A DNA stretch of 64,000 nt from Chloroflexota bacterium (GTDB lineage Bacteria > Chloroflexota > Limnocylindria > QHBO01). Numbering within the stretch: position 1 is the first letter of the stretch; each line of letters begins with the position of its first letter. The notes beneath the pieces were generated by a model. That model saw only the letters and a list, made by a program, of their open reading frames with translations. It did no database searches and was not told the DNA's origin. The stretch lies in contig JBBDXT010000002.1 in the NCBI GenBank assembly GCA_040902225.1, positions 156,036 to 220,035 on the forward strand. Direction: 5' to 3'. Shown here piece by piece: positions 1 through 64,000 of this stretch. The translations under genes and the position numbers were made by a program.

Positions 1-1103
1 TCATAGCGCTGCGCCACGCGACGTGCACGGCGCGACATCGCCGCCAGGCGCGTCGGGTCGGAGAGGAGCGCCGTTATGGCACCGGCAAGCGAGGCCGGCG
101 TCGGATCGCATAGGAGCCCGTCGACGCCGTCTTCCACCAGGGCCGGAGCGGCGCTCATGGGGCTGCGCACCACGATGGGGACGGTGCCGCAGGCCTGTGC
201 CTCGGCCACGCTGATGCCGAATCCCTCGCGCGCCGACGGCATGACCAGGATGCGAGCCGCCTTCATCAGGCCGTACAGGCGTGAGCCATCGACGCGACCG
301 GTGAACGTGACTCGCTGCTGCAGACCGAGCCGGATCGCTCGCCCCTCGAGGGCGGCCCGCTCTGGCCCATCGCCGATCACCGTGCAGCGCAGGTCGGGAT
401 GGTCGCCGGCGAGGCTGTGGATCGCCTCGAGCAGGAGGTCGACCCGCTTCTCGTCGATCAGGCGTCCTACGAAGACAAGATCGGTCCCGGCAGGGGCCCG
501 GCGCGCTCTGCGGATCGCCGCGAGGTCGACGCCATTGCCCACGATCGTGTCCCGGCCGTCGACGTCGGGCAGGCCCATGCGCTGCGCCGTGAACGGGGAG
601 ACGGGGACACGCACGTCGCCGAGCCGGCGTGATCCCGCCTCGATGGCGCGAGCGACGCGCGCCACGACCGGGCGGTGCGGCAGGTAGTCGAGCCAGTGAT
701 CGCCCCAGAACTCGTGCCAGGTGGCGATCAGCGGGGTGCGCGTGGTACGGGTCGCCAGCCAGGCCGCGTACAGGGGCAGGTACGGAGTCGCCGAGCAATC
801 GACCACGTCCAGTCGCTGGCGCAGCAGGACCGGGAGCAGTCGGGCGCTGAAGGCGGCCGCCTCGCGCACGGTGCGCTTGCCGTCGGCTCCGTACAGGGAC
901 GGGGCACGGCCCACGCCATGCAGCGTGATCCCGTCCTCGACCACCTGTCTCGGCCCATCCCAGAACTGCCAGGTCAGGTAATGCACCTCGTGCCGCTCCG
1001 CCAGGCGCGAAGCGAGCTCGCGGTACCGCTTCTCGGCGCCGCCGGTGACGTACGGGTAGAGCGCGTCATACACGAGGCCGATGCGCAGGCCCGATCGGCT
1101 CAT
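1..1103 (-). CDS. Glycosyltransferase family 4 (GT-B), 3' end beyond window
   Basis: Probable GDP/UDP-sugar-dependent glycosyltransferase acting at the cytoplasmic membrane face in surface glycan synthesis. The reading frame starts at ATG 1103 and stays open to the window edge (367 codons visible), so the C-terminus is missing. The N-terminus reads IGLVYDALYPYVTGGAEKR, the usual GT4 acceptor-domain start with its GGAE loop. The C-terminal donor domain shows VFVGRLIDEKRVDLLLEA and the EX7E motif EGFGISVAE. Its ATG overlaps the TGA of the upstream GT2 gene (ATGA), so the two are probably translated together. Family is clear; the sugar and acceptor are not. Confidence 0.85.
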   Translation of the reverse strand, partial: MSRSGLRIGLVYDALYPYVTGGAEKRYRELASRLAERHEVHYLTWQFWDGPRQVVEDGITLHGVGRAPSLYGADGKRTVREAAAFSARLLPVLLRQRLDVVDCSATPYLPLYAAWLATRTTRTPLIATWHEFWGDHWLDYLPHRPVVARVARAIEAGSRRLGDVRVPVSPFTAQRMGLPDVDGRDTIVGNGVDLAAIRRARRAPAGTDLVFVGRLIDEKRVDLLLEAIHSLAGDHPDLRCTVIGDGPERAALEGRAIRLGLQQRVTFTGRVDGSRLYGLMKAARILVMPSAREGFGISVAEAQACGTVPIVVRSPMSAAPALVEDGVDGLLCDPTPASLAGAITALLSDPTRLAAMSRRARRVAQRY

Positions 1104-2269
1104 GGCGACTCGATGGTGACGATCAGGAAGCCCGCCATGCCCAGCTCAGCCCCGACGATCAGGAGCGTCTGGGCCAGCGCCGCCAGCTGCCCGCCCATCG
1201 CAAGGTGCGAGCTCGACGCCCACACGACGAAGAGCAGCCCGTCGATCAGCAGGCCGCTGAAGAAGAGCAGCGCCGCCAGCGCGAGGATCCACTCCAGGTG
1301 AAACCAGCGGCGGTAGAGATGGACCCAGCGGTCCTCCGTTCGCAGCCCGTGGGTCGCGCCGTACAGCTTGGCAACGACCCCCACCAGGACCGAATTGACG
1401 CCGATCGCCAGCAGGATCGTCCCGGCAAAGACCGGCTGCCAGCTGATCGAGCCGATCTCCACGCCGGCGGGCGCCACGAACGAGAGGACGGACGTGACCG
1501 CTCCCAGTCCGATCATGGCCAGGCCCGGCAGCGTGAACAGGAAGTCGGGCGCCGCCAGGAGCAGGTAGCGGATGTGGCGCCAGCCATCGCGGACCGTGTT
1601 CAGCTTGCTCTCGCCCTGGCGCACGGCGTAGGGAGCCGGGACCTCGGTGATGGTCATCCCGGCACGCGCCGCGCTGACGATCATCTCGGAGGCGAGCTCC
1701 ATCCCGCCCGAGCGCAGCTGCAGACGCTCCGGTACGCTGCGCCGGAAGGCGCGCAGACCGCTCTGGCTGTCGCCGATCCGAGTCCCGAAGAAGAGCCGGA
1801 TGACGAAGTTGATGATCGGGCTGCCGATGTATCGGTGCGCCCAGGGCATGGCGCCGCGTGAGATCCCGCCGGAGAAGCGGTTGCCGACGACCATATCGGC
1901 CCCATGCTTGAGCGGTTCGATCAGCGCCGATAGATCGCTGAAGTCGTAGGTGTCGTCCGAGTCGCCCATCACGATGAACTCGCCGCGCGCCTCGGTGAAG
2001 CCGCGCAGGTAGGTCTGGCCGTACCCGCGACGGCGCTCGTGCACCACGCGCGCGCCCGCCTCCTCGGCGAGCTCCACACTGCGGTCGCTGGAGCCGTTGT
2101 CGACCACGATCACCTCGCCCGACAGGCCGGCGCGCTCCAGCCAGCTGATCGCCTTGCGGACGCAGACCGCGACGGTCTGCTCCTCGTTGAGACACGGCAT
2201 GACGATCGAGACGTAGGGATCTGCAGGTGTGGCCGCGGCCTGGGCGGCAGCCAGCGTTGCTCCGTTCAT
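1100..2269 (-). CDS. Family 2 glycosyltransferase with C-terminal membrane domain (polyprenyl-phosphate sugar transferase type)
   Basis: 389 aa GT-A enzyme. Residues 20-30 carry the nucleotide-sugar fold start (YVSIVMPCLNEEQ), residues 55-62 VVDNGSSD, and the metal-binding acidic cluster GDSDDTYD lies at about 102-109. After residue 250 there are four hydrophobic segments, as in dolichyl/undecaprenyl-phosphate mannosyl or glucosyltransferases. The frame is open to 2323, but ATG 2269 is preferred because AGGAG lies a few bases upstream and the conserved domain begins shortly after it. It overlaps the GT4 gene by four bases; both likely build a cell-surface glycan. The exact sugar is not deducible. 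Confidence 0.88.
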   Translation of the reverse strand: MNGATLAAAQAAATPADPYVSIVMPCLNEEQTVAVCVRKAISWLERAGLSGEVIVVDNGSSDRSVELAEEAGARVVHERRRGYGQTYLRGFTEARGEFIVMGDSDDTYDFSDLSALIEPLKHGADMVVGNRFSGGISRGAMPWAHRYIGSPIINFVIRLFFGTRIGDSQSGLRAFRRSVPERLQLRSGGMELASEMIVSAARAGMTITEVPAPYAVRQGESKLNTVRDGWRHIRYLLLAAPDFLFTLPGLAMIGLGAVTSVLSFVAPAGVEIGSISWQPVFAGTILLAIGVNSVLVGVVAKLYGATHGLRTEDRWVHLYRRWFHLEWILALAALLFFSGLLIDGLLFVVWASSSHLAMGGQLAALAQTLLIVGAELGMAGFLIVTIESP

Positions 2270-2308
2270 CGGGCTCCTGTGGATGGGACGCAGGTGGGCA
2301 GAGATGGC

Positions 2309-2334
2309 GATGGCGCCCGTCACCGGGCGCCATC
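2309..2334 (-). terminator. Strong GC hairpin after the small secreted-protein gene
   Basis: Perfect 11-base inverted repeat (GATGGCGCCCG at 2309-2319 with CGGGCGCCATC at 2324-2334) around a 4-base loop. It sits about 20 bases past the stop codon of the 2354-2614 gene and before the start of the GT2 gene. There is no clear U-tract, so it may act as a processing or pausing hairpin instead of a classical intrinsic terminator. Confidence 0.6.
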
Positions 2335-2353
2335 GGTCAGGGCTTCGAGACCA

Positions 2354-2614
2354 TCAGTCCTTCTTGGGCTTCTTCCCCGCGGACAACTCGACGCTGGGGC
2401 AGTCGCCGTATTCGTCGGCCACTACGTCGCCATGGCGCTCGTGCGCCGGCATGGCGTTCAACGAGACGGTGATCTTCACGAACTTGTGATTTGCCCAATG
2501 GCAGATCGCCACCTTGCCTGCGTTGCCACCGGCGGCCACCGAGCTCACCGCGAAGATCGTGACGATGATGGCCGGGATGACGATGGCGACCATGAATCGG
2601 CGAATGTTGTGCAT
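2354..2614 (-). CDS. Small secreted protein with CHW...PAHxxHGD motif
   Basis: 86 aa. Residues 1-28 form a signal peptide (basic start, hydrophobic core, VSSVAAG cleavage region). The mature part carries ICHW at 37-40, PAHERHGD at 56-63 and a second Cys at 72, then a Lys-rich tail. The spaced Cys/His pattern recurs in small exported actinobacterial and Chloroflexota proteins of unknown role; metal binding or a disulfide between the two Cys is possible but inferred. AGGAG precedes the ATG. It stands alone, followed by a strong hairpin. Confidence 0.7.
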   Translation of the reverse strand: MHNIRRFMVAIVIPAIIVTIFAVSSVAAGGNAGKVAICHWANHKFVKITVSLNAMPAHERHGDVVADEYGDCPSVELSAGKKPKKD

Positions 2615-2692
2615 ACGGAGACTCCTGCGTACGGGTGCTCGGGTGTGGTGTTCCGACCGTAACGGCAGGGCTCGGATGAGGGCAATCCCTGA

Positions 2693-2726
2693 CCCCCCCG
2701 GACCTTGGGCCCCCCCGGACCTTGGG
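2693..2726. repeat. 17-base tandem duplication
   Basis: Two adjacent exact copies of a 17-base unit (CCCCCCCGGACCTTGGG) at 2693-2709 and 2710-2726, in the gap between the gene at 2354-2614 and the stop of the DinB-like gene. Probably a slippage duplication; no function can be assigned. Confidence 0.75.
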
Positions 2727-2764
2727 GCCTGTGCGGCGAGGCACCGCCCCCGGAGCTAGGGTGG

Positions 2765-3235
2765 CTAGCCCTGCGCCTCCAGCTCGTCGACCCACGCTTC
2801 GAGGCGCGGCAGGTGCTCGGCCAGGTGGTCAGGTCCGGCCTTTCGCAGCCAGAACTCCGCCGCGGGAGTGATCTCGGGCAGCTCCGACCAAGCACGGCGC
2901 AGCTCGGCCCGGGCCGAGGCGGCCTGGAGGTGGACCACGTCGAGCGGGATGTCGCGCATGGCGGCAAGGAACCGCTCGTTCTCGGCGTCCACGTCCAGCT
3001 CACCCTCACGGTACGTGCCGGCCGCGATCCGGCGCAGCATCTGCGCGCCCTCTGCCATCCAGGTCCCGAGGTGCGCCACCGCGTCCTTGGCGGTCCAGCC
3101 CTCACGGAAGTAGCCCGGCACCTCCGCCATCTCCGGCGTGATCCGGTACATCAGCGCATGGAGTCGCTGCCAGGCCTCCGCCTCCCCCTCAAGATCCCGC
3201 GATCTCGCCTGCTTGTCGCTCACCCTGTCGCCCAC
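2765..3235 (-). CDS. DinB/maleylpyruvate-isomerase-like four-helix protein
   Basis: 156 aa, all-helical pattern typical of the DinB / mycothiol-dependent maleylpyruvate isomerase superfamily: helix with GWTAKDAVAHLGTW near residue 46-59 (first metal His) and DHLAEHLPRLEAW near 134-146 (second and third His). These proteins are metal-dependent thiol S-transferase-like enzymes or uncharacterised hydrolases of the cytosol. A second member lies at 9540-10292. A GTG eight codons in (VSDKQ) is an alternative start. Substrate unknown. Confidence 0.7.
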   Translation of the reverse strand: MGDRVSDKQARSRDLEGEAEAWQRLHALMYRITPEMAEVPGYFREGWTAKDAVAHLGTWMAEGAQMLRRIAAGTYREGELDVDAENERFLAAMRDIPLDVVHLQAASARAELRRAWSELPEITPAAEFWLRKAGPDHLAEHLPRLEAWVDELEAQG

Positions 3236-3254
3236 AGCAGGATGATAGTCCGCG

Positions 3255-4103
3255 CTACCGAATCGGCCCTCCGCTGGACGGTCGCCGGCCCACTACCCGC
3301 ACCAGCGGCCGTCGCCAGACGAAGGCATCCGGCCGCAGCTCGCCCATCATCCGCAGCGCGACCGCCCGCAGCTGACCCCGTGACGCGCCATCCAGGCCCG
3401 CAAAGACCTCCCGATCAATCCAGTGTTCGAGCAGGTCCAGGTAGCTCTCGGGGGTGAACCGATGCTCCAGCCAGACATCCCGGGCGTGCACCTCGCGGAA
3501 CCCTGCGCGGCGGAACTCCGCGGCCGAGGCCGAGGCGGACGTGTAAGGGTGGACATCTCGATCGTCGGGTGGCGGGATGATCTGCAGCTCGTCGAGCGCA
3601 TCGGAGAAGGCCTCGTCCGGGACGAATCGGAGGTCGTCCTCCCGCCAGGTCAGGCACGCGAACCTGCCGCCCGGGCGCAGGACACGGAGCACCTCGCGCA
3701 GCGCTTGCGCTCGATTCGGTACGAGCTGGATCACGAAGGACGAGGTTGTGACGTCGACGCTGCCGTCCGCCAGGGGCATCCGGTCGGCGCTCGCGACGAC
3801 CGTTCTGAGGCGGGGCGCGAGCATTGGCGAGCGCCGCCTGGCGGCCTCGACCGCCAGCTCGAGCATGTGACCCGACGGATCGATGCCGACGACCCGAACG
3901 CCCGGCCAGCGCTCGAGGGCAGCCACCGCGAGGACGCCCGTCCCGGTGCCGAGGTCCAGCAGATCGAAGGGTGAGGGGTCTCCCCGCGGCACCTCGACGT
4001 CGTCGAGGACCTGGAGCGCTGCCGGAGCGATGATCGGGCCCCACCAGTCTCGATACGCCTCGGCGAACTCGTCGAAGATGCGCTCCGCCTCGTCAGCTTC
4101 CAT
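3255..4103 (-). CDS. Class I SAM-dependent methyltransferase
   Basis: 282 aa. Motif I LLDLGTGTGVLAVAAL lies near residues 47-62 and binds SAM. VVGIDPSGHMLELA is motif II, and VDVTTSSFVIQLVPN with LREVLRVLRPGGRFACLTW forms the motif IV-VI region of UbiE/Methyltransf_11-type enzymes. The substrate is not evident; the C-terminal 80 residues are variable. The gene starts 20 bases after the stop of the small upstream gene (4124-4378) and may share its transcript. Confidence 0.8.
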   Translation of the reverse strand: MEADEAERIFDEFAEAYRDWWGPIIAPAALQVLDDVEVPRGDPSPFDLLDLGTGTGVLAVAALERWPGVRVVGIDPSGHMLELAVEAARRRSPMLAPRLRTVVASADRMPLADGSVDVTTSSFVIQLVPNRAQALREVLRVLRPGGRFACLTWREDDLRFVPDEAFSDALDELQIIPPPDDRDVHPYTSASASAAEFRRAGFREVHARDVWLEHRFTPESYLDLLEHWIDREVFAGLDGASRGQLRAVALRMMGELRPDAFVWRRPLVRVVGRRPSSGGPIR

Positions 4104-4123
4104 GTGCGCAACCGGGACCTCGG

Positions 4124-4378
4124 CTACGAGCTGCGGGCACGGCGTCTGCGCGGGAACAGATCGCTGATCGGGAAGCTCCGCTCGAGCCGGTCGGCGATGG
4201 AGTGGAGATAGTCCGCCTCACCATGCGGCGGGAGATCGTCGGTGGTCGACCGCCTGACCAGGTCCTGGAGATCGACCGGTTGCCTCGACCCCGACGCCTG
4301 CTGGGCCTCCACCTCCCGGGCCAGCGCGGAGAGGATCGCCCTCGCCTGCACGAAGGTCTCGTCATCGACGGTGTACAT
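4124..4378 (-). CDS. Hypothetical 84-residue protein
   Basis: Starts at ATG 4378 with AGGAG shortly upstream (the frame is open further but lacks a better start). Mostly helical and charged; ends in an Arg-rich stretch PRRRRARSS. No family recognised. Divergent from the acetamidase-like gene (83-base shared promoter gap) and followed 20 bases later by the methyltransferase, so probably a two-gene operon. Confidence 0.5.
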   Translation of the reverse strand: MYTVDDETFVQARAILSALAREVEAQQASGSRQPVDLQDLVRRSTTDDLPPHGEADYLHSIADRLERSFPISDLFPRRRRARSS

Positions 4379-4460
4379 GGGTGGCTCCTGTGCGCCAGTC
4401 CCCGTGGTTCGGCCTGATCCTACCGCCTGGATCGCGCGGTTCGGGATTAACATCGCGGCG

Positions 4461-5399
4461 ATGGACATACCCCAGCCGTCCGTGCACATCCGTCGTGACC
4501 AGTTCCACCTGGCCTGGGACCGCTCGATCGAGCCGATCGCGACCGTCGCCAGTGGCGATGTCGTGGAGATCGACGCCCTGGATGCGTCCGGCGGCCAGAT
4601 CACCAGGGATTCGACCGTCGCCGACCTCGCCAATCTCGACTTCTCCCGGGTCGACCAGGTCAATGGACCGATCGCCGTCGAGGGCGCCGAGCCGGGCGAT
4701 ACGCTGGAGATCGAGCTGCTCGAGTTCGTGCCCGCGGACTGGGGCTGGACGGCGAACATCCCCGGCTTCGGGCTGCTGGCGGAAGACTTCACCGAGCCCG
4801 CCCTGCGCATCACCCGCCTGGCCGAGGGGATGGCGGAGTTCCTGCCCGGCGTGCACATCCCGCTCGCCCCATTCTGCGGGGAGCTGGGGGTCGCGCCGCC
4901 GACGGATGGAGCCCATTCGACGATCCCACCGGACGTGTTCGGCGGCAACATGGACACCCGTCACCTGACGGCGGGGACGAAGCTCTACCTCCCCGTCTTT
5001 GCGCCCGGCGGCCGCTTCTCGCTGGGCGACGGGCATGCGGCCCAGGGCGACGGCGAGGTGTGCGGCACGGCCATCGAGACTCCGATGCGGGCGCGCGTGC
5101 GCCTGTCGGTGCGCAAGGACCTGCATGTCACCGCCCCAGAGTTCCTGACCCCGGGTCCGCTGGCACGAGGGACCAACACCGGTGCGTACTACGCCACCGA
5201 TGGCGTGGGCCCCGACCTGATGACCGCGGCGCGGGACGCGGTGCGGCGCATGATCGACTACCTCGGCCGCGAGCACGGTCTCGATTCGATCGACGCCTAC
5301 CTGCTCTGCAGCGTGGGCTGCGACCTGAAGATCAGCGAGATCGTCGACGCGCCGAACTGGATCGTGACCGCCCACTGCCCGCTCTCGATCTTCGGATAG
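4461..5399 (+). CDS. Acetamidase/formamidase family protein
   Basis: 312 aa, matching the FmdA/AmdA family that hydrolyses short-chain amides to ammonia and the acid. Visible family features: DLANLDFSRVDQVNGPIAVEGAEPGD split around residues 55-80, the APFCGELGVAP block near 133-143, GGNMDTRHLTAGTKLYLPV split around 162-180 (metal-site region), and the GDGHAAQGDGEVCGTAIE stretch near 190-207. Starts at ATG 4461, because upstream in-frame sequence lacks family similarity and overlaps the divergent gene. Likely cytosolic nitrogen scavenging. Confidence 0.85.
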   Translation: MDIPQPSVHIRRDQFHLAWDRSIEPIATVASGDVVEIDALDASGGQITRDSTVADLANLDFSRVDQVNGPIAVEGAEPGDTLEIELLEFVPADWGWTANIPGFGLLAEDFTEPALRITRLAEGMAEFLPGVHIPLAPFCGELGVAPPTDGAHSTIPPDVFGGNMDTRHLTAGTKLYLPVFAPGGRFSLGDGHAAQGDGEVCGTAIETPMRARVRLSVRKDLHVTAPEFLTPGPLARGTNTGAYYATDGVGPDLMTAARDAVRRMIDYLGREHGLDSIDAYLLCSVGCDLKISEIVDAPNWIVTAHCPLSIFG

Positions 5400-5724
5400 C
5401 TGCGCGCCTCAACCCACGCGACGCTCGCAGCACAAATATTCGCTCCGCGCATGAAATCGCGCCGGAAGCTTCCTTCCCGTGACGCCTCATTCCGACGACG
5501 AATGACACGGCACCGGAAGCCGGTCATCGGTGCGTTTCTATGCTCCCCGCGAATGGCTTGGCGGCGCGTGCGCTTACGCCCGGCGTACGCAAGAGCCAAC
5601 CTGGGTCCAACACGCTGGGCTCTTGCCCCAGATTTACGCTGAGCGCACATCACCGGTCCGCCATCACCCTGAAGAGTACGGGACGGCCGAGCTGTCCGAG
5701 CCCGATGCTAGAGTTTCTGCACCG
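5400..5724. other. Intergenic region, no gene seen
   Basis: 325 bases without a convincing coding frame. It holds an 8-base inverted repeat (CAAGAGCC at 5590-5597, GGCTCTTG at 5618-5625) with a 20-base loop, and near its end the promoter of the next gene. Base composition is slightly more AT-rich than neighbouring genes. Confidence 0.5.
5706..5714 (+). promoter_or_regulatory. Extended -10 promoter, leaderless type
   Basis: TGCTAGAGT matches the extended -10 pattern TGnTAnnnT and ends 10 bases before ATG 5725, so transcription should start at or within a few bases of the start codon. The same pattern occurs before 7975 and 53204. Confidence 0.5.
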
Positions 5725-6291
5725 ATGACCGAGGAGCAGACCCAGGCCGATTTCCATCAGATCGCCCGAGAACGTGGCGTTCGCAGCGTGCACGTCGCGT
5801 GGCACACGGAGTATGTCTCCGCGTCCCAGATCGGCTGGCGGATCGCCGAGCTGGACCGCGAGGTGCGTCGCGCCGCCGTCGACCTCCAGACGGACGGGAG
5901 CGCCAGGGTGCGACCGCCGCAGGAGGGCGGTCTCGCCTTCGTGGACGCGGCTCCGGGATCGGCCGACATCCTGTTCGAGGTCTTTGGCTTCGTTCGCGAC
6001 GTCCTTGCCTCGGATGCCGTGCGCGTGCTGCTGACCGCCATCGGCCTCACCGGCGCCATCGCCAACGTGTGGGGATTCGTGTTCAAGGATCGGGATCCCC
6101 TGCATGGAGTGACCGGCCGCCAGGTCCTGGAGATCCTGCGCGAGTACCAGGCGCTCCAGGCGCCGCCGGAGGGGGCCGACCCGATCGGGGCTCCGCCCAC
6201 GGAGGCTGATCCCTCGGTCATCAGGATCTCGATCCTGGTCGAGCACGAGGACGATTCGCGCTCGGTGCTGATCGTCGAGATGAGCCGCTGA
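5725..6291 (+). CDS. Hypothetical protein with one membrane-like segment
   Basis: 188 aa, no family recognised. N-terminal half is mixed alpha/beta; residues about 98-121 (VRVLLTAIGLTGAIANVWGF) are hydrophobic; a Pro-rich linker (PPEGADPIGAPPTEAD) follows and the C-terminus ends in beta-like sequence. ATG 5725 is chosen because a -10 box lies 10 bases upstream. The stop is 4 bases before the start of the downstream amidohydrolase, so they are co-transcribed. Function unknown. Confidence 0.6.
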   Translation: MTEEQTQADFHQIARERGVRSVHVAWHTEYVSASQIGWRIAELDREVRRAAVDLQTDGSARVRPPQEGGLAFVDAAPGSADILFEVFGFVRDVLASDAVRVLLTAIGLTGAIANVWGFVFKDRDPLHGVTGRQVLEILREYQALQAPPEGADPIGAPPTEADPSVIRISILVEHEDDSRSVLIVEMSR

Positions 6292-6295
6292 GGAT

Positions 6296-7942
6296 ATGCC
6301 GGCCGCCGACCTCGTCCTGCTGGGTGCGACCGTCGAGCCGATGACGCCTGTTGCAGGTCGGGCGCCCGATGCGCTGGCCGTCACCGACGGGCGGATCAGC
6401 GCGGTGGGCGGGAGGGCCGACGTCGAGCAGCTCATCGGCGCCGCCACGCGGGTCATTCGCCTGGACGGCGAGACACTCCTCCCCGGCTTCCAGGATGCTC
6501 ACATCCACCCCCTTCAGGGCGAGCTGACCGTCATGCAGTGCGACCTCAGCGAGCTCAGTGCGGACCAGTTCGACGATGCCATCCGCGCTTATGCGGCGCG
6601 GCACCCCGAACGCGCGTGGATCGTCGGGGCAGGCTGGTCCGTCACCGACTTCCCCGATGCGGCGCCTCGACGAACAGACCTGGATGCGCTTGTCCCCGAC
6701 CGTCCGGCATTCCTGTGGAGCCGCGACGGCCACTCGGCCTGGGTCAACTCACGGGCGCTCGACCTGGCGGGGATCTCGGTGGCGACGCCGGACCCCGTGG
6801 GAGGGGCAATCGTCAGGGATCCTGACGGCTCGCCAAGCGGGACACTGCGCGAGGGGGCGGAATCACTGGTGGAGGAGCTGGTGCCACCGCTGAGCGCGGA
6901 GGAGCATGCGACCGCGCTGGCGTCGGTTCAGCGACGCCTCCACGCCCTGGGGATCACCGCCTGGCAGGACGCATCGGTCTATGACTCCGGCGCCTGTGCG
7001 CGACAGCTGGAGGCGTATCGCGCGGCGGCCGGGGCGGGCAGCCTCCAGGCACGCGTGGTGGCGGCCCTCTTCTGGGATCCGCGTCGTGGCCTGGAGCAGG
7101 TCGAGGGGTTTGTGGAGCAGTCCGTGTCGGCTGGCAATGGCCGGCTTCGCGCCGCAACCGTGAAGATCTGGGTCGACGGCGTGATCGAGGGGCTCACCGC
7201 CGCGATGCTCGACCCATACCTGGACGAACGCGGCCAGGCGACCGATAACCGGGGCATGGCGCTCGTTCCGCCGGAGGCCCTGCGCGAGGCCGTGATCGCC
7301 CTGGACCGCGCGGGGCTGCAGGTGCATCTGCACGCCATCGGCGACGCGGCGGTGCGCAGCGCACTCGACGCCATCGAAGCGGCGCGCCAGGCCAACGGGC
7401 CGTCGGATCAGCGGCATCACATCGCGCACATCCAGCTCATTCACCCGACTGACCTTCCCCGTTTTGCGGCCCTGGGCGCGACCGCCAACATGCAGCCCAT
7501 CTGGGCCTGCCACGAGCCAACCATGGACCAGCGCACGATCCCGTTCCTGGGACCCGAGCGCACGACCTGGCAATACCCCTTCGCAAACCTCATGAAGCAC
7601 GGCGCGCGCCTGGCGGCAGGCAGCGACTGGCCCGTCACGAGCGCCAACCCGATGCAAGAGATCGAAGTGGCCATGACGCGGGTCGACTTCGGCGCGCGTG
7701 ACGGAAGTCCGTTCCTCCCCGATGAGCGCCTCAGCCTGGACCAGGCGTTGGCCGCCTTCACCATCGGCTCGGCGTACGTCAACCACCTGGATGCCGAGAC
7801 CGGCTCGCTCGAGGTCGGCAAGCTCGCCGACCTTGCGCTCCTCGACCGGAACCTGCGCGATTTCGGCGCGGGTCCCATCGGCGAGGCGAAGGTGCTCGCC
7901 ACCTGGGTGGAGGGTCTCGAGGTCTTTGCGCTGCCGATCTGA
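6296..7942 (+). CDS. YtcJ-like metal-dependent amidohydrolase
   Basis: 548 aa, amidohydrolase family 3. Metal-site HxH is in FQDAHIHP (H69, H71); KIWVDGVIEG carries the strand-4 carboxylated-Lys equivalent, HLHAIGDAAVRSALD and HIAHIQLIHPTD the strand-5/6 His, and AAGSDWPVTSANP the strand-8 Asp. Cytosolic hydrolysis of an amide, ester or cyclic imide bond; the substrate is not predictable in this family. A paralogue lies at 22991-24625. Translationally coupled to the upstream hypothetical gene (4-base gap). Confidence 0.85.
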   Translation: MPAADLVLLGATVEPMTPVAGRAPDALAVTDGRISAVGGRADVEQLIGAATRVIRLDGETLLPGFQDAHIHPLQGELTVMQCDLSELSADQFDDAIRAYAARHPERAWIVGAGWSVTDFPDAAPRRTDLDALVPDRPAFLWSRDGHSAWVNSRALDLAGISVATPDPVGGAIVRDPDGSPSGTLREGAESLVEELVPPLSAEEHATALASVQRRLHALGITAWQDASVYDSGACARQLEAYRAAAGAGSLQARVVAALFWDPRRGLEQVEGFVEQSVSAGNGRLRAATVKIWVDGVIEGLTAAMLDPYLDERGQATDNRGMALVPPEALREAVIALDRAGLQVHLHAIGDAAVRSALDAIEAARQANGPSDQRHHIAHIQLIHPTDLPRFAALGATANMQPIWACHEPTMDQRTIPFLGPERTTWQYPFANLMKHGARLAAGSDWPVTSANPMQEIEVAMTRVDFGARDGSPFLPDERLSLDQALAAFTIGSAYVNHLDAETGSLEVGKLADLALLDRNLRDFGAGPIGEAKVLATWVEGLEVFALPI

Positions 7943-7957
7943 TTGAGCCCCGGCCCC

Positions 7958-7966
7958 TGTTACGCT
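7958..7966 (+). promoter_or_regulatory. Extended -10 promoter, leaderless type
   Basis: TGTTACGCT fits TGnTAnnnT and ends 8 bases before GTG 7975; transcription would start at the start codon itself. Confidence 0.5.
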
Positions 7967-7974
7967 GACCGTAC

Positions 7975-9543
7975 GTGAGCTTCCCCACCTGGCCGCGTCG
8001 CATCGCGACGCTTCCCCTGTACCCGTATCTGGCGGCCGCTTTTCCGGTCGTCTATCTCTATGCGCAGAACGTGCAGGAGGCGATCTCACCGTTCGAGATC
8101 CTGCTGCCGCTCGGCCTGTCGCTGGGCATCACCTTGCTGGTGGTTCTCGCCTTTCGCGCCTTGACCCGCAGCTGGGCGGCGGCCGCCCTGATCGGAACGC
8201 TGTGCGTGGCTCTCTTCTTCACCTACGGCATGGCGTGGCAATGGCTCCAGGAGATGCTTCTCGGACCGTGGGTCCTCGTGGGCGCGTGGGTCCTGCTGGC
8301 CGTCATCGGGGTCTCGTTCGTCTGGCGCCTCGGCGAATGGGTGCAACACTTGACCCTGCCGTTGAATGCCATCGGCGTCGTTGTGCTCGGCTTCAACCTC
8401 GTGCTCATCGGCGCCTTCTTCATGAATGTGCGCTCAGCCGCCGCCGTGACAGGTCCTGGCCTGACCATGAGCCCCGCGCCGGCTCCGGGCGAGCGCCTTC
8501 CGGACGTCTACTGGGTCATCCTGGACCGATACGGGTCCGGCAACGTCATCGACAAGTTCTTCGACTACGACAACTCGCCGTTCCTGGATGAGCTGCGGGC
8601 GCGTGGCTTCTACATCGCTGAGCACGCCACAGCGAACTACCTCAAGACGGCCCTCAGCCTCGACTCGTCGCGCAACCTGGAGTACCTGGATTTCGCGGAG
8701 CTACGCGAACGGGCAAAGGACGATCGTGACTGGGGACCGCTCTACAGGGACCTGAAGAGGCCCTTCCAGGTGCAGCACTACCTGGGCAGTGCCGGGTACC
8801 GGTTCATCCACCTGGGCACGTACTGGGGCCCGACCAAGCAGCACCCGTCAGCTGAGATCAACTACGTGTACGACGAGCTTTCCTCGGAATTCCTCGATGT
8901 GCTCACCGGCTGGACGATGCTCAGCGCTCTCCAGGACCTCGGGCCGGAGTCACCATTCGATTGGCGCCGGAACCGATGGAACCAGTCCCGCTACCAGTGG
9001 GATTCGCTGAACCGCGCCTCCTCGCTCGGTGGTCCGAAATTCGTGCACGCCCATTTCGCGCTGCCGCACGATCCATTCGTCTTTCACGCCGATGGCAGCT
9101 TCGTGTCGGCCGAGGAGGAGAAGGAACGCCCGCGTGAAGTGAACTACGTCGACCAGATGCGGTTTGTTAACGCAAAGGTGCTGGAGTGGCTCGACTCGCT
9201 CCTATCTGTTCCGGCCGAGGACCGGCCGATCGTGATCATCCAGGCTGACGAGGGGCCATTCCCCATTCGCTACGCACGCAACGAGGGGGCGTTCGACTGG
9301 ACCACCGCCACGCCGGACGAGCTCGAGGAGAAGTTCGGGATCCTGAGCGCCTTCTACCTGCCGGGGAAGACCCCGCAGGAGGCCGGACTCTACGAGTCCA
9401 TCACGCCGGTGAACCAGTTCCGCGCCATCTTCCACGCGTACTTCGGCCTCGACTTGCCGCTCCTGCCGGATCGCAACTGGATCTTCACCAACCAGCTCCA
9501 CATCTACGACGAGGTGGATGTGACCGAGAAGGTGGCGCGCTAG
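7975..9543 (+). CDS. Membrane-anchored sulfatase/phosphatase-fold protein
   Basis: 522 aa. Five hydrophobic helices in residues 10-145, then an extracytoplasmic domain with alkaline-phosphatase-superfamily features: PDVYWVILDRYGS near 177-190 (metal-binding Asp region), a central HFALPHDPFVF stretch and IVIIQADEGPFPIRY. The classical catalytic Cys/Ser and all metal ligands cannot be confirmed by eye, so activity may be lost or altered. GTG 7975 is chosen because an extended -10 ends 8 bases upstream. Its last four bases overlap the stop of the convergent gene. Role in surface polymer modification is inferred. Confidence 0.7.
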   Translation: MSFPTWPRRIATLPLYPYLAAAFPVVYLYAQNVQEAISPFEILLPLGLSLGITLLVVLAFRALTRSWAAAALIGTLCVALFFTYGMAWQWLQEMLLGPWVLVGAWVLLAVIGVSFVWRLGEWVQHLTLPLNAIGVVVLGFNLVLIGAFFMNVRSAAAVTGPGLTMSPAPAPGERLPDVYWVILDRYGSGNVIDKFFDYDNSPFLDELRARGFYIAEHATANYLKTALSLDSSRNLEYLDFAELRERAKDDRDWGPLYRDLKRPFQVQHYLGSAGYRFIHLGTYWGPTKQHPSAEINYVYDELSSEFLDVLTGWTMLSALQDLGPESPFDWRRNRWNQSRYQWDSLNRASSLGGPKFVHAHFALPHDPFVFHADGSFVSAEEEKERPREVNYVDQMRFVNAKVLEWLDSLLSVPAEDRPIVIIQADEGPFPIRYARNEGAFDWTTATPDELEEKFGILSAFYLPGKTPQEAGLYESITPVNQFRAIFHAYFGLDLPLLPDRNWIFTNQLHIYDEVDVTEKVAR

Positions 9544-10292
9544 GAGGTTGGCTCGCCGCGGCTGCCGATGGTGGGCAGCTCGCCGCTGAGGGCGGCCAGG
9601 TCCGGATCGTCCCTGGCCAGGTCAGCCAGGTCGTGACGACGGGCGAAGGCCGCTGTCAGCAGGCGGCGTGCGTCATCCAGCTCGCCGGAGAGCGCGCGGG
9701 CGCAGGCGATGTTGTAGAGGATCACGCCGGAGTCGTGCGGCGGGACGTGGCCGGCGCGAAGGACCGTCTCGACCTCGCGGGCGAACGCGTCAAACTGGGC
9801 GCGGCCGCCGACCAGGTCCGCGATCTCCGGCAAGTGGCCGACGGCGTGGTTGACTCCGTTCGCGCCGATCCCGGCGACCGAACCGTCGTCGCACTCGCAC
9901 AGCACGTCGGTTGAGCTGCGCTCGACGGCCGCGATGAGGGCGTCGAAGCTCACACCCGCCTCGGCGGCGACCGCCTCCCAGCTCAGATCTCGATGGCGCT
10001 CTTGGAGCCTGGCATTCGACTCGTCGATCGGCTCATCCAGTGCCGGGTCGTCGGTCGGGAGGGTCCCATCGCCCACCGCCCGCGCCTCCAGCCGCCGCGC
10101 CTCGATGGCACGCCATGCACCAAGGTGGGCCAGCACGTCCTTCGGCGACCAGTCGCCGAACGTGCCCGCGGTCTCGCGCGCACCAGGCGGGACCATAGCG
10201 AAGAGATCCTGCTCCGCGTCCCGCAGGGCATGGAGCATGGCGACCAGGTCGGCCTGGAGGGGAGTATGGGTCGTATCCACGTCGGCGGGCAT
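9540..10292 (-). CDS. DinB-like protein with C-terminal TPR-like tail
   Basis: About 250 aa from ATG 10292; the frame is open to 10328, but that start would leave only 21 bases to the divergent cyclase gene. N-terminal half has the DinB/maleylpyruvate-isomerase pattern GDWSPKDVLAHLGAW and NGVNHAVGHLPEIADL, with metal His in each. The C-terminal third (SGVILYNIACARALSGELDD, LLTAAFARRHDLADLARDD) resembles a single tetratricopeptide-like helical pair with the frequent NIACA(Y)AL motif. Substrate unknown. Confidence 0.7.
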   Translation of the reverse strand: MPADVDTTHTPLQADLVAMLHALRDAEQDLFAMVPPGARETAGTFGDWSPKDVLAHLGAWRAIEARRLEARAVGDGTLPTDDPALDEPIDESNARLQERHRDLSWEAVAAEAGVSFDALIAAVERSSTDVLCECDDGSVAGIGANGVNHAVGHLPEIADLVGGRAQFDAFAREVETVLRAGHVPPHDSGVILYNIACARALSGELDDARRLLTAAFARRHDLADLARDDPDLAALSGELPTIGSRGEPTS

Positions 10293-10349
10293 GGTACTCG
10301 CGACGAGCGCGGTTGACCTGGTCATCATCGATGGTCAATCTTGCCCGCA

Positions 10350-11160
10350 ATGAGTGCGAGCACGCCGCCGCCGGATCGGATGGACAGCGAGTTCTGGCGC
10401 GACTACCTTACCCACGGTTCACCATTTGAGCGACAGGCCCGGCGCGTATTCAAGCGGATCCCGCACGAGCCGCGCTGCTCGATCTGCGCGGCTCCGTTCG
10501 CCGGCTTCGGCGCCCCGCTGATGCGGGTCCTCGGCAAGCGGCCATCCCGGCAGAGCCCGAATATGTGCGACTCCTGCTTCTCCTTCGTGGCCAAGCATCA
10601 CGGCGGCGCCGAGATCGAGGTCAGCCTCCTATTCGCGGACGTAAGTGGCTCCACGGCCCTGGCCGAGAGGATGACCTCAGCGCAGTTTCGCGACCTGATG
10701 AACCGCTTCTATTCCACGGCATCGAAGGTCGTCTTCGATCACGACGGCAGCGTCGACAAGTTCGCCGGCGATGAGCTGGTCGCCATGTTCTATCCCCTGC
10801 TGACCGGCGAGCGGCACGCGGCCCGGGCCGTCGAGGCGGCCATGGCGCTATTGAAAGCCACCGGTCACGAGTACGCGGACGGTCCATGGGTGCCGATCGG
10901 CGCCGGTGTCCACACTGGCCCGGCCTGGGTTTGGCTCGGTCGGCGAAGGCCCGCGCACGGAGCTGACCGTCCTGGGCGACAACGTGAACATCACCGCGCG
11001 CCTGGCCACGGCCGCACGTGCCGGCGAGGTGCTGGTGACCACCGAGGCTGCCGCAGCCGCAGGTCTGGAGACCGGTCTGGAGCAAAAGCGGCTCGAGCTC
11101 AAGGGGAAGCAGGAGCTCACCGAGGTGGTGAGCCTCCACGTTGGACCCGCGCCGAGGTGA
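10350..11160 (+). pseudogene. Class III adenylate/guanylate cyclase-domain gene, frameshifted
   Basis: N-terminal zinc-binding-like pairs RCSIC and NMCDSC are followed by a class III cyclase domain: VSLLFADVSGSTALAERM (metal Asp), DKFAGDELVAMF, and later LGDNVNITARLATAARAGEV. The frame breaks in a TTT run at 10929-10931 (one extra base): frame 1 carries the domain up to GVHTGPAWV, and the remainder (GSVGEGPRTELTVLGD onward to the stop at 11158-11160) is one base out of phase. Removing one T restores a 269-codon protein. Either a recent mutation or a homopolymer sequencing error. The stop overlaps the next ATG by one base. Confidence 0.8.
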
Positions 11161-12338
11161 TGGAACGCCGCAGCGTTTCTCTGACCCAGTACGAGGCGAC
11201 GCCGGGCGTCATCGACCTCGCCTGGGGACATCCTGACCCAACGCTGCTGCCGGTTCAGGAGCTCGCGGCCGCGACACGACGCGCGATGGATCGCCACGGG
11301 TCGGATATCCTCGAGTACGGCGCCACGGCGGGCTCCCCGCCGTTGATCGACTTCATCTGCGACCGCCTGGCCGAGACCGATGCGCGTGCCCCCAGCCCGG
11401 CCGAGGTGGTGATCACCAGCGGTGCCTCCCAGGGGCTCGACCTGGTGGCCACACTGCTGCTGTCTGCCGGCGACACCGTGCTGCTCGACGTCCCGACCTA
11501 CCACCTGGCGATCAGCATCCTGGCCGATCACCCGGTTCGGCTCCAGGCCGTGCCCTCCGACGCCGACGGCGTTGTGCTCGATGAGCTGGCCGAGGTAGTC
11601 GCGCGCCTGCGCCGCGCCGGCGAGCACCCGCGACTCCTGTACACGATCCCGACCTTCCATAACCCGACAGGCCGCAAGGTCTCGCTCGAGCGACGGAACG
11701 CGCTCGTGGCCTTCGCCGCACAGGAGGGCCTCCTCATCGCCGAGGACGACACCTATCGCGAGCTCTCCTACGACGGCCCGTCACCGCCGTCGCTCTGGGC
11801 GCTGGACGGCGCCGGATCGGTGGTGCGCATCGGCAGCTTTGCGAAGTCGGTGGCCCCGGGCCTGCGCCTCGGCTACGTGACCGCCTCCGCCGAGATCGCA
11901 ACCCGCATGGCGACCGGCGGCCTGCTCGATTCGGGAGGCGGGATGAACCATTTCGCAGCCACCGTGCTCGCCGAATACGCCGCCAGCGGCGACTACGTTC
12001 GGCAGGTCGAGCGCTTCCGCTCCGCATATCGGGCGCAGCGGGATCGGCTGCTGGCCGGCCTCAGCGCCCACCTTCCCGATACTGCCGCGTGGTCACGCCC
12101 GGGGGGTGGCTACTTCGTCTGGGTCGAGCTGCCGGCGGGAGTCACGGCCGACAGGCTGCTGCCCGTCGCGGCGGCCCGCGGGATGGCGTTCCTGCCCGGC
12201 CATCGCTTCTTCCTGGACGATGGGGCGGTGCCAGGTGCGCTCCGGCTTGCCTTCAGCATGCATCCCCCCGAGACCCTGGAGGAAGCCACCGCCCACCTGG
12301 GAGCTGCGGTCAATCAGCTGCTGGTGGACGCTGGCTGA
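11160..12338 (+). CDS. PLP-dependent class I/II aminotransferase
   Basis: 392 aa, fold type I. Visible: LEYGATAGSPPLIDFICDRL, ITSGASQGLDLVATLL (PLP phosphate region), YTIPTFHNPTGRKVS (substrate-side Asn-Pro-Thr-Gly), IAEDDTYRELSYDG (PLP-pyridine Asp), and RIGSFAKSVAPGLRLGYV with the Schiff-base Lys. Most like 2-aminoadipate/branched-chain aminotransferases of the LysN/MocR-domain type, but with no N-terminal HTH. Start ATG 11160 overlaps the cyclase stop (TGATG). A longer frame upstream is only the out-of-phase cyclase tail. Confidence 0.88.
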   Translation: MERRSVSLTQYEATPGVIDLAWGHPDPTLLPVQELAAATRRAMDRHGSDILEYGATAGSPPLIDFICDRLAETDARAPSPAEVVITSGASQGLDLVATLLLSAGDTVLLDVPTYHLAISILADHPVRLQAVPSDADGVVLDELAEVVARLRRAGEHPRLLYTIPTFHNPTGRKVSLERRNALVAFAAQEGLLIAEDDTYRELSYDGPSPPSLWALDGAGSVVRIGSFAKSVAPGLRLGYVTASAEIATRMATGGLLDSGGGMNHFAATVLAEYAASGDYVRQVERFRSAYRAQRDRLLAGLSAHLPDTAAWSRPGGGYFVWVELPAGVTADRLLPVAAARGMAFLPGHRFFLDDGAVPGALRLAFSMHPPETLEEATAHLGAAVNQLLVDAG

Positions 12339-12772
12339 AGCGCCCACTCGTTGGCCCGGAACGGATTGCCGGGAGGGAACTCGACCACGGCCTCGCCGAT
12401 GAGCGTCATGCCAGCCTTGCGGCAGACGGCGTTGGAGGCCCCGTTGTCGACCGCCGGGTAGGCCAGGATCGCCCGATCCAGTCCGGCGTCGGCAATCCGC
12501 TCCAGCAGGAGGCCCACCGCGCGGGTCGCGATCCCGCGCCGCTGCCACTCGGGGACCACGCTCCAGCCGATCTCCCATACCGTGTCGCCGCGCCAGGCGT
12601 GCTCCCAATAGCCGACCGACCCCACCCCCCCATCCTCGGTACCGGCGCAGATCACGAACATCCCGCCCGTGCCAGTTTCATGGATGCGCTCGTAGCGTGC
12701 CTGGCGCTCAGCGAGCTTCTCCGGCGACTCCGGGCCGCCGAGGTGCTCGGTCATGCGCGGATCGCCCATCAC
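12314..12772 (-). CDS. GNAT-family N-acetyltransferase
   Basis: Acetyl-CoA-dependent transferase. Core motif WSVVPEWQRRGIATRAVGLL is the acetyl-CoA pyrophosphate loop, and NAVCRKAGMTLIGE the C-terminal beta-bulge region. The first conventional start is GTG 12772, but homologous-looking sequence (LEVTLRPWGPGDRALVD, strand beta-1) continues in frame upstream to 12835, where only CTG 12826 or ATA 12835 could start it. ATA overlaps the TAG of the upstream HAD gene as ATAG. The true start is therefore probably non-standard. Overlaps the convergent aminotransferase 3' end by 25 bases. Confidence 0.75.
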   Translation of the reverse strand: MMGDPRMTEHLGGPESPEKLAERQARYERIHETGTGGMFVICAGTEDGGVGSVGYWEHAWRGDTVWEIGWSVVPEWQRRGIATRAVGLLLERIADAGLDRAILAYPAVDNGASNAVCRKAGMTLIGEAVVEFPPGNPFRANEWALQPASTSS

Positions 12773-12831
12773 TCGGTCGACGAGCGCGCGGTCACCAGGC
12801 CCCCACGGACGAAGCGTGACCTCCAGCTCGC

Positions 12832-13497
12832 CTATGGGACGATCCCCAGCTCGTCGAGCGAGGCGTTCAGCTCCGCCGGATCGCGGTAGACGCGGAACGC
12901 ACCCGCGCGCCCCAGCTCGTCCTCGCCGTAGCCACCGGTCAACAGCCCCACCGACAGCATCCCGGCGCGGCGGGCGGCGAGCAAGTCCCAGACCGCGTCA
13001 CCGACGACCGTCACGTCGCGGATCTCGACCCCCATGCGCTCCTGGCAGGCCAGGAACAGGTCAGGCTCCGGCTTGGCGCGCAGGACGTCGCCGCGCTCCA
13101 CCACGACCACATCGGCCCCTACGCCGAGAATCTCGAGCGACGCGTCGATCTCCGGGCGGCGTCCCGAGGTCGCGATCCCGAACGGCACGCCGACCTCGCG
13201 CAGGTGCGCCAGCAGGTCCACCGCGCCGGGCAGCGGACGGCGCTCCGGGACGAGCTCGCGGAAGAGCTCGCCGTGGCGGCGCTGGATCTCTTCGACCTCC
13301 GCGTCGCTCAGGGGACGGCCCAGCTCGCGGGCCACGGCGCGCGTGAACAGGCCGCCGCTCATCCCGATGCGCCGATGGATGCGCCAGCCCTCGATCGGCA
13401 GTCCCGCCTCCGCCAGCGCCCGCTGCCAGGCGAAGACGTGCGCGTAGACGGTGTCGATCAGCGTTCCGTCCAGGTCGAAGATCAGCGCTCGCGGCAT
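12832..13497 (-). CDS. HAD-superfamily phosphatase (phosphoglycolate/beta-PGM-like)
   Basis: 221 aa with all four HAD motifs: FDLDGTLIDT (nucleophile D8, acid D10), IATSGRRPE (motif II Ser/Thr), KPEPDLF (motif III Lys) and VVGDAVWDLLAA (motif IV). A helical cap occupies residues 15-85. Hydrolyses a small phosphomonoester; substrate unknown. Three bases downstream of the VOC gene, with which it is probably transcribed. A paralogue lacking motif IV lies at 21023-21592. Confidence 0.85.
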   Translation of the reverse strand: MPRALIFDLDGTLIDTVYAHVFAWQRALAEAGLPIEGWRIHRRIGMSGGLFTRAVARELGRPLSDAEVEEIQRRHGELFRELVPERRPLPGAVDLLAHLREVGVPFGIATSGRRPEIDASLEILGVGADVVVVERGDVLRAKPEPDLFLACQERMGVEIRDVTVVGDAVWDLLAARRAGMLSVGLLTGGYGEDELGRAGAFRVYRDPAELNASLDELGIVP

Positions 13498-13500
13498 CGG

Positions 13501-13992
13501 TCAGGCCTCGACTGGGACGCCCTCGTACGCCTCGCGCAGCTTGGCGACGTCGATCTTGGTCATCTCCAGCATGGCCTTCATGGCGCGCGCCGCTCCCCCG
13601 CGATCGGGGCCACCGAGGAGCTCCGGGAGCTGGCGCGGGATGACCTGCCACGACACGCCGTAGCGGTCCTTCAGCCAGCCGCAGACGCTGTGTTCGCCGC
13701 CACCCTCGACCAGCGCGTCCCACAGCCGGTCGACCTCGGCCTGGTCGGCACAATCGATGCTGAACGAGATGGCCTCGTTAAAGGCAAATTCGGGCCCACC
13801 GTTGAGGCCGATGAACTGCTGACCGGCGAGCGTGAAGTCGACGGTCAGCACCGCCCCCTCATCGGTGCTCGGGTTGTCGGCGGGCGCGCGCTGAACCTTC
13901 TCGATCCGGCTGTCGGGCAGGATCGACGTGTAGAACTGAGCGGCCTCCTCTGCTTGTCCGTCGAACCAAAGGCAAGGGGCGATCTTGGACAT
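13501..13992 (-). CDS. VOC-fold PhnB-like protein
   Basis: 163 aa. Starts SKIAPCLWFDGQAEEAAQFY, the hallmark of PhnB/3-demethylubiquinone-9-methyltransferase-like glyoxalase-fold proteins; DRYGVSWQVIPRQLPELL is the second-half signature. Divergent from the ArsR-SRPBCC pair, a common companionship, so the three may answer to the same repressor. Substrate unknown. Confidence 0.82.
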   Translation of the reverse strand: MSKIAPCLWFDGQAEEAAQFYTSILPDSRIEKVQRAPADNPSTDEGAVLTVDFTLAGQQFIGLNGGPEFAFNEAISFSIDCADQAEVDRLWDALVEGGGEHSVCGWLKDRYGVSWQVIPRQLPELLGGPDRGGAARAMKAMLEMTKIDVAKLREAYEGVPVEA

Positions 13993-14053
13993 GATGGAAC
14001 CTCTGAGGTGTGTGACCCGATTCTAGGCTTGCGCGCCGCCAGGTGGCCGTGCA

Positions 14054-14077
14054 ATACTGAACTTCATGGTTCAGTAT
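14054..14077 (+). promoter_or_regulatory. Palindromic operator over the ArsR gene start codon
   Basis: Perfect 9-base inverted repeat ATACTGAAC (14054-14062) and GTTCAGTAT (14069-14077) with a 6-base spacer that contains ATG 14066. Such symmetry matches the binding site of a dimeric ArsR regulator. Occupancy would block both transcription and a leaderless start, and could also affect the divergent VOC-HAD genes. Confidence 0.65.
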
Positions 14078-14401
14078 CCGCACCTCGACCAGACCATCGC
14101 CGCGCTCGCCGACCCCACCCGCCGCGCGGTCCTTGAGCGCCTCGGGCGCGAGAGCGCCACGATCTCCGGCCTGGCCGAGCCGTTCGGCATCTCGCTCACC
14201 GGGATGAAGAAGCACGTGCGGATCCTCGAGGGCGCGGGGCTGGTGACGACCGAGAAGGTGGGGCGCAGCCGGCGCTGCACCATCGGTCCGCGCCGGCTCG
14301 ATGACCTGCAGACCTGGATCGAGACCTATCGGCGCGCGCTGGGCCAGCGCCTCGACCGATTCGGTGAACTCGTCGAACGCAAGAAAGGAACGACCTCATG
14401 A
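14066..14401 (+). CDS. ArsR-family winged-helix regulator
   Basis: 111 aa. LADPTRRAVLERLGRESATI opens the winged helix; ISLTGMKKHVRILEGAGLV is the recognition helix; VGRSRRCTIGP the wing. No Cys metal-site pattern (CxC) is present, so it belongs to the non-metal subgroup usually paired with SRPBCC genes. The start codon lies inside a perfect palindrome, implying autorepression. Overlaps the SRPBCC gene by four bases (ATGA). Confidence 0.88.
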   Translation: MVQYPHLDQTIAALADPTRRAVLERLGRESATISGLAEPFGISLTGMKKHVRILEGAGLVTTEKVGRSRRCTIGPRRLDDLQTWIETYRRALGQRLDRFGELVERKKGTTS

Positions 14402-14883
14402 CCAGCGCACAGCCGCAGGCGCAGCCCGTGACGCTCACCCTGCCGTCGGATCGCGAGCTCCGCATCGAGCGGGTCTTCAACGCCCCGCGAGACCGGGTCT
14501 TCGCCGCATACACCGAGCCGGCCCTCATCCCGCAGTGGTGGGGCGCGGAGACTGTTGTCGAGGAGATGGACGTGCGGACCGGCGGCAGCTGGCGATTCGT
14601 GGCCCATTACCCGAACGGGTACGACGCAGCTTTCAGGGGCACGTACCGCCAAGTCACCCCACCGGAGAGGATCGTGCAGACCTTCGAGATCGAGGGAATG
14701 GGCTCGACTCACGTCGAGACGATCACCTTCGAGGATCTCGGCGAGCGCACGCGGCTGACCGTCACCTCGCTCTTCGACACCACCGAGCAGCGCGACAACA
14801 TCGTGACCTCCGGCGCAGAGCGCGGCGCCACCGAAACCTACGCCCGGCTCGAGGCGCTCCTGGCCAGTCTCCCCGGTTCCTAG
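14398..14883 (+). CDS. SRPBCC/AHSA1-domain protein
   Basis: 161 aa. LRIERVFNAPRDRVFAAYTE, PQWWGAETVVEEMDVRTGG and FDTTEQRDNIV outline the helix-grip fold of the AHSA1 subgroup, which binds hydrophobic ligands. Co-transcribed with ArsR by ATGA overlap; ligand unknown. Its stop is immediately followed by remnants of two other genes. Confidence 0.85.
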   Translation: MTSAQPQAQPVTLTLPSDRELRIERVFNAPRDRVFAAYTEPALIPQWWGAETVVEEMDVRTGGSWRFVAHYPNGYDAAFRGTYRQVTPPERIVQTFEIEGMGSTHVETITFEDLGERTRLTVTSLFDTTEQRDNIVTSGAERGATETYARLEALLASLPGS

Positions 14884-15085
14884 GGCGTCAGCGCTCCGAG
14901 GCTTCGCCTCCGCGCGGCGGCTGATGCGCGCCGCAGCCATTGCGCGAAGGCGGGACGAGGATCGACCCCCTTGCGCACGACCTCGGCCACCTTCCCGTTC
15001 AACCGCTCGCGGTCGGCGGCCGACAGGTCCTGGCCGGTGAGGATCAGGATCGTCACGTCCTTGGTCGGCAAGAGCCCGGCCTCGA
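14880..15085 (-). pseudogene. 3' remnant of a response-regulator receiver domain
   Basis: The last ~60 residues read TKDVTILILTGQDLSAADRE then RLNGKVAEVVRKG, which is the beta-5/alpha-5 end of receiver domains such as those in hybrid kinases (with the conserved Thr-Gly/Ala after beta-4 and Lys before the final helix). Everything N-terminal, including the phospho-acceptor Asp, is gone: upstream the frame runs into the tail of an unrelated gene on the other strand. A decayed fragment. Confidence 0.65.
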
Positions 15086-15213
15086 TGCGAAACGGGGTCA
15101 AGGCGCTCGTCGAGCTGCTCCCGCACGCGCAACATGAAACGCTCGCGGGGCAGACCCACATCGTGAAGCCGCCCGTGCTGGCCCCCGTCCTCGCCGCATT
15201 CTTCGCGGCATAG
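15086..15213 (+). pseudogene. 3' remnant of an alpha/beta hydrolase
   Basis: Reads KALVELLPHAQHETLAGQTH then IVKPPVLAPVLAAFFAA to the stop at 15213. This is the C-terminal end of a small alpha/beta hydrolase with the catalytic His region (AGQTH). No nucleophile elbow or start exists; the sequence begins abruptly at the head-to-head junction with the response-regulator remnant near 15085. Confidence 0.65.
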
Positions 15214-15218
15214 ACGCG

Positions 15219-16361
15219 TCAGGCCTTGGGGATCTCCTTCATCGGGTCGATGAACGGCATGGCGACGACCGTCGCCTCGCGATTGCCATTCGGGCAGTCC
15301 ACCGTGACCGAGGAACCGACCCCCGCCAGCTCGACCGGCAGCCAGGCGTACCCGATGTTCTTCTCCAGCCGCGGTGACCAGAGGGCCGTCGTCACTGATC
15401 CAACATGCCCACCGTTGGCATGGACCGGCCATTTCGTGAAGTTCATGTCCAGCTTCTCCCCGCCGATCTCGACGCCCACCAGGCGGCGGCTGACACCCTC
15501 GTCGCGGATCCGGCGCAGGGCTGACTTGCCCTGGAACTCGAATGGGCCGTCCAGGTTGCAGAGCCGCTCGAGGCCCACCTCGAAGGCGTTGTTCTCGATC
15601 GTCATGTCGGCACCCCAGTTGAGGATGCCGCCCTCCACCCGCCGGATGTCGACCGGCCCGGTGGGCTTGATCTGGAACGGGCGGCCCGCCTCCATGATCC
15701 GTTCCCAGAGCGCAGTCCCGTGACTGCCGTCACGCAGGTAGACCTCGTACCCCACTTCGGCGGTCCACCCGGTGCGCGTCACGATCAGGGGGATTCCATC
15801 GAGCTCCAGCTCGCGGAACCAGTAGTACTTCAGCGAGCGGATCTCGTCGCCGAAGAGCGCCTGGACGACCTCTCGGGAGCGCGGGCCCTGGATCTGGAGC
15901 GGAGAGACATCGGGCTCGGAGAGCTGGACGTCCCACCCAAGATCGGCGGCAAGGCCGATCGCGTACAGCAGCGCGTCCGAGCTGGCGAGCGCGAACCAGA
16001 AGTGGTTCTCCCCCAGCCGCAGCATGACCGGGTCGTTGACGATCCCCCCGTCGGGCGCCGTGATAAGGACGTACTTGCCCTGGCCCACCTTGCACTTCGA
16101 CAGGTCGCGCGGGGTCAGTAGCTGGGCAAAGCGGAAGCCATCGCGGCCCTGCACCTCGAGCTGTCGCTCGACGGCCACGTCCCACAGCGTGACGTGGCGC
16201 AGCAGGTGCCAGTACTCGGCCTCGAAGTCGTCGAAGTTGATCGGGAAGAGCATATGGTTGTAGACGGTGTAGCCGCGTGGGCCGTAGGCCTGCTCGGCCT
16301 CGTAGAACGGCGTCTGGCGCAGGCGGGCCCCGCGCTGGACCAGGCTCATGTCAAAGGCCAT
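15219..16361 (-). CDS. GcvT-family aminomethyltransferase, DmdA-like
   Basis: 380 aa tetrahydrofolate-dependent protein. YTVYNHMLFPINFDDFEAEY, RHVTLWDVAVERQLEV, LTPRDLSKCKVGQGKY and SEPDVSPLQIQGPRSREVV follow the pattern of dimethylsulfoniopropionate demethylase DmdA more closely than that of glycine-cleavage T protein. DmdA moves a methyl group from DMSP to THF; other relatives demethylate other methylated amines or thioethers, so the substrate is uncertain. No gcvH/P is nearby. It follows the broken FAD monooxygenase by 16 bases. Confidence 0.8.
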   Translation of the reverse strand: MAFDMSLVQRGARLRQTPFYEAEQAYGPRGYTVYNHMLFPINFDDFEAEYWHLLRHVTLWDVAVERQLEVQGRDGFRFAQLLTPRDLSKCKVGQGKYVLITAPDGGIVNDPVMLRLGENHFWFALASSDALLYAIGLAADLGWDVQLSEPDVSPLQIQGPRSREVVQALFGDEIRSLKYYWFRELELDGIPLIVTRTGWTAEVGYEVYLRDGSHGTALWERIMEAGRPFQIKPTGPVDIRRVEGGILNWGADMTIENNAFEVGLERLCNLDGPFEFQGKSALRRIRDEGVSRRLVGVEIGGEKLDMNFTKWPVHANGGHVGSVTTALWSPRLEKNIGYAWLPVELAGVGSSVTVDCPNGNREATVVAMPFIDPMKEIPKA

Positions 16362-16377
16362 CTACTCACTCCATTGC

Positions 16378-17549
16378 CTAACCTCTCTCGCTGATTGCTC
16401 GCGCGACGATCGCCGCGTCCTCGCCCACGCCGAGCAGCAGCGCCGACTGGCGCTGTCGCATCCAGTGGACGCCAACGAAGTACAGGCCGTTGACGACAGT
16501 GCTCGCCCCGTCCTGCTGGATCGGGAATCCCATCTCGTCGAACGCCTCCGGCCACGGCAGCCACGACTGATAGGCGGGACGGAATCCCCCGGCGAAGATG
16601 GCGGCGCCGAAGCCCTCAAGCGACACGCGCTCGGGTGACTCCGGGTCGAACGGCTCCGGCTCGTCGATCTCCGGGTCGGGATAGCCAAGATCGGCCGCCG
16701 CCTTCCGGATGCCATCCATGATCTGTCCGTGGCGCTCGTCTCCCCAGGCGATGCTCTCCCCAAGGTCGGCGGCGAAGCGCGCCTCGTGGTTCGACGTGCC
16801 CAGGAAGTGGCCGACCAGGGTGACGCCCTTGCCGCGGAGAATTCGCAGGTCGAGGTCGTGGCCACCGCCATGGCCGGTGGCCAGGGGGTTCGCGGCCAGC
16901 CGCGCCGCGGGAGTCGGCAGCGAATCAACCGTGTGCGCCATGAAGCCGGTGTCGACGAACCAGTGGAAGATGTCGCGGCCGTCAACCCGTCGCGGCCCGC
17001 GTCGTGCAGCTCCTCGGCGATCTGGCACCCCGACTGGCCACCGCCGATCACCAGGATGCGCCCGGGCGGGAGTGAGGCCTCATTGCGGTAGTCGTCCACG
17101 TCGATCTGCAGCAGATCGGTCGGCAAGGTCTCGGCCGCCGGCGGCCGGTAGGGACGCTGGTAGGCACCGGTGGCAAGCACGAGCGATCGAGCCTGGAGAT
17201 CTCCCGTCGTGGTTCGAAGGCGAAATCCACCGGCGCCCAGCTCAACCGAGAAGGCGGCCACGCCTTCCCGGACGGGAAGCGCGAACGCCCCTCGGTATCC
17301 CTCCAGGTGGGAGACGATCTCGTCGCGTGGCAGGTACCCGTCGGGATCGTCGCCGGCGTACGGTCGACCCGGGAGCTGGATGCACCAGTTCGGCGAGACG
17401 AGGCAGAAGCTGTCCCATCGATCGCGCCACGTCTGCCCGATGCGCCCCCGCTCCAGCACGACGTGCTCCACGCCAAGCTGCCTGAGCTGGTGACTCACCG
17501 CGAGCCCAGCCTGTCCGCCGCCGACGATCACCGCCTCGAACTGCTCCAT
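16378..17549 (-). pseudogene. FAD-dependent monooxygenase-like gene with internal deletion and frameshift
   Basis: Starts EAVIVGGGQAGLAVSHQL (FAD GxGxxG) and has ILVIGGGQSGCQIAEEL (NADPH GxGxxG), as in flavin-containing/Baeyer-Villiger-like monooxygenases. After ELHDAGRD (about 16990) the frame is lost. In another frame the protein resumes at VDGRDIFHWFVDTGFM and runs to the stop at 16378 with the family C-terminal AGGFRPAYQSWL. About a dozen residues usually found between these points are missing, flanked by the 9-base direct repeat GGCCGCGAC. Deletion between short repeats is likely; the enzyme should be inactive. Confidence 0.75.
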
Positions 17550-17602
17550 CGGTCGTTCAGTCTAGGGGCGCGCCTCTGTCTGGACCGCTGGGACGCGAAG
17601 CA

Positions 17603-17608
17603 TAATAT
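17603..17608 (+). promoter_or_regulatory. -10 box TAATAT of the cupin operon
   Basis: TAATAT stands out in GC-rich DNA. It would start transcription near 17615, after the first possible start codon (GTG 17611) and before GTG 17626, so it decides the start of the cupin gene. Confidence 0.5.
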
Positions 17609-17625
17609 CCGTGAGGCAAGCTGGA

Positions 17626-18021
17626 GTGACCTTGACCGATCCCATCCGAGCCCGGCATGTGCCCCACCTCGAGCTTGAACTGCTCGGCGAGAAGGTGACG
17701 CACGAAGGTGGCGAGCTGCGCCTTCTCTCAGGCTCCGATTACGGCCTCGTCACCTCGGTCATGCACGCCCAGGTCGCCCCGGGCAGCGGCCCCAGGCGAC
17801 ATCGGCATCCGCATGCCGAGATCTTCGTCCTTCATGACGGCCAGGGCAGGTACGAGGTCGAGGGCACCAACATCGACGCCCAGGCCGGCGACATGGTCAT
17901 CGTCCTGCCCGATGCCTGGCACTCCTTCGTGAACACCGGCAGCGATTTCCTGCGGCAGACGGCCATCCACCAGAATCCACGGGCAGTCTCCACGTTCGAG
18001 GACGGTACGCAGAGGACGTGA
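17626..18021 (+). CDS. Cupin-domain protein
   Basis: 131 aa single cupin. Motif 1 is GPRRHRHPHAEIFVLHDGQG (metal His/Glu) and motif 2 GDMVIVLPDAWHSFVN. Small metal-binding barrel; may be an isomerase, dioxygenase or binding protein. First gene of a five-frame plus-strand operon running to 20201. GTG 17626 is preferred over GTG 17611 because the -10 box ends at 17608. Confidence 0.78.
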   Translation: MTLTDPIRARHVPHLELELLGEKVTHEGGELRLLSGSDYGLVTSVMHAQVAPGSGPRRHRHPHAEIFVLHDGQGRYEVEGTNIDAQAGDMVIVLPDAWHSFVNTGSDFLRQTAIHQNPRAVSTFEDGTQRT

Positions 18022-18025
18022 ACCG

Positions 18026-19024
18026 ATGAGGGCGGTCGTCCACGACCGATACGGGCCTCCGGAGGTCCTCCGACTCGAGGAGGTCGAGCGGCCGGTGCCC
18101 AAGGACGACGAGGTTCTCGTCAAGGTGCACGCCACGACCGTCAATCGGACCGACGCCGGCCTCCGCAGCGCCGACGTATTCATCAGCCGCTTCTTCACAG
18201 GCCCGCTTCGGCCGAAGAACAAGATCCTCGGCATGGAGTTCGCCGGCGAGGTCGAGGCGGTCGGCCGTGCCGTCACCGAGTTCAGGGTCGGCGACCAGGT
18301 CTTCGGCGGCAACGGCTCCGGCGCGCACGCCGAGTACCTCTGCATCGCGGAGAGCGCTCCGTTGGCGCACAAGCCAGCGGCGATGAGCTTCGAAGAGGCC
18401 GCGGCGGTCTTTGATGGGGCGAGCCTCGCGTTGGTCTGCCTTGAGAAAGGCGGATCCCTAGCCGGGAGGAGCGTCCTCGTCTACGGGGCCTCGGGGTCCG
18501 TAGGGACCGCAGCCGTGCAGCTGGCCAGAGCCTTTGGTGCAAGAGTCACCGCCGTGTGCACCACCAAGAACATCGAGCTCGTGCGATCGCTCGGAGCCGA
18601 TGAGGTCATCGACTACACCAAGGATGACTTCACCAGGAACGGCAAGCGATACGACGTCATCTTCGACAGCGTGGGCAAGCACTCGTTCAGGCGGTCCAGG
18701 CGATCGCTGAAGGCCGGCGGAACCTTCATCGAAACGGACCTGGGCTTCCTGTGGCACGTACCCCTGCTTCTGTTGGCCACGCGATTGACTGACAAGAAGC
18801 TGAAGATGGGGATCGCCCGGTACAGGAAGGACGACCTACTCCTCTTCAAGGGGCTCATCGAGGCAGGCAAATACCGCGCGGTCATCGATCGCACCTACCC
18901 GCTCGAGGACGTGGTCGAGGCAACCCGGTACGTCGAGACTGAGCAGAAGACGGGAAACGTTGTGCTGAAGGTCGCCGCCGAGGTGACGCCAAGCGCGAAG
19001 GAGGCCGCTGCAGATGAGTCGTGA
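18026..19024 (+). CDS. Zinc-free MDR dehydrogenase/quinone oxidoreductase-like
   Basis: 332 aa medium-chain dehydrogenase/reductase. GroES-like half residues 1-125; Rossmann half with VLVYGASGSVGTAAVQLARA near 152-171 binding NAD(P)H; LGADEVIDYTKDDF follows. No structural zinc Cys cluster, so quinone oxidoreductase-like. Ends 11 bases inside the next gene. Substrate unknown; the neighbours suggest small aldehyde/enone detoxification. Confidence 0.85.
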   Translation: MRAVVHDRYGPPEVLRLEEVERPVPKDDEVLVKVHATTVNRTDAGLRSADVFISRFFTGPLRPKNKILGMEFAGEVEAVGRAVTEFRVGDQVFGGNGSGAHAEYLCIAESAPLAHKPAAMSFEEAAAVFDGASLALVCLEKGGSLAGRSVLVYGASGSVGTAAVQLARAFGARVTAVCTTKNIELVRSLGADEVIDYTKDDFTRNGKRYDVIFDSVGKHSFRRSRRSLKAGGTFIETDLGFLWHVPLLLLATRLTDKKLKMGIARYRKDDLLLFKGLIEAGKYRAVIDRTYPLEDVVEATRYVETEQKTGNVVLKVAAEVTPSAKEAAADES

Positions 19025-19391
19025 TCCCAGCGCCGACCTGCTCAGGGAGTTCACCGCAGTCTTCAACACGCGCGACCTCGATGCGGTCATGACCTACTTC
19101 ACCGATGACGCGGTCTTCGAGTCGCCCCGCGGCCCGGATCCCTGGGGGACCAGGTTCGAGGGCAAGGAACGGGTACGTGAAGGGCTTGCAGCCCGATTCG
19201 CCGGTCTGCCCGAGCTGCACTACGGCGACGACGAGCACTTCGTCGTCGGGAACCGCGGCGCGTCGGAGTGGACCTTGCGGGGCACGACAACCGACGGCGA
19301 GCGGATCGAGGTCCGAGGCTGCGATCTGTGGACCTTCCGCGACGGCCAGATCACCAAGAAGGATTCCTTCTGGAAGATCCTCGTGCGCTGA
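19014..19391 (+). CDS. NTF2-like/SnoaL-type small protein
   Basis: 125 aa, with FTAVFNTRDLDAVMTYFTDD at the N-terminus and WTLRGTTTDGERIEVRGCDL in the sheet, typical of the nuclear-transport-factor-2-like fold. Binds or isomerises a small hydrophobic molecule. Overlaps the dehydrogenase by 11 bases and precedes the hydrolase by 6, consistent with one transcript. Confidence 0.78.
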   Translation: MSRDPSADLLREFTAVFNTRDLDAVMTYFTDDAVFESPRGPDPWGTRFEGKERVREGLAARFAGLPELHYGDDEHFVVGNRGASEWTLRGTTTDGERIEVRGCDLWTFRDGQITKKDSFWKILVR

Positions 19392-19397
19392 TCAAGC

Positions 19398-20201
19398 ATG
19401 GAACAGCTCAAGATTGACGGGCTGCGCATCGCGTATCGGCGAGAGGGCGATGGCCCCCTGCTGCTCCTGTTGCACGGATTCGTGGGCGACAGTCGGGAGT
19501 GGGCCAGCGAGATCGAGGGCTTGTCCGACCACTTCACCGTCGTGGCCTGGGACGGCCCTGGTAGTGGGAAGTCGGCGGACCCACCCGAATCGTTCCGCAT
19601 GGCCGACTACGCCGATTGCCTCGCCGGATTCGTCGAGGTGCTGGACCTCGGGCCTGCCCACTTCATCGGTCTGTCGTTTGGCGGCGCCCTCGCTCTCGAA
19701 CTGTTCCGCCGGCATCCCGCCATCCCGCGGACGTTGGTGCTGGCCTCGGCCTACGCCGGCTGGACCGGCTCACTTTCGCGCGACGTTGCCGATCAACGGC
19801 TGCAGCTGACCTTGCCCATGGCGGACCTGCCCCCGGACGAGTTCGTCCGCACGCTCATTCCCACGATGCTGTCGGAATCGGCGGCGCCCGAGACGGTCGA
19901 CAGCCTGGCATCGATCATGTCGCAACTCCATCCGGCCGGATTCCGGACCATGGCGCGCGCGCTCGCCGAAGCCGATCTGCGGGATGTGCTGCCGCGCATC
20001 GACGTGCCGACGTTGCTGCTGTACGGCGACCGGGATGTGCGCGCCCCGCTGACCGTGGCGCGTGACCTGCACGCGTCCATTCCGGAGTCCAGCCTGGTGG
20101 TCATGCCGGGCGTCGGCCACATGAGCAACGTCGAGGCGCCGGACCGATTCATTGCCGAAGTCCGCAAATTCCTGCGGGGCGTGGGCCCAAGTCGCAGCTA
20201 G
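19398..20201 (+). CDS. Alpha/beta hydrolase
   Basis: 267 aa. Oxyanion-hole LLLHGFVGDSREW, nucleophile elbow IGLSFGGALAL (Ser), LLYGDRDVRAP (catalytic Asp) and GVGHMSNVEAPD (His) form a complete triad. Resembles 3-oxoadipate enol-lactonase/haloperoxidase-type hydrolases. Last gene of the 17626-20201 operon; its end overlaps the convergent cupin stop by four bases. Confidence 0.85.
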   Translation: MEQLKIDGLRIAYRREGDGPLLLLLHGFVGDSREWASEIEGLSDHFTVVAWDGPGSGKSADPPESFRMADYADCLAGFVEVLDLGPAHFIGLSFGGALALELFRRHPAIPRTLVLASAYAGWTGSLSRDVADQRLQLTLPMADLPPDEFVRTLIPTMLSESAAPETVDSLASIMSQLHPAGFRTMARALAEADLRDVLPRIDVPTLLLYGDRDVRAPLTVARDLHASIPESSLVVMPGVGHMSNVEAPDRFIAEVRKFLRGVGPSRS

Positions 20202-20671
20202 ACCATGTACTGGTCGTGCCGCGCGTAGAGCTCCGTCCACTGCCGGTCAGTCAGCTTTCGACCCGAAGTGCGGATCTCCTCGGTCTCCCTGAAATAACGC
20301 TCGCGAGCCTTGCCGGGCGCGAACAGGATGAGCATGGAGGCAGGCTCGTCCGAATCGGCCTTGAAGGCGTGAATCCCTCCCTTGGGCACGTACAGGAAGT
20401 CGCCGGACTTGGCCTCGATCCAGGCGCGACCGTCGTACATCCGGACGCGTCCTTCAAGGATGTAGAACGATTCGGAGAAGGTCCGATGGACGTGCGCATC
20501 GGGCCCGCCGGCGTGCGGCTGCATGTCCCGCCGGAAGATCCCGAACTGGCGACGTGTCAGGGAGCCGGGAGCGAGGAAGGTCATCGAGGCGGTTGGCCCG
20601 ACGAGGTCCGGCACCGTCGCCAGCTGCCGGTACACGGCGCTGATCTCACCGTCCGTGCGGACAAACGACAT
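20198..20671 (-). CDS. Cupin-domain protein
   Basis: 157 aa. AHVHRTFSESFYILEGRVRM is cupin motif 1 and GDFLYVPKGGIHAFKADSD motif 2. A TAAGGT box ends 6 bases before the ATG, again a leaderless arrangement. Convergent with the hydrolase operon. Function unknown. Confidence 0.78.
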   Translation of the reverse strand: MSFVRTDGEISAVYRQLATVPDLVGPTASMTFLAPGSLTRRQFGIFRRDMQPHAGGPDAHVHRTFSESFYILEGRVRMYDGRAWIEAKSGDFLYVPKGGIHAFKADSDEPASMLILFAPGKARERYFRETEEIRTSGRKLTDRQWTELYARHDQYMV

Positions 20672-20772
20672 GACCCTACCTTACTCCGGTCGTCATCGGT
20701 CTCGAGGCCCGGCTCGACCGTCTGCGCGACTCGAATGGGGATCGCCTCCATCGGTGCTCCTGATGGTGCGGA

Positions 20773-20984
20773 TCACCCAGCTAACGCGCGAGACCGGGCG
20801 CGCCGGACATCCTCGTCCTGCATGCGAGCCGGGTCCAGCATCCAGGTGACATCATTCCCCTGCCCTTCACCTCTACCCCCTCGCGGCGCTGGAACGGATA
20901 GCGCCCTGCCAACAGCCGGCAGGTCTCCTCGGTGACCTGGATTCAGCCGGGGATCCCGCTCGACTCCATGCGTGCGGCGGTGCA
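20773..20984 (-). pseudogene. Decayed 3' end of a class III nucleotide cyclase gene
   Basis: On the minus strand, codons from 20984 read TAARMESSGIPG, a stop (TGA 20945-20943, where homologs have Arg CGA), IQVTEETCRLLAGRYPFQRR, then GVEVKGRG. A further frameshift near 20863 leads to DVTWMLDPARM. This matches the conserved end of adenylate/guanylate cyclases (NVAARMES, EVKGKG blocks). One nonsense codon, one frameshift and no N-terminal domain make it a clear remnant in an otherwise empty 351-base gap (20672-21022). Confidence 0.7.
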
Positions 20985-21022
20985 TTCCCCCGCCGCGTGG
21001 TATCAACGGGCCCATGTGCCCT

Positions 21023-21592
21023 ATGACTGCGCACCTTCACAAGCCTGAGGGGGTTGTCCTCGACCTGGACGGGACCCTTGTCGACACGGTGCACACGCGC
21101 ATCGACGCCTGGCTGCAAACGTTCGAGGAAAAGGGCATCCCAGCCGATCGATCCCTCGTCGCCGAGCTCATCGGCTCCGACGGGCGCCAGCTGGCCCGGA
21201 TCGTAGGTGCGGCGGCAGGTGAGGAGGTCGACGACGAACGCGCGGAGCGGATCGACGCCCGCTCCGGCGCCATCTACTCCGAGCTCAACGTCGCCCCTCA
21301 GCCCCTGCCCGGCGCCACGGAATTCCTCGATGCGCTGGACGAGCTGAAGATCCACTGGGCGATCGCGACCTCGAGCCGCCGCGAGCAGGTCGGCCGGTCG
21401 GTCGCCGCGCTCCATCGCAACCAGCCGCCTCTCATCGCGGATGGGGCTACCGTCAAGCTGGCGAAGCCTCACCCCGACCTCGGCATCACCGCCGGCTCCG
21501 CAATGAGTCCGGACCAGCTACGGACCGCCGGTGCCAGGCTCGTGCTCCCCACGATGGCCCACCTCATCCCCCACCTGAAGCGAGAGGCTTAG
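21023..21592 (+). pseudogene. HAD-family phosphatase lacking motif IV
   Basis: 189 aa in an intact frame. LDLDGTLVDT (motif I), WAIATSSRREQ (motif II) and LAKPHPDL (motif III Lys) are present, but the sequence jumps from KPHPDL directly to GITAGSAMSPDQLRTAG. The ~35 residues that should hold motif IV (VGDxxxD) are absent; the intact paralogue at 12832-13497 has VVGDAVWD there. The in-frame deletion removes the Mg-binding Asp, so phosphatase activity is probably lost, although the protein may still be made. ATG 21014 is an alternative start. Confidence 0.7.
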
Positions 21593-21614
21593 AGCCCGTA
21601 CCAGGCGCGGCGGC

Positions 21615-21620
21615 TATTCT
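21615..21620 (+). promoter_or_regulatory. -10 box TATTCT of the MerB-like gene
   Basis: TATTCT ends 12 bases before ATG 21633, giving a leaderless or nearly leaderless transcript. A similar GGCTATT box precedes the LacI gene at 57186. Confidence 0.45.
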
Positions 21621-21632
21621 CATTGCCGCGCG

Positions 21633-22319
21633 ATGACCGACAACGACCCCGACCTCCAGCAGCGTGTGCGGCTCTTCATCTTCGAGCACTTCCTCGACCA
21701 TGCCGCCCCGCCGGTGGTGGAGCAGGTCATGACCGAGTTCTCACTCTCCCGAGCCGCCGCCACCGAGATGCTGAAGGACCTCGAAGCGGCCCATCACATC
21801 GCGCTCGTCAAAGGAACGGCCCGGATCCTGATGGCCTTTCCGTTCTCGGCCATCGCGACGCCATTCAGGACCACGGTTCGCGGCCGCTCGTACTTCGCCA
21901 ACTGTGCCTGGGACGCCATCGCCTTCCACGCCATGCTGGGCGACGAGGTCCGGGTCGAGTCCTTCTGCCACCACTGCGCGACACCGTTTGAAATCGAGCT
22001 GTTGCACGGCCGCGCGTCGCGTGTCGATCCACCCGAATCGCTTGTCTATTTCGCACGCCCTCCGACCGAGTGGTGGGACGACATCACGACCACCTGCGGC
22101 AACACCATGGTCTTCTTCGTCTCCCCCGAGCACCGCGATGCGTCCGACCTCTGCGCAGGAGCCGATCAGTCCGCTTCGTTGACGCCCGACCAGGTCAACA
22201 CCCTCAGCGTGCCAAGCTATTCCACGAAGTTCTCGCTCGACTACACGAGGCCATCGAAGGACGTGCTGCTCGCCCACTGGGCGGCGATGGGCCTCACCGG
22301 CGACTTCTGGAAGCTCTGA
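21633..22319 (+). CDS. MerB-like alkylmercury-lyase family protein (copy 1)
   Basis: 228 aa. N-terminal winged-helix-like part (VVEQVMTEFSLSRAAATEML) followed by a MerB-type core: SYFANCAWDAIAFHAML aligns with MerB's C96-x-x-D99 pair, and TTCGNTMVFFVSPEHRDASD with the C159 region. MerB cleaves C-Hg bonds in organomercurials; many relatives lack mer genes nearby and no merA/merR is seen here, so organomercury activity is not certain. A paralogue roughly three-quarters identical by eye lies at 44112-44792. Confidence 0.75.
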   Translation: MTDNDPDLQQRVRLFIFEHFLDHAAPPVVEQVMTEFSLSRAAATEMLKDLEAAHHIALVKGTARILMAFPFSAIATPFRTTVRGRSYFANCAWDAIAFHAMLGDEVRVESFCHHCATPFEIELLHGRASRVDPPESLVYFARPPTEWWDDITTTCGNTMVFFVSPEHRDASDLCAGADQSASLTPDQVNTLSVPSYSTKFSLDYTRPSKDVLLAHWAAMGLTGDFWKL

Positions 22320-22324
22320 GGAGC

Positions 22325-22699
22325 TCAGCGAACGAGGAGCACCCGGGGACCATGTGCAATGGATCGCCACACAGAATCGGTCGTCACCACAGTGAGGTCG
22401 AGCCTCAGCCCAAGGGCCAGGCACAGCCGATCGGCGAGGGAGAACGTCGACCCGAACTCCCATAGATCAGCCGCACGCTCGGCGTCCTCCGCGGTCACGT
22501 CAACGACTTCGAGGCCGAACGACGTGAGCAGGCGAGCGACGAGCCCGGGCTGTGCTCCATGCTGTCGTGCCTTCTGCAACACCTCGGACCAATTGGCGGC
22601 GCCGATGATCCCCTCCATGATGTGCCGCTCCGCGATATCGCTGCCATGCTCGTCCTGGAACCAGGCCAGCACGACCGACGCGTCGATCACCGCGCTCAC
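22325..22699 (-). CDS. PIN-domain toxin (VapC-like)
   Basis: 124 aa. Acidic Mg-binding residues of a PIN ribonuclease: VIDASVVLAWF (D), a central Glu in NWSEVLQKA, TFSLADRLCLALG (D) and VVTTDSVW (D). Expected to cleave RNA unless bound by the antitoxin encoded directly upstream, with which it overlaps by four bases. Confidence 0.85.
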   Translation of the reverse strand: MSAVIDASVVLAWFQDEHGSDIAERHIMEGIIGAANWSEVLQKARQHGAQPGLVARLLTSFGLEVVDVTAEDAERAADLWEFGSTFSLADRLCLALGLRLDLTVVTTDSVWRSIAHGPRVLLVR

Positions 22700-22950
22700 C
22701 GCGTCCGCGACTCCTCAGCGGCGGCAGCGCGCCGATCGCGCAACAGGTCCTCCGCCATGCTCGTCCCAAGATCGGCGAACATTCCCCGCAGCCGCTGCTT
22801 GACGGCCGCTCGCGGGAGCAGGAGCACGCCGTCCCCTTCGACCACAGCTACGAGCTGGCTTCCCTCTTCCAGGCCGAGACGCCGCCGGATCTCCACGGGA
22901 ATCACGACCCGGCCCTTGGGTCCCACCGATAGCACGTTGGTGTCACTCAC
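22696..22950 (-). CDS. AbrB/SpoVT-family antitoxin (VapB-like)
   Basis: 84 aa. VGPKGRVVIPVEIRRRLGLE then GSQLVAVV is the swapped-hairpin AbrB DNA-binding domain; the C-terminal helix should wrap the PIN toxin. GTG start at 22950. Forms a vapBC-type operon with the downstream gene and likely represses its own promoter. Confidence 0.85.
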   Translation of the reverse strand: MSDTNVLSVGPKGRVVIPVEIRRRLGLEEGSQLVAVVEGDGVLLLPRAAVKQRLRGMFADLGTSMAEDLLRDRRAAAAEESRTR

Positions 22951-22990
22951 GGTTGAATGGTGGCACCCATGCCTGGGGACGTCAACCGTT

Positions 22991-24625
22991 TCATGCAGCT
23001 GAGTGCAGGACCTCTCCGCCGACGACCGTCATCCAGATCGGGATGCCACGAATGGCCTCGGCCGGCGTAGCGAGCGGGTCGCCATCCAGCACCGCGAAAT
23101 CGGCCAGCTTGCCCACCTCGATCGAGCCGATCCGATCCTCCAGGTGGAGCGCCCGCGCCGCGTTGATGGTGTGCGCGGCGAGGGCCTCCTCGACCGTCAG
23201 CTCCTGGTCCGGCCCGATGCGCACGCCATTGGGCGTGACCCGGTGCATCGCGGCCGCGATGGTGTCGAGCGGCCGGTAGCTCTGCACAAAGGCGTCGCTG
23301 CTGATCGCGGGACGGATCCCCAGCTCCAGCTGGTCTCGCAGTGGCATGGATCGGTGAACGCGCTCGCCCAGGTGGTCGTGCCAGATGTCGCCGAGCTCGG
23401 CAATCGAGCCGGGCTGCGTGACGGGCACCATCCCCAGCCGCGCGATGCGGGCGAGCTGATCAGGGGTCGGCCAGGTCGAGTGCTCGATGCGGTGCCGAAT
23501 GTCGCTGTCCGGTGAGGCGGCCATGGCCGCCTCGACGGCATCGAGCATGATCCCCATGGCGCGGTCGCCCATCGTGTGGATGGCCAGCTGCCAGCCGGCG
23601 CCGGCGGCCCGCTTCAGCAGGTCAGCCAGCTCCGCCGGCTGGTGGTAGAGCGAGCCGGGGTACTGGCCGCGTGAACCCATCGGCTGGCTGAACATGGCGG
23701 TGCCGCCGGTGATGGCGCCATCGGTGTAGAACTTCATAGCGCCGATGCGCAGGCGGTCGTCTCCCATCGGGCCAACCAGACCGATGGCCAGGTACTCGTC
23801 GAGCTGGTGGGACAGCGGCAGCATCACCGTCCGAATGGGCAGGTCGCCCCTGCTGCGCGCCAGCTGATATGCCTGCATCTCGCGCGAGGTGACCTGCGGA
23901 TCGCAGATGGTCGTCAGTCCCGCCGCCAGGTAGCGCCGCGATGCCTCGCCGATCATGCGGGCCAGCTCATCGGTCTCGACTGCGGTGTGGATGTTGGGCC
24001 CGTGCCCGCAGATGTCGACCGAGGTCTGCAGCACCAGGTTGGTGGCTGAATCGAGCAGCAGCCCGGTGAGCCGCCCGGATTCGTCGCGCTCCAGCGATCC
24101 GCCCTCCGGATCCGCGGCGGCATCGGTCAGTCCGGCATCCGCCAGCGCTCGAGAGTTGACCAGGACGTAGTGCCCGGAGACGTGAAGGATCACCACCGGG
24201 TGCTCCTCGCCAGCCTCGTCGAGGTCCCGGCGGGTGGGCTTCCGGCCGTCGGCAAACCGCGTCCAGTCCATCCCGAAGCCACGGATCCATGAGCCGGGCG
24301 GCGTCCGCTGCGCGGCCACGTTGATCGAGGCGACCAGGTCGGCGATGGAGCCAGCCGATCGAGGACTGGCGTCGACGGCAAAAAAGGTCTCGGCGGTGCA
24401 GGCCATGTGGTTGTGCGCGTCGATGAAGCCGGGAACCATGGTGCGGCCGCCGAGGTCGATGGTCGTCGCAGCGGCCCCCACCTGCGACCGAACCTCCGCC
24501 TCCGCACCGACCGCCGCGATCCTGCCCTCACGAACCCCCACCGCGGCGGCGGAGGGTCGCCCGGGGTCGGAGGTCAGGATCCGCCCGTTGGTGTAGACGG
24601 TCGCTGCCGCGTCGGGAGCGTTCAC
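22991..24625 (-). CDS. YtcJ-like metal-dependent amidohydrolase
   Basis: About 544 aa from GTG 24625. PGFIDAHNHMACTAETF (HxH), KFYTDGAITGGTAMF, QLAIHTMGDRAMGIMLDAV, HRIEHSTWPTPDQLA and ISSDAFVQSYRP mark amidohydrolase family 3 with its metal ligands. The frame is open to 24685, but starts there would run through the palindromic GGTAC sites. Divergent from an amino-acid-type ABC transporter, so it may hydrolyse an imported amide or peptide-like compound; this link is inferred from position. Confidence 0.83.
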   Translation of the reverse strand: MNAPDAAATVYTNGRILTSDPGRPSAAAVGVREGRIAAVGAEAEVRSQVGAAATTIDLGGRTMVPGFIDAHNHMACTAETFFAVDASPRSAGSIADLVASINVAAQRTPPGSWIRGFGMDWTRFADGRKPTRRDLDEAGEEHPVVILHVSGHYVLVNSRALADAGLTDAAADPEGGSLERDESGRLTGLLLDSATNLVLQTSVDICGHGPNIHTAVETDELARMIGEASRRYLAAGLTTICDPQVTSREMQAYQLARSRGDLPIRTVMLPLSHQLDEYLAIGLVGPMGDDRLRIGAMKFYTDGAITGGTAMFSQPMGSRGQYPGSLYHQPAELADLLKRAAGAGWQLAIHTMGDRAMGIMLDAVEAAMAASPDSDIRHRIEHSTWPTPDQLARIARLGMVPVTQPGSIAELGDIWHDHLGERVHRSMPLRDQLELGIRPAISSDAFVQSYRPLDTIAAAMHRVTPNGVRIGPDQELTVEEALAAHTINAARALHLEDRIGSIEVGKLADFAVLDGDPLATPAEAIRGIPIWMTVVGGEVLHSAA

Positions 24626-24633
24626 GCCGGCAT

Positions 24634-24671
24634 GGTACGTCCCTTGTACCGACATCCCCAGCGTGGTACAA
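24634..24671. promoter_or_regulatory. Array of GTACC/GGTAC half-sites between amidohydrolase and ABC operon
   Basis: GGTAC at 24634-24638 pairs with GTACC at 24646-24650, and TTGTACC (24644-24650) forms a second perfect inverted repeat with GGTACAA (24665-24671). The two repeat centres lie between divergent genes. Probably the operator of an unlinked regulator controlling both the amidohydrolase and the transporter. Confidence 0.45.
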
Positions 24672-24718
24672 ACCCCACTCGGCATTTCGACGAGACGAGG
24701 AGCTTCAGGAGGCAGAAG

Positions 24719-25612
24719 GTGATCGTCCGCAGAAGTTCGTTCCTGGCCGTGGCAATCGCAGCGATCCTCGTGGCGGCGTGCACGCCGGCCGGCTCGGGAA
24801 GCCCGAGCGAGGCGGCCAGCGAGGCCGCAAGCGCCGCGGCATCGGCCTCCACCATCCCGGCTCCCACCAGCCTGATCACCGCCGGGGAGCTGGTTGACTG
24901 CGTCGACATCGAATACCCGCCGCTCGAGTACTTCGAGACCTCCGACGTGACCGATCCGAACGCGGCCATCGGCTTTGACGTCGATGCTGCCAAGGCGGTC
25001 GCCGAGAAGCTCGGCCTGGAGATCACCATTCGCAACACCGCGTTCGACGCGCTCATCCCGGACCTCACCGCTGGGCGCTGCGACATCGTGTGGTCAGGCC
25101 TCTTCATCTCCGACGAGCGCCTCGCCGTTGCGGACGCCACCCCGTACATGGCCACCGGTCACGTCGTGATGGTGGTGAAGGGCAACCCGGAGGGCATCGA
25201 GACGCTGGACGACCTGTGCGGCAAGACGGTCGCGATCCAGACCGGCGGCCTGGTCGAGACGGTCTCGGCCGAGGCGAGCAAGGCCTGCACCGATGCGGGG
25301 AATCCGAAGATCGAGATCCAGGGATACGCCAAGGTCGCCGACGAGTTCCAGCAGATCGTCCTTGGCCGCGCGGTCGCGATCTGGGAGACCCAGGAGGCGG
25401 TCGCCGACTGGATGAACCGGAACCCGGACAAGTACGAGGTCGCCTTCGTCGCGTCCCAGGACAAGACCTACGGGATTTACCGCCAGAAGGAGCACGAAGA
25501 CATCGGTGACGCCATCGCAGCGGCCCTGCGGGCGCTGAAGGATGACGGCACGCTGGCGGAGATCGCCGAGAAGTACAACCTGGATCCGGCCACCCTCGAC
25601 AAGATCGAATAA
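24719..25612 (+). CDS. Amino-acid-type ABC transporter substrate-binding lipoprotein
   Basis: 297 aa. Signal peptide with lipobox LVAAC, an Ala/Ser-rich linker, then a family 3 solute-binding domain: AIGFDVDAAKAVAEKLGLE, DALIPDLTAGRCDIVWSG, TPYMATGHVVMVVKGN. Captures a polar amino acid or amide outside the membrane. GTG 24719 is preceded by AGGAGG at suitable distance. First gene of a three-gene transporter operon. Confidence 0.9.
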   Translation: MIVRRSSFLAVAIAAILVAACTPAGSGSPSEAASEAASAAASASTIPAPTSLITAGELVDCVDIEYPPLEYFETSDVTDPNAAIGFDVDAAKAVAEKLGLEITIRNTAFDALIPDLTAGRCDIVWSGLFISDERLAVADATPYMATGHVVMVVKGNPEGIETLDDLCGKTVAIQTGGLVETVSAEASKACTDAGNPKIEIQGYAKVADEFQQIVLGRAVAIWETQEAVADWMNRNPDKYEVAFVASQDKTYGIYRQKEHEDIGDAIAAALRALKDDGTLAEIAEKYNLDPATLDKIE

Positions 25613-25653
25613 GCGTCCCCCCGGCGGCGAACTGAAGATCGAGTGAGGCAAGC

Positions 25654-26373
25654 GTGGACTTCCAAGGGCCGATCTTCTTGGAGGCGCTCACCTCCAACTC
25701 GCTGATTCAGGGCGTCCAGATCACCATCGCCCTGACCGTCGTCGCCTTTGCGCTGGGCCTGGTCATCGGGCTGGTGGTGGCCGTCCTGCGTGACAGCCGG
25801 CTGCGGGTCCTGCGGGCGCTGTCGTGGACCTACATCTGGATCTTCCGGGGCATCCCCACACTGATCCAGCTCTTCATCGTGTGGCAGGCGCTGCCGCAGC
25901 TATTTCCTGCGCTGAGGGAGCCGTGGTTCACACCGTTCCTGGCAGCGACCATAACGCTGGCGTTCAACGAAGCGGCGTATGCGGCTGAGATCCTTCGCGG
26001 CGGCCTGCTGGCGGTGGACGATGGGCAGAGGCTTGCGGCTCGCGCCCTCGGCATGCCGCCCTTCAAGGTATTCAGCAAGGTGGTTGCGCCCCAGCTCACC
26101 CGGGTCGCGATCCCCGCCATGGCCAACGACTTCATCACCCTGCTCAAGATCACAAGCCTTGCCAGCGTCACCTCGCTGCGTGAGCTGATGACGAACACGC
26201 AGGCTGCCGTCTCCTCCTCGTTCCGCTTCGCCGAGTGGTACCTGGCGGCGGCCCTCTACTACCTGGTGCTGGTCAGCATCTTCATGGTCGGCCAGTCGTG
26301 GCTCGAGCGTCGCTACCAGTGGACGTCGCGCGCCCGCACCCCCAGGTCGCTCATACGCGCGATCGGCCGATGA
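25654..26373 (+). CDS. ABC transporter permease (HisM/GlnP type)
   Basis: 239 aa integral membrane protein with about five helices. Carries the EAA loop ([24 protein letters not shown]) that docks the ATPase. [15 protein letters not shown] is the typical entry of polar amino-acid permeases. GTG start; its stop overlaps the ATPase start (ATGA). Only one permease is encoded, implying a homodimer. Confidence 0.9.
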
Positions 26374-27188
26374 CCGGGCAGATCCTCGACGAGGCGGTCC
26401 TCCAGGAGCTCGCCGCCACGCCCGCGACCGAATACGTCATCGAGGCGCGCGACGTCTGGAAGCGATACGGCTCGAATGAGGTGCTGCAGGGCGTCTCGCT
26501 CGGGGTGCATCGCGGCGATGTGAAGGCGATCCTCGGTCCATCCGGCTCCGGCAAGAGCACATTCCTGCGCTGTCTCGGGCTGTTGGAGCCGATCGACCGC
26601 GGGGAGGTTCACCTCGAGGGCGCCCGCGTGGGGGTCCGCGAATCGCGTGGCCGCTACGTCACTCTGCCGGAGCGCATGCTCGCGCGCCAGCGAACCGACA
26701 TCGGCATGGTCTTCCAGCGCTTCAACCTGTTCCCCCACCTCACGGCGCTGGGCAATGTGATGCTCGGCCTGACTGTCGTGCTGGGCAAGTCAGATACGGA
26801 TGCACGAGCCACGGCCAACGTCATGCTCGAACGGGTCGGGCTCGGCCAGCGAGCCAGCTTCTACCCCTCCGAGCTGTCGGGCGGACAGCAGCAGCGCGTG
26901 GCCATCGCCCGCGCGCTGGTCATGCATCCGAAGGTGATGCTCTTCGACGAACCGACGTCGGCCCTCGACCCCGAGCTGGTCGGCGAGGTGCTGACGGTGA
27001 TGGAGGAGCTGGCCCGCGAGGGGATGACCATGATCGTGGTCACCCACGAGATCGGCTTCGCAAAGGACGTGGCCGGGCGCGTGGTGATGATGGACGAGGG
27101 GCGCATCATCGAGGACGCCCCACCCGACGAGTTCTTCGGCAACCCGCGCGAGGAGCGAACCCGAAAGTTCCTGGAGGCCGTCCGCTAA
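26370..27188 (+). CDS. Polar amino-acid ABC transporter ATP-binding protein
   Basis: 272 aa. Walker [16 protein letters not shown]-loop [19 protein letters not shown], signature [15 protein letters not shown], Walker [20 protein letters not shown] and H-loop VTHEIGF are complete. An N-terminal extension of about 25 residues precedes the domain. Cytosolic motor of the 24719-27188 transporter. Followed by a strong terminator hairpin. Confidence 0.92.
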
Positions 27189-27192
27189 CGGA

Positions 27193-27218
27193 GTGGCCGG
27201 CCCTCGGGGGCCGGCCAC
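27193..27218. terminator. Bidirectional terminator hairpin
   Basis: Perfect 11-base stem (GTGGCCGGCCC at 27193-27203, GGGCCGGCCAC at 27208-27218) with loop TCGG, located between the convergent ends of the ABC operon and the secreted-protein gene. No U-tract on either side, as often in GC-rich bacteria. Confidence 0.75.
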
Positions 27219-27234
27219 ACAGGATCCCGGACGC

Positions 27235-27624
27235 TCAGGCGTTCGGCAGAATCGGGCATCGGAAGTCTGCGTCGGGCATGCGCTGCAGCGTGATCTCATC
27301 GGCATCGACCAGCTCCATCACATCGTCGAAGTCGGTGAGCAGGAAGGCCTCACCCGGGTCCACCCAGGTCGCCACCCAGACCATCCAGCGCCCGCCGTGC
27401 GAGCCTTTTCCGGGCGCGTATTGCGCCACATCTAGCTGGTCGAAGTTGCTGAAATGGATGATGGGGTCAGTGCCCGTGCCCGGCTCGACGTGGGCGGGGT
27501 TGCCGAAGGTGCGGAAGGCGTCGCCCTCGGCATAGATCGTCCCGAACGTGCGGGCGCCGACGGGCGCAACCAGCGCCAGGCTGAGCGCCGCAAGGAGGGA
27601 AAGCATGAGGAGAACTCGTCGCAT
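27235..27624 (-). CDS. Secreted hypothetical protein
   Basis: 129 aa with a clear signal peptide (RRVLLMLSLLAALSLALVAP, cleavage near VGA-R). The mature part contains TFGNPAHVEPGTGTDPIIHF and WVDPGEAFLLTDFDDVMEL, with no recognised family. Acidic and beta-rich by composition. Lies downstream of, and in the same direction as, the two-component genes, but 100 bases from the kinase stop with its own start. Confidence 0.6.
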   Translation of the reverse strand: MRRVLLMLSLLAALSLALVAPVGARTFGTIYAEGDAFRTFGNPAHVEPGTGTDPIIHFSNFDQLDVAQYAPGKGSHGGRWMVWVATWVDPGEAFLLTDFDDVMELVDADEITLQRMPDADFRCPILPNA

Positions 27625-27732
27625 CTCGGACCTCGGATTGGGGCCGGCGTCTCCGGCCGTCGAGGGTAGGGTCGGCCGGGCGCGTGACGGCTTGATGACG
27701 CTCGGATATCGGGAACGTGAAATTGGCGGTCG

Positions 27733-28809
27733 TCAGGTCGTATGGTTCCCGGTCGGCAGGGTGAACCAGATCTGGGACAGGCCGTCTGCCGACGACGCAC
27801 CAACCTGCCCACCGTGCGCTTCCACGATCTGCCGCGCGATCGCGAGCCCGATGCCCGCCCCTCCACTGGCTCTCGCGCGCGATCGGTCCACCCGATGGAG
27901 ACGCTCCCAGATCAGCGGCAGCTCGTCGGCCGGGATCCCGACGCCGGTGTTCTCGATCGAGCAGCGCACCGCCTCACGCTCGGCGCCCAGCCGCACCGTG
28001 ATCCGGCCGCCGTCATCGGTGTAGCGTGCGGCGTTCTGCACGAGGTTGGTGATCACCTGGCCGATGCCATCGCCATCGCCATCCACGCGTGGAACCGCCA
28101 CCGGCTCATCGAATGCGACCCGGATGTGGCGCTGCGTCAGCTCCGGCGACGCGAGCTCGAGCGCGCGCCTGACCATCGCAGCCAGGTCCAGCGCCTCGTT
28201 TCCCGGTGGACGGTCACCACCCCCGCCGCGCGCCAGCTGATCGAGCCCGTCGACCAGTCGCGTCAGGCGCTCGATCTCCTCGTGCACGGTCCGAAGCATC
28301 TCCGGGGTCGGCTCCACGACCTGGTCTGCCAGCGCCTCGGTGTAGCCGCGAAGGCTGGTCAGCGGGGTGCGCAGCTCGTGTGCAACATCCTCGACCAGCG
28401 CCCGCCTCTGACCCTCGGTCCGTTCCAGGGTCGCCGCCATGCGGTTGAACGATTCTGCCAGGCGGCGCAGCTCCGGGTCGGGCGGTTCGGGCACACGGGC
28501 GCCGAGATCGCCCCGCGCAATCGACCGCGAGGCGCCGGTCAGCTGTGCCAGCGGCCGCATCAGGCGACGGACCAGCCACCAGGCGGCCAGGCTGCCCAGT
28601 ACGATCCCCGCCACGGCGCCGATCAGCATGACCTGCACGACGTACTGGTTGAACATTGCCTGCGCCTCCGCGGGCGTAGACACGCCCTCCATCAGCAGGT
28701 GCATGACCTGTTCGGTACTGAACTGGATGACCACGCCGACGATCACCGTCGCCACCAGCAGCGAGAGAAGCACGAACAGGACCACGAGGCGCGCGCTCAG
28801 GCTGCGCAT
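27733..28809 (-). CDS. Sensor histidine kinase (HAMP-HisKA-HATPase)
   Basis: 358 aa. Two membrane helices (residues about 8-28 and 55-78) bracket a very short extracytoplasmic loop of some 25 residues. HAMP follows (LVRRLMRPLAQLTGASRSIA), then the H-box VAHELRTPLTSLRGY with the phosphorylated His, the N-box NLVQNAARYTDDGG and the G-boxes VGIPADELPLIWERL and GAGIGLAIARQIV. The tiny sensor loop suggests it senses membrane state or a partner protein. Three bases after the response-regulator gene. Confidence 0.92.
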   Translation of the reverse strand: MRSLSARLVVLFVLLSLLVATVIVGVVIQFSTEQVMHLLMEGVSTPAEAQAMFNQYVVQVMLIGAVAGIVLGSLAAWWLVRRLMRPLAQLTGASRSIARGDLGARVPEPPDPELRRLAESFNRMAATLERTEGQRRALVEDVAHELRTPLTSLRGYTEALADQVVEPTPEMLRTVHEEIERLTRLVDGLDQLARGGGGDRPPGNEALDLAAMVRRALELASPELTQRHIRVAFDEPVAVPRVDGDGDGIGQVITNLVQNAARYTDDGGRITVRLGAEREAVRCSIENTGVGIPADELPLIWERLHRVDRSRARASGGAGIGLAIARQIVEAHGGQVGASSADGLSQIWFTLPTGNHTT

Positions 28810-28812
28810 CGA

Positions 28813-29517
28813 TCAGCTGCCGTTCTGGCGTTCGACCGCGGAAACGAACTTGTAGCCGACGCTGCGAACTGTGGCTACGTAGCGCGGGTGTGCCGCGCTG
28901 TCGCCCAGCTTGCGTCGGAGGCGCCCCACGTGAACGTCGATCGTCCGATCCAGGATTCCCGGATCGTCGGCGGCGTGGATCGCCTCGATCAGCTCGTCTC
29001 GCGCAAAGACGCGGCCCGCCCGGCTCATGAGGGCGTGGAGAAGGCGGAATTCGAAGTTCGTCATGTCGACCGGAGCGCCGTCGAGTTGCACCTCCACGCT
29101 ATTTGGGTCGACCACCAAGCCATCCGCGGTCAGAACCGGCTGATCGACCGCCGGCGTGCGCCGCCGGCGCAGGTGGGCACGAATGCGGGCCATCAGCTCG
29201 CGAGGGCTGAACGGTTTGACAACATAGTCATCGGCCCCCAGATCGAGACCGATGACCTTGTCGGAATCGCCGCTCCGGGCGGTGAGGAGCATGATCGGGA
29301 CGTCGCTCTCCTCCCGCAGCCGGCGGCAGACCTCCAGCCCGTCGATCCTGGGCAACATGACGTCCAGGAGGATCAGGTCGGGAGTGTGCTCTTTGGCGGC
29401 GGCGAGCGCTTCAACGCCATCGGCGGCGAACACCACCTGGTGGCCGTCGCGCGCGATGTACAGGCGCAGCAGCTCGCGGATCTTGGGGTCGTCATCGACG
29501 ACGAGCACGGCAGCCAT
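28813..29517 (-). CDS. OmpR/PhoB-family response regulator
   Basis: 234 aa. Receiver: VLVVDDDPKIRELLRLY (acidic pair), LILLDVMLPRIDGLEV (phospho-Asp), MLLTARSGDSDKV (Thr), DDYVVKPFSPRELMARI (Lys). C-terminal winged helix ends DVHVGRLRRKLGDSAAHPRY and VRSVGYKF. Partner of the kinase encoded 3 bases downstream. Targets not deducible. Confidence 0.93.
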   Translation of the reverse strand: MAAVLVVDDDPKIRELLRLYIARDGHQVVFAADGVEALAAAKEHTPDLILLDVMLPRIDGLEVCRRLREESDVPIMLLTARSGDSDKVIGLDLGADDYVVKPFSPRELMARIRAHLRRRRTPAVDQPVLTADGLVVDPNSVEVQLDGAPVDMTNFEFRLLHALMSRAGRVFARDELIEAIHAADDPGILDRTIDVHVGRLRRKLGDSAAHPRYVATVRSVGYKFVSAVERQNGS

Positions 29518-29597
29518 GGCGGCGGGACCATATCACCGGCTCGTGACCGCCGTGTGACGGCCTCCGAGGACCAGGACGGATAATCCACCGGCCGAGA

Positions 29598-30644
29598 TCA
29601 GGACGGAACGCGCTCGGCGACCTGCAGGCCAAATCCTCCACCCGGAACCAGTGATATCGACTTGCGCGGCACCAGTCCAGCGTCGACCTGCCACGACCGC
29701 ATCTCGTCGAAGGTCCAGATCCCCGATTCGCTGGTCAACGCGAAGTAGAGGTCGAAGAAGGCACCCTGCTGGCCTCCCCTGCCGGGCGAACTCGGGCGAA
29801 GCGCGTCACCGATGACCAGGTACCCACCTGGGCGCAGGGCCTGGGCGGCTCGGCGCGCGAGAAGGCGGTTGGTCGCGTCATCAAAGTGGTGCACGAGGCT
29901 GAACATCAGAATCAGGTCGAAGACAGCCTCACCCAGATCGTCATTGAGCGCGTCGCCGGCTCGCATCACAACCCGATCCCCCATCCCCTCCTTTTCCAGG
30001 AGCGGCGCGGCGTGCTCGACAGCCGCGGGCAGGTCGAGCACCGTCGCTCGGAGCCCGGCGTGCCGTCTGCAGAGAACCACCGAGAAATAGCCGTGTGAAC
30101 CGCCGATGTCCAGCATCTCGGTCGCGCCCGCCGGCACCGGGACCCGCCGCGCGAGGAACGGCGCAAGCACATTGGCTTGAGCCCGCATTCCACGCTGATA
30201 AGCACCCCAGTCCTCTTTGGACATCGTCCCGTGGACGTCGAGCGGTTGGCCGTCGCGCACGAACGAGTCCAGCTGGTCGATCCAGCGCCACTCGAGCTCC
30301 TTCATCAGGATCACGTCGCGGATCGACCCAGGGGCCTCGGCCAGCAACCAGCGCCTCGTATGACGGGCCAGCCGGTACGTGCCACCGCGATAGGCAACGT
30401 ACTTCATCGTCACCAGCAGATTGAGCAGCTTCTCCGTGCCCCGCAGATCGGTCTCGCAGACCTCGGCGACTGCCATCGCTGAGCGCGGGACGGTGCTGAG
30501 TGCCTCAAAGATCCCGAGCCGCGTGGCGGTCGTGATGGCCCGAGCGTAGGCCGGGCTGTAGGCCTCGAGCATGGCCACGGGCACCAGGCCGGAGGCCAGC
30601 ACAGCGCTCTCCAGCGGGTTCTCGGCCATCAGTCCAACTCGCAT
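29598..30644 (-). CDS. Class I O-methyltransferase (plant caffeate/hydroxyindole-OMT-like family)
   Basis: 348 aa from ATG 30644, which has an unusually strong GGAGGAGGT ribosome site. N-terminal dimerisation winged helix (GIFEALSTVPRSAMAVAEVC, TEKLLNLLVTMKYVAYRGG), then SAM fold with MLDIGGSHGYFSVVLCRRH and motif AAQALRPGGYLVIGDAL. Similar to O-/N-methyltransferases of secondary metabolism (Methyltransf_2 with DIGGGxG). Substrate unknown. Catalytic His is plausibly in SLVHHFDD. Confidence 0.83.
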   Translation of the reverse strand: MRVGLMAENPLESAVLASGLVPVAMLEAYSPAYARAITTATRLGIFEALSTVPRSAMAVAEVCETDLRGTEKLLNLLVTMKYVAYRGGTYRLARHTRRWLLAEAPGSIRDVILMKELEWRWIDQLDSFVRDGQPLDVHGTMSKEDWGAYQRGMRAQANVLAPFLARRVPVPAGATEMLDIGGSHGYFSVVLCRRHAGLRATVLDLPAAVEHAAPLLEKEGMGDRVVMRAGDALNDDLGEAVFDLILMFSLVHHFDDATNRLLARRAAQALRPGGYLVIGDALRPSSPGRGGQQGAFFDLYFALTSESGIWTFDEMRSWQVDAGLVPRKSISLVPGGGFGLQVAERVPS

Positions 30645-30736
30645 CGGATTACCTCCTCCAAGCAATCGGCAGCGCGCCCCAACCTGTCAACCCGGTCGCC
30701 CACGAGATTCGCTGAATCGATCCTGTCTCGCCGAGG

Positions 30737-31175
30737 TCAGGGCCCTCGGCTGGCTTCCAAGTGCCGCTTCGAACCCTCAGCTGCGCTGCGGGTGTTGCGC
30801 CTGAAGACCGTCCGTCGCAATAGAGGGGCCAGGAGCCCGCCCAAGGCGCCAGTGGCCTCGAGCCAGAATTCCGCCCCATGTGCCAGCGCCATCGGGCGAC
30901 AGGACGTGCCCGCCGGTAACGAGCAGGCCGGGGGCAAGCGACGACTCCCATGTGAAGGAGCGCCCCTCGTCGTATTCGGTTACCCGCCAGTTCGACGCCA
31001 GCATCCCCTTCGGCCGCACCCGCACGCGGCTGCCGAGCGCCAGCGGAGCAGCATCGAGTCGCTCGAGGCGCTTGAACTGCGATGCCCAGGCCGGCCAACC
31101 CTCGACGTCGACCAGGACCTCCCAGACCTCGGCCGGCGTCGCGGCAATGGGGATGCTGCTGGCAAATCGTGACAT
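30737..31175 (-). pseudogene. SRPBCC (polyketide-cyclase-like) gene with one-base frameshift
   Basis: Starts at ATG 31175: SRFASSIPIAATPAEVWEVL, VEGWPAWASQFKRLERLD, RVTEYDEGRSFTWESSL, a helix-grip ligand-binding protein. After LSPDGAGTW the frame is lost at a GGGG run near 30884. Dropping one G gives AEFWLEATGALGGLLAPLLR, the expected C-terminal helix, and a stop at 30737. Either a young pseudogene or a homopolymer sequence error. Confidence 0.75.
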
Positions 31176-31381
31176 CCGCTTCCTCATCGGCTCCTGTCTG
31201 TCACAGGGACCCAGCCCGCCCAACAGGCTTCACGACTGGCGAGAGCATCAGGAGGGGAACCATCGCAAGGCTCATCCTACGCCTGCAAATGTGGCGAACC
31301 CAACGCTTGGTTGTAATCCCTACTACGCTCGAGCCGGAGGCGGCGCCCGGACGCAGCGTGACGGCCGGGAATCCCGCCGGG

Positions 31382-31761
31382 CTACCTCGACGCGCTCGCC
31401 CGAAAGCCTTGCTGAGTCCCTTCGTTGCTGCCCCGTGTACCGGTCCGTCCCGAGACGATGAGCGCCGCGCCAAGCGCCATCGTCCCCACGAGAGCCAGAC
31501 GATTCAGGAGGGCTGTTGCAAGCGCCATCTCGGCTGTGAGGCCAATCTGCAAGAACAGAACTGACAGTGCCGCCTCCTGAAAGCCGAGACCGCTCGGCGA
31601 AAGAGGAAGAAGGATCGTGAGGCGCGGGACAGCAATGCATGCGAGGACGGGGCCTGCGTCAGCGTGCCCGCCCAAGGCCGCGACCAGCAGGTAGACCATC
31701 GCGATGCTTCCGAGGTGGAAGGCGAGAGCGAGGCTCGGGGCGGGGGGCACTTTGTGGCGGA
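31382..31761 (-). pseudogene. C-terminal remnant of a flippase-like (LPG-synthase TM/UPF0104) membrane protein
   Basis: The frame reads RHKVPPAPSLALAFHL, then three hydrophobic helices containing RLTILLPLSPSGLGFQEAAL, the conserved PSGLG(F)xE motif of lysylphosphatidylglycerol synthetase-like/YbhN membrane proteins. Only the last ~125 of about 300 residues exist. The 5' side ends exactly where the methylase-derived repeat L begins (31765), so the truncation and the repeat are probably linked. Confidence 0.7.
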
Positions 31762-31764
31762 ATT

Positions 31765-31834
31765 TGCCCGATGCCGCCGTCGACCTGGTCTACCCCGACT
31801 CGCCCTGGCACGCATCGGCCGAGGCGACCTACGC
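31765..31834 (+). repeat. Methylase-5'-fragment repeat, copy L (scar at hemH end)
   Basis: Plus-strand codons give LPDAAVDLVYPDSPWHASAE then ATYA, matching two non-adjacent parts of the longer copy at 53959-54219 (LPDAAVDLVYLDP and WHWGPSAEATYA) with the ~100 bases between them deleted. The repeat separates a truncated membrane-protein gene from hemH, and the hemH stop codon (31829-31831) lies inside it. Most isolated of eleven copies, 12 kb from the next. Confidence 0.75.
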
Positions 31835-32779
31835 AGAGATCTCCGCCAGGATCGCGTCTTGGGCGACCTGACCCAACGCCGCCACTAGCTCCGACATGAC
31901 GTTCAGCGACTCGATGCGGGCAAAGGCCATGCCCGCCTCATCGGCCTGCGCTCGTGCGCCGATGTCGATGTCGTACAGCACCTCCAGGTGATCGGACAGG
32001 AACTGGATGGGGGCGACCAGGACAGACCGATGACCGGCATCGCGTAGCTGAGGCAGCAGATCAGCGAAATCAGGTTTCATCCATTCCCCCGGTTCATGCC
32101 CAGCCGACTGCCAGCAGAAGTGCCACCGATCCGGCGGTAGCCCCGCCCGCCCGGCGACCATCTCGGCCGTCTCGCGAAGCTGGTCCAGGTACCGCGGCTC
32201 CATCTCCGCCACGCGACGCGGCAGCGAGTGGGCGGTCAGCAGCACCGGCGCGCGATCCCGCTCGGCGGCCGGCAGCCGACCGAGCCCCTGATCAATGCGC
32301 CTGGCGACTGCCTCGACGAAGCGCTCGTTTCGATACCACGGCGGCGCCAGGCGAACCCGGGGCGCATCCGAGCCCAGCGCCGAGGCTGCATCATTGAGAG
32401 CGCGCTCGTACCCGCTCATCAGCATGCCGGAGAACTGCGGGCTCATGATGATGCCCACCACCTCGCCGCAGCCGGCCTCCGCCAGCGCGCCAAGTCCGGC
32501 GGCGATGGTTGGCTCGGAGAAGCGCATCCCGGCGACGGCGCGTGCGTCAACGCCGTCCCCGCGCAGCCCTTTCTCGACGGCGGCCGCCTGTGCCTGGGTG
32601 ATGGGAATCAGCGGCGACCCGCCGATCGCGTCGTAGCGCCGCCGGAACTCGGTGACCACCTCCGGCGCGACGGGTCGCCCGCCGCGCACGGCCGTGAGGT
32701 AGCGCGGCATGTCATCGAGGTCGTCCGGCGAGCCGTAGGTCATCAACAGGACGCCCAACCGCCGCGCGTGCGGCTTCAT
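31829..32779 (-). CDS. hemH: Ferrochelatase (coproporphyrin ferrochelatase type)
   Basis: 316 aa. Inserts Fe2+ into the porphyrin; with a hemQ gene in the same operon the likely substrate is coproporphyrin III (CpfC role). VLLMTYGSPDDLDDMPRYLT opens the protein; VLLTAHSLPRRVAEMEPRY carries the metal-site His; LVAPIQFLSDHLEVLYDIDI has the active-site Glu. Last gene of the eight-gene heme operon, ATGA-overlapping hemE. Length is normal even though its stop codon falls within methylase repeat L. Confidence 0.92.
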   Translation of the reverse strand: MKPHARRLGVLLMTYGSPDDLDDMPRYLTAVRGGRPVAPEVVTEFRRRYDAIGGSPLIPITQAQAAAVEKGLRGDGVDARAVAGMRFSEPTIAAGLGALAEAGCGEVVGIIMSPQFSGMLMSGYERALNDAASALGSDAPRVRLAPPWYRNERFVEAVARRIDQGLGRLPAAERDRAPVLLTAHSLPRRVAEMEPRYLDQLRETAEMVAGRAGLPPDRWHFCWQSAGHEPGEWMKPDFADLLPQLRDAGHRSVLVAPIQFLSDHLEVLYDIDIGARAQADEAGMAFARIESLNVMSELVAALGQVAQDAILAEISA

Positions 32780-33828
32780 CGGGCGCTCTCCGTGTGCACG
32801 AACTCGACCAGGCGGGTGAGCAGGGCGGGATCGGTGTCGGGCAGGACGCCATGGCCCAGGTTGAAGATGTGCCCCGGTCTATTCGCTGCGCGGCGCAGCA
32901 CATCCAGCGCCCCATCCCGCGTGGCATCCCACCCGGCCAGCAGCCGGGTGGCGTCCAGGTTGCCCTGGATGCCCCGTTCGAGACCGATCCGGCCCCAGGC
33001 AACGTCGAGCGACTGGCGCGCATCAACGCCGATCACGTCGCCGCCCGCTTCCGCCATCAGCTCCAGCAGCGCGGCCGTCCCGGTCCCGAAGTGGATGGTG
33101 GGTGCGCCGCGCACGGCCGCGAAGATGCGCGCCACGTGCGGCTGAACGTAGATCACGTAGTCGGCCGGCGAGAGGGCGCCAACCCAGGAGTCGAAGAGCT
33201 GCACCACCTGCGCCCCGGCGGCCACCTGCGCGTTGAGATAGCGGATGACCACCTCGGCGAGCTTCTCCATCAGCGCATGCCAGGCGCCCGGCTCGCGGTA
33301 CATGAAGGCCTTGGCGATGGCGTAGTCGCGCGACGGCCGCCCCTCGATCAGGTAGCAGGCCAGCGTGAAGGGGGAACCGGAGAAGCCGATCACCGCCTGC
33401 TTCCCCGCGAGCTCGCCGCGCACCAGTCGGATCGCCTCCATCACGAACCCGACCTCCTCGGCCGGCTCGATCAGCCGCAGCCGGTCCACGTCGGCCGCGG
33501 AGCGGACCGGGTTGTGGATGATCGGGCCCAGGTCGGGCTGGATCTCGAGCGAGACGCCCATCGGCTCCAGGGGCAGCATGATGTCCGCGAACAGAACCGC
33601 CGCATCGACGCCGAAGGTGCGAACCGGCATCAGGGTGACCTCGGCGCAGAGCTCAGGCGTCTTGGCGAGGGTCAGGATCGGGTAACGCTCTCGCAGCCTG
33701 CGGTAGTCGGCCAGCGCGCGTCCCGCCTGGCGCATGAACCAGACCGGCGTGGCGTCGGGCTGCTCGTGGCGCAGGGCCGCCAGGAACCGGGCCTCGCCGG
33801 TCATGCGCTTGGTGGGCACGTCAAGCAT
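32776..33828 (-). CDS. hemE: Uroporphyrinogen decarboxylase
   Basis: 350 aa from ATG 33828 (frame open further, but this start keeps normal length and lies at the hemL stop). Converts uroporphyrinogen III to coproporphyrinogen III. PVWFMRQAGRALADYR is the invariant N-terminal substrate-binding loop; AAVLFADIMLPLEPMG and IGFSGSPFTLACYLIEGRPS are family signatures; HFGTGTAALLELMAE is near the C-terminus. Overlaps hemL by 8 bases and hemH by 4. Confidence 0.95.
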   Translation of the reverse strand: MLDVPTKRMTGEARFLAALRHEQPDATPVWFMRQAGRALADYRRLRERYPILTLAKTPELCAEVTLMPVRTFGVDAAVLFADIMLPLEPMGVSLEIQPDLGPIIHNPVRSAADVDRLRLIEPAEEVGFVMEAIRLVRGELAGKQAVIGFSGSPFTLACYLIEGRPSRDYAIAKAFMYREPGAWHALMEKLAEVVIRYLNAQVAAGAQVVQLFDSWVGALSPADYVIYVQPHVARIFAAVRGAPTIHFGTGTAALLELMAEAGGDVIGVDARQSLDVAWGRIGLERGIQGNLDATRLLAGWDATRDGALDVLRRAANRPGHIFNLGHGVLPDTDPALLTRLVEFVHTESAR

Positions 33829-35077
33829 CCGATGCTCCGAGCCCTGCGAGTGCGCGACCGGCCGCGTCCAGCGTCGCATCGAGCTCGCCGCGTCCGTGCG
33901 CGGCGGAGAGGAACCAGGCCTCGTGCTGGGAGGGCGGCAGCATCACCCCCGCCTCGAGCATGGCATGGAAGAAGCGCGCAAAGCGTGCGTCGTCGTCGAA
34001 GAAGAGGGTGAGCAGCGAGCCGGCGCGCTCCAGACGCGCCGCCACGCCGGCGTCGGCCGCAGCCTCCGCCAGGCCTGCCTCCAGCACGGCGCCAGCCTCC
34101 TCCAACTGCTCATAGACCGATGGCGTGAGCTCCCGCAGCGTCGCCAACCCGGCGGCCATGGCCAACGGATTGCCCGACAGGGTGCCCGCCTGGTAGAGAG
34201 GCCCGAGAGGAGCTACCAGTCCCATGATCTCGGTTGATCCACCGTAAGCGCCCACCGGCAGCCCACCTCCGATTATCTTGCCCAGGATGGTGAGGTCCGG
34301 CCGAACCCGGTACAGATCCTGGGCACCGCCACGAGCCACCCGGAAGCCGGTGATCACCTCGTCGAAGATGAGCAGCGTCCCGTGCCGGGCGGTCAGGCGG
34401 CGAAGCCCCTCGAGATAGCCCGGGTCGGGCAAGACCACGCCCATGTTGGCCGCGACGGGCTCCACGATCACCGCCGCCACGTCCCCGCGCCTGAGCAGTG
34501 CGGCGGCCGCCTCGAGGTCGTTGTAATCGACCACCAGGGTGTCCGCCGCAGCGCCCGCGGTCACCCCAGCGCTGGCGGGCAGCCCGGTGGCACCGGACCC
34601 GGCACGCACCAGCAGGGCGTCGGCATGCCCGTGGTACCCGCCAGCCATCTTGATGATCCGGTCCCGGCCGGTGAACGCCCGCGCCAGCCGCACGGCCGAC
34701 ATGGCCGCCTCGGTGCCGCTGTTCACGAAGCGCAGCTGCTCGATCGACGGCATGGCCGCCACGATCTCGTCGGCCAGCGCCACCTCGCCGGGGTTCGGCG
34801 CCCCGAAGGACGTGCCCCGAGCGGCGGCCTCCATCACGGCGGCAATCACCGCGGGATGCGCGTGCCCCAGGATCATGGGTCCCCAGGAGCCGATGTAGTC
34901 GATCAGCTCGTTGCCGTCCACGTCCCACAGGCGTGCGCCGGATGCACGCTCGATCACTCGCGGAACGCCGCCAACCGCGCGGAAGGCGCGCACCGGCGAA
35001 TTGACGCCGCCCGGAAAGAGCCGCTCAGCGCGAGCCATCAGCTCGGCAGATCGTGAGGTCGAGGCAGCCACGCTCAT
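33821..35077 (-). CDS. hemL: Glutamate-1-semialdehyde 2,1-aminomutase
   Basis: 418 aa PLP enzyme making 5-aminolevulinate from glutamate-1-semialdehyde. SPVRAFRAVGGVPRVIERA at the N-terminus, MVNS-type FVNSGTEAAMSAVRLARA, IKMAGGYHGHADALLVRAGS, LIFDEVITGFRVARGGAQ, and LTILGKIIGGGLPVGAYGG with the Schiff-base Lys; YQAGTLSGNPLAMAAGLATL. ATGA overlap with hemQ. Together with hemA it forms the C5 pathway. Confidence 0.96.
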   Translation of the reverse strand: MSVAASTSRSAELMARAERLFPGGVNSPVRAFRAVGGVPRVIERASGARLWDVDGNELIDYIGSWGPMILGHAHPAVIAAVMEAAARGTSFGAPNPGEVALADEIVAAMPSIEQLRFVNSGTEAAMSAVRLARAFTGRDRIIKMAGGYHGHADALLVRAGSGATGLPASAGVTAGAAADTLVVDYNDLEAAAALLRRGDVAAVIVEPVAANMGVVLPDPGYLEGLRRLTARHGTLLIFDEVITGFRVARGGAQDLYRVRPDLTILGKIIGGGLPVGAYGGSTEIMGLVAPLGPLYQAGTLSGNPLAMAAGLATLRELTPSVYEQLEEAGAVLEAGLAEAAADAGVAARLERAGSLLTLFFDDDARFARFFHAMLEAGVMLPPSQHEAWFLSAAHGRGELDATLDAAGRALAGLGASDA

Positions 35078-35760
35078 GTGGCACTCCCCGACAGCTGCCG
35101 GAGGATCTCGCCAAGCGGCCGGTGGATGCCGGTGATGATCGGCGTGTCGCGCACCGTGGAGCGGCGGCTCTCCGTCTCGCGCAGCTCGCGGACCAGGTCC
35201 TGAAAGGCGACCAGCTCATCGGTCTCGTAGGCCACGATGAACTCCTGGTCGTCGAGGCCGAACGAGTAGGCGAGCAGCTGGCGCACCTGCGGGAACCGAT
35301 GTCCGACCCGCATGTGGCCCTTCATCACCTCCTGCCGCTCCTCGGCCGGCGTCAGGTACCAATCGACGCTTTTCACGAACGGGTAGACGACCAGGTACCG
35401 CGACCGCTCCCCGGAGAAGAGGCTCTGCTCCTGGCTGCTCGGCCGCTTCACGTACTGGCTCGGCCGCGTCAGCCCGATCATCGAGATGGCCGGCGTCATC
35501 CAGCGACCGATGCCGCTGGCCAGCAGGTCCGCCGCCGTCTCCTCGATCTCCTCGATCCGGTCGGCCATGCGCCACAGCAGCAGGTCGCCCTCCGCCCGCA
35601 GGCCGATGGTCGAGTAGGCGTGCTGCATCACGCGCGCCTGTGAGCGTTCGGCGGCCGCACAGAACGCGGCGATCTCCGCCTCGCGCTCGGTCGCCGCCTG
35701 ACGTCGCCACGCTGGATCCAGGCGCAGCAGCCAGGCATGCACGAAGCGTTCGTCGCTCAT
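35074..35760 (-). CDS. hemQ: Coproheme decarboxylase HemQ/ChdC (chlorite-dismutase fold)
   Basis: 228 aa. Peroxide-dependent decarboxylation of coproheme to heme b, last step of the coproporphyrin-dependent route. YLVVYPFVKSVDWYLTPAEE contains the conserved Tyr-Pro-x-x-Lys and WY residues; EVMKGHMRVGHRFPQVRQLL carries the proximal heme His; SFGLDDQEFIVAYETDEL the C-terminal signature. Lacks the distal Arg-type chlorite-dismutase context as far as can be judged, and lies inside a heme operon, both favouring ChdC. ATGA overlaps on both sides. Confidence 0.9.
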   Translation of the reverse strand: MSDERFVHAWLLRLDPAWRRQAATEREAEIAAFCAAAERSQARVMQHAYSTIGLRAEGDLLLWRMADRIEEIEETAADLLASGIGRWMTPAISMIGLTRPSQYVKRPSSQEQSLFSGERSRYLVVYPFVKSVDWYLTPAEERQEVMKGHMRVGHRFPQVRQLLAYSFGLDDQEFIVAYETDELVAFQDLVRELRETESRRSTVRDTPIITGIHRPLGEILRQLSGSAT

Positions 35761-36782
35761 CGCCTGGCCTCGTCGCGCAGCCAGCCGGCCGCCTCAACGG
35801 CGAAGTAGGTGACGATGATGTCGGCGCCGGCGCGCGCGATGGCCACCAGGCTCTCGAGCGCGGCCGCCCGCCGGTCGAGCCATCCGTTGGCGGCGGCGGC
35901 GCAGATGGCGGCGTACTCGCCGCTCACCTGGTACGCGGCGATCGGGACATTGGTCCGGGCGCGCGCGGCAGCCACCAGGTCCAGCGACGGCAGCGCCGGC
36001 TTGATCATGACCATGTCGGCCCCTTCGGCCACGTCCGCATCGATCTCGCGGAGCGCCTCGCGCCCGTTGGCCGGGTCCATCTGGTAGCTGCGCCGGTCGC
36101 CGAACGCGGGAGCCGAGTCGGCGGCTTCGCGGAACGGGCCGTAGAAGGCGGAGGCGTGCTTGGCCGCGTAGGCCAGGATCGCCGTCTGACCGTGTCCCGC
36201 CTCGTCGAGCGCCGTGCGGAGAGCGGCCACCTGGCCGTCCATCATCGCGCTGGGCGCCACGATATCGGCCCCTGCCTCGGCCAGCGACACGGCGGTGCGA
36301 GCCAACATCTCCAGCGACGCGTCGTTGTCGACGGTTGCGTCCTCGCCGCTCCCTGCCAGGACTCCGCAGTGGCCATGGCTGGTGTACTCGCACAGGCACA
36401 CGTCGGCGATGATCACCAGTTCGCGGTCCGCTGCCTTCAGCACGCGGATTCCCTCCTGGACGATCCCGTCAGGCGCCCAGGCGCCCGAGCCAGTGGCATC
36501 CTTGCTCGACGGCAGGCCGAACAGCAGCACCGATCTGACGCTGGCGGCTCGCAGGCGCGCCGCCTCCTCAGGCAGGGCGGCAAGCCCCAGGCGGTCCTGC
36601 CCGGGCATAGCATTGATCGGCTCACGACCCGAGGCGCCGGCCTGGATGAAGAGCGGCTGAACGAGCACCTGCGGATGCAGGCGGGTCTCTCGGACCAGGC
36701 CACGCAACGCCGGCGTGCGGCGCAGCCGCCGGCCGCGCATTGCAATCTGCAGCGCGTCGCCGGTCTCGAGGCTGAGGCTCAC
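35757..36782 (-). CDS. hemB: Porphobilinogen synthase (ALA dehydratase)
   Basis: 341 aa TIM barrel. Condenses two 5-aminolevulinates. IADVCLCEYTSHGHCGVL carries the Zn-binding Cys set (CLC...C), ADIVAPSAMMDGQVAALR, AKHASAFYGPFREAA with the first Schiff-base Lys, and MVMIKPALPSLDLV with the second; YQVSGEYAAI is the C-terminal loop. Cys-type metal site indicates a Zn enzyme. Overlaps hemD and hemQ by four bases each. Confidence 0.96.
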   Translation of the reverse strand: MSLSLETGDALQIAMRGRRLRRTPALRGLVRETRLHPQVLVQPLFIQAGASGREPINAMPGQDRLGLAALPEEAARLRAASVRSVLLFGLPSSKDATGSGAWAPDGIVQEGIRVLKAADRELVIIADVCLCEYTSHGHCGVLAGSGEDATVDNDASLEMLARTAVSLAEAGADIVAPSAMMDGQVAALRTALDEAGHGQTAILAYAAKHASAFYGPFREAADSAPAFGDRRSYQMDPANGREALREIDADVAEGADMVMIKPALPSLDLVAAARARTNVPIAAYQVSGEYAAICAAAANGWLDRRAAALESLVAIARAGADIIVTYFAVEAAGWLRDEARR

Positions 36783-37534
36783 GGGATCTCCTTACTGAGG
36801 TGGGTCTGAATGGCCTCCGCCAGGTCGGCGACCATGTGCCGGCCGGCGACCACCGGGACCGCATAACCCGCCCGGCGCGCAACTGCGGCGGTCACTGGAC
36901 CGATGCAGTAGGCCGGCAGGGCGGTGGCGCGCAGCGCCTCAGGCGGCGAGAGGAGAGCATGCAGACCGCGCACGGTCGAGCCGCTGGTGAAGATCACCCC
37001 GTCGAGCTCTTGCGCCAGTGCCGCGCGAACGCTGTCCCGCGACGCGGCCGGTCCCTCCACCGTCCGATAGGCGACAACGTCCTCGACGAGTGCCCCGCGC
37101 TCGAGCAGAGCGTCACGCAGGTCGCGCGTCGCCGCATCAGCGCGAGCCAGGACCACGCGCCTGCCCGTCACATCCCCAAGCCCCTCCGCGATGGCCACGG
37201 TTCGGTAGCGGGACGGCACATGATCGACCGGGACGCCGCCGGCCTCCAATGCCGATGCTGTCGCAGCACCCACCGCGGCCACGCGTACGCCAGCCGGCAG
37301 CGAGCGGCGAAGCGCCGCCAGGCGCTCAAGCAGTGCGGCGGCTCCATTGACGCTGGTGATGACCAGCCAGGCGGCGCCGTCCAGGGATTGGATCGCGTCG
37401 TCGAGCGCGCCACCAGGTGCAGCGGGGTCAATCTCAACCGTGGGCACGCTGATGGAGTTGATGCCGCGCTCCGCCAGCAACGAGACAAGCTCGGCAGCCT
37501 GCCCGGCGGGTCGCGTCACGAGCAGGGTGGTCAA
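36779..37534 (-). CDS. hemD: Uroporphyrinogen-III synthase
   Basis: 251 aa, two-domain fold with low sequence conservation. LLVTRPAGQAAELVSLLAER, WLVITSVNGAAALLERL, VRVAAVGAATASALEAGGV and GVIFTSGSTVRGLHALL are the recurrent family blocks; the C-terminal CIGPVTAAVARRAGY is typical. Closes hydroxymethylbilane with D-ring inversion. Position between hemC and hemB in overlapping order supports the call. Confidence 0.9.
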   Translation of the reverse strand: MTTLLVTRPAGQAAELVSLLAERGINSISVPTVEIDPAAPGGALDDAIQSLDGAAWLVITSVNGAAALLERLAALRRSLPAGVRVAAVGAATASALEAGGVPVDHVPSRYRTVAIAEGLGDVTGRRVVLARADAATRDLRDALLERGALVEDVVAYRTVEGPAASRDSVRAALAQELDGVIFTSGSTVRGLHALLSPPEALRATALPAYCIGPVTAAVARRAGYAVPVVAGRHMVADLAEAIQTHLSKEIP

Positions 37535-38427
37535 GCGGTTGCCTCCCTGATGCGTGCCGCTGCCGCCGCGACCACCTCGGCGGGGCGGCCTGCCGGGCCA
37601 CTCAGGTCTACGCGAGTAAAGCCACGCCGACCCTCGTACGCCGCGCGCAGTCGGAGCTGGCCGTCCACCGCCTCGGCGAGCGCACCGAGCGGGGCCAGAC
37701 AGCCGCCGCCGAGCGCCCGCAGCAGGGCGCGCTCAACCTGGACCGCAACGCGGGTCGGTTCATGATCAAGGGAAACCACCACCGGCACGTCACCGGCTCG
37801 CACCTGGAGGGCCAGTGCCCCCTGACCGGGCGCCGGAAGCATGAGATCCAGCGGCAGCCGATCGTCATCGCTGACGGGGATTCCCAGCCGGTCGAGCCCC
37901 GCCGCGGCGAGGAGCAGCGCGTCGTACTCGCCGGCCTCGAGGCGCTGCAGGCGGGTATCCACGTTCCCACGGATCGGACGCGCCACGACGTCGGCCCTGG
38001 CCGCCGCCAGCTGTGCCGCGCGGCGCACGCTGCTGGTCCCGATTCTCGCCCCGAACGGGAGGCCGTCGAGACCTCCCGTGTGGCGGCTCAACAGGCAGTC
38101 CCGGGGATCGCCGCGTTCCAGGATCGCGCCGAGCCTGAGGGCCGGATTGGGGGCCGTCGGCAGATCCTTCAGCGAATGCACCGCGACATCGATCCTGTCC
38201 TCGAGCAGCGCCTCTTCCAGCTCTCCAGTGAATTGCCCATCGCCGACGACAAGGTGCCCGGCGGGTCGCCGCTCGCTGATGGCGTCACCCTTGGTGCGGA
38301 TCTCGACAAGCTCCACCCAGCCGATACCCGGTGCGTTCACCAGGGCGGTTGCGGCGACTCGTGCCTGGGCGAGAGCCAGGCGGCTGCCGCGGGTGCCGAC
38401 TCGAAGGGTCGTTGTGGTGGTCATCAC
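37531..38427 (-). CDS. hemC: Hydroxymethylbilane synthase (porphobilinogen deaminase)
   Basis: 298 aa. LRVGTRGSRLALAQA start, AVHSLKDLPTAPNPAL, RIGTSSVRRAAQL, RPIRGNVDTRLQRLEAGEYD and LRALGGGCLAPLGALAE with the dipyrromethane-cofactor Cys. Polymerises four porphobilinogens. A poly-Thr start (MTTTTT) follows the ATG. Four-base overlaps with hemA and hemD. Confidence 0.96.
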   Translation of the reverse strand: MMTTTTTLRVGTRGSRLALAQARVAATALVNAPGIGWVELVEIRTKGDAISERRPAGHLVVGDGQFTGELEEALLEDRIDVAVHSLKDLPTAPNPALRLGAILERGDPRDCLLSRHTGGLDGLPFGARIGTSSVRRAAQLAAARADVVARPIRGNVDTRLQRLEAGEYDALLLAAAGLDRLGIPVSDDDRLPLDLMLPAPGQGALALQVRAGDVPVVVSLDHEPTRVAVQVERALLRALGGGCLAPLGALAEAVDGQLRLRAAYEGRRGFTRVDLSGPAGRPAEVVAAAAARIREATA

Positions 38428-39635
38428 TCGATCCCGAACACCTGTCTGACCCGTGCGGCAGCCTCGGGATCGTTTCGCAGGCGGAGCGTGGGCGCGTGGA
38501 GCAGCTCGCCCAACATCGCGGCAGTCATCGCCTCGACAGCGGCCGCCTGCTCATCGTCCAGGCTGCTCCTCAGGCGCAGACGCGCGAGGTGCCGCCGCCT
38601 GACATTGTCGGCGAGGGCCCGCAACATGGCGATGCCGTCGCCGCTGCCACGCACCTCGAGCCAAGCCGCGAATGCGCGCGCCTCGGCCTGCGCCTCGATC
38701 CGCAGACGACGTTCCACCTTCGGCGAGAGCCGCCGGGCCTCGTCTGCAACACCCAGTCGGTCGAGATCGAGCAGGAGGTCTCCGAGTCGGGCAGCTGCCT
38801 CCGGGGCCACGCTGGCCGGCGACGAGAGATCCACCACCAGGGGAGCGCGACCATCCAGGTGGCGGCCCTCGAGGCGCGTCACTCCACCGCGCACCGCGAT
38901 CACCACGATGTCGTGCAGCAGCGGACCGGCGAGGGCGTCCGAGATGAGTGCCGCATCATGGCGCTCGGCATGGGCCAGTGCGGCGATGACACGATCGGCC
39001 CGCTCTGCGCTTCGGGATGCCACCGTGACGCACGCGCCACCGGCGGCGAAATGCGTCGCGAGGGTACGCGCCATCTCGCCGGTGCCGACGACAAGCGCCT
39101 GGAGTGGACGCCCGGACGGTGGCGCCACGCGTGCCTCGACCCAGCGCGCCGCCCGGTCCGCCAGCGAGCGGTCGCCGATCGGTTGCGCGAAGGACCGCAC
39201 CCGCCTTCCGAAGCGAATCGCTCGGCGCAGCAGCTCATTCACGACCGGTCCGGTCTGGCCGCGTTCGAGCGCGGACGCATATGCGTCTCGCACCTGTCCG
39301 AGGATCTGCTCCTCGGCGATGACTGCGGAGTCGAGCCCTCCCGCGACAAGCATCACCCGCTCGACGGCAGCCAAGCCAGCGTACTGCCGCATCGCGTGCG
39401 GGAGATCAGCCATCTCCGCGTCAGCCCCGGCGAGTGCGATCAGCTCCACCCGATGGCACGTGTGGAGGAGCACCTGCTCGACGGACCCACCGCTGCGCTC
39501 CTCGAGGACGGCTGCCAACAGTTCTCGGGCTCCGGTGTCGACGTCGCGGACCGTGGCACTGGCAACGACCAGGCGGTCGAGCTGCGTGCCGCGGCGTGCA
39601 GGCCTTTCGCCCGGGCCGGGAAGGACAGGAGGCAA
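38424..39635 (-). CDS. hemA: Glutamyl-tRNA reductase
   Basis: 403 aa, first gene of the heme operon and the committed step from glutamyl-tRNA. VLLHTCHRVELIALAGADAE holds the catalytic Cys; EEQILGQVRDAYASALERG the conserved loop; LVVGTGEMARTLATHFAAGG the NADPH-binding Rossmann motif; the C-terminal helix dimerises. TTG 39635 is the only start giving normal length; the residues before LDRLVVASATV are poorly conserved. Usual regulatory point (heme feedback on stability) cannot be judged from sequence. Confidence 0.93.
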   Translation of the reverse strand: MPPVLPGPGERPARRGTQLDRLVVASATVRDVDTGARELLAAVLEERSGGSVEQVLLHTCHRVELIALAGADAEMADLPHAMRQYAGLAAVERVMLVAGGLDSAVIAEEQILGQVRDAYASALERGQTGPVVNELLRRAIRFGRRVRSFAQPIGDRSLADRAARWVEARVAPPSGRPLQALVVGTGEMARTLATHFAAGGACVTVASRSAERADRVIAALAHAERHDAALISDALAGPLLHDIVVIAVRGGVTRLEGRHLDGRAPLVVDLSSPASVAPEAAARLGDLLLDLDRLGVADEARRLSPKVERRLRIEAQAEARAFAAWLEVRGSGDGIAMLRALADNVRRRHLARLRLRSSLDDEQAAAVEAMTAAMLGELLHAPTLRLRNDPEAAARVRQVFGIE

Positions 39636-39711
39636 GCGAAGGTATCCTCATTGTCCGGCAGATTGGGGAGCAGACGGCGCAACGCTAGGTGCGCTCGTGC
39701 CGGGCGTCAAA

Positions 39712-39739
39712 CAGAAACATAGGTTTTCCTATGTTTCTG
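39712..39739. promoter_or_regulatory. AT-rich 12-base perfect palindrome between hemA and tetR
   Basis: CAGAAACATAGG (39712-39723) and CCTATGTTTCTG (39728-39739) around TTTT. Its AT richness is exceptional in this DNA. It lies 77 bases upstream of hemA and 117 upstream of the TetR gene, so it is a good candidate operator for the TetR protein, acting on one or both promoters. It could also form an RNA hairpin. Confidence 0.65.
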
Positions 39740-39837
39740 ACGATTCTGGCGGGGCTGGCTTCTAGGTCGGAGACCAAGTCGGACCGATGACCAGGCCGAT
39801 GGGCCAATGTTCTCCACCCGTCTCTGTCCGGACCGTG

Positions 39838-39843
39838 TAATAT
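39838..39843 (+). promoter_or_regulatory. -10 box TAATAT of tetR
   Basis: TAATAT ends 12 bases before ATG 39856, consistent with a leaderless transcript. No obvious -35 at 17 bases. Confidence 0.5.
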
Positions 39844-39855
39844 TCGGCGAACGAT

Positions 39856-40485
39856 ATGTTTAATGAAAAAGCGAGGCGACGGAGTTATCGCCTCGGCAAG
39901 CGGGCGGAGACAGCTGAGGCGACCCGAAACCGGATCGTAAAGGCGACCCTGTCACTCCACGACGAGCAGGGCATCACCGGCACGAGCGTACGCGACATCG
40001 CCGGTCGCGCGAGCGTAGCGCCAGCAACCGTGCTCCACCACTTTCCGCGGATGGATGAGCTCATCGGGGCATGTGGTGAGCTCAGTGACCAGCTTGCCCC
40101 CATGCCGAGCGAGGCCGTCCTTGTCGGTGCCGGGGATCGGGCAGAGCGCATCCGCGCGATGGCCCGGGCAATGTTCGAATGGTGGGAGCTCCTCGGTCCC
40201 GGCTGGGACCACCTCGAGATCGACCGCCGCCGGATGCCGCAGGTCGATGCATGGCTGACCGATGTCGCCCTGCATCACCGCCAGCTGGCGGCCGCCGCGC
40301 TCGGTCCCGATCCGAATCCCGCGACTGTCGCATTGCTCGCGGCGATCACGACAACCGATGCATGGCGTTCCCTGCGGGACGCTGGTATGGACGCGACCCG
40401 GGCCGCCGGGCAGGTCGCGCGTTTCATTGAAGGGCGTAGCGACGTCCCGCCCTCAACCACGGACAGCAGAGAGCGAGTCCACTGA
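39856..40485 (+). CDS. TetR-family transcriptional regulator
   Basis: 209 aa. ATRNRIVKATLSLHDEQGIT then GTSVRDIAGRASVAPATVLHHF is the TetR helix-turn-helix; the C-terminal ligand domain is unspecific. The first codons are AT-rich compared with the rest. Overlaps the following membrane-protein gene by one base (TGATG), so it may regulate that gene; a long palindrome lies upstream. Confidence 0.88.
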   Translation: MFNEKARRRSYRLGKRAETAEATRNRIVKATLSLHDEQGITGTSVRDIAGRASVAPATVLHHFPRMDELIGACGELSDQLAPMPSEAVLVGAGDRAERIRAMARAMFEWWELLGPGWDHLEIDRRRMPQVDAWLTDVALHHRQLAAAALGPDPNPATVALLAAITTTDAWRSLRDAGMDATRAAGQVARFIEGRSDVPPSTTDSRERVH

Positions 40486-40955
40486 TGGATCCCTTCGTCG
40501 CGTTCAAATTCCTCCATATCGCCTCCATGTTCTTCGCCGTCGCGCTCGCGGTCAGCGGGGAGATCGTCTTGCGGCGCGTGGCCGTAACTCACGACGTTGG
40601 CGCTATCCGCGTCACCGTGAGCCGAGTACGCCCCCTCGGGAACGTCTCCACCATTCTCTTTCTGGCGGGGGTTGCCTTCGGGATTGTCGCTGCGCTGACG
40701 GGGCACCTTGACCTGCTGGCGCCGTGGCTGATCCTCGCCTACGTCGCCTTCGTCGGCGCGATGCTGGTCGGCATCCTCATCACCGATCCATGGGTCGGGC
40801 GGCTCGCCGCCGCCGCCGCGAACAGCCCGGATAATGCCGCGTCGGAAGGCCTCCGCACGGTTATCGGTGATCCCATCGCACGAGCCGGCACTTGGACGCT
40901 CATGGTTCTCATTGCCGCGCTGGTCTTCATCATGGTGGTGAAGCCGCTCGCGTAG
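40485..40955 (+). CDS. DUF2269-like integral membrane protein
   Basis: 156 aa with four hydrophobic helices. FVAFKFLHIASMFFAVALAV at the N-terminus and a His in the first helix recall DUF2269/small heme- or quinone-binding-like membrane proteins, but that is tentative. Co-transcribed with tetR by a TGATG overlap. Function unknown. Confidence 0.65.
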   Translation: MDPFVAFKFLHIASMFFAVALAVSGEIVLRRVAVTHDVGAIRVTVSRVRPLGNVSTILFLAGVAFGIVAALTGHLDLLAPWLILAYVAFVGAMLVGILITDPWVGRLAAAAANSPDNAASEGLRTVIGDPIARAGTWTLMVLIAALVFIMVVKPLA

Positions 40956-40994
40956 TGCGGTGCCGCTACGGCTCGATGAAGTACCCGACCTGCG

Positions 40995-42749
40995 TTATTC
41001 GAGAAGCTTCCCCGCCGGGTCGATATCACCAGCCCTGGCGAGCCACGGAGCAAGCTCCAAGGGAACCGCCGGAACGGGTACGGGTTGCAGTGTCATCCGG
41101 GCGTCGCCGTCACGCCCGACGATGAAATTGACCTCCATCGCCGGATCCAGCTCCGGGAAGTCCGAGCGGTTGTGCGCACCACGGCTCTCCTCGCGGGCAA
41201 TCGCCCCGCGCAGGGTGGCTTCGGCAGTGCCCAGCATCGCCTGGACGTCCAGGACCTGGGCGAGGTCGCTCCACCCCTCCTCGCTGGGGCGCACGTCGAC
41301 GCTCGGGAGCGCCGAGCGGACCTCGTCCAGCATCCTGAGCGCCTGCTGCATGTCGCTGGCATTGCGCACCACGCCGCAGCGCTCCCACATGACGTTGCGG
41401 ACTGCCCGCTGCAGCGCCCGGCTGAGCTCGGCGCCGTGGTGGACCAGGCTGTCAAGGTCGGCGTGTGCCTCGTCGACGACTGGTTTGGACCGAATCTGCG
41501 ATTCGCGCTCCCGTGAAAATCGTGCCGCTGCCTCACCGGCGCGACGGCCGAACACGAGTGTCTCCACCAGCGAGTTGCCACCCAGCCGGTTGGCGCCGTG
41601 CAGTCCCGCGGTGCACTCGCCCGCGGCATAGAGTCCAGTCACGTCCGTGGCATGGCTCGGCGGATCGACAACGATGCCGCCCATCGAGTAGTGCGCCGTG
41701 GGAGCGACCTCCATCGGCTCTTTAGCGATGTCGAGCATCTGATATTCCACGAACTGGCGGTACATGCGTGGCAGCTTTTCCAGGATCACGTCCTTGCCGA
41801 GGTGGGTCACGTCCAGGAAGACGCCGCCGTTGGGGCCGCCCCGCCGCTCCTTGATCTCGGTGTAGTTGGCCAGGGCGATGCGGTCGCGGCTGCTCAGCTC
41901 CATCCGCTCGGGGTCGTAGCGTTCCATGAAGCGCTCGCCCTGGGCGTTGTACAGCCGGCCGCCCTCGCCGCGCACGGCCTCGGTGACCAGGGTGCCGGCG
42001 ACCTCCTCCGGCACCAGCATTCCGGTGGGGTGGAACTGGACGAGCTCCATGTCCATCAGGCGTGCCCCGGCCTGGGAGGCAAGCCACATGCCCTCGCCGT
42101 AGTTCTCGTCGCGCCGCGAAGAGCTGCGACGCCAGATGCGCGTATGCCCGCCCCCGCACAGGACGACCGCGTCGGCCTCAAAGACGGTGCGATCCCCGGT
42201 GTGCAGATCGAATGCCAGCGCGCCGAAACACTCGCCTTCCGCAATCAGCAGCCGTGAGACGTACTGGTCTTCGATCACCGGGATATCCAGCCTTTGTACC
42301 TGGTCGGCCAGGGTGGACAGAACGGCTCGCCCGGTGTAGTCCCCGGCGTAGCAGGTGCGCCGATACGTGTGGGCGCCGAAGTAGCGCTGGTCAAGCTGGC
42401 CGTCGGCGGTCCGCGCGAAGGGGCAGCCCCAGGCCGCCAGCTCATTGATGGCCGCCGGCGCCTCGCTGGCCATGATCTCGACAACGCGTGGATCGCTGAG
42501 GGAATAGCCCTCGCGCACGGTGTCGGCGAAATGCTGCTGCCATGAGTCCTCGGGGTCGACGGTGCCAAGCGCCGCGTTGATCCCGCCGGCGGCGAGCACG
42601 GTATGGGCATCAAGGCGGCTCCGCTTGCCGATGACCACCACGTCGACACCGGCCTGGCGGGCCGCAATTGCAGCTCTGAGGCCGGCCCCGCCGGTCCCGA
42701 TGACCAGGACATTGCACGGGCGCGTGCGGCTCTCTGGTCTGGGGCTCAT
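40995..42749 (-). CDS. Succinate dehydrogenase/fumarate reductase-type flavoprotein
   Basis: 584 aa. FAD GxGxxG in VLVIGTGGAGLRAAIAA, AHTVLAAGGINAALG with the His that binds FAD covalently in SdhA/FrdA, VQFHPTGMLVPEEVAGTLVT, APTAHYSMGGIVVDP, GLYAAGECTAGLHGANRLG then GNSLVETLVFGRRAG (active-site region). C-terminal helical domain is complete. No iron-sulfur or membrane-anchor subunit is adjacent, so it could be an SdhA whose partners lie elsewhere, or a soluble L-aspartate-oxidase/fumarate-reductase-like enzyme. Confidence 0.82.
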   Translation of the reverse strand: MSPRPESRTRPCNVLVIGTGGAGLRAAIAARQAGVDVVVIGKRSRLDAHTVLAAGGINAALGTVDPEDSWQQHFADTVREGYSLSDPRVVEIMASEAPAAINELAAWGCPFARTADGQLDQRYFGAHTYRRTCYAGDYTGRAVLSTLADQVQRLDIPVIEDQYVSRLLIAEGECFGALAFDLHTGDRTVFEADAVVLCGGGHTRIWRRSSSRRDENYGEGMWLASQAGARLMDMELVQFHPTGMLVPEEVAGTLVTEAVRGEGGRLYNAQGERFMERYDPERMELSSRDRIALANYTEIKERRGGPNGGVFLDVTHLGKDVILEKLPRMYRQFVEYQMLDIAKEPMEVAPTAHYSMGGIVVDPPSHATDVTGLYAAGECTAGLHGANRLGGNSLVETLVFGRRAGEAAARFSRERESQIRSKPVVDEAHADLDSLVHHGAELSRALQRAVRNVMWERCGVVRNASDMQQALRMLDEVRSALPSVDVRPSEEGWSDLAQVLDVQAMLGTAEATLRGAIAREESRGAHNRSDFPELDPAMEVNFIVGRDGDARMTLQPVPVPAVPLELAPWLARAGDIDPAGKLLE

Positions 42750-42799
42750 TGAGAAACTGACCGGGGCACGACCAGATCGTACCGGGATATGGAACCTCG

Positions 42800-42893
42800 C
42801 CTAGGCGACCACAGGCCTGGTGCCGGCCGGCCGGAGCCAGTAGTCCTCGAGGGTTGTGACACCCGTGATTCGCAGCATCTCGCCGATGATCCT
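42800..42893 (-). pseudogene. Possible short gene remnant
   Basis: A minus-strand frame ends MLRITGVTTLEDYWLRPAGT then RPVVA and stop near 42802, with protein-like composition but no start or recognisable domain. It lies in the 273-base gap upstream of the flavoprotein gene. Function and origin unknown; the call is weak. Confidence 0.25.
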
Positions 42894-43022
42894 ACAGCGG
42901 TGGGATCTTGCGCAGCGGTCGCCGCTTGGCGCGCGACTTGTGGATAACTCCATTGCGCTGCGGTCCACAACGGAGTACATGGAAGTCCCGATACGGAGAT
43001 AGCAGCCTTAGGAGCGCGCGTC

Positions 43023-43445
43023 ATGACAATGGAAGAGAACAAGGCCATCACCCGTCGGTTCCTGGATGAGGTCGCGAATGGCGGAAACGTCGCTGTATTG
43101 AACGAACTCTACGGCCCGAACTTCGTCGATCACTCCGTCCCGCCGGGCGTGCCGGGGACGACAGAGGCGGCCAAGGGTTTCTGGACCATGTTTCGGGGGG
43201 CCTTTCCGGACCTTCACTACACGCTCGAAGACGAGGTCGCCGATGGAGATCGTGTGGCCCAGCGATTCACGGCACACGGAACCATGCGCGGCGATTTTCA
43301 GGGTATGCCCGCATCAGGCAAGGAGGCGACCTGGTCGGAGATCCACATCATCCGCTTCGCCGACGGCAAGGTGGTCGAGCACTGGGGCGTCGTCGATCAG
43401 CTGGGGATGCTGACTCAGCTCGGCTTCTCTGGGGCTCCGGCGTAG
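43023..43445 (+). CDS. SnoaL-like polyketide cyclase/ester-cyclase family protein
   Basis: 140 aa. NKAITRRFLDEVANGGNVAV, FVDHSVPPGVPGTTEAAKGF, FPDLHYTLEDEVADGDRVAQ and EIHIIRFADGKVVEHWGVVD define the SnoaL/DUF4440-like NTF2 fold. A purine-rich TTAGGAG precedes ATG 43023. Followed by a convergent homologue at 43475-43930. Substrate unknown. Confidence 0.8.
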   Translation: MTMEENKAITRRFLDEVANGGNVAVLNELYGPNFVDHSVPPGVPGTTEAAKGFWTMFRGAFPDLHYTLEDEVADGDRVAQRFTAHGTMRGDFQGMPASGKEATWSEIHIIRFADGKVVEHWGVVDQLGMLTQLGFSGAPA

Positions 43446-43474
43446 GGCCGACCGTCTTCAAGCGCGACCACGCG

Positions 43475-43930
43475 TCAGCCGAACTCGGCCACCGCGTCGC
43501 CGATACGGACCTCGGCGCCAATGCCTCTTACGATCGGCAAGTGGTCGAATAGGTGCCAGAGGCGAGCCACACGACCGCCACGGAAGAAGAACACGTCGAG
43601 CGACGGCGCATCGATGGCCCGGCCGGTGGCTGGCAGCCCGAAGATCACGCCCAGGTGCGTCCCGATGAATCGCGTGCGGGTGATCACGGTCTCGCCCAGA
43701 TCTTCCAGATCGTCGATTCGAACATGAAGATCCGGGAACGAGGCCACCGTCTCGCGGACGATCTCGGCGTGATCCGCCGGCGTAAGGCTCGTGCGGCCAT
43801 GGAGGTACTCGTCGTGGAAGACCTCCCTCAGCCGCTCGACTCGCCGCTCGTTCCAGCAGTCCGCCCAGTACATCCGAATCAGGTCAGCGTTCGGGCGAGC
43901 GGGAGTGGCTGCATCCGTCACGCTCGGCAT
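43475..43930 (-). CDS. SnoaL-like ester-cyclase family protein
   Basis: 151 aa, same fold as the convergent neighbour but divergent in sequence: WADCWNERRVERLREVFHDE, FPDLHVRIDDLEDLGETVIT, IDAPSLDVFFFRGGRVARLW. Small cytosolic NTF2-like protein, function unknown. Its start lies only 15 bases before the leader of methylase repeat A. Confidence 0.75.
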   Translation of the reverse strand: MPSVTDAATPARPNADLIRMYWADCWNERRVERLREVFHDEYLHGRTSLTPADHAEIVRETVASFPDLHVRIDDLEDLGETVITRTRFIGTHLGVIFGLPATGRAIDAPSLDVFFFRGGRVARLWHLFDHLPIVRGIGAEVRIGDAVAEFG

Positions 43931-43945
43931 CCTATGCCTCGCTAA

Positions 43946-44106
43946 CCCGCGCTGCTACCCTCTCCCAGACTCGGGCGCCCACCTGAGCCACCACTTGCGG
44001 GAGACCGATGACCGAGCTTGCCACCAACGTCCTCTACTACGGCGACAACCTCGACATCCTGCGTCGCTACCTGCCCGATGCCCAGCTGCTGGCCTTCGAG
44101 GACGGT
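43946..44106 (+). repeat. Methylase-5'-fragment repeat, copy A, with promoter and leader
   Basis: Leader with extended -10 TGCTACCCT (43953-43961), GGGAG ribosome site and ATG 44008. The 35-codon ORF reads TELATNVLYYGDNLDILRRY then LPDAQLLAFEDGRR and stops at 44113-44115. Relative to the long copy G, 31 codons are deleted exactly between two CCGATGCC octamers. The stop overlaps the TTG start of the MerB-like gene. Leader and coding part closely match copy E. Confidence 0.85.
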
Positions 44107-44111
44107 CGGCG

Positions 44112-44792
44112 TTGAAGGCTGAGATGCTTCAGCCAAATGTGCGGCTCTTCATCTTCGAGCACTTCCTCGAGCACGCCGCCCCTCCTGTCGTGGAGCAGGT
44201 CATGGCCCGCTTCTCGCTCTCACGGGCCGACGCGAAGGACGCGCTCCGCGACCTCGCGGCTGCCCGCCACATCGCGCTCGTCCCGGGGACCGACCGCATC
44301 CTGATGGCCTTTCCGTTCTCCGCCATCGCGACGCCGTTCCGGGTGACGGTAGGCGGCCGTTCCTACTTCGCCAACTGCGCCTGGGACGCGATCGCCTTCC
44401 ACGCCATGCTCGATGAGGGCGTGCGGGTCGACTCGTTCTGCCATCACTGCGCCGTGCCGATCCGCATCGAGCTGCAGGGCGGGCGCGCGACCCGCGTCGA
44501 TCCGGTGGAATCGCTCGTCTACCTCGCCCTCCGCCCGACGGAGTGGTGGGGGGACATCGTCACCACTTGCTCGAACACGATGGTCTTCTTCGCCTCCCCC
44601 GAGCATCGCGACGCCTCCGACCTGTGCGCAGGGCCCGATCAGGCCGCCTCGCTGACAGCCGACCAGATCCACTCGCTCAGCGGGCCGATCTACGCCACGA
44701 AGTTCGCCCTCGACTATGCCAGGCCGTCGAAGGAGGTCCTGCTCGCCCATTGGGCGGCGATGGGCCTTACCGGCGACTACTGGAAGCTCTGA
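44112..44792 (+). CDS. MerB-like alkylmercury-lyase family protein (copy 2)
   Basis: About 226 aa from TTG 44112, which overlaps the stop of the methylase-derived mini-ORF (TTGA); ATG 44124 is the alternative. Same architecture as copy 1: RSYFANCAWDAIAFHAML with the MerB C/D pair and VTTCSNTMVFFASPEHRDAS with the second Cys. C-Hg lyase or a related lyase. Upstream of the shared core the two copies differ completely, so copy 2 seems to have acquired a new 5' end from repeat A. Confidence 0.75.
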   Translation: MKAEMLQPNVRLFIFEHFLEHAAPPVVEQVMARFSLSRADAKDALRDLAAARHIALVPGTDRILMAFPFSAIATPFRVTVGGRSYFANCAWDAIAFHAMLDEGVRVDSFCHHCAVPIRIELQGGRATRVDPVESLVYLALRPTEWWGDIVTTCSNTMVFFASPEHRDASDLCAGPDQAASLTADQIHSLSGPIYATKFALDYARPSKEVLLAHWAAMGLTGDYWKL

Positions 44793-44810
44793 CCCTATTC
44801 AGGAGATTCC

Positions 44811-45167
44811 ATGAACAAGGTCAACCTCGACGAGAAGCTCTCGCTATTCGATGACCTCTGGAGCCCCAAGATCGTCGCCCGCCTCAATGACTACGACATC
44901 CAGGTCGCCAAGGCCGACGGTGAGTTCGTGTGGCACGAGCACGCTGAGACCGACGAGTTCTTCCTGGTCCTCAGGGGCCGGCTGGTCATCCAGATGAGGG
45001 ACGGCGACGTTGAGCTCGGCCCCGGTGAGCTGTTCGTCGTGCCGAAGGGAATCGCGCATCGCCCGCGTGCTAGCGACGGCCTGGAAGTTCTCCTGATCGA
45101 GCCTGCCGGGACCGTCAACACCGGCAACGCCGGAGGCGACCTGACCGCGGTCGAAGAGCGCCTCTAG
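44811..45167 (+). CDS. Cupin-domain protein
   Basis: 118 aa. FVWHEHAETDEFFLVLRGRL (motif 1, metal His/Glu) and GELFVVPKGIAHRPRASDG (motif 2). AGGAG precedes ATG 44811, 19 bases after the MerB-like stop, so both form one module between methylase repeats A and C. Resembles mannose-6-phosphate-isomerase-like cupins of unknown substrate. Confidence 0.82.
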   Translation: MNKVNLDEKLSLFDDLWSPKIVARLNDYDIQVAKADGEFVWHEHAETDEFFLVLRGRLVIQMRDGDVELGPGELFVVPKGIAHRPRASDGLEVLLIEPAGTVNTGNAGGDLTAVEERL

Positions 45168-45230
45168 CCGGTCATCGTCTCAGCTGGTGGTAGGCTTCCG
45201 AAACTGATACCCGTCCGCCCACGCGCGGGG

Positions 45231-45312
45231 GACCGACGCCCAGCTGCTGGCCTTCGAGGACACGTGGCACTGGGATCCATCGGCCGAGGCGACCTACGCC
45301 TACCTGACCAAC
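45231..45312 (+). repeat. Methylase-5'-fragment repeat, copy C
   Basis: Encodes TDAQLLAFEDTWHWDPSAEA then TYAYLTN, the distal part of the repeat with no start region. Its first 29 bases (45233-45261) repeat 44075-44103 in copy A with one mismatch, so the MerB-cupin module is bounded by direct repeats. It extends further into the methylase gene (YAYLTN) than any other copy. Confidence 0.85.
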
Positions 45313-45401
45313 GGGTCATCGGCTGTGGAGGCCGACGTGATCCGCCCGCACGAGGCATCGAGCATGGGCGCGGTCCACGTGGATGGTGGGCGCCGGCGAC
45401 G

Positions 45402-46313
45402 TCATCCGTGAGCCCCCTCCACCCGATCAAAGAACCGACGCATGGCCGCAATGTAGGCGTCCCGCTCCTCCACGAACGCCATGTGTGAACTGTGCTCAAA
45501 CACGGCTAGCTCCGCATGCGGGATTCTTCCTCGCATGTCCTCCATGTGGGCGGGCCACATCTCGTCGTGGCGCCCGACGGTCAGCAGGACCGGCATGTCG
45601 AGCTCGTCCAGCCGGCTGGTGATGTCCCAGCCGTTCAGGTTCCCAGTCACCGGACCGAACTCGCTCGGCCCCCACATCGTGAGGTAAGGGCCGGCACCGA
45701 AGGCCGGGCCCATGGACCGCTCTACCGAAGGCGGCCATGGGTCGAGCCGACAGAGGTGCCGCTTGTAGAAGACCATGATTGCGGCGGTGTACTCCGGACA
45801 GTCGAAGACCCTCCGCGCTTCGTGGTCGGCGATGACCCGCTCGACGTCCGCCGGTAGCCGGAGGCGGAGTTCACCCATTTCAGCAACGACACGAGGCACG
45901 GACGGTGGGGAACTGCTGATTGTCAGGCTGGCGAGGTCCGGCCGGCGATCGAGGGTGTACTGCATCGCCAGCCACCCGCCCCAGGAGTTCCCGAACAGGT
46001 GGATCTGGCCCAATTCGAGCGCGTCGCAGACCGCGGCCACCTCGGCCACGAACCTATCCATCGTCCACAGCGAAGGGTCATCTGGCCGATCGGACGCGCC
46101 GCAGCCCAGCTGATCGTAGAAGACGACCGCGCGCTGGTCCGACAGGTCGGCCAGAGTGTCGAGGTAGTCGTGGGCCATGCCCGGACCGCCATGCAGGCAC
46201 AGGAGCGGGATCCCGCCTTCCCCGTAGACCCAGTAGCGGACCGATCCACCCGGAACCGGGACGGTCCCCTCTCGCGTGAGCCGCGCGTCAGTCGACGATG
46301 GGGGTTGGGTCAT
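45402..46313 (-). CDS. Alpha/beta hydrolase, proline-iminopeptidase-like (S33)
   Basis: 303 aa. LLCLHGGPGMAHDYLDTLAD (oxyanion HGGPG), FYDQLGCGASDRP, HLFGNSWGGWLAMQYTL (nucleophile Ser), VLLTVGRHDEMWPAHM (Asp) and EHSSHMAFVEERD (His). HGGPG and GxSWGG are typical of proline iminopeptidases releasing N-terminal residues from small peptides; related amidases and lactonases share them. Overlaps the ureohydrolase 3' end by 26 bases in the same direction. Confidence 0.85.
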   Translation of the reverse strand: MTQPPSSTDARLTREGTVPVPGGSVRYWVYGEGGIPLLCLHGGPGMAHDYLDTLADLSDQRAVVFYDQLGCGASDRPDDPSLWTMDRFVAEVAAVCDALELGQIHLFGNSWGGWLAMQYTLDRRPDLASLTISSSPPSVPRVVAEMGELRLRLPADVERVIADHEARRVFDCPEYTAAIMVFYKRHLCRLDPWPPSVERSMGPAFGAGPYLTMWGPSEFGPVTGNLNGWDITSRLDELDMPVLLTVGRHDEMWPAHMEDMRGRIPHAELAVFEHSSHMAFVEERDAYIAAMRRFFDRVEGAHG

Positions 46314-47343
46314 ATCCTCGCCAGCCGTCGTGAAGTCGCATGAACAGCCCGGCCAGGAAGGTCAGGATGGCCGAGCCGAAGGTGCGGGTGGTGATCTCGG
46401 CGACGTCCCGATTCGGGTCCAGCTCGACGAAGTCAATGGCCGCCACCCGCGGATCGCGGCCCAGCATGAACAGGGCCTCCAGGAGGTCGACCGGATGGAG
46501 CCCGTCGGCGGTGGCGGCCGCGGTGCCGGGCGCGTACCCCAGCTCGAGGACGTCGATATCGACGGTGGCGTAGATCGCATCGGTCCCCTTGCCGGCAACC
46601 TCGAGGGCGGAGGCGACCATGGCCTCGATGCCGGCCTTGCGGATGGCCCGGGCGGTGTAGATCGTCCCGCCCTGTCCCTCGACCCAGCGCTTGTAGTAGC
46701 TGGCGTTCATGAACCCGTGGATCCCGAACTGGACGAGGTTCTCGCCGCGGACCTTGACCCCCGACTCGAGAATGCCCCGTATCGGCGTGCCGTTGGTCGG
46801 CCCGTGGTCCATGACGCGCACGTCGTTGTGGGCATCGAAGTGAATGAGGCCCACCTGCTGGTCGGGGTGGGCGCCGCAGTACGCCCGGACGGCTGGCGTG
46901 GTGATGGCGTGATCGCCGCCGATGATCAGCGGGAAGAACGCCTCGGGCTGGCTCATGAGCGCCTGAAGGCACTCCTGAATGTTCTCGAGTCCCGCCACCA
47001 GGTCGATGATCGGCGTCGACACGTCGCCCAGCTCGCGCACACGCAGCGTCGAGATGTCCACGTCGTAGTCGGGCGTGAATGTCGTGAAGATGGCCCACGC
47101 CTCACGCAGGGCGTTCGGCGCCGCGTAGGCCCCGTTGGGGAGGATCGAGGTCTTGCTGAACGGAACCGTGATCATCCCAACGTCGAGCGGCGAGGCCCAA
47201 TCCCAGACCTCGATCCAGTTGTTGACCCGGATCTCGTTGCGGTCGTTCCAATGGGAGATCTTCCGCTTCTCGGGCACCAGCAGATGCGGGATGTCCCGTG
47301 GCGGGCGCGGCGCTGTGTACATCGGACCCGAAGACTCAGCCAT
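46288..47343 (-). CDS. Ureohydrolase (arginase/agmatinase/formiminoglutamase superfamily)
   Basis: 351 aa. Mn-binding motifs LIIGGDHAITTPAVR, GLIHFDAHNDVRVMDHG and VDIDVLELGYAPGTA are complete. Hydrolyses a guanidino or formimino group. The N-terminal ~55 residues (HLLVPEKRKISHWNDRNE) are unusual. With an NCS1 permease and DUF1028 gene beside it, the substrate may be a purine or hydantoin breakdown product (for example ureidoglycine or guanidino acid); that is inference. Confidence 0.85.
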   Translation of the reverse strand: MAESSGPMYTAPRPPRDIPHLLVPEKRKISHWNDRNEIRVNNWIEVWDWASPLDVGMITVPFSKTSILPNGAYAAPNALREAWAIFTTFTPDYDVDISTLRVRELGDVSTPIIDLVAGLENIQECLQALMSQPEAFFPLIIGGDHAITTPAVRAYCGAHPDQQVGLIHFDAHNDVRVMDHGPTNGTPIRGILESGVKVRGENLVQFGIHGFMNASYYKRWVEGQGGTIYTARAIRKAGIEAMVASALEVAGKGTDAIYATVDIDVLELGYAPGTAAATADGLHPVDLLEALFMLGRDPRVAAIDFVELDPNRDVAEITTRTFGSAILTFLAGLFMRLHDGWRGYDPTPIVD

Positions 47344-48091
47344 CGGGTGGCCCCGATCCCCCGCCGCCCGGGCGCTGCGGCGGGGGCAGCAGGTTCATTT
47401 CGATGAACTCATCGCTCAGGCTGCCCAGCGGGTTGGCCCGGTTCGGGAGGCCCTCGACGAACGGCAACAGGTCCAGGCGAGCCACTTCGGCGACCCGGCG
47501 CAACTCGGCCACCGGCTGGGGGTGCTCGTCGACGCGCAGGTCCCACAGCGGGTACTCCTCGCGGTCCACGACCAGCAGTGCCGCGCACTGCCGGCCCCGC
47601 TTGTCCCCGCCACCCGCCTGTCCCGCCTCGAGAGCACGCATCAGTCGCTCGGCGAGGTCGAGATCGGTTCCCTCGGTGGAGCGGAACGAGTCGGCCAGGG
47701 CCGTTACCGTGTCGCCGCGGAGCAACATGTTGCCCTGGGCTGCGAAGTTCGGCCCGCTGATCTCGCCGTACCAGGTCGTACACTCGTCGCCGGAGAATGA
47801 CGCGCTTCCGCCGTGGGCATCCACGACCCCCAGCTGGCGGACGCTGCGCCCCGGGTCGTCGCGAAGCACCGCAGCCAGCGCCTCCGACGCGGACGCCCCG
47901 CCTTCCATCAGGCGGAGGGCGTCGATGGCGAGGTAGAGGCTCGGCCACGACTGGGTGGCCACCGCGCCGACTCCCGAGCGCGCCCACGTCACCAGGCGCC
48001 CGGCCCCGACGTCCGCGGTGGAGACGGCCACGCCCAACTGGCCGGTTCGCTCACAGCGGCCGACGATCGAGAAGGTGCCGAGCCGTCGCAC
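47336..48091 (-). CDS. DUF1028 family protein
   Basis: 251 aa from GTG 48091 (the frame is open much further upstream, but only as an antiparallel-frame shadow of the permease). TFSIVGRCERTGQLGVAVST, GVGAVATQSWPSLYLAIDAL and FAAQGNMLLRGDTVTALADS match DUF1028, an Ntn-hydrolase-like family of unknown activity found in amino-acid/hydantoin catabolic clusters. A second member is at 61973-62818. Between permease and ureohydrolase, same strand. Confidence 0.83.
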   Translation of the reverse strand: MRRLGTFSIVGRCERTGQLGVAVSTADVGAGRLVTWARSGVGAVATQSWPSLYLAIDALRLMEGGASASEALAAVLRDDPGRSVRQLGVVDAHGGSASFSGDECTTWYGEISGPNFAAQGNMLLRGDTVTALADSFRSTEGTDLDLAERLMRALEAGQAGGGDKRGRQCAALLVVDREEYPLWDLRVDEHPQPVAELRRVAEVARLDLLPFVEGLPNRANPLGSLSDEFIEMNLLPPPQRPGGGGSGPPDG

Positions 48092-48099
48092 CTGCCCCC

Positions 48100-49563
48100 T
48101 CAGTACGTCTCGGCCTCGTGCATGGCCGCCTCGCCGCTCGCCTCGAGCTCGGACGCCTCGGCCTCGGTCAGCCGCTGCTCCTCGGTCAGGTCGATGTTGC
48201 GGGTGAGGATCCAGTACAGGATCCCGGCTACCGGCAAGCCGACGAAGACCGATATGTCGGCGCCGCCGATGGCATCGGCCACCGGCCCCGTGTAGAGCGC
48301 GGTGCTGAAGAACGGGACCATTGCCACAAAGCCGACGAAGTAGGCGATCAGGCCGCGGGCGTTCCACGAGCCGTAGATGCCGTTCGGCTTGAAGATCTCC
48401 AGGATCGCGTAGTTCCCTTTCCGGACGACGTAGAAGTCGACCAGGTTGACCGCGGTCCACGGCGTGAGGAAGTACAGGATCAGGAACAGGAAGTTTCCGT
48501 AGCTCGTCAGGAAGTCCTCGGGCAGCAGAAGACTGCCGCCGGTGCCGAGGACGCCGATGACCGCCACCGCCACCAACCGCACGCCGCGCCCGGCCTTGAC
48601 CCGGACCACCGCGTCCACGACCGACAGCCCTGACAGGTGGCCGGAGTACATGTTCAGGGCAATGACCGTCACCATCCCGATCAGAGCGATGGCCAGGGCG
48701 AACGTGCCGAAGCCCTCGAACAGCAGGTCGCCGCCGAGAACGATGGAGCCCACCGTCGCGGCATCGGGGAAGAGGGCCAGCAGCAGCGCGCCCAGGGCGA
48801 TCATCCAGAACGACCCGAGCGCCGAGCCGAAGTAGGTCCACAGGAACGTGGCCCGCGACGTCGAACCCGGCTCCAGGTAACGGGAGAAGTCCGACACGTA
48901 CGGAGCCTGCGAGACCTGGTAGGACGCCACGGCTCCGAGGACGACGAGGAACGGCGTGAGCTGGAACTCGCCCATGACCGTGTGCTCGGCGGGCAACCGC
49001 CCCTGGAACAGGACGGTGACGGTGAAGATGCCGAACACGACGAGGAAGATGTACGTCCCCCACTTCTGGGCGAAGTGGATCCAGTCGTAGCCGACCATGG
49101 TCAGGCCGAACGCCACGACGGCCATGATGACGACCGATGCCTCGAGTGGCAGCCCGGACACGGTCGCCAGAGCGGTGCCGCCGATGATGGTGTTGAAGAT
49201 GTTGAACCCAACGAAGAGAAACACGGCGATGGCCTGCGGGATCAGCGCCCCGAGGAATCCGAATTGGGGACGTGACTGCAGCATCTGCGGAATCCCCATC
49301 CGGGGTCCCTGGACGGCGTGGAAGGCCATGAAGAATGTGCCAAAGACCTCGCCCAGGATGATGGCCACCAGGGTCCAGAACAGGTTCAGGCCCAGGCTGA
49401 TACCGATGAATCCCACGGCCAGGGTCGCCAACTCGGCGTTGGCGAGGAACCACAGGGTGAACTGGTCGCGGACCTTGCCGTGCCGTTCCGTCTTGGGGAT
49501 GTAGTCGATGTGGTGATACTCGATGACGCCCGGGGCAGGCTGCCCCTGCGCAGCAGTGGTCAT
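48100..49563 (-). CDS. NCS1-family nucleobase/hydantoin:cation symporter
   Basis: About 487 aa, twelve hydrophobic helices. HGKVRDQFTLWFLANAELAT, GPRMGIPQMLQSRPQFGFLG and PYVSDFSRYLEPGSTSRATF are NCS1 hallmarks (cytosine, allantoin, hydantoin transporters). ATG 49563 is chosen over the longer frame to 49623, because that would cross the palindromic operator at 49589-49607. Cotranscribed with DUF1028 and ureohydrolase; controlled probably by the divergent Lrp protein. Confidence 0.88.
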   Translation of the reverse strand: MTTAAQGQPAPGVIEYHHIDYIPKTERHGKVRDQFTLWFLANAELATLAVGFIGISLGLNLFWTLVAIILGEVFGTFFMAFHAVQGPRMGIPQMLQSRPQFGFLGALIPQAIAVFLFVGFNIFNTIIGGTALATVSGLPLEASVVIMAVVAFGLTMVGYDWIHFAQKWGTYIFLVVFGIFTVTVLFQGRLPAEHTVMGEFQLTPFLVVLGAVASYQVSQAPYVSDFSRYLEPGSTSRATFLWTYFGSALGSFWMIALGALLLALFPDAATVGSIVLGGDLLFEGFGTFALAIALIGMVTVIALNMYSGHLSGLSVVDAVVRVKAGRGVRLVAVAVIGVLGTGGSLLLPEDFLTSYGNFLFLILYFLTPWTAVNLVDFYVVRKGNYAILEIFKPNGIYGSWNARGLIAYFVGFVAMVPFFSTALYTGPVADAIGGADISVFVGLPVAGILYWILTRNIDLTEEQRLTEAEASELEASGEAAMHEAETY

Positions 49564-49588
49564 CTCCTGAATCCCTCTCTCCGCCGGG

Positions 49589-49607
49589 CCGATATTGACG
49601 ATATCGG
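49589..49607. promoter_or_regulatory. Palindromic operator between permease and Lrp regulator
   Basis: CCGATAT (49589-49595) and ATATCGG (49601-49607) with a 5-base spacer; TTGACG and GATAAT lie in and beside it, so it overlaps promoter elements. The size and symmetry suit a dimeric Lrp/AsnC protein acting on both divergent transcripts. Confidence 0.6.
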
Positions 49608-49662
49608 ATAATCGGCAGGACACATTCTATGGGAATCAGTCAACAGCGAGGAAGCCACTTCC

Positions 49663-50145
49663 GTGACCCAACAGACCCGGCCCGCGCGGCACCACCTCGA
49701 CGCCACGGAGCGACGCATGGTCGAGCTCCTGCAGGAAGACGGGCGGCTGACGGTCACCGCTCTCGCCCGGGCTGTGCGGGTGACCGAGCAGACCGCGCGA
49801 CGCAAGCTTCGTCGCCTGCTGGGCGACAGGATCATCCAGGTGGTCGCGACTGTCGATCCCTTCGACGTCGGCTACGAGACCCCGGTCATCATTGGCCTGA
49901 AGGTCAAGCGGGCCAAGCTCGACACGGTCGCGCGCCGCCTGAGCGACCTCCCCCAGGTCAGGTACGTGGGCGCAAGCACGGGACGTGTCGACCTCGTCGT
50001 CGAGGTCGTCGTCCGCACCAACCAGGACCTGGCGGATTTCCTCATGAACGAACTGGGCTCCATGGATGGTGTCTTGGACTCGGAGACGAACCTCATCGTC
50101 CGCATTTACAAGCAGTCCTGGTCCTGGGCCATCCGCGACGATTAG
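49663..50145 (+). CDS. Lrp/AsnC-family transcriptional regulator
   Basis: 160 aa. LDATERRMVELLQEDGRLTV, VTEQTARRKLRRLLGDRIIQ form the AsnC helix-turn-helix; VIIGLKVKRAKLDTVARRLS and VRYVGASTGRVDLVVEVVV the RAM ligand domain. GTG 49663 has GAGGA upstream. Divergent from the permease operon with a shared palindrome, so probably its substrate-responsive regulator. Confidence 0.88.
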   Translation: MTQQTRPARHHLDATERRMVELLQEDGRLTVTALARAVRVTEQTARRKLRRLLGDRIIQVVATVDPFDVGYETPVIIGLKVKRAKLDTVARRLSDLPQVRYVGASTGRVDLVVEVVVRTNQDLADFLMNELGSMDGVLDSETNLIVRIYKQSWSWAIRDD

Positions 50146-50401
50146 ACAGCGCGACGGGCACCTCGACGGCTGCGCCACCATCGACGACGCGATACACGAT
50201 CAGGTACGGCCGAGCCGAGACGTCACAGATGTACCCGTGCCATCGCGACCCAGCCGGCGCGATGAACCGCAGCTGACCGTCCCAGGCAGGGTCGTCCTCA
50301 AGGCGCTTGAGCGCAGCTTCTAACGCCTATCGGGTCTTTCCTCTTGACCTGGCGAATACACGCCGCGCGTTCTCGCTGAGGATGACCTCAGCCGCGGCCA
50401 C
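50093..50401 (-). pseudogene. RelE/ParE-like toxin gene with in-frame amber stop
   Basis: From GTG 50401: AEVILSENARRVFARSRGKT R, then TAG (50329-50327), then in the same frame LEAALKRLEDDPAWDG and HGYICDVSARPYLIVYRVVD. The second half has the RelE/ParE C-terminal sheet (YLIVYRVVD). A single nonsense codon inactivates it. Its 3' end overlaps the Lrp gene. Partner antitoxin is also truncated. Confidence 0.7.
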
Positions 50402-50496
50402 GGTCTTTCTTGGCCCGCATGGCGCTAAGGCGAGTTGCCTTCCCGGCGGCGATCTGCGATGTCCCTTCTTCCATGGCCTCGGTAATGCCAGGGGCA
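50388..50496 (-). pseudogene. Truncated antitoxin of the broken RelE/ParE pair
   Basis: Frame reads ITEAMEEGTSQIAAGKATRL then SAMRAKKDRGRG and stop, overlapping the toxin start by 14 bases as toxin-antitoxin operons do. The N-terminal DNA-binding part is missing because methylase repeat D begins at 50497. The repeat thus marks the breakpoint that destroyed the pair. Confidence 0.6.
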
Positions 50497-50693
50497 ACCT
50501 CGCCACCAACGTCCTCTCCTACGGCGACAACCTGGACATCCTGCGTCGCTACCTGCCTGATGCCGCCGTCGACCTGGTCTACCTCGACCCGCCCTTCAAC
50601 TCGAACCGCGACGACAACGTCATCTTCCGCGACGAGTCGGGCAATGCCACCGATGCCCAGCTGCTGGCCTTCGAGGACACCTGGCACTCGTGA
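50497..50693 (+). repeat. Methylase-5'-fragment repeat, copy D
   Basis: Encodes LATNVLSYGDNLDILRRYLP, DAAVDLVYLDPPFNSNRD, NVIFRDESGNATDAQLLAF then EDTWHS and a stop. Keeps the DPPF catalytic motif IV of an N6-adenine methyltransferase but no start codon, SAM motif or target domain. Bounded on the left by a truncated antitoxin and followed, 18 bases later, by the convergent HepT/MntA pair. Confidence 0.88.
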
Positions 50694-50711
50694 CCTGACT
50701 GTCCGTACTGA

Positions 50712-51050
50712 CTAGGCTTCGGGTAGACCGATCGCGTTCAGCTGCTTGAGAAGTTTGGGCAGGTCGCGGGTGACCGTTCGCCACAGGATCGCGGGATCAA
50801 CTTGCCAGTAGTCGTGCGTGACAAGGTTCCTCATCCCGATCATCTCGCGCCACGGAAGTTGTGCCAGTTCTATCTGGCGCGCTTCCGACACTCTGCCTGC
50901 GGCCTCGCCGATGACGGTGATCTTCTGAATCAGGGCCGCGGCAAGTAGTTCGTCGGTGGCCACGTCATCAGCAGTGCGGTTCTTGATGAACCGACGGGCC
51001 GCGCGGGCGGCGTCGCGGACGTCGATCAGGCGCTCGTCGTCACGCCTCAT
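50712..51050 (-). CDS. HepT-like HEPN ribonuclease toxin
   Basis: 112 aa helical protein with the HEPN active-site RX4H motif RNLVTHDYW. LIDVRDAARAARRFIKNRTA opens it. Such proteins (DUF86/HepT) cleave RNA and are silenced by AMPylation from the MntA partner. Overlaps mntA by 11 bases. The pair sits between repeats D and E. Confidence 0.85.
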   Translation of the reverse strand: MRRDDERLIDVRDAARAARRFIKNRTADDVATDELLAAALIQKITVIGEAAGRVSEARQIELAQLPWREMIGMRNLVTHDYWQVDPAILWRTVTRDLPKLLKQLNAIGLPEA

Positions 51051-51348
51051 AGAGGACCACGGCCTCGCGATCGACGGTTGCGCGCACTCGGGGTTTCAGG
51101 CTTGCTCGCGTCACCAGATCCACCCGCCGTCCGAACAGGGCTTCGAGCTCGAATGCCATGCGGACCTGCTCGAAGAGGCCCGCGTGTGAGTCCGCGGTCA
51201 GGTCCATCATCACGTCGACATCACTTGTCGCCTTCAGCTCGCCGCGCGCCGCGGACCCGAAGACGGCAAGGAATAGCACCCCATGCCGGCGCGCGAAGGC
51301 GACCAACGCGGCACGGCTCACGGACTTCGGATCAATTGCGGGTGCCAT
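51040..51348 (-). CDS. MntA-like nucleotidyltransferase antitoxin
   Basis: 102 aa minimal nucleotidyltransferase. LAVFGSAARGELKATSDVDV holds the GSX10DXD motif and a third acidic residue follows in VDLVTRAS. MntA enzymes AMPylate HepT. First gene of the toxin-antitoxin operon, reading away from repeat E. Confidence 0.87.
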   Translation of the reverse strand: MAPAIDPKSVSRAALVAFARRHGVLFLAVFGSAARGELKATSDVDVMMDLTADSHAGLFEQVRMAFELEALFGRRVDLVTRASLKPRVRATVDREAVVLYEA

Positions 51349-51391
51349 GACAAGAGCCTAGCGCACACGCGCTGACACCGCCCTGTTCTTG

Positions 51392-51589
51392 CCCGCGCTG
51401 CTACCCTCTCATCAGGCTCCGGCGCCCACCTGAGCCAAACCTCGCGGAGGACCGATGACCGACCTCGCCACCAACCTCCTCTACTACGGCGACAACCTCG
51501 ACATCCTGCGTCGCTACCTGCCCGATGCCGCCGTCGACCTGGTCTACCTCGACCCGCGTTTCAACTCGAGGCGCGACGACAAGTTGTAG
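51392..51589 (+). repeat. Methylase-5'-fragment repeat, copy E, with promoter and leader
   Basis: Leader with extended -10 TGCTACCCT (51399-51407), GGAGG near the start and ATG 51455. The 44-codon ORF is TDLATNLLYYGDNLDILRRY, LPDAAVDLVYLDPRFNSRRD then DKL and TAG. Motif IV is mutated (DPPF to DPRF). Nearly identical in leader to copy A. The next gene follows 25 bases later with its own AAGGAGG. Confidence 0.87.
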
Positions 51590-51614
51590 GGTCCCCGCAG
51601 AAGGAGGGCGTCCG

Positions 51615-51968
51615 ATGGAGCTCCATCCCGGGGTCTTCGTGTCGAACGTCACGACCAACGAGTGGCAACCCGACCCGGAGGTCGGTGGTGAGATGCACGT
51701 CTTGGTCGAGGACGAGACAGCCTATGTGGGCATGTCGCGCTTCCGGGACAAGGCGGATCTTGAGCCCTACAGCCTGCCGGAACGAGTGACAGTGCTGATC
51801 CTCGAGGGCAGCGCACGTATCGAAATCCAGGGTGGGCCGACCCTGGAACTGCGTGTCGGCGACATGGCTTCGCTCCCCAAGGGCGCCGTCATCACCTGGC
51901 ACCTGACGCTTCCCTTCATGGAGGTGTGGTTCTTCGGCAGGCCGTACGAGATGGCAAGGGACCGATGA
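51615..51968 (+). CDS. Cupin-domain protein
   Basis: 117 aa. VTVLILEGSARIEIQGGPTL and GDMASLPKGAVITWHLTLPF are the two cupin motifs with reduced metal ligands (few His). ATG 51615 preceded by AGAAGGAGGG, an unusually strong ribosome site. Six bases before the GNAT gene, so co-transcribed. Ligand unknown. Confidence 0.75.
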   Translation: MELHPGVFVSNVTTNEWQPDPEVGGEMHVLVEDETAYVGMSRFRDKADLEPYSLPERVTVLILEGSARIEIQGGPTLELRVGDMASLPKGAVITWHLTLPFMEVWFFGRPYEMARDR

Positions 51969-51974
51969 ACCAGG

Positions 51975-52805
51975 ATGCGGCAGTTGACCCACCGGGAGCT
52001 CGCCACCCTGGAGCACGAGAACTGGATCGCGTACCTGACCGGCGTTGCGAGTTGTGGCGCTCGAACCACGGTGGCCCGCACCGGCGGGGTGCTCACGCTC
52101 ATGACCGGCCTGCCGATGAACTGGTTCAACCAGATCCTGATCGAAGACGAGCACGCGACAGCGGCCGCCATGCTGGACGCCGTGATCCAGGCGCGCGCGG
52201 AGGGCATCGACTTCGTCGTTCGCCTGCGACACGGCATTGATGATCGGTTCATCCCGACGCTGATCCAGGCGGGACTCGAGCCTGAGCCGCCCCAGACGGC
52301 GACTCCCGGCATGGTCGCGTTCCCGATCGACCGCGACGCCATCGCGAAGCAAGCCGTCCCGGAGCTCGGGATTCAACGGGTAACCGACGCGGCGGGCATC
52401 GACGCCCACCGCCAGACAGCGACAGCCGGCTTCGGCGCAGATTCTGCGGTCGCCCAGGGAACCGTGTGCGCGAACCTCCTCGACCGGCCCGGCTGCGTCG
52501 TCTACGTGGGCTACGCGGACGGGGACCCCGTCGTCTCCGGGCTGGGCTGGCGCTCCGGAAGGACCATCGGTGTCTACAGCATCGCCGCCATCGCCTCGGC
52601 CCGCCGACGCGGGTACGCCGCGGCCATGACCGCTCGCATCGTCGCCGACGGTACGCTCGCGGGCTGCGACGTTGCGGCGCTCCAGGCGAGCGAGATGGGG
52701 CGTCCGATCTACGAGCGCCTTGGCTTCCGAACGGTCATCACCTACGCCGCGTATACGGCCCCGTCAGCCGATTGGCGCCGACCTGTCGGCGTCGGCCCGC
52801 GATGA
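51975..52805 (+). CDS. GNAT-family acetyltransferase with N-terminal extension
   Basis: 276 aa. First half (residues 1-115) is a divergent GNAT-like region. The second half has the acetyl-CoA motif IAAIASARRRGYAAAMTARI and ALQASEMGRPIYERLGFRTV, the typical GNAT C-terminus. Cytosolic acetylation of an unknown small molecule. Overlaps the convergent DUF1801 gene by 42 bases. Confidence 0.8.
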   Translation: MRQLTHRELATLEHENWIAYLTGVASCGARTTVARTGGVLTLMTGLPMNWFNQILIEDEHATAAAMLDAVIQARAEGIDFVVRLRHGIDDRFIPTLIQAGLEPEPPQTATPGMVAFPIDRDAIAKQAVPELGIQRVTDAAGIDAHRQTATAGFGADSAVAQGTVCANLLDRPGCVVYVGYADGDPVVSGLGWRSGRTIGVYSIAAIASARRRGYAAAMTARIVADGTLAGCDVAALQASEMGRPIYERLGFRTVITYAAYTAPSADWRRPVGVGPR

Positions 52806-53153
52806 GCCGGCGCGCTGGGCGGCAAGCAGTGCCGCGACCTTGCCCACGAGCCCCAGGGGGATAGGCTTGCTCAGCGGGAACTGGAGGGTTCCCTTTCCGG
52901 ACTTGTGGGCCGTCAGCTCGCGATCGAGCTCCTCGTCGGCGCGGGGTATCGGATAGATGCTGATGTGGCGCTTCCAGCCGGCCAAGCCCAAGTAGCCGCG
53001 GCCGTGGAGCCTGAACGCCGCGATGTCGTAGCTAATCGCCTCCTCTGAGCCCGGCACCGCCCTGCGAATCGCCTGGCGTACGGACTCGATCTTCAGCCGG
53101 ACGTCCGGCGGGAACGACGCGATGTACGCGTCCACGGACTCGAACTTCGCCAC
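52764..53153 (-). CDS. DUF1801/YdhG-like protein
   Basis: 129 aa. SVDAYIASFPPDVRLKIESV, ISYDIAAFRLHGRGYLGLAG, HISIYPIPRA and GTLQFPLSKPIPLGLVGKVA are typical of the DUF1801 family, related to frataxin-like YdhG/Fra proteins thought to chaperone iron. Function here unproven. Divergent from repeat F, 50 bases apart. Confidence 0.82.
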   Translation of the reverse strand: MAKFESVDAYIASFPPDVRLKIESVRQAIRRAVPGSEEAISYDIAAFRLHGRGYLGLAGWKRHISIYPIPRADEELDRELTAHKSGKGTLQFPLSKPIPLGLVGKVAALLAAQRAGSSRADADRSAPIG

Positions 53154-53187
53154 AACCTCACCTCCCCTGTCCGTCTGCGGGCCTCAA

Positions 53188-53326
53188 TGCTAGCCTTGGA
53201 CTCATGCCCGACCTCGCCACCAACGTCCTCTACTACGCCGACAACCTCGACATCCTGCGTCGCTACCGGAACGATGGCCAATTCCCAAGGACCGAAAGGC
53301 TGCGCCGAACGCTGGAGAGCAGGTGA
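53188..53326 (+). repeat. Methylase-5'-fragment repeat, copy F, forming a coupled leader ORF
   Basis: Extended -10 TGCTAGCCT (53188-53196) ends 7 bases before ATG 53204. A 40-codon ORF begins with the methylase sequence PDLATNVLYYADNLDILRRY (to about 53266), continues with unrelated RNDGQFPRTERLRRTLESR, and its TGA (53324-53326) overlaps the GTG start of the next gene. Promoter, start and coupling are all supplied by the repeat-derived segment. Confidence 0.85.
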
Positions 53327-53916
53327 CCGACCCGATCGCGGACGTCCTCGGCGACTACCAGGCATTCTTCGCCGGCCAGAAGGACCGGCTGCGCGCGCGC
53401 GGAATCGACATCTCGCCGTATTCGCTGAGCCACCTGGCCTACCGCGTCCCCGAGTACGACCAGTACCTCCACGTCCGCGGCCTGCTCGAGCGCCACGCCG
53501 CGGCGAACCTGGAGGGCGTCTGGAACGGGCGGCCGATCTCGATGATCCTGCTGCGCGAGCCCCTGCACGTGGAGCCGCACGTGACCGTCGAGCTGATCGA
53601 GCTGATCCCGCCGGTCCACCAGCGCGTCTACAAGATGGGGCTCGAGCACGTCGGGGTCGTGCTCGGCGATGCCGTCGACGAGTTCGCCCGGACCCATCGG
53701 GCGGCCCTCACCGGCCAGCAGTTCCAGAGTGAAGACAACGAGCCGTACTACATCCTGTTCGAGGACTTCACCCACGTGAAGTTCCACCGGTCCTCGCTCC
53801 GCGCGGTGGTCGAGCGCCAGCGCGGATCGTTCGACCGCTTCGTCCACGTCGACGATTGGGTCCCGCCGGTCGTCCGCACCGCGACGAGGGGCGATGACGC
53901 GCGCCGCACACCGTGA
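53323..53916 (+). CDS. YecM-like VOC-fold protein
   Basis: 197 aa. HLAYRVPEYDQYLHVRGLLE, GRPISMILLREPLHVEPHVT, VELIELIPPVHQRVYKMGLE and HVGVVLGDAVDEF resemble YecM-type proteins, isomerase/oxygenase-fold members with an HxxYRV start. GTG 53323 overlaps the stop of the methylase-derived leader ORF (GTGA), so translation probably depends on it. Function unknown. Confidence 0.72.
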   Translation: MTDPIADVLGDYQAFFAGQKDRLRARGIDISPYSLSHLAYRVPEYDQYLHVRGLLERHAAANLEGVWNGRPISMILLREPLHVEPHVTVELIELIPPVHQRVYKMGLEHVGVVLGDAVDEFARTHRAALTGQQFQSEDNEPYYILFEDFTHVKFHRSSLRAVVERQRGSFDRFVHVDDWVPPVVRTATRGDDARRTP

Positions 53917-53958
53917 CAGCCGAACGGTTGTGGGATATTCAGCAACAAATAGACCTCA

Positions 53959-54219
53959 GTGCCTGACCTTGCCACCAACGTCCGCTACTACGGCGACAAC
54001 CTGGACATCCTGCGTCGCTACCTGCCCGATGCCGCCGTCGACCTGGTCTACCTCGACCCGCCCTTCAACTCGAATCGCGACGACAACGTCATCTTCCGCG
54101 ACGAGTCGGGCAATGCCACCGATGCCCAGCTGCTGGCCTTCGAGGACACCTGGCACTGGGGTCCATCGGCCGAGGCGACGCACGCCTGGGCTGCGGCTGC
54201 GATCTCCCTCGCGCAGTGA
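53959..54219 (+). repeat. Methylase-5'-fragment repeat, copy G (longest uninterrupted)
   Basis: 86-codon ORF from GTG 53959: PDLATNVRYYGDNLDILRRY, LPDAAVDLVYLDPPFNSNRD, DNVIFRDESGNATDAQLLAF, EDTWHWGPSAEATHAWAA, ending AISLAQ. It contains motif IV (DPPF) and the following conserved NVIF region of type III Mod-like N6-adenine methyltransferases, then diverges after ATHA. TGA (54217-54219) overlaps the GTG start of the deaminase gene. Reference copy for comparing the others. Confidence 0.9.
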
Positions 54220-54710
54220 AGGGGACGCGGCTGGCCATGACGAGCATCGATACGGACCATCTGAGACGTGCGATCGCGATTGCCCATCGTGCGCGCGCCA
54301 ACGGCAATCATCCGTTTGGCGCCCTGCTCGTCGACGCCGCGGGCGAGCTGGTCGCGGAGGCGGAGAACACAGTTACCAGCGATGGCGATCCGACTGCGCA
54401 CGCAGAGATCAACCTCGTACGTACAGCCGGACGCCGCTTTGACCCCGACTACCTCTCGGAGTGCACGCTCTTCTCCAGCACCGAGCCCTGCGCGATGTGT
54501 GCGGGCGCCATCTACTGGGCCGGGATCGGTCGGGTGGTGTTTGCGCTGGGCGAGGACGAGTTGCGCCGCATGACTGGCAGCAACGCGGCTAGCCCGACGC
54601 TCGCATTGCCGAGCCGCGAGGTGTTCGCCCGAGGCCAGCGCTCAGTGCGGGTGGAAGGGCCGGCGCTGCTGGACGAAGCACGCGCGGTTCACGACGGCTT
54701 CTGGGGATGA
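54216..54710 (+). CDS. Nucleoside/nucleobase deaminase (CDA fold, guanine deaminase-like)
   Basis: 164 aa from GTG 54216, which overlaps the stop of repeat G; ATG 54237 is the alternative start without overlap. DPTAHAEINLVRTAGRR carries the first Zn ligand His and the proton-shuttle Glu, and STEPCAMCAGAIYWAGI the two Zn Cys. FALGEDELRRMTGSN is typical of guanine deaminase/TadA relatives. Too divergent for a confident tRNA-adenosine deaminase call; free base or nucleoside substrate is likelier. Confidence 0.85.
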   Translation: MKGTRLAMTSIDTDHLRRAIAIAHRARANGNHPFGALLVDAAGELVAEAENTVTSDGDPTAHAEINLVRTAGRRFDPDYLSECTLFSSTEPCAMCAGAIYWAGIGRVVFALGEDELRRMTGSNAASPTLALPSREVFARGQRSVRVEGPALLDEARAVHDGFWG

Positions 54711-54740
54711 CGGCGGAGGAGGCGAAAGATGGCTGAGCCG

Positions 54741-54905
54741 ATGCAGACCAACGTCCTCTACTACGGCGACAACCTCGACATCCTGCGTCGCTACCTGCCC
54801 GATGCCGCCGTCGACCTGGTCTACCTCAATGCGCCCTTCGACTCCAATCGCGACTCCAACGTCATCTTCCGCGATGAGCCGGGCAATGCCGCCCCTTGGA
54901 GTTGA
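54741..54905 (+). repeat. Methylase-5'-fragment repeat, copy H
   Basis: The ORF starts at ATG 54729 with GGAGGAGG upstream: AEPMQTNVLYYGDNLDILRR, YLPDAAVDLVYLNAPFDSNR, DSNVIFRDEPGNAAPWS. Motif IV is mutated (DPPF to NAPF). It follows the deaminase stop by 18 bases. The downstream gene reads out of it in the +1 frame: ATG 54886 (or 54874) inside the repeat is the best start of the CDP-alcohol phosphatidyltransferase. Confidence 0.87.
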
Positions 54906-55548
54906 CCGACAGTCCGGCGAGAAGTCCAGTGTTATCGGTCACCTACGGACGCTGCCGAATCAACTGACTGCGATTCGGTTGCTCGTCGTGCCCCTGATAT
55001 GGGTCTTTGCCTTGCTTGAGGCACGGGTCTACGTCGGCGCCGGTCTTATGGCCGCGCTGATCACGGACGCCTTCGACGGAATGGCGGCGCGAAGACTGGG
55101 CCTGACATCGGACTTCGGGAGCAAGTTCGACTCGATTGCGGATCAAGCGGTTCAGCTCTCGTCCATCGGGTGGGTGCTCCTGCTGATGCCGGAGATCATC
55201 ACGGACAACCTCGTCGCCTCCGCGCTTGCGCTCGGGACGTACCTCGCGTCCTTGACGGTGGGCCTGGTCAAGTACAGGAGACTGGGCAACCTCCACCTCT
55301 ACCTCTCGAAGGTGGGCGGCCTGTTCCTGTACCTTTTCCTCATCCAAGCATTCCTGGTCGGCCGATATAGCCAGCCACTGTTCCTGATGGCGGTGCTTGC
55401 ATTCACCCTGTCGTCCGTGGAGACGCTTGCGCTCCAGTTGATGTCATCCGAGGCCGATGGCGAGACGGGATCCATTCTTTTCCGGTACATCCCAGACGAT
55501 CATTGGATTCGACGCTGGGCAGGCGGGGCGCCCCGGCGGGGCGAGTGA
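54886..55548 (+). CDS. CDP-alcohol phosphatidyltransferase
   Basis: About 220 aa with six hydrophobic helices. The complete catalytic motif DG(x2)AR(x8)G(x3)D(x3)D is present in DAFDGMAARRLGL, GSKFDSIAD. LPNQLTAIRLLVVPLIWVFA is the usual first helix. Makes a phosphatidyl or inositol/glycerol-phosphate lipid in the membrane. No start codon exists between the methylase repeat and the conserved N-terminus, so translation must begin in the repeat (ATG 54886 or 54874). Confidence 0.85.
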   Translation: MPPLGVDRQSGEKSSVIGHLRTLPNQLTAIRLLVVPLIWVFALLEARVYVGAGLMAALITDAFDGMAARRLGLTSDFGSKFDSIADQAVQLSSIGWVLLLMPEIITDNLVASALALGTYLASLTVGLVKYRRLGNLHLYLSKVGGLFLYLFLIQAFLVGRYSQPLFLMAVLAFTLSSVETLALQLMSSEADGETGSILFRYIPDDHWIRRWAGGAPRRGE

Positions 55549-55558
55549 CCGGTCCTCC

Positions 55559-55960
55559 TTAGCCTGGCCGATAGGGCTTCGCCACCAGGGCCAGCAGCAC
55601 CAGGCCGACGGCTCCCAATACCCAGAACAGTGGGTCGATGATCGGAGGGCCGAAGGACCCAACGGTGCCGAGGCTTGGCACGATGACGACGGCCGCAACG
55701 AGGATCAGCAGGAGCGCTACGCCGATCGCGAGAGATCGTGCCCAGCTGGATGAGCGGAATAGCCCAATAGCCCCCACGATCGCACCAAAGGCGCCGAGAA
55801 CCAAGATCGCCGAGACGATCAGCTCCAGGCCAAGCATCGGATCGGGATCACTGATGAGCGGGATGGTCAGCATCACCGTGTAAATGAAGAGGCCGATGCC
55901 GAACAGGCCAAGGAGCAAAGCCGCGGCGCGAATACGGAGCGGGACCATCGCAAAGGCCAT
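55559..55960 (-). CDS. Four-helix hypothetical membrane protein
   Basis: 133 aa. Four hydrophobic helices: residues 11-30, 43-66, 74-95, 108-127, with little loop sequence. No family recognised. ATG 55960 is chosen over the longer frame to 56086 because the extra part runs back into the leader of repeat I. Convergent with the phosphatidyltransferase, 10 bases apart. Confidence 0.6.
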   Translation of the reverse strand: MAFAMVPLRIRAAALLLGLFGIGLFIYTVMLTIPLISDPDPMLGLELIVSAILVLGAFGAIVGAIGLFRSSSWARSLAIGVALLLILVAAVVIVPSLGTVGSFGPPIIDPLFWVLGAVGLVLLALVAKPYRPG

Positions 55961-56000
55961 CGTACGCCGGCACTGGTAGCGAAAGCCCTCGGCAATTGCC

Positions 56001-56128
56001 CCCACTGCTACCCTCTCCCCACCCTGACCATTTACTCGCGGGGGGTTCGATGCAGACCAACGTCCTCTACGGCGACACCTCGACATCCTGCGTCGCTACC
56101 TGCCCCATGCCACCTTCGACAATCAGTG
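56001..56128 (+). repeat. Methylase-5'-fragment repeat, copy I, with promoter, frameshifted
   Basis: Leader with TGCTACCCT (56006-56014), then ATG 56050 and QTNVLYGD. One TAC codon and one base are lost relative to other copies, so the frame shifts after GGCGAC, although the DNA still matches through GTCGCTACCTGCC. The ORF continues to a TGA at 56167-56169 and overlaps the GYD gene start (56154) by 16 bases. Most decayed of the promoter-bearing copies. Confidence 0.8.
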
Positions 56129-56153
56129 AGATGAAAGCTATGGAGGAAGACCG

Positions 56154-56486
56154 ATGCCGTTTTACCTGACACGGTTCAGCTACACGCCAGTTACCTGGGC
56201 GAAGCTCATGAAGAACCCGGAGGACCGCCGGGCGGCAGCCACGAAGTACATCGAATCGGTCGGCGGCAAGCTGCACGGCTTCTGGTACGCCTTCGGGGAT
56301 CACGATGGCTACAACCTGTGGGAGGCTCCAGATAACGTCTCGATGGCAGCCACGGCGATTGCTATCAGTGGTGGCGGGGCCCTGAGCTCCCTCCAGACGA
56401 CGGTCCTGCTGACGGTTGAGGAGACGCTCGCAGCCCTCCAAAAGGCCTCGTCGATCACCTACCGTCCACCCGGAGGCGAAGGATAG
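56154..56486 (+). CDS. GYD-domain protein
   Basis: 110 aa. YLTRFSYTPVTWAKLMKNPE, YIESVGGKLHGFWYAFGDHD, and SLQTTVLLTVEETLAALQKA match the GYD domain (ferredoxin-like fold, dimeric), usually with GxYD in place of GDHDGY. Small cytosolic protein of unknown role. GGAGG precedes ATG 56154 within the tail of the repeat I ORF. Confidence 0.8.
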   Translation: MPFYLTRFSYTPVTWAKLMKNPEDRRAAATKYIESVGGKLHGFWYAFGDHDGYNLWEAPDNVSMAATAIAISGGGALSSLQTTVLLTVEETLAALQKASSITYRPPGGEG

Positions 56487-56518
56487 GAGCCCTCCGGCTC
56501 GATGCCTATCGACCCGAG

Positions 56519-56542
56519 ATGGAGACCAACGTCCTCTACTAC
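56519..56542 (+). repeat. Methylase-5'-fragment repeat, copy J (24 bases)
   Basis: ATG 56519 followed by ETNVLYY, matching the start of the methylase ORF, then unrelated sequence in the same open frame (EPGRQPDRIEWRARDLQQ). The frame stays open into copy K and ends at 56701, a 60-codon composite ORF made of J, a 99-base spacer and K. Confidence 0.7.
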
Positions 56543-56635
56543 GAGCCCGGTCGCCAGCCAGATCGAATTGAGTGGCGAGCACGAGATCTTCAACAGCCAA
56601 CCGCAGGCCGTGGCCGATCAGATCTTCAGCCTCCT

Positions 56636-56701
56636 GGACCGATGACCGACCTCGCCACCAACGCCCGGCTGCTGGCCTTCGAGGACACCTGGCACGAGTG
56701 A
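56636..56701 (+). repeat. Methylase-5'-fragment repeat, copy K
   Basis: GACCG then ATG 56642 with TDLATNARLLAFEDTWHE and TGA. The middle of the repeat is deleted in frame: LATN joins directly to (Q/R)LLAFEDTWH. Stop at 56699-56701, eight bases before GTG 56709 of the next gene. Confidence 0.82.
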
Positions 56702-56708
56702 CGCGAGC

Positions 56709-57176
56709 GTGACACGACATTCCGCGAAGGATCCAAGCACGGCCGATGGACCGCCCATGAGCAAAGAGGCGATGGATCGCTTCCTGGAGCGCCCCCTTAT
56801 CGCCCGCCTGGGGACGAGCGACGGCGATCGTCCCCGCGTCCTGCCGATGTGGTTCTGGTGGGATGGCAGTGACGTCTGGATGGAGACCAGCCCCACCTTC
56901 GCGAACTACCGCGTTCTCCGGCGCAACCCGCACGCGGCGCTCACGATCGATGAGGCGGTGAGTGGCCTCGCGATGCGTGCAGTCGTGATGCGTGGGCGGG
57001 TCGAGATCGTGGATGAGCCCCTCGACAATGTGATGATCACGGTTCGCCGCATCCATGACCGATACCTCTCGCCGGAGGAGCGAGCCTCGGACGCCGGCCG
57101 CGCGATGCAGCTCGGCAGCCACGTGTTGCTGCGGTTCATCCCCGACCGCACCATCACCTGGGACACCACGACCTGA
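56709..57176 (+). CDS. PPOX-class (pyridoxamine-phosphate-oxidase-fold) protein
   Basis: 155 aa from GTG 56709; ATG 56757 (SKEAMDRFLERP) is an alternative. LIARLGTSDGDRPRVLPMWF, DVWMETSPTFANYRVLRRNP and AVVMRGRVEIVDEPLDNVMI outline the split-barrel fold that binds FMN or F420. Likely a small redox or cofactor-binding enzyme. Last module before the LacI gene, headed by repeat K. Confidence 0.82.
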   Translation: MTRHSAKDPSTADGPPMSKEAMDRFLERPLIARLGTSDGDRPRVLPMWFWWDGSDVWMETSPTFANYRVLRRNPHAALTIDEAVSGLAMRAVVMRGRVEIVDEPLDNVMITVRRIHDRYLSPEERASDAGRAMQLGSHVLLRFIPDRTITWDTTT

Positions 57177-57185
57177 GGCGAGGGC

Positions 57186-57191
57186 TATTGT
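57186..57191 (+). promoter_or_regulatory. -10 box TATTGT of the LacI gene
   Basis: TATTGT ends 14 bases before ATG 57206. Same GGCTATT context as the -10 box of the MerB-like gene at 21615. Confidence 0.4.
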
Positions 57192-57205
57192 CTCGGGGCT
57201 GATCC

Positions 57206-58282
57206 ATGGGAATCGGAGGTAGGGTGCGCAGCTCGTCCGGACCGCGACCCGCGCGCATCGCCGATGTGGCCCGCGAGGCACGGGTCAGCATCACGACCGT
57301 CTCGCACGTGCTGTCGGGCAAGCGACCAGTGGCCGCCAAGACGCGGCAAGCGGTGCTCGACGCCGCCAGACGCCTGGCGTACCGACCCACGGTGGCCGCG
57401 CGCGGCTTGGCCACCGGGCGGACGATGGCGCTCGGCCTCCAATTTCCGATGGAGGGCGAGCACCTGCTCCTGAACCCCTACTTCCCCGAGCTGCTCGGCT
57501 CGCTGTCCGCGGCTGCGACACACGACGGCTACTCGTTCGTGCTGCTCCCGGCCCATCGGTCAAGCGACTTCCCGCTCGAGTCGCTCCTCGATACGCAGAG
57601 GCTGGACGCGGCGATCCTGGTCGATCCGAGCAGCAGCAATGACGTGCTCCCGTTGCTGCGCCGATACAACGTGCCCGTCGTCACGGTGGGACGCTACCTC
57701 GGCCGCACCCGAACCCACTGGGTCGACAATGACACGGGCGTTGCGATCGGGCGCGTCCTCGACCACCTGGCTGCGCAGGACTATCGCCGTCCCGCCCTGC
57801 TCTCCCTCGGCCACGAGCGCTACTCCTACATCGCCGACCTGGAAGCGGGCTACCGGGCGCGGATGGAGGAGGCCGGCCTTGAGCAGCTTGTGGCCCGCGC
57901 CGAGGACCTCAGTGAGCGGGCTGGCTACGACGCGGCGGTGACGCTGCTCACCCGATCCGGCCGGCCCGACGCGATCATCGCCGCCGTGGACCGGCAGGCG
58001 ATCGGCGTGCTTGGAGCGGCAGAGGAGCTCGGCATCTCGGTGCCAGACGAGCTGGGGATCGTGGGTGAGGGCGACACGGTCCTGTCGCGCAATGCGCATC
58101 CCCCGTTGACGACCATCGACCCCCGGGCGGCCGAACTTGGTGCCCAGGCGATCGGCGTGGTGCAGCGCATCCTGGCCGACAGTGCAACGCCGGCGCGACC
58201 GCTCAACGTCGTCGTCGAGACCCGGCTCATCGTCCGCGAATCGACGACGCGGATCAACCCTGGACCAGCTGCCAGCCCTTGA
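57206..58282 (+). CDS. LacI-family transcriptional regulator
   Basis: 358 aa. ARIADVAREARVSITTVSHV then LSGKRPVAAKTRQAVLDA is the LacI helix-turn-helix and hinge (VAAKTRQAVLDAARRLAY). The periplasmic-binding-like domain follows, with DAIIAAVDRQAIGVLGAAEE and LTTIDPRAAELGAQAIGVV near the end. Adjacent to, and convergent with, the catabolic operon at 58254-64000, which it may control. Overlaps the phosphoesterase 3' end by 29 bases. Confidence 0.9.
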   Translation: MGIGGRVRSSSGPRPARIADVAREARVSITTVSHVLSGKRPVAAKTRQAVLDAARRLAYRPTVAARGLATGRTMALGLQFPMEGEHLLLNPYFPELLGSLSAAATHDGYSFVLLPAHRSSDFPLESLLDTQRLDAAILVDPSSSNDVLPLLRRYNVPVVTVGRYLGRTRTHWVDNDTGVAIGRVLDHLAAQDYRRPALLSLGHERYSYIADLEAGYRARMEEAGLEQLVARAEDLSERAGYDAAVTLLTRSGRPDAIIAAVDRQAIGVLGAAEELGISVPDELGIVGEGDTVLSRNAHPPLTTIDPRAAELGAQAIGVVQRILADSATPARPLNVVVETRLIVRESTTRINPGPAASP

Positions 58283-59228
58283 CCCCTTTCTGCGGGTCGA
58301 GGGTCACGATCGCGCCCTTGAGGATGCCGTCGACGTATTCGCTGCCGGGATTGATGGACATCGTCCGCCCGATCTTCGACATGCCATGGGACTCGTGGAT
58401 ATGCCCGTGGAGGCTGAGCATCGGCTGGTAGTGCTCGATCAGGCTGCGGACCGACGAGCTGCCCACGTTTCCCATCTGCACGCGCCCGCCGCTGACGATT
58501 GGGGTGAAGGTCTCATCCAGCAGCGCCGCCTGGTCCAGGTGGGTCCCCTGCGGCGGCACGTGGAGGTTGAAGATGCTCTTTCCCGGATCCTGCAAGCGGG
58601 ACGCCATCGCCTCCAATCGGGTCGCGAGGTCAGGTTCGCTCAGCTCGCGCGGCGAGCTCCATGGCGTGGGGTTGGAGTAACCCAGTGAGATCATCTCGTA
58701 GCCGCCGGGCAGCTCTACGACGCGGTCCTCCGGATTGGTGACGCGCTCCGACCCGGCGAAGACGTCCTGCATCTCGACGAAGTCGTCGTTACCCAACATC
58801 ATGAACGCCGGGATGCCGACCTCCCGCAGCCGCTCGTCGGCGAGCTCCAGCCAGCGAGTCGCACTCTCGCGGGCCACCCGCACGAATGTCTCCCGCACCA
58901 GCTCCGGTGAGGCGTCCAGCGACTCCTTCTCGTCCCGCGTGACGATCACCTCGTAGCGTCCCGCGTTGCGGATGCGGTCGGTGATCGCCTGGAGCTCGGC
59001 CGGCGCATCGGCAACCAGCTGCTGGCCGTACATCTCGGTCTGGTAGTGCCCGGCGCCGGTGTCGACGATCGGCTGCAGGATCTTGCCCGCCAGGTCGCCG
59101 CCGAAGACCAGCGAGTCGCAGCGGTAGCTGCGGGCCGCGTTCAGCCACTTCCGGAAGCACCGCTCCGAGCCGTGGATGTCGGCGCAGAAGAAGATGCGGG
59201 TCTCGCCCGCGGGGGTTCGCGAGAACAT
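58254..59228 (-). CDS. Calcineurin-like metallophosphoesterase
   Basis: 324 aa. Two-metal site motifs: FFCADIHGSERCF (DxH), VFGGDLAGK (GDxx), MMLGNDDFVEMQD (GND), NLHVPPQGTHLD (H) and LSLHGHIHESHGM (GHxH). Cytosolic phosphodiesterase/phosphatase of unknown substrate, perhaps nucleotide. Five bases after the SnoaL-like gene and same strand as the catabolic operon. Confidence 0.87.
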   Translation of the reverse strand: MFSRTPAGETRIFFCADIHGSERCFRKWLNAARSYRCDSLVFGGDLAGKILQPIVDTGAGHYQTEMYGQQLVADAPAELQAITDRIRNAGRYEVIVTRDEKESLDASPELVRETFVRVARESATRWLELADERLREVGIPAFMMLGNDDFVEMQDVFAGSERVTNPEDRVVELPGGYEMISLGYSNPTPWSSPRELSEPDLATRLEAMASRLQDPGKSIFNLHVPPQGTHLDQAALLDETFTPIVSGGRVQMGNVGSSSVRSLIEHYQPMLSLHGHIHESHGMSKIGRTMSINPGSEYVDGILKGAIVTLDPQKGVKGWQLVQG

Positions 59229-59233
59229 CGGCC

Positions 59234-59641
59234 CTAGTAAGCCGCAACCGGAGCGGCAGGGGCAACCGAGAAGTGCGCCTGGACGATCTCCCAGCGTGCG
59301 CCTCGGCGCAGGACCCAGCTGGTCCGCATGCTGACGGCGAGCCGCTCGCCGTCCGCGGTCAAGCTCGTGTCGAGTCGGCCATCGGCCCAGGCGATGTCTC
59401 CGTCCACGTGGATCTGGGGCGGACTGTCCCAGTCATACACCGGATCGGTGAAGGCGCCGACCATGCTTCGGAACGGCGCGACCAGTGCGTCGAAGCCGCG
59501 CCAGTACTCCCCCTCATCGGTGCCGATCACGACGATCTGGGGATCCCTCGCGAAGCAGGCCAGCACGGCGTCGGCGTCGAGGGCCTCCCAGCCGCGGCGG
59601 AACTGATCCAGGACCGCGAGGACGGCATCCTCGTCGCTCAC
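59234..59641 (-). CDS. SnoaL/DUF4440-like protein
   Basis: 135 aa from GTG 59641, whose GTGA overlap with the peptidase stop fixes the start. VLDQFRRGWEALDADAVLAC, FARDPQIVVIGTDEGEYWRG and SMRTSWVLRRGARWEIVQAH then FSVAP are typical of the SnoaL-3/DUF4440 NTF2-like group. Probably a small accessory enzyme of the operon; role unknown. Confidence 0.82.
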   Translation of the reverse strand: MSDEDAVLAVLDQFRRGWEALDADAVLACFARDPQIVVIGTDEGEYWRGFDALVAPFRSMVGAFTDPVYDWDSPPQIHVDGDIAWADGRLDTSLTADGERLAVSMRTSWVLRRGARWEIVQAHFSVAPAAPVAAY

Positions 59642-60852
59642 CACCACGTCCGCCGAGCGGTGGTCAGCACCTCGAAGCCGGTCTCGGTGACCACCCCGTT
59701 CTCCTCGAAGAAGCCGCCGCCCATGGAGGAATGGCCGATCAGCGTCTCCACCGCGATCGTCATCCCCGGCACCAAGACGGTGTGGTCGTTGGGCGTCAGC
59801 CAGGGTGCCTCCCAACCCAGGCCGATGCCGTGGCCGACCGCCGGAAAGCCCTCCGTGTCGGCCGCCTCGACCGGGATGCCGGCGATCACGGCGGATTCGG
59901 CCATGAAGCGCTCCCCCACCGCATAGACCTGGGCCGCGGTGACGCCGGGGCGGATCGCCGCACAGACCGCGTCAACCAGGCCGATGGAGGCCTCGACCAG
60001 GTCCCGCTGCTGCGGGGTCGGGTCATCGCCGGCCACGCGTGTGCGACCGAAATCCCAGAAGTAGCCGGCCAGCGCGCCGTAGCAGTCCATGTGGAACATG
60101 TCGCCGCGCTCCAGCGGACGCAGCGAGGAGGAAGGCATCCGGGCCCAGGTGAAGTTGTGGGCCTGGACGCCGGAGGCGCAGGCAGCGTCGTACAGGACGC
60201 CGCCGCCCCGGGCCACCACCGCTGCCGCCTCGGCCGCACAGTCCGCCTCCGTGGCACCCACCACGGCGGCCTCCATTGCGGCCTTGACCGCCTCGTCGCC
60301 CAGCGCGATCGCGGCGCGCATGGCCACCACCTCAGCCTGGGTCTTGTAGATCCGGAGGCGCTCGACCAGGTCATCGGCGCGGACGAGGTCAACCGCCGGA
60401 AGGGCCGCGGCGAAGCCGAGGTACGCGGCCGCGGTCATGTGGCTGGCGCCCACGAGCCCGACGCGGCGCCCATCGAGACCCGCAGACCGCATCGCGTCGG
60501 CCGCCTTGGCGACCACATCGTTCCCGGTCCGCACCTCATCCGCGACTGCCAGATCGGACCGCCACCACGGGACGTCGATCACCAGGATGCTCGGACCATG
60601 CACCGGCAGCACCAGCACACCGTGGGAGCGGGCGCGACCGATTCCCGCGTGATCGGCCATGTACGGCTGCTGGCTGTAGTGGTTGGCCAGGTACACAACG
60701 TCGGCCGACATGTCGACCGGCCCACCGCCGCGCGACCAGACCACGATCCCGTCGAAGCCCTGCTCCGCCGCCGCGGCGCGCGCTCGATCCTGGCGTTCGC
60801 GAAACTCGCCCGGCGAGATGGCGTGCTCGGGGTCGAAGGCTGCGACGCTCAT
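59638..60852 (-). CDS. M24-family metallopeptidase (Xaa-Pro aminopeptidase-like)
   Basis: 404 aa from ATG 60852. N-terminal creatinase-like domain to about residue 170, then pita-bread domain with all five metal ligands: MDCYGALAGYFWDFGRT (two Asp), VGHGIGLGWEAPWL (His), MTIAVETLIG (Glu), NGVVTETGFEV (Glu). Could be prolidase, creatinase or a related amidohydrolase. ATGA overlap with the DUF917 gene, GTGA with the SnoaL gene. Confidence 0.88.
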   Translation of the reverse strand: MSVAAFDPEHAISPGEFRERQDRARAAAAEQGFDGIVVWSRGGGPVDMSADVVYLANHYSQQPYMADHAGIGRARSHGVLVLPVHGPSILVIDVPWWRSDLAVADEVRTGNDVVAKAADAMRSAGLDGRRVGLVGASHMTAAAYLGFAAALPAVDLVRADDLVERLRIYKTQAEVVAMRAAIALGDEAVKAAMEAAVVGATEADCAAEAAAVVARGGGVLYDAACASGVQAHNFTWARMPSSSLRPLERGDMFHMDCYGALAGYFWDFGRTRVAGDDPTPQQRDLVEASIGLVDAVCAAIRPGVTAAQVYAVGERFMAESAVIAGIPVEAADTEGFPAVGHGIGLGWEAPWLTPNDHTVLVPGMTIAVETLIGHSSMGGGFFEENGVVTETGFEVLTTARRTWW

Positions 60853-61976
60853 GCTCGTTCTCCCGCCATCGACTCGATCGGCCGGAAGGTGAACTCGCGC
60901 CAGCCGAAGTGCGCCGGCCCCAGCGTCGCCAGGCCCGCCTCGCTGTTCCATACCTCTCGGCGTCGTGCAGCGACGACCGCGATCCGGTCCCCTTCCTTGA
61001 CGTAGGTGTTGACAAGGGGCTCGGCGGTGGTCGCGTCGCAGACCTCGATCAGGTCCGGGCTGGCTATGTAGTCCGCCCCGTCGAGCCAGGTGAGGTGGTT
61101 CTCGTTCTTGAACCAGATCTTGAGGCGATGCCCGCCAAACGTGCCCTCACCCTCGACCACGTGGGTCCCCTCGAGGTACCCGGTGTTGCGCCACTCGCGC
61201 TCGACGATGGTCCCGCGAAACAGGACCCAGCCATCCAGCGTGCGGGCCGCGGCCACGACCGGGTCGCTCCCCGCCTCCCGGGCCTCCCGGATCGCGCGGC
61301 CCACGGCCAGGCTTTCGGTGATGGTGCCCGGCACGTAGATGCGTCGCACCTCGCTGACCGGCAGGGCCACCAGCGCGCAGCCGATCAAGCCGAACGAGGC
61401 CAGCGCCAGGTGCTTGCCGATGCGCTCGGCGAACGCATTCGAGGCTGCCTTGCGAATCACGATCGAGTTGCCGTACTCGTCGACCGATGCCCAGGGCAGG
61501 ACCGGGACGCCGAACAGGTGTGGCGTCGTGGCGTGCAGCTCAGGGATCGCCCTCCCGGCATAGTCGCCGTCGACCATGCCGATCCCCAGGTTGGCAGCCG
61601 CGTCGAGCACTGCTGAGGTGTTGATCCCGCCGATTTCGATCGAGCAGATCCCACCGATCTTCCGGCCGAGCTCTGCTTCGAGCGCCCGCACCGACTCAAC
61701 CATCGGGCGGCGGATGCGGTCCGACCCGGCGATCAGGTCAGCCTCCTCGCTGGCCTCGAACGTCTCCGGCGCGATCGAGCCTGAGAAGCAGGCGGTGCAG
61801 ATCAGCGCATCGGGATCCATCTCGTCGAGCGGGGTCCATGACAGCTCCACGCCGCGCGCCATGTCATCAAGCAGCAGCTCCCGCTGGACATCCGGCACCC
61901 CACCGCCGCTGGCAGAGAAGAAGTTTGTCCCGCGCAGGAAGTCGTCGAGCTCGATCTCGCTGCGGATCGTCGTCAT
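60849..61976 (-). CDS. DUF917 family protein (S-methyl-thiohydantoin desulfurase domain)
   Basis: 375 aa. FLRGTNFFSASGGGVPDVQR, ICSIEIGGINTSAVLDAAAN, GMVDGDYAGRAIPELHATTP and LIEVCDATTAEPLVNTYVKE match DUF917, found next to hydantoinase, permease and racemase genes. Catalytic role unproven; Asp/Cys residues in MVDGDYAGRAIPEL and ICTACFSGS are candidate active-site residues. ATGA overlaps both neighbours. Confidence 0.85.
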   Translation of the reverse strand: MTTIRSEIELDDFLRGTNFFSASGGGVPDVQRELLLDDMARGVELSWTPLDEMDPDALICTACFSGSIAPETFEASEEADLIAGSDRIRRPMVESVRALEAELGRKIGGICSIEIGGINTSAVLDAAANLGIGMVDGDYAGRAIPELHATTPHLFGVPVLPWASVDEYGNSIVIRKAASNAFAERIGKHLALASFGLIGCALVALPVSEVRRIYVPGTITESLAVGRAIREAREAGSDPVVAAARTLDGWVLFRGTIVEREWRNTGYLEGTHVVEGEGTFGGHRLKIWFKNENHLTWLDGADYIASPDLIEVCDATTAEPLVNTYVKEGDRIAVVAARRREVWNSEAGLATLGPAHFGWREFTFRPIESMAGERA

Positions 61977-62818
61977 GATCGGTCCCCTTCGTGCTCACGG
62001 ATGTAGGCCAGGACGGCAGGATCGAGCCGATGTTCGTCGAGCCAGCGCTCCTCGAGGTTCTCCCAGCCGAAGTAGCCGAACAGCGCGTTGCGCCAATCGG
62101 CGTCGGGGTCGAAGCCTCGTCGCACTAGCACCGAGCGCAGCTCGTCTCGCAGCGCTCCGTCGATGGGCAGCGCCTGGGCAGGATCGGGTCGGTCGAAGTA
62201 GAGCCGGTGGAGCGCCAGCAGGCGCTGCAGCTCGGCGATGGGGGTGGCGTGGTCGTCGGCGCGCAGGTCCAGCATCCGGTCGTGGTTCCCCCCGTAGCCG
62301 CCGCCGGCTCGAACCACCAACAGGGCGGCCGACTCCTGACCGCGGCGGTCGCCACCGGCCTCCTGGGCGCGCTCGAGCGCCCGCAGCAGCCGATCGGCCA
62401 GGGGCTGCCCTGCGGTCTCCCCGAAGCCGGCGACGAGCCCCTCCACCACGGCGCGCGCGGCGAGGATGTTGCCCTGCGCCGCGAATCCATCACCAACGAT
62501 CGATGAGGCATGGTCGAAGCACTCGCTGCCGGTGAACGAGGCTGCGCGCCCGTCGGGAGCCACCAATCCGAATTGCCGCTGCTCGCGCAGGCCGTCGCCG
62601 GCGAGGAGCGCCTCGACGCAGTCGGCCGGTGCCGTGCCGCCGCGCATCAGGGCAAGCCCCCGCGGCCCAATCGTCACGTTGGCGAGCGCTTGGGTGGCCA
62701 CAGCCCCGGCATCCGCCGCCGCCCACGGCACGATCGACCCCACCGCCAGGAACTTGGACTGGACGGCCACACCCACCTCACCGGCGGCGGGACCGGCGGC
62801 CACAATCGAATAGGTCAC
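61973..62818 (-). CDS. DUF1028 family protein with C-terminal helical domain
   Basis: 281 aa. TYSIVAAGPAAGEVGVAVQS, AVATQALANVTIGPRGLALM, FAAQGNILAARAVVEGLVAG mark DUF1028. Residues ~185-281 add a peptidoglycan-binding-like helical region (ELQRLLALHRLYFDRPDPAQ) present in many members. Paralogue of 47336-48091. The Thr after Met suggests an Ntn-hydrolase-type N-terminal nucleophile, which is inference. Confidence 0.87.
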   Translation of the reverse strand: MTYSIVAAGPAAGEVGVAVQSKFLAVGSIVPWAAADAGAVATQALANVTIGPRGLALMRGGTAPADCVEALLAGDGLREQRQFGLVAPDGRAASFTGSECFDHASSIVGDGFAAQGNILAARAVVEGLVAGFGETAGQPLADRLLRALERAQEAGGDRRGQESAALLVVRAGGGYGGNHDRMLDLRADDHATPIAELQRLLALHRLYFDRPDPAQALPIDGALRDELRSVLVRRGFDPDADWRNALFGYFGWENLEERWLDEHRLDPAVLAYIREHEGDRS

Positions 62819-63573
62819 TGGTTCACCTCGTCAGGCAGCACGTACCACTGCACCCGGTCACCGACCCGCGCCCGCAGCTTCCAGCGGGCGGACTTGGGCG
62901 CGTCACGCAGCGCAGCAAGGAGCACGCGCAGGCGCTCGGTCACATCGGCGGATGGATCGGTGGCGATGATGGTGTCGACGGTTCCGGTGATGGTTCGCCA
63001 CAGCCCCCAGTCGTCGCGCACCAGCGCCCGCAATCGCGCCAGGTCGATGTGGTCACCAGGCCCCTCCCCCATCCCATGAGCGCGCAGCAGGTCGACCGTG
63101 TCACCAGCGTCCTTCGCATTCAGCTTCACGATCTGGAGCTTGGTCAGGAGCAGGTCGGTGGCTGGCAGGGTCGGGTAGTCGAGCGCGAATCGGCTCGACA
63201 TGTCGATCCGGTGGCACATCTCAAAGATGCCGACCAGCACGTCAATGTCCCAGTCCGAGCCGTGAAAGACCATGCGCCGATGGCCGTTGAGCGCGTTGAA
63301 GCGCTCTTCCGGCGTGTAGCCGGCCTGGATCAGGAGCAGCGACAGAAGCCGATGCGTCCCCGTGGGCACCATCAGGTCGATATCGTTGATCGCCCGCGAG
63401 CCGCCGCGTTCGCGCAGCTTGGCGTCATGGTGAAGGATCGCGAGGCCGCCGATCAGGCGCGCCTCGACCCCCATTCCCCGGCAGCGGTCAATGATGCGAA
63501 GTGCCTCGTCCAGCAGCTGCCAATTGCGAGCCGCCACCGCCGCATCCAGCGCCGAGCCGCCCGCCACCGTCAT
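62815..63573 (-). CDS. Nucleotidyltransferase-fold (AbiEii/DUF-type) hypothetical protein
   Basis: 252 aa from ATG 63573, which overlaps the racemase stop. ARLIGGLAILHHDAKLRERG then GSRAINDIDLMV resembles the GG...DxD core of minimal nucleotidyltransferase-like proteins (AbiEii/DUF6036 type), and LPATDLLLTKLQIVKLNAKD fits the same group. Unexpected inside a catabolic operon; may be an enzyme or a remnant toxin-like fold. ATGA overlap with DUF1028. Confidence 0.65.
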   Translation of the reverse strand: MTVAGGSALDAAVAARNWQLLDEALRIIDRCRGMGVEARLIGGLAILHHDAKLRERGGSRAINDIDLMVPTGTHRLLSLLLIQAGYTPEERFNALNGHRRMVFHGSDWDIDVLVGIFEMCHRIDMSSRFALDYPTLPATDLLLTKLQIVKLNAKDAGDTVDLLRAHGMGEGPGDHIDLARLRALVRDDWGLWRTITGTVDTIIATDPSADVTERLRVLLAALRDAPKSARWKLRARVGDRVQWYVLPDEVNQ

Positions 63574-64000
63574 CGACCGAGGGTGATCGGCGGCGGCGGC
63601 GCCTCGTGGCCCCCCACCTTGGAGTGGCTGTACCCGACCGTCCGGTACAGGTCGGCGGCCATTTCTGCGAACTTCCAACAGGCCACCGCGGGATCGACGA
63701 TCGGGAATGGCACCTCGTCGCGAACGCGTCGCCAGAAGGCCGGCGTGGCCATCTCCGACAGGACGACCACCTCGGCACCGTCCTCTGCCACGGCCAGCCG
63801 CGCCTCGCGGATGCACGCGTCGAAGAAGCCTTCGGGATCGGCCAGGACCTCCGGGATCCCCATCTCGACCGAGCGAAGCGAGGCAAGCCGGCGTTCGTGC
63901 CCATAGAGGATGAGGTTGTCGGCCATCTTCGGGATCCATTTTCGCCGTCCCACGATGATGCTGAACTTGTGCCCCATGGTCGCCGCGTACGCCAGGGCCG
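63570..64000 (-). CDS. Asp/Glu/hydantoin racemase family protein, 5' end beyond window
   Basis: C-terminal ~143 residues; the frame is open to the window edge (ALAYAATMGHKFSIIVGRRK), so the first internal Met at 63977 is not the start. VEMGIPEVLADPEGFFDACI, GAEVVVLSEMATPAFWRRVR and FPIVDPAVACWKFAEMA show the second half of the Asp/Glu racemase fold with a Cys in the final region. Expected to racemise a hydantoin or amino acid. Most upstream visible gene of the operon reading to 58254. Confidence 0.78.
   Translation of the reverse strand, partial: ALAYAATMGHKFSIIVGRRKWIPKMADNLILYGHERRLASLRSVEMGIPEVLADPEGFFDACIREARLAVAEDGAEVVVLSEMATPAFWRRVRDEVPFPIVDPAVACWKFAEMAADLYRTVGYSHSKVGGHEAPPPPITLGR

Follow-up and report, generated by a model that had tools for sequence, protein, structure and literature searches.

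Co-oriented 5' fragments of a DNA methyltransferase gene mark a cassette-like gene region in a Chloroflexota genome

The 5' end of a DNA methyltransferase (methylase) gene was repeated in one orientation among small unrelated genes. Ten plus-strand copies were found in 43.9-56.7 kb of the window (the whole stretch of 64,000 nucleotides that was analysed), with an eleventh (L) at 31.8 kb and four more to the right of the window, so the array of co-oriented methylase repeats in the preliminary description was confirmed and lengthened. Same-strand runs of the repeat with other genes between were also present in three further genomes (G002, G003 and G009), and sequence comparison supports the view that the repeats mark a cassette-like region. 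The island may have formed by serial insertion at the methylase 5' end with partial duplication, followed by homologous shuffling between the copies, an origin to which we give an even chance.

Genomes and searches

The genome of the window is called G000 and its congener G002; C2 and C4 are contigs of G000, and C37, C39, C78 and C24 are contigs of G002, where C37 and the contig of the intact methylase gene were joined by inference (one gene is split across both). Repeats A to J lie in 43.9-56.7 kb, L at 31.8 kb and K, M, N and O right of the window. Coordinates of A to J, L and the modules are those of the window, while K, M, N, O and the 3' remnant of the gene are placed on contig C2. The comparison of G000 with G002 is at congener level, and no single event was seen in it with both repeats intact.

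The genome search with the repeat gave 15 rows, 14 of them on C2 and all plus (13 copies, A in two pieces), which completed the genome-wide mapping called for earlier. The remaining row, 24 nt on the minus strand of C4, was taken as chance and dropped. Copies I and O were missing from this list; I is the weakest copy, being very short with 19 nt exact, and the leader of B was recognised by eye. The Pfam scan covered 39 G000 proteins, 29 from the island or next to it and 10 from its flanks.

Copies of the methylase 5' end

31763-31836, plus: repeat L, internally deleted methylase 5' piece, joined to hemH (ferrochelatase gene) at its 3' end
43946-44103, plus: repeat A, leader with TGCTACCCT, start codon, codons 1 to ~22, in-frame 93-nt deletion, on to codon ~63
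45200-45312, plus: repeat B, degraded leader (by eye) joined via deletion to codons ~53-80
50495-50688, plus: repeat C, codons ~3-65
51388-51585, plus: repeat D, full leader and codons 1 to ~42
53204-53276, plus: repeat E, codons 1 to ~24, with TGCTAGCCT immediately upstream
53959-54179, plus: repeat F, codons 1 to ~73; open frame of 86 codons
54729-54893, plus: repeat G, second start type (MQTN), up to codon ~52
55998-56120, plus: repeat H, leader and MQTN start, frame-shifted; 1-nt deletion common to H and M
56518-56548, plus: repeat I, just the first ~8 codons
56641-56695, plus: repeat J, MTDLATN start, internal deletion, up to codon ~64
Right of the window: K (C2:222073), M (C2:224483), N (C2:226364) and the degenerate copy O (C2:243043)

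The copies hold at most the first 80 codons of the methylase gene, with the leader in some, and the long ones are 90-99% identical across 100-220 nt. They are 5' fragments of one methylase gene as previously described. Clear similarity in G000 stops at codon ~80 or before (about 85 codons were given earlier), and most copies are shorter or internally deleted. No array copy reaches beyond about nt 255 of ~1,647; their coding length is about 20 to 255 nt, which later deletion may have changed, and true end points are uncertain because older copies have decayed. The 3' ends lie at nt 193-197 in copies C, J, C37c, C89a, C1b and C1d (two genera) and at nt 218-220 in F, K and C39 (one genus), a clustering unexpected under plain homologous events. 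Repeat L supplies the stop codon of hemH.

A functional short peptide was considered, as several copies (F, K, N and G among them) keep an open frame; against it speak the frameshifts of H and M, the stop in C39 and the near-even changes at the three codon positions (16/469, 10/470 and 21/466 in ten G000 copies). The repeats are mosaic: H and M have the 1-nt deletion and the CCCCATGCC variant in common, yet differ in their starts, and all four combinations of start type and CCCCATGCC variant are present. No age gradient toward the parent gene was seen when identities were read by eye.

Parent methylase gene

The full-length methylase that had been sought was found intact in G002 and split in G000. 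In G002 it encodes 548 aa, with a PF01555 methylase domain and a restriction-nuclease-like C-terminal domain (Mrr_cat / PF22722). In G000 its 5' end (K) is at C2:222,073 and its last ~90 codons at C2:248,653, with 26 kb between, the right-hand copy being reduced to its 3' end. Thus the absence of a full-length methylase is true for the window, but 28.6 kb right of the window a 270-nt remnant of that gene's 3' end is preserved.

The left neighbour of the parent gene is an amino-acid permease gene in both G000 (at K) and G002, and the next conserved gene right of the G000 remnant is a ribonucleotide reductase gene, as in G002. Conserved sequence past the remnant returns only 10.7 kb further right, barring a 147-nt piece. 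A 147-nt copy of the ribonucleotide reductase gene end borders a 7.6-kb G000 insert that is missing in G002; there is one such end in G002 and two around the 7.6 kb in G000, where the left flank is not conserved.

The 15 G000 copies share one strand, and the 3' remnant lies to the right of them all. On contig C37 of G002, five co-oriented pieces lie left of the intact gene, with the contig join inferred. When the 3' 1.4 kb of the methylase gene was sought in six genomes, only the intact gene, one remnant and diverged methylase genes were returned.

Modules between the repeats

27189..31828, both strands: insert missing at the same site in G002, with a protein (27235-27606), two-component genes, O-methyltransferase and repeat L
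27733-29517, minus: histidine kinase and response regulator (Pfam), within this insert
29598-30629, minus: O-methyltransferase, followed by ~1 kb without called gene and then repeat L
44124..45167, plus: MerB-like (44124-44792) and cupin (44811-45167)
45402..50145, both strands: alpha/beta hydrolase, arginase family, DUF1028, cytosine/purine-type permease (minus), AsnC regulator (plus)
50712..51348, minus: HepT-like and MntA-like nucleotidyltransferase
51615..53153, both strands: cupin, weak GNAT (plus), DUF1801 (minus)
53323..53916, plus: YecM
54216..54710, plus: cytidine/deoxycytidylate-type deaminase
54937..55960, both strands: CDP-alcohol phosphatidyltransferase (plus), protein without Pfam match (minus)
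56154..56486, plus: GYD domain protein
56757..58282, plus: PNPOx-type protein (PPOX) and LacI regulator, conserved in G002 behind their own repeat

Assignments from 44124 to 56486 are from Pfam. The scan backed most of the module genes named before (MerB, cupin, HepT, MntA-like nucleotidyltransferase, DUF1801, YecM, deaminase, CDP-alcohol phosphatidyltransferase, GYD and PNPOx), but the GNAT match was under the curated cut-off and the protein at 55559-55960 had no Pfam match. A profile match to ComEC was also present in G000.

Copies and genes fit tightly in G002, where the methylase ATG comes immediately after the MerB stop and C37c, preceded by a lumazine-binding-like gene, shows an ATGA overlap. 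In G000 copy N and an XRE gene share 8 nt; about 15 further copy-gene gaps measure 11-72 nt, and the rest 85-1,133 nt.

Turnover between relatives

Modules were gained, lost or moved between G000 and G002, several with a repeat at an edge. The sequence of 27187 adjoins that of 31858 in G002, and the two-component module is found there at c37rc 51050-53411. This module and a 15-kb fucose (fucI) block sit elsewhere in G002, the G000 inserts ending or beginning at a repeat; no repeat borders the G002 fucI block at its hemA edge. In both genomes a repeat stands to the left of PPOX, whose neighbours differ (GYD in G000, lumazine-binding-like in G002), as does the start type of that repeat (MTDLATN in G000, MNQTN in G002). 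MerB is likewise preceded by a leader copy in both, and its neighbours differ. Thus alternative genes occur at one site without mobility genes, in a region without integrase or resolvase match.

Breakpoint enrichment at the repeats was modest. Of the 38 G000/G002 breakpoints, only 4-6 coincided with repeats when judged in G000 (P 0.013-0.09) and 4 when judged in G002 (P 0.005-0.07), the whole P range of 0.005-0.09 depending on side, tolerance and null. Many indels between the two genomes lie in this region without repeat, and simple nesting in the parent gene does not describe the copies left of the PPOX-permease block. Further G002 fragments are on contigs C39, C78 and C24.

The proposal that the repeat builds a cassette-like array gained from the same-strand runs in relatives and from module turnover with repeat edges, whereas its role as crossover site of a dedicated system is hypothetical (variable ends, no linked recombinase, modest enrichment). 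Promoter donation and ordinary homologous recombination would account for as much. Neither copies confined to this locus as debris of one tandem duplication nor a fixed gene order without module gain or loss was found.

Recombinases, folding and leader

Nine tyrosine (PF00589) and two serine recombinase matches were revealed in the genome, none of them on C2:156-277 kb. Neither an integron integrase gene beside the array (PF00589 profile) nor an integrase within the inserted DNA (tyrosine and serine recombinase profiles, C2:156-277 kb) was found, and no transposase was among the 39 proteins scanned with Pfam in, beside or flanking the island. Within this scope the earlier statement that both are lacking holds, and the linked recombinase then sought was absent from the region. 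No clear repeat copy was found at the ~3-kb loci of the nine tyrosine-recombinase matches (best E 0.007, 67 nt, 72%), and for lack of clear similarity they were rejected as att donors.

For five of the six repeat stretches, folding was no stronger than in shuffled sequence (z -0.60 to +0.76). Repeat F folds beyond its shuffles in its 3' part (z -3.25, 1/200), and an imperfect candidate hairpin could be drawn at nt ~158-209. Against synonymous recoding its z was -1.3 to -1.9 (copies F, K, N), and the median z was 0.04 in the 36 most similar homologous loci, the G002 gene, its copies and a duplicate included.

Leader copies have TGCTACCCT-like and GGCGCCCACCTGAGCC motifs in common. In G000, GGCGCCCACCTGAGCC is exact only at copies A, D, M and O, with one additional one-mismatch match on C4. 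A genome-wide element was rejected, since the motif is exact solely at array copies in G000, G002 and G009; the 16 one-mismatch matches in other genomes were not above the reversed-pattern control (27). A sigma70-type scan of 43.5-57.2 kb gave no promoter-like site. The downstream gene is co-directional at 11/15 G000 copies (P 0.12), or 10/14 (P 0.18) without I, and with this share promoter donation is not established. The exact 23-nt repeat core had no match in viral contigs, and in plasmids just two weak matches appeared, to genes annotated as actinobacterial DNA methyltransferases.

Origin of the array

In serial insertion with partial duplication, each event would place one or few genes at or just inside the methylase start and leave an extra leader and/or the first 20-80 codons, the gene itself remaining at the right-hand end. 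G002 would represent that state, with five fragments to the left and the intact gene last. Insertion with a long target duplication could be one route, and single-crossover (Campbell-type) integration of circular DNA bearing a piece of the gene another. The copies would then offer homology for ordinary recombination that moves or swaps modules; we infer such shuffling because repeats are mosaic, different repeat types stand at one site and blocks have moved. In G000 a later insertion would have split the methylase gene itself. A leader copy or start codon abutting the next gene may drive that gene, and a dedicated recombinase would not be required.

The points counted in favour were the intact G002 gene, co-orientation, 5'-only pieces, turnover at repeats, mosaics, the tight fit, the 147-nt flank and ComEC. 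Those counted against were the modest breakpoint enrichment, indels without repeats, the fucI edge without repeat, the non-nested left copies, the late return of conserved sequence past the remnant, the G002 fragments on C39, C78 and C24, the wider copy-gene gaps, the clustered 3' ends, the decay of older copies, the share of co-directional downstream genes and the lack of any single event with both repeats intact.

The repeats might also be neutral debris: the methylase locus, in a plastic region, would have been duplicated a few times long ago and worn down by deletion, and the modules would be ordinary horizontal gains unrelated to the repeats. Many copies carry internal deletions, frameshifts or stops, which fits, as do the near-even codon-position changes, the indels without repeats and the modest enrichment. 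We regard this reading as unlikely, for random decay should leave 3' pieces too and only 5' pieces were found save one remnant, the frame-shifted variant (H/M) has itself recombined, and different modules stand beside repeats in G002, G003 and G009. Site-specific accretion would need an integrase encoded elsewhere and an att site in the methylase 5' region, small modules being integrated in tandem and the 5' end rebuilt each time. It agrees with the shared orientation of the copies, the intact gene standing at one end, with the clustered 3' ends in two genera and in one, with the candidate hairpin and with the nine tyrosine-recombinase matches. Yet 0/11 recombinase matches lie on C2:156-277 kb, the nine tyrosine-recombinase loci hold no clear repeat copy, the end points of the remaining copies range over nt ~20 to 255 and the hairpin is not clearly above synonymous recoding, which makes it distinctly unlikely.

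Decidedly improbable, too, is a mobile promoter, by which the methylase leader and start were copied before acquired genes for their expression and the coding part was a passenger. Its leader is missing from many copies, the share of co-directional downstream genes is as given above, the sigma70-type scan was empty and the G000 copies are clustered in one island, although the leader copies share their two motifs, MerB starts at the leader's own ATG in G002 and with ATGCAGACCAACG, as in MQTN-type copies, in G012, and gaps to many downstream genes are short.

Comparison with known systems

In integron cassette arrays small unrelated genes alternate with repeats of one orientation, modules turn over, and an integrase and attC-type folded sites are present. 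The methylase array shares the co-oriented repeats and module gain and loss, but has no linked integrase, its repeat is a coding fragment of variable length and its modules lie on both strands. Rhs/CDI-type orphan tips are alternative C-terminal ends in a row beside a main gene with which they can recombine; a row of partial copies by the main gene is common to both, whereas here it is the 5' end that is copied and the modules have no relation to the main gene. In promoter propagation by putative mobile promoters, copies of a promoter region stand before unrelated genes, as leader copies do here, but in G000 they cluster in a single island, with as much as ~240 nt of coding sequence attached.

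The closest known systems are insertion with long target duplication and minimal mobile elements. As the former is outlined (Nobusato et al. 2000, cited in PMC3031569), inserts lie between long, variable direct copies of a host segment, the restriction-modification genes are the insert, and rearrangements are linked to it. Genes flanked by host-segment copies of variable length (about 20 to 255 nt coding here), involvement of a restriction-modification gene and rearrangements are alike; in that outline the restriction-modification genes insert, whereas here a restriction-modification-like gene would be the duplicated target, with 15 copies in one island. Minimal mobile elements of Neisseria are summarised (Snyder et al. 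2007, cited in PMC2784325 and PMC3388099) as variable loci between core genes, for which insertion by homologous recombination was proposed. Alternative gene sets per site and the lack of mobility genes are similar to that summary, but core genes flank the Neisseria loci, while the homology of this array is a repeated gene fragment inside it. On exchange by transformation and homologous recombination, the observations that bear here are the ComEC match and the mosaic repeats.

Significance

No earlier account of such an array was found in the open-licence literature searched, which is not proof of absence. The building of variable gene islands in bacteria without obvious mobile elements is poorly understood. 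These islands keep their own record, with countable same-strand fragments that form runs in G000, G002, G003 and G009, all of one family, and an intact parent in one of the four; the recombinase-free cassette model is therefore directly testable by strain comparison. A wider reading, which we consider speculative and rather unlikely, is that the methylase 5' end may be a capture site without its own recombinase, to which host recombination or a trans-acting integrase at the candidate hairpin near codons 54-71 would add cassettes. The duplicated leader and start would give expression signals, and a defence-type gene would anchor a growing, shuffling array in a Chloroflexota family. If true, a restriction-modification-type gene would be tied to gene capture as target, not cargo.

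Distribution and structure of the repeat

The repeat is the 5' end of a DNA methyltransferase gene. The window spans C2:156036-220035 of the genome under study, G000. The repeat was matched in 16 of 61 genomes (E <= 0.001), counting G000 itself (2.28 Mb in 7 contigs), and multiple matches were found only in G000 (13), its congeners G002 (12) and G003 (6), G009 from another genus (3) and G012 (3), where the counts for G002 and G012 include some rows from other, diverged methylase genes. All 15 copies in G000 were on the plus strand (15/15; two-sided sign test, 6e-5), and same-strand runs were present in G002:C37 (5), G003:C89 (3) and G009:C1 (4 pieces). The array of co-oriented copies reported in the preliminary description was borne out and extended. 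The genes downstream of the G000 copies had the direction of the copy in 11/15 cases (P 0.12). The parallel run in G009 (C1:204.3-209.5 kb, L059) adjoins an XRE-TPR gene and lies beside a protein carrying HSDR_N and RAMA domains.

Two start types existed, MTDLATN/MPDLATN or MQTN. Some copies carried a leader with TGCTACCCT and GGCGCCCACCTGAGCC, beginning at about TTGCCC, and leaderless copies began at the start codon. When 24 copies were aligned to the intact gene, the 3' limits of similarity, which vary with alignment scoring, fell at nt 70-155 in about nine, at nt 193-197 in 6/24 and at 218-220 in 3/24, with a maximum of ~250.

The parent methylase gene

The closest intact relative of the repeat was a G002 gene encoding 548 aa (PF01555, 139 bits). 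Its C-terminus matched PF22722 (29.6 bits), a family labelled 'inactive restriction endonuclease', and Mrr_cat (26.7 bits); with both above cut-off, this part may or may not have nuclease activity. The 3' 1.4 kb of this gene was used as query in six genomes (G000-G003, G009 and G012), and outside the gene itself and the diverged genes of G002 and G012 the sole match was 270 nt in G000 (C2:248653-248922). The 6 kb to the left of copy K in G000, with an amino-acid permease gene and several others, matched the left flank of the intact G002 gene. To the right of the 3' remnant, the next gene that the two genomes have in common encodes a class II ribonucleotide reductase; it lies 10.7 kb from the remnant in G000, and the corresponding distance in G002 is 3.6 kb. 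Since both sides are shared with G002, the methylase gene is evidently split in G000, with 26 kb between the halves.

Contents of the 26-kb interval in G000
156-aa gene without Pfam match
polyketide-cyclase-type protein
RibD-type protein
C2:224483, plus strand, copy M
XRE-TPR gene
C2:226364, plus strand, copy N
15-kb fucI block
arginase-family gene
C2:243043, plus strand, degenerate copy O
staphylococcal-nuclease-type gene
414-aa gene without match
Schlafen-type helicase protein

At C2:24239-28040 of G000 (L019, L201), another N6/N4 methylase gene, with a 459-codon frame, and a gene for a tyrosine recombinase were about 2 kb apart. The ribonucleotide reductase gene has a 3' end that is single copy in G002 and occurred twice in G000 (C2:251846-251992 and C2:259604-259750; 147 nt, 92.5%), the partial copy being 7.6 kb from the full gene, which holds an intein with a LAGLIDADG domain; this is a partial gene duplication of the same kind at a different gene.

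Module turnover between genomes

The gene for glutamyl-tRNA reductase (hemA) adjoined that for L-fucose isomerase in G002; in G000 the two were 31 kb apart, with copy N on the fucose side. The ABC-transporter and ferrochelatase genes abutted in G002 and were 4.6 kb apart in G000, where the insert ended in copy L, from which the ferrochelatase gene takes its stop codon; in G002 the two-component module of this insert was at a different site, with a repeat about 1 kb away. Both MerB and PPOX had a leader or repeat on their left in G000 and G002, and the interval between them held just two genes in G002, one for a cupin and one lumazine-binding-like, and spanned 12 kb in G000. The gene adjoining copy K also had a different location in G002. 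Between a SnoaL and an amidohydrolase gene there was no insert in G002 and 3.6 kb including a second MerB in G000; in G003 a methylase copy lay 1.4 kb from the amidohydrolase gene on the same side, and in G009 a methylase piece was directly 3' of a SnoaL homologue.

The second MerB-like gene (window 21633-22319) was called by similarity to the first, and upstream of it ATTCTCATTGCC...CGATGACCGAC by eye resembles the leader with its middle deleted. The YecM 3' end (window 53813-53922) was 96% identical over 110 nt to G009:C1:660537-660646; a longer DNA-level match was sought in G009 and not found, which points to a probable recent transfer of this stretch between genera. Two O-methyltransferase 5' fragments (G002:C37, reverse complement, 49767-49893 and 63673-63799) adjoined methylase copies and were divergently oriented to them; the counterpart in G000 (window 30589-30686) belongs to an intact gene.

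The G000-G002 comparison gave 38 breakpoints on each side, whose enrichment at repeats backs repeat-linked turnover in a supportive, not strong, way.

Breakpoints at repeats (within 50/120/200 nt)
G000 side: 4/6/6; P rotated 0.056/0.027/0.092; P independent 0.036/0.013/0.057
G002 side: 4/4/4; P rotated 0.014/0.035/0.071; P independent 0.005/0.019/0.054

Mosaic copies, fusions and mechanism

Copy H has an MQTN start and copy M an MTE start with a different leader; the two had in common a deletion of 1 nt and a change from G to C, the latter being absent from A and D of the first start type and from G and K of the second. Such mosaics probably reflect recombination within repeats, repeated mutation being the less likely alternative. 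The start type of the repeat preceding PPOX differed between the two species (G000 and G002). Module genes can be fused to the methylase start region. In G002, MerB had the ATG of the leader as its start, and the next methylase start came immediately after the MerB stop; the MerB start of G012 was the 13 letters opening MQTN-type copies.

These features are consistent with a methylase gene that took up serial insertions at its 5' end and would have stayed functional for a time, with later shuffling between copies. The first insertion step may have been illegitimate, Campbell-type or site-specific; a ComEC match was present in the G000 genome.

A lead against serial insertion is a potential hairpin at repeat nt 158-209, near the clustered 3' limits of copies, which could be a candidate site for an enzyme acting in trans.

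Window 54118-54169, imperfect hairpin, CCGATGCCCAG...CTGGGGTCCATCGG, 3' part of the repeat

A 141-nt stretch of copy F folded at z -3.25 against dinucleotide shuffles (1/200). Against synonymous recoding, copies F, K and N scored between z -1.3 and -1.9, the C39 copy of G002 scored -2.2 and the intact gene of G002 -1.0; across 36 homologous loci the median was 0.04. The hairpin was present in the array-bearing genus and absent from most relatives examined.

For serial insertion with later shuffling, the closest known systems are insertion with long target duplication (PMC3031569) and minimal mobile elements (PMC3388099, PMC2784325). Integrase or resolvase matches were absent from the array region. 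Genome comparison supports the cassette-like behaviour proposed earlier, and a dedicated recombination system is no more than hypothetical.

Follow-up and report, generated by a model that had tools for sequence, protein, structure and literature searches.

Fragments from the 5′ end of a methylase-nuclease gene, all on one strand, alternate with unrelated single genes in a Chloroflexota genome: a possible integrase-less gene array

The genome of an uncultured Chloroflexota bacterium (G000) carries, on the contig designated C2, approximately fifteen fragments that lie on one strand and derive from the 5′ end of a single DNA methylase-nuclease fusion gene. They alternate with mostly different, small and unrelated single genes, as though a broken defence gene now served to separate captured genes and to signal their starts. 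The array extends from 43.9 to 56.7 kb of the window, i.e., the 64,000-nucleotide stretch of C2 that was analysed, and a second block, ending at 70.5 kb, lies just beyond the window. Fragment positions are given as window coordinates throughout, and fragment limits were placed by hand from BLAST/nhmmer output. In our best reading, to which we assign a probability of about one half, this is an integrase-less gene array in which the promoter-leader of a defence gene provides both recombination homology and an expression head, by a mechanism that we infer.

The 29-base repeat and methylase copies A and C

The preliminary description of this region had reported a 29-base near-identical direct repeat on either side of two genes, and this is borne out: the first copy (CCGATGCCCAGCTGCTGGCCTTCGAGGAC; 44075-44103, + strand) and the second (CCGACGCCCAGCTGCTGGCCTTCGAGGAC; 45233-45261, + strand) are in direct orientation and identical at 28 of 29 positions, with one mismatch. 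The genes inside the bracket are, as had been proposed, a MerB-like gene of the alkylmercury lyase family (44124-44792, +; PF03243, E 2.6e-23) and a cupin gene (44811-45167, +; PF07883, E 4.7e-13), and the MerB-cupin unit does constitute discrete cargo. Translation around the repeat yields the start of a DNA methylase, in agreement with the earlier identification of the repeats as methylase pieces, of which copy A runs into the 5′ end of the methylase and copy C extends on to ...TYAYLTN. A 24-mer core of the repeat has five matches in the window, all on the + strand (44080, 45238, 50655, 54124 and, with one mismatch, 56663), where shuffled sequences lead one to expect none. The repeat pair is far above chance, yet it represents merely two members of a larger family.

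Copy A (43946-44103, +) is composed of a promoter/leader module (43946-44007) and of methylase codons 1-25 continued in frame by codons 57-63, with a stop at 44113-44115; these 32 codons, numbered on the 53.96-kb copy, reflect a 93-nt in-frame internal deletion between two 8-bp CCGATGCC microhomologies. Copy C (45188-45312, +) has lost its start codon and consists of a decayed promoter/leader (45188-45236), which aligns to the methylase leaders of the relative G009 (P<=5e-4), joined to codons 54-80. Since copy A has its own internal deletion and copy C its own decayed leader, the two are not halves of one fragment, and the length of 29 bases simply reflects how far two copies with different deletions overlap.

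The earlier proposal that A and C are a single methylase fragment, split by a MerB-cupin insertion that duplicated 29 bases, accounts for the one-mismatch direct repeat on both sides, but is scarcely credible: the segment recurs at three further sites in the window and beyond it, the internal deletions of A and C differ, and copy C, with a leader of its own, is an independent copy. Furthermore, a check for a joined A-C fragment found none in the sequence of relatives examined, including the array of the same-genus relative G002 (Chloroflexi bacterium MGR_bin359, JACDEL010000031.1). Target-site duplication by a transposable element was likewise rejected in view of the five copies in the window, their separate leaders and the finding that the G002 sequence examined has no empty, joined site. 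Repeats on either side of a gene are not necessarily insertion scars.

Fragments and cargo along the array

A model built from the fragments themselves locates them at 31.8, 44.0, 45.2, 50.5, 51.4, 53.2, 53.96, 54.7, 56.05, 56.5, 56.65, 66.0, 68.5 and 70.3 kb, all on the + strand, the last three falling past the window end. An old, decayed leader with a fragment is also present on the same strand approximately 17 kb beyond the array, at C2 position 243066 (~87 kb; L301:6066-6158). The fragments are ~30-230 bp long and contain, in G000, the promoter/leader and codons 1 to ~80 at most, with nothing further. Their 3′ ends are scattered between codons ~9 and 80, several lying near codons 74-77 (TCGGCCGAGGCGACC). 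In many fragments a start codon and a ribosome-binding site accompany a promoter-like extended -10, TGCTACCCT being the module at which transcription is proposed to start, while several are frameshifted, interrupted by stops or devoid of a start codon. Strong matches to the promoter module are, in G000, confined to C2, at or near arrays. A putative leader hairpin (GGCTC..CGCCCA..GAGCC) was noticed by eye only.

The outermost member on the left is a tiny decayed methylase 5′ remnant (31752-31834, +; nhmmer E 1.9e-8; blastn 42 bp at 95%). In the array proper, the MerB gene behind copy A has a possible TTG start at 44112 that would overlap the TGA stop of the fragment (TTGA). A second MerB gene (21633-22320), 80% identical in DNA to that of the array, has no recognisable methylase fragment ahead of it. 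Longer genes, mostly on the - strand, occupy 45.4-50.1 kb, after which a fragment of codons ~3-66 without a start codon (50497-50688, +) adjoins a HepT/MntA-type toxin-antitoxin pair (50712-51348, -) composed of HepT (50712-51050; PF01934, E 1.7e-21) and a nucleotidyltransferase (51040-51348; PF01909, E 6.3e-13). The following fragment (51388-51590, +) comprises the promoter module and codons 1-43, with a stop two codons past the junction, and precedes a Cupin_3 gene (51615-51968, +; PF05899, E 1.4e-7), a GNAT-like gene (51975-52805, +; PF13527, E 4e-4, below cut-off) and a DUF1801 gene (52764-53153, -; PF08818). Codons 1-22 are found at 53204-53270 (+) ahead of a YecM-like gene (53323-53916, +; PF06185, E 1.5e-17), and codons 1-76, with a GTG start, at 53959-54187 (+) ahead of a cytidine/deoxycytidylate-type deaminase gene (54216-54710, +; PF00383); the end of the fragment's open reading frame overlaps the YecM start in the former case and the deaminase frame in the latter, both as GTGA.

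A fragment with an MQTNVL-type start, extending to ~codon 53 (54741-54893, +), stands before a CDP-alcohol phosphatidyltransferase gene (54910-55548, +; PF01066) that lacks its own start codon from the junction up to 54910. A promoter-module remnant with a frameshifted fragment (55999-56120, +) is followed by a GYD-domain gene (56154-56486, +; PF08734) and by a fragment remnant of ~codons 1-9 (56512-56543, +). The last fragment in the window (56635-56700, +), in which codons 1-7 are joined in frame to codons ~57-66 through an internal deletion and a stop lies one codon past the junction, precedes a PPOX-family gene (56709-57176, +; PF01243). An apparent alpha/beta-hydrolase-like 3′ remnant, recognized by eye, lies at 56544-56640 between the two last-named fragments, and its stop overlaps the next ATG (CGATGA).

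An in-frame methylase stop occurs within three codons past the 3′ junction in 12 of 25 fragments, compared to 4 of 50 other frames (P 1.5e-4, with hand-set boundaries and copies that are not fully independent), the background median distance to a stop being 49 codons. These early in-frame stops suggest that the fragments are translated.

The parent gene and the arrays of relatives

No intact methylase copy was found in the G000 genome. G002 possesses an intact gene of ~547 aa beside a permease, whose product matches PF01555 (N6_N4_Mtase, E 2.3e-40) and PF04471 (Mrr_cat, E 6.4e-6), both over cut-off. These matches liken the parent gene to methylase-nuclease fusion restriction-modification genes, of which G000, in contrast, retains 5′ fragments only. 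Downstream of the G002 gene are a DUF262-like frame and others (named by eye), and the part of its contig that was read contains no array fragments. The place orthologous to this G002 permease locus is taken, in G000, by the 66.0-kb fragment. A phage-borne source was considered and rejected: the best viral match has 79% of residues in common with the 80-aa start, and thus no close viral source was found. In family f3, elsewhere in the class, nearly all strong methylase matches lie in long open frames, with a few in shorter ones; one class-level relative has two methylase matches with identical scores and frame lengths (G063:C1:206361 and G063:C45:8270).

Methylase fragments are present within the family in G002, G003, G009 and G012, in the latter three beside other genes. 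Because the assemblies of G002, G003 and G009 each hold several fragments on one contig, an assembly artefact is unlikely and was discarded as an explanation. The G002 array reads leader-MerB, fragment-cupin-SnoaL-like, fragment-PPOX and then a conserved LacI region, so that G000 and G002 share the order MerB, cupin, PPOX, each gene following a methylase promoter or 5′ fragment, with extra genes between them in G000. The G002 MerB gene starts at a methylase-type ATGACTGAC directly after a methylase leader, and the two genomes agree in the position of the fragment-PPOX junction; the cupins are only 46% identical, and their linkage is therefore weaker evidence. Synteny between G000 and G002, the only two assembled arrays, breaks at or beside arrays or fragments. 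A HAD-MerB adjacency, sought as an ancestral order, was not found in relatives. In G012 (L045:6199-7008), a methylase fragment is directly followed by a pair resembling DUF433/DUF5615 by eye, like a toxin-antitoxin cassette.

The start of another gene (MRVGLMAENPLE...) is found at 30589-30685 (-) of the window and twice in the G002 array (L037:5362-5458 and 19267-19362); given this recurrence, duplication of 5′ fragments may not be limited to the methylase. Several genes of window 18-32 kb are located instead in the array zone of G002 (L037/L038), and the plastic region therefore extends beyond the fragment array.

Ten flanking or cargo genes show a synonymous divergence of 0.60-1.33 between G000 and G002, while that of the methylase fragments is mostly 0.06-0.34, with relaxed dN/dS; the fragments are thus younger than the genes they separate. 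Their youth may be due to gene conversion, to exchange between species or to recent gain. The common PPOX junction, as a single junction, slightly favours renewal of an old site, and low synonymous divergence could alternatively mean that each lineage acquired the methylase recently.

Proposed working of the array and competing explanations

In an integrase-less gene array, the fragments would represent a common stretch of homology at which DNA recombines via the ordinary cellular RecA pathway, probably often in a one-sided manner, with homology on one side and an illegitimate junction on the other, such that genes may be gained, lost or swapped between relatives at the fragments. The closest published logic is that of T6SS orphan-immunity and Rhs displacement arrays, in which acquired modules are added successively at a constant gene and leave remnants, and for which homologous and homology-facilitated illegitimate recombination were proposed and no integrase evidence was found (PMC5361080). 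Those arrays share with the present one the horizontally acquired modules and the remnants left behind, but here the remnant is the constant methylase 5′ end with its leader, and the cargo consists of unrelated single genes rather than immunity genes. The present arrangement would be the mirror image of the T6SS displacement model, with the constant 5′ end staying in place and cargo being joined behind it. As in a displacement array, remnants of the same gene are present between successive cargo genes; an intact constant gene at the array end is absent.

Since many fragments supply the -10, ribosome-binding and start-codon signals described above and finish, beside the cargo start, as a short terminated leader, they may also act as expression heads. 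We infer that recombination depends on RecA and that homology is one-sided, and likewise that the leaders act as promoters, that cargo is expressed from the fragments and that its translation is coupled to theirs. Several observations count against this reading. Fragments flanking a cargo are not the mutual closest relatives that simple circle integration would predict, and three G000 fragments (45.2, 50.5 and 66.0 kb) stand before - strand genes. Not all fragments can be expression heads, because several are frameshifted, carry stops or lack a start. Moreover, at ~30-230 bp the fragments approach the minimum length that RecA recombines efficiently.

It is rather doubtful that the zone is instead a passive one, in which a methylase defence gene was repeatedly acquired, duplicated and deleted and the 5′ ends are roleless leftovers. 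The relaxed dN/dS, the frameshifts, the internal deletions at microhomologies and the decayed copies at 31.8 and 87 kb would all be expected from such a history, but the survival of 5′ ends alone and never of the other 85% of the gene, the single strand throughout, the early in-frame stops and the fragment-cargo linkages conserved between species argue against it. The methylase-type start of the G002 MerB gene behind a methylase leader would also suit a promoter-start unit that copies itself upstream of existing genes and is selected for switching them on, as would the start codon kept by most copies and the fact that 10 of the 11 start-retaining copies stand before + strand genes (P 0.04). 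This is nonetheless unlikely, as the G000 copies are restricted to one zone of one contig instead of being dispersed genome-wide, lie on a single strand and show no carrier element. Putative mobile promoters (Matus-Garcia et al. 2012, as cited in PMC9208149) are, as far as described there, similar in placing a repeated promoter-like region ahead of unrelated genes, and differ in that the repeats found here include coding sequence and occupy one zone and one strand.

A site-specific cassette system of a novel, integron-like kind, with its site inside the methylase 5′ region, is very unlikely: it would explain why small genes are arrayed singly around a shared repeated element and why several fragments end near codons 74-77, but not the overall scatter of 3′ ends, and no tyrosine or serine recombinase is nearby. 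The sole PF00589 (tyrosine recombinase) match on C2 lies at 27.5 kb of the contig, ~130 kb before the window start and ~170 kb from the array; serine recombinases were found only on C4 and not on C2, and no transposases occur among the zone proteins scanned. An integron was rejected, there being no integron-type tyrosine integrase next to the array and no TIGR02249 match over cut-off in the genome. Integron gene-cassette arrays resemble the present array in that a repeated element separates single genes of mostly one orientation, and carry cargo of similar kinds. Besides the integrase, the differences lie in the repeat, here a coding 5′ fragment whose ends scatter, and in the promoter-like leader of several copies.

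No published account of methylase 5′-fragment arrays was found in a literature search. We tentatively suggest, as a possibility beyond the integrase-less array itself, an integrase-independent gene-capture platform, in which a restriction-modification gene lends its promoter and translated start as both recombination anchor and expression head to an open-ended array, whose single genes are exchanged between species. Little is known of the ways in which bacteria that lack integrons gather single foreign genes and express them. Should the fragments indeed work in this manner, a dead defence gene would have been turned into a site of gene acquisition and expression, and the fragments of G000, G002, G003, G009 and G012 offer material with which to test whether integron-like arrays may arise from plain homologous recombination.
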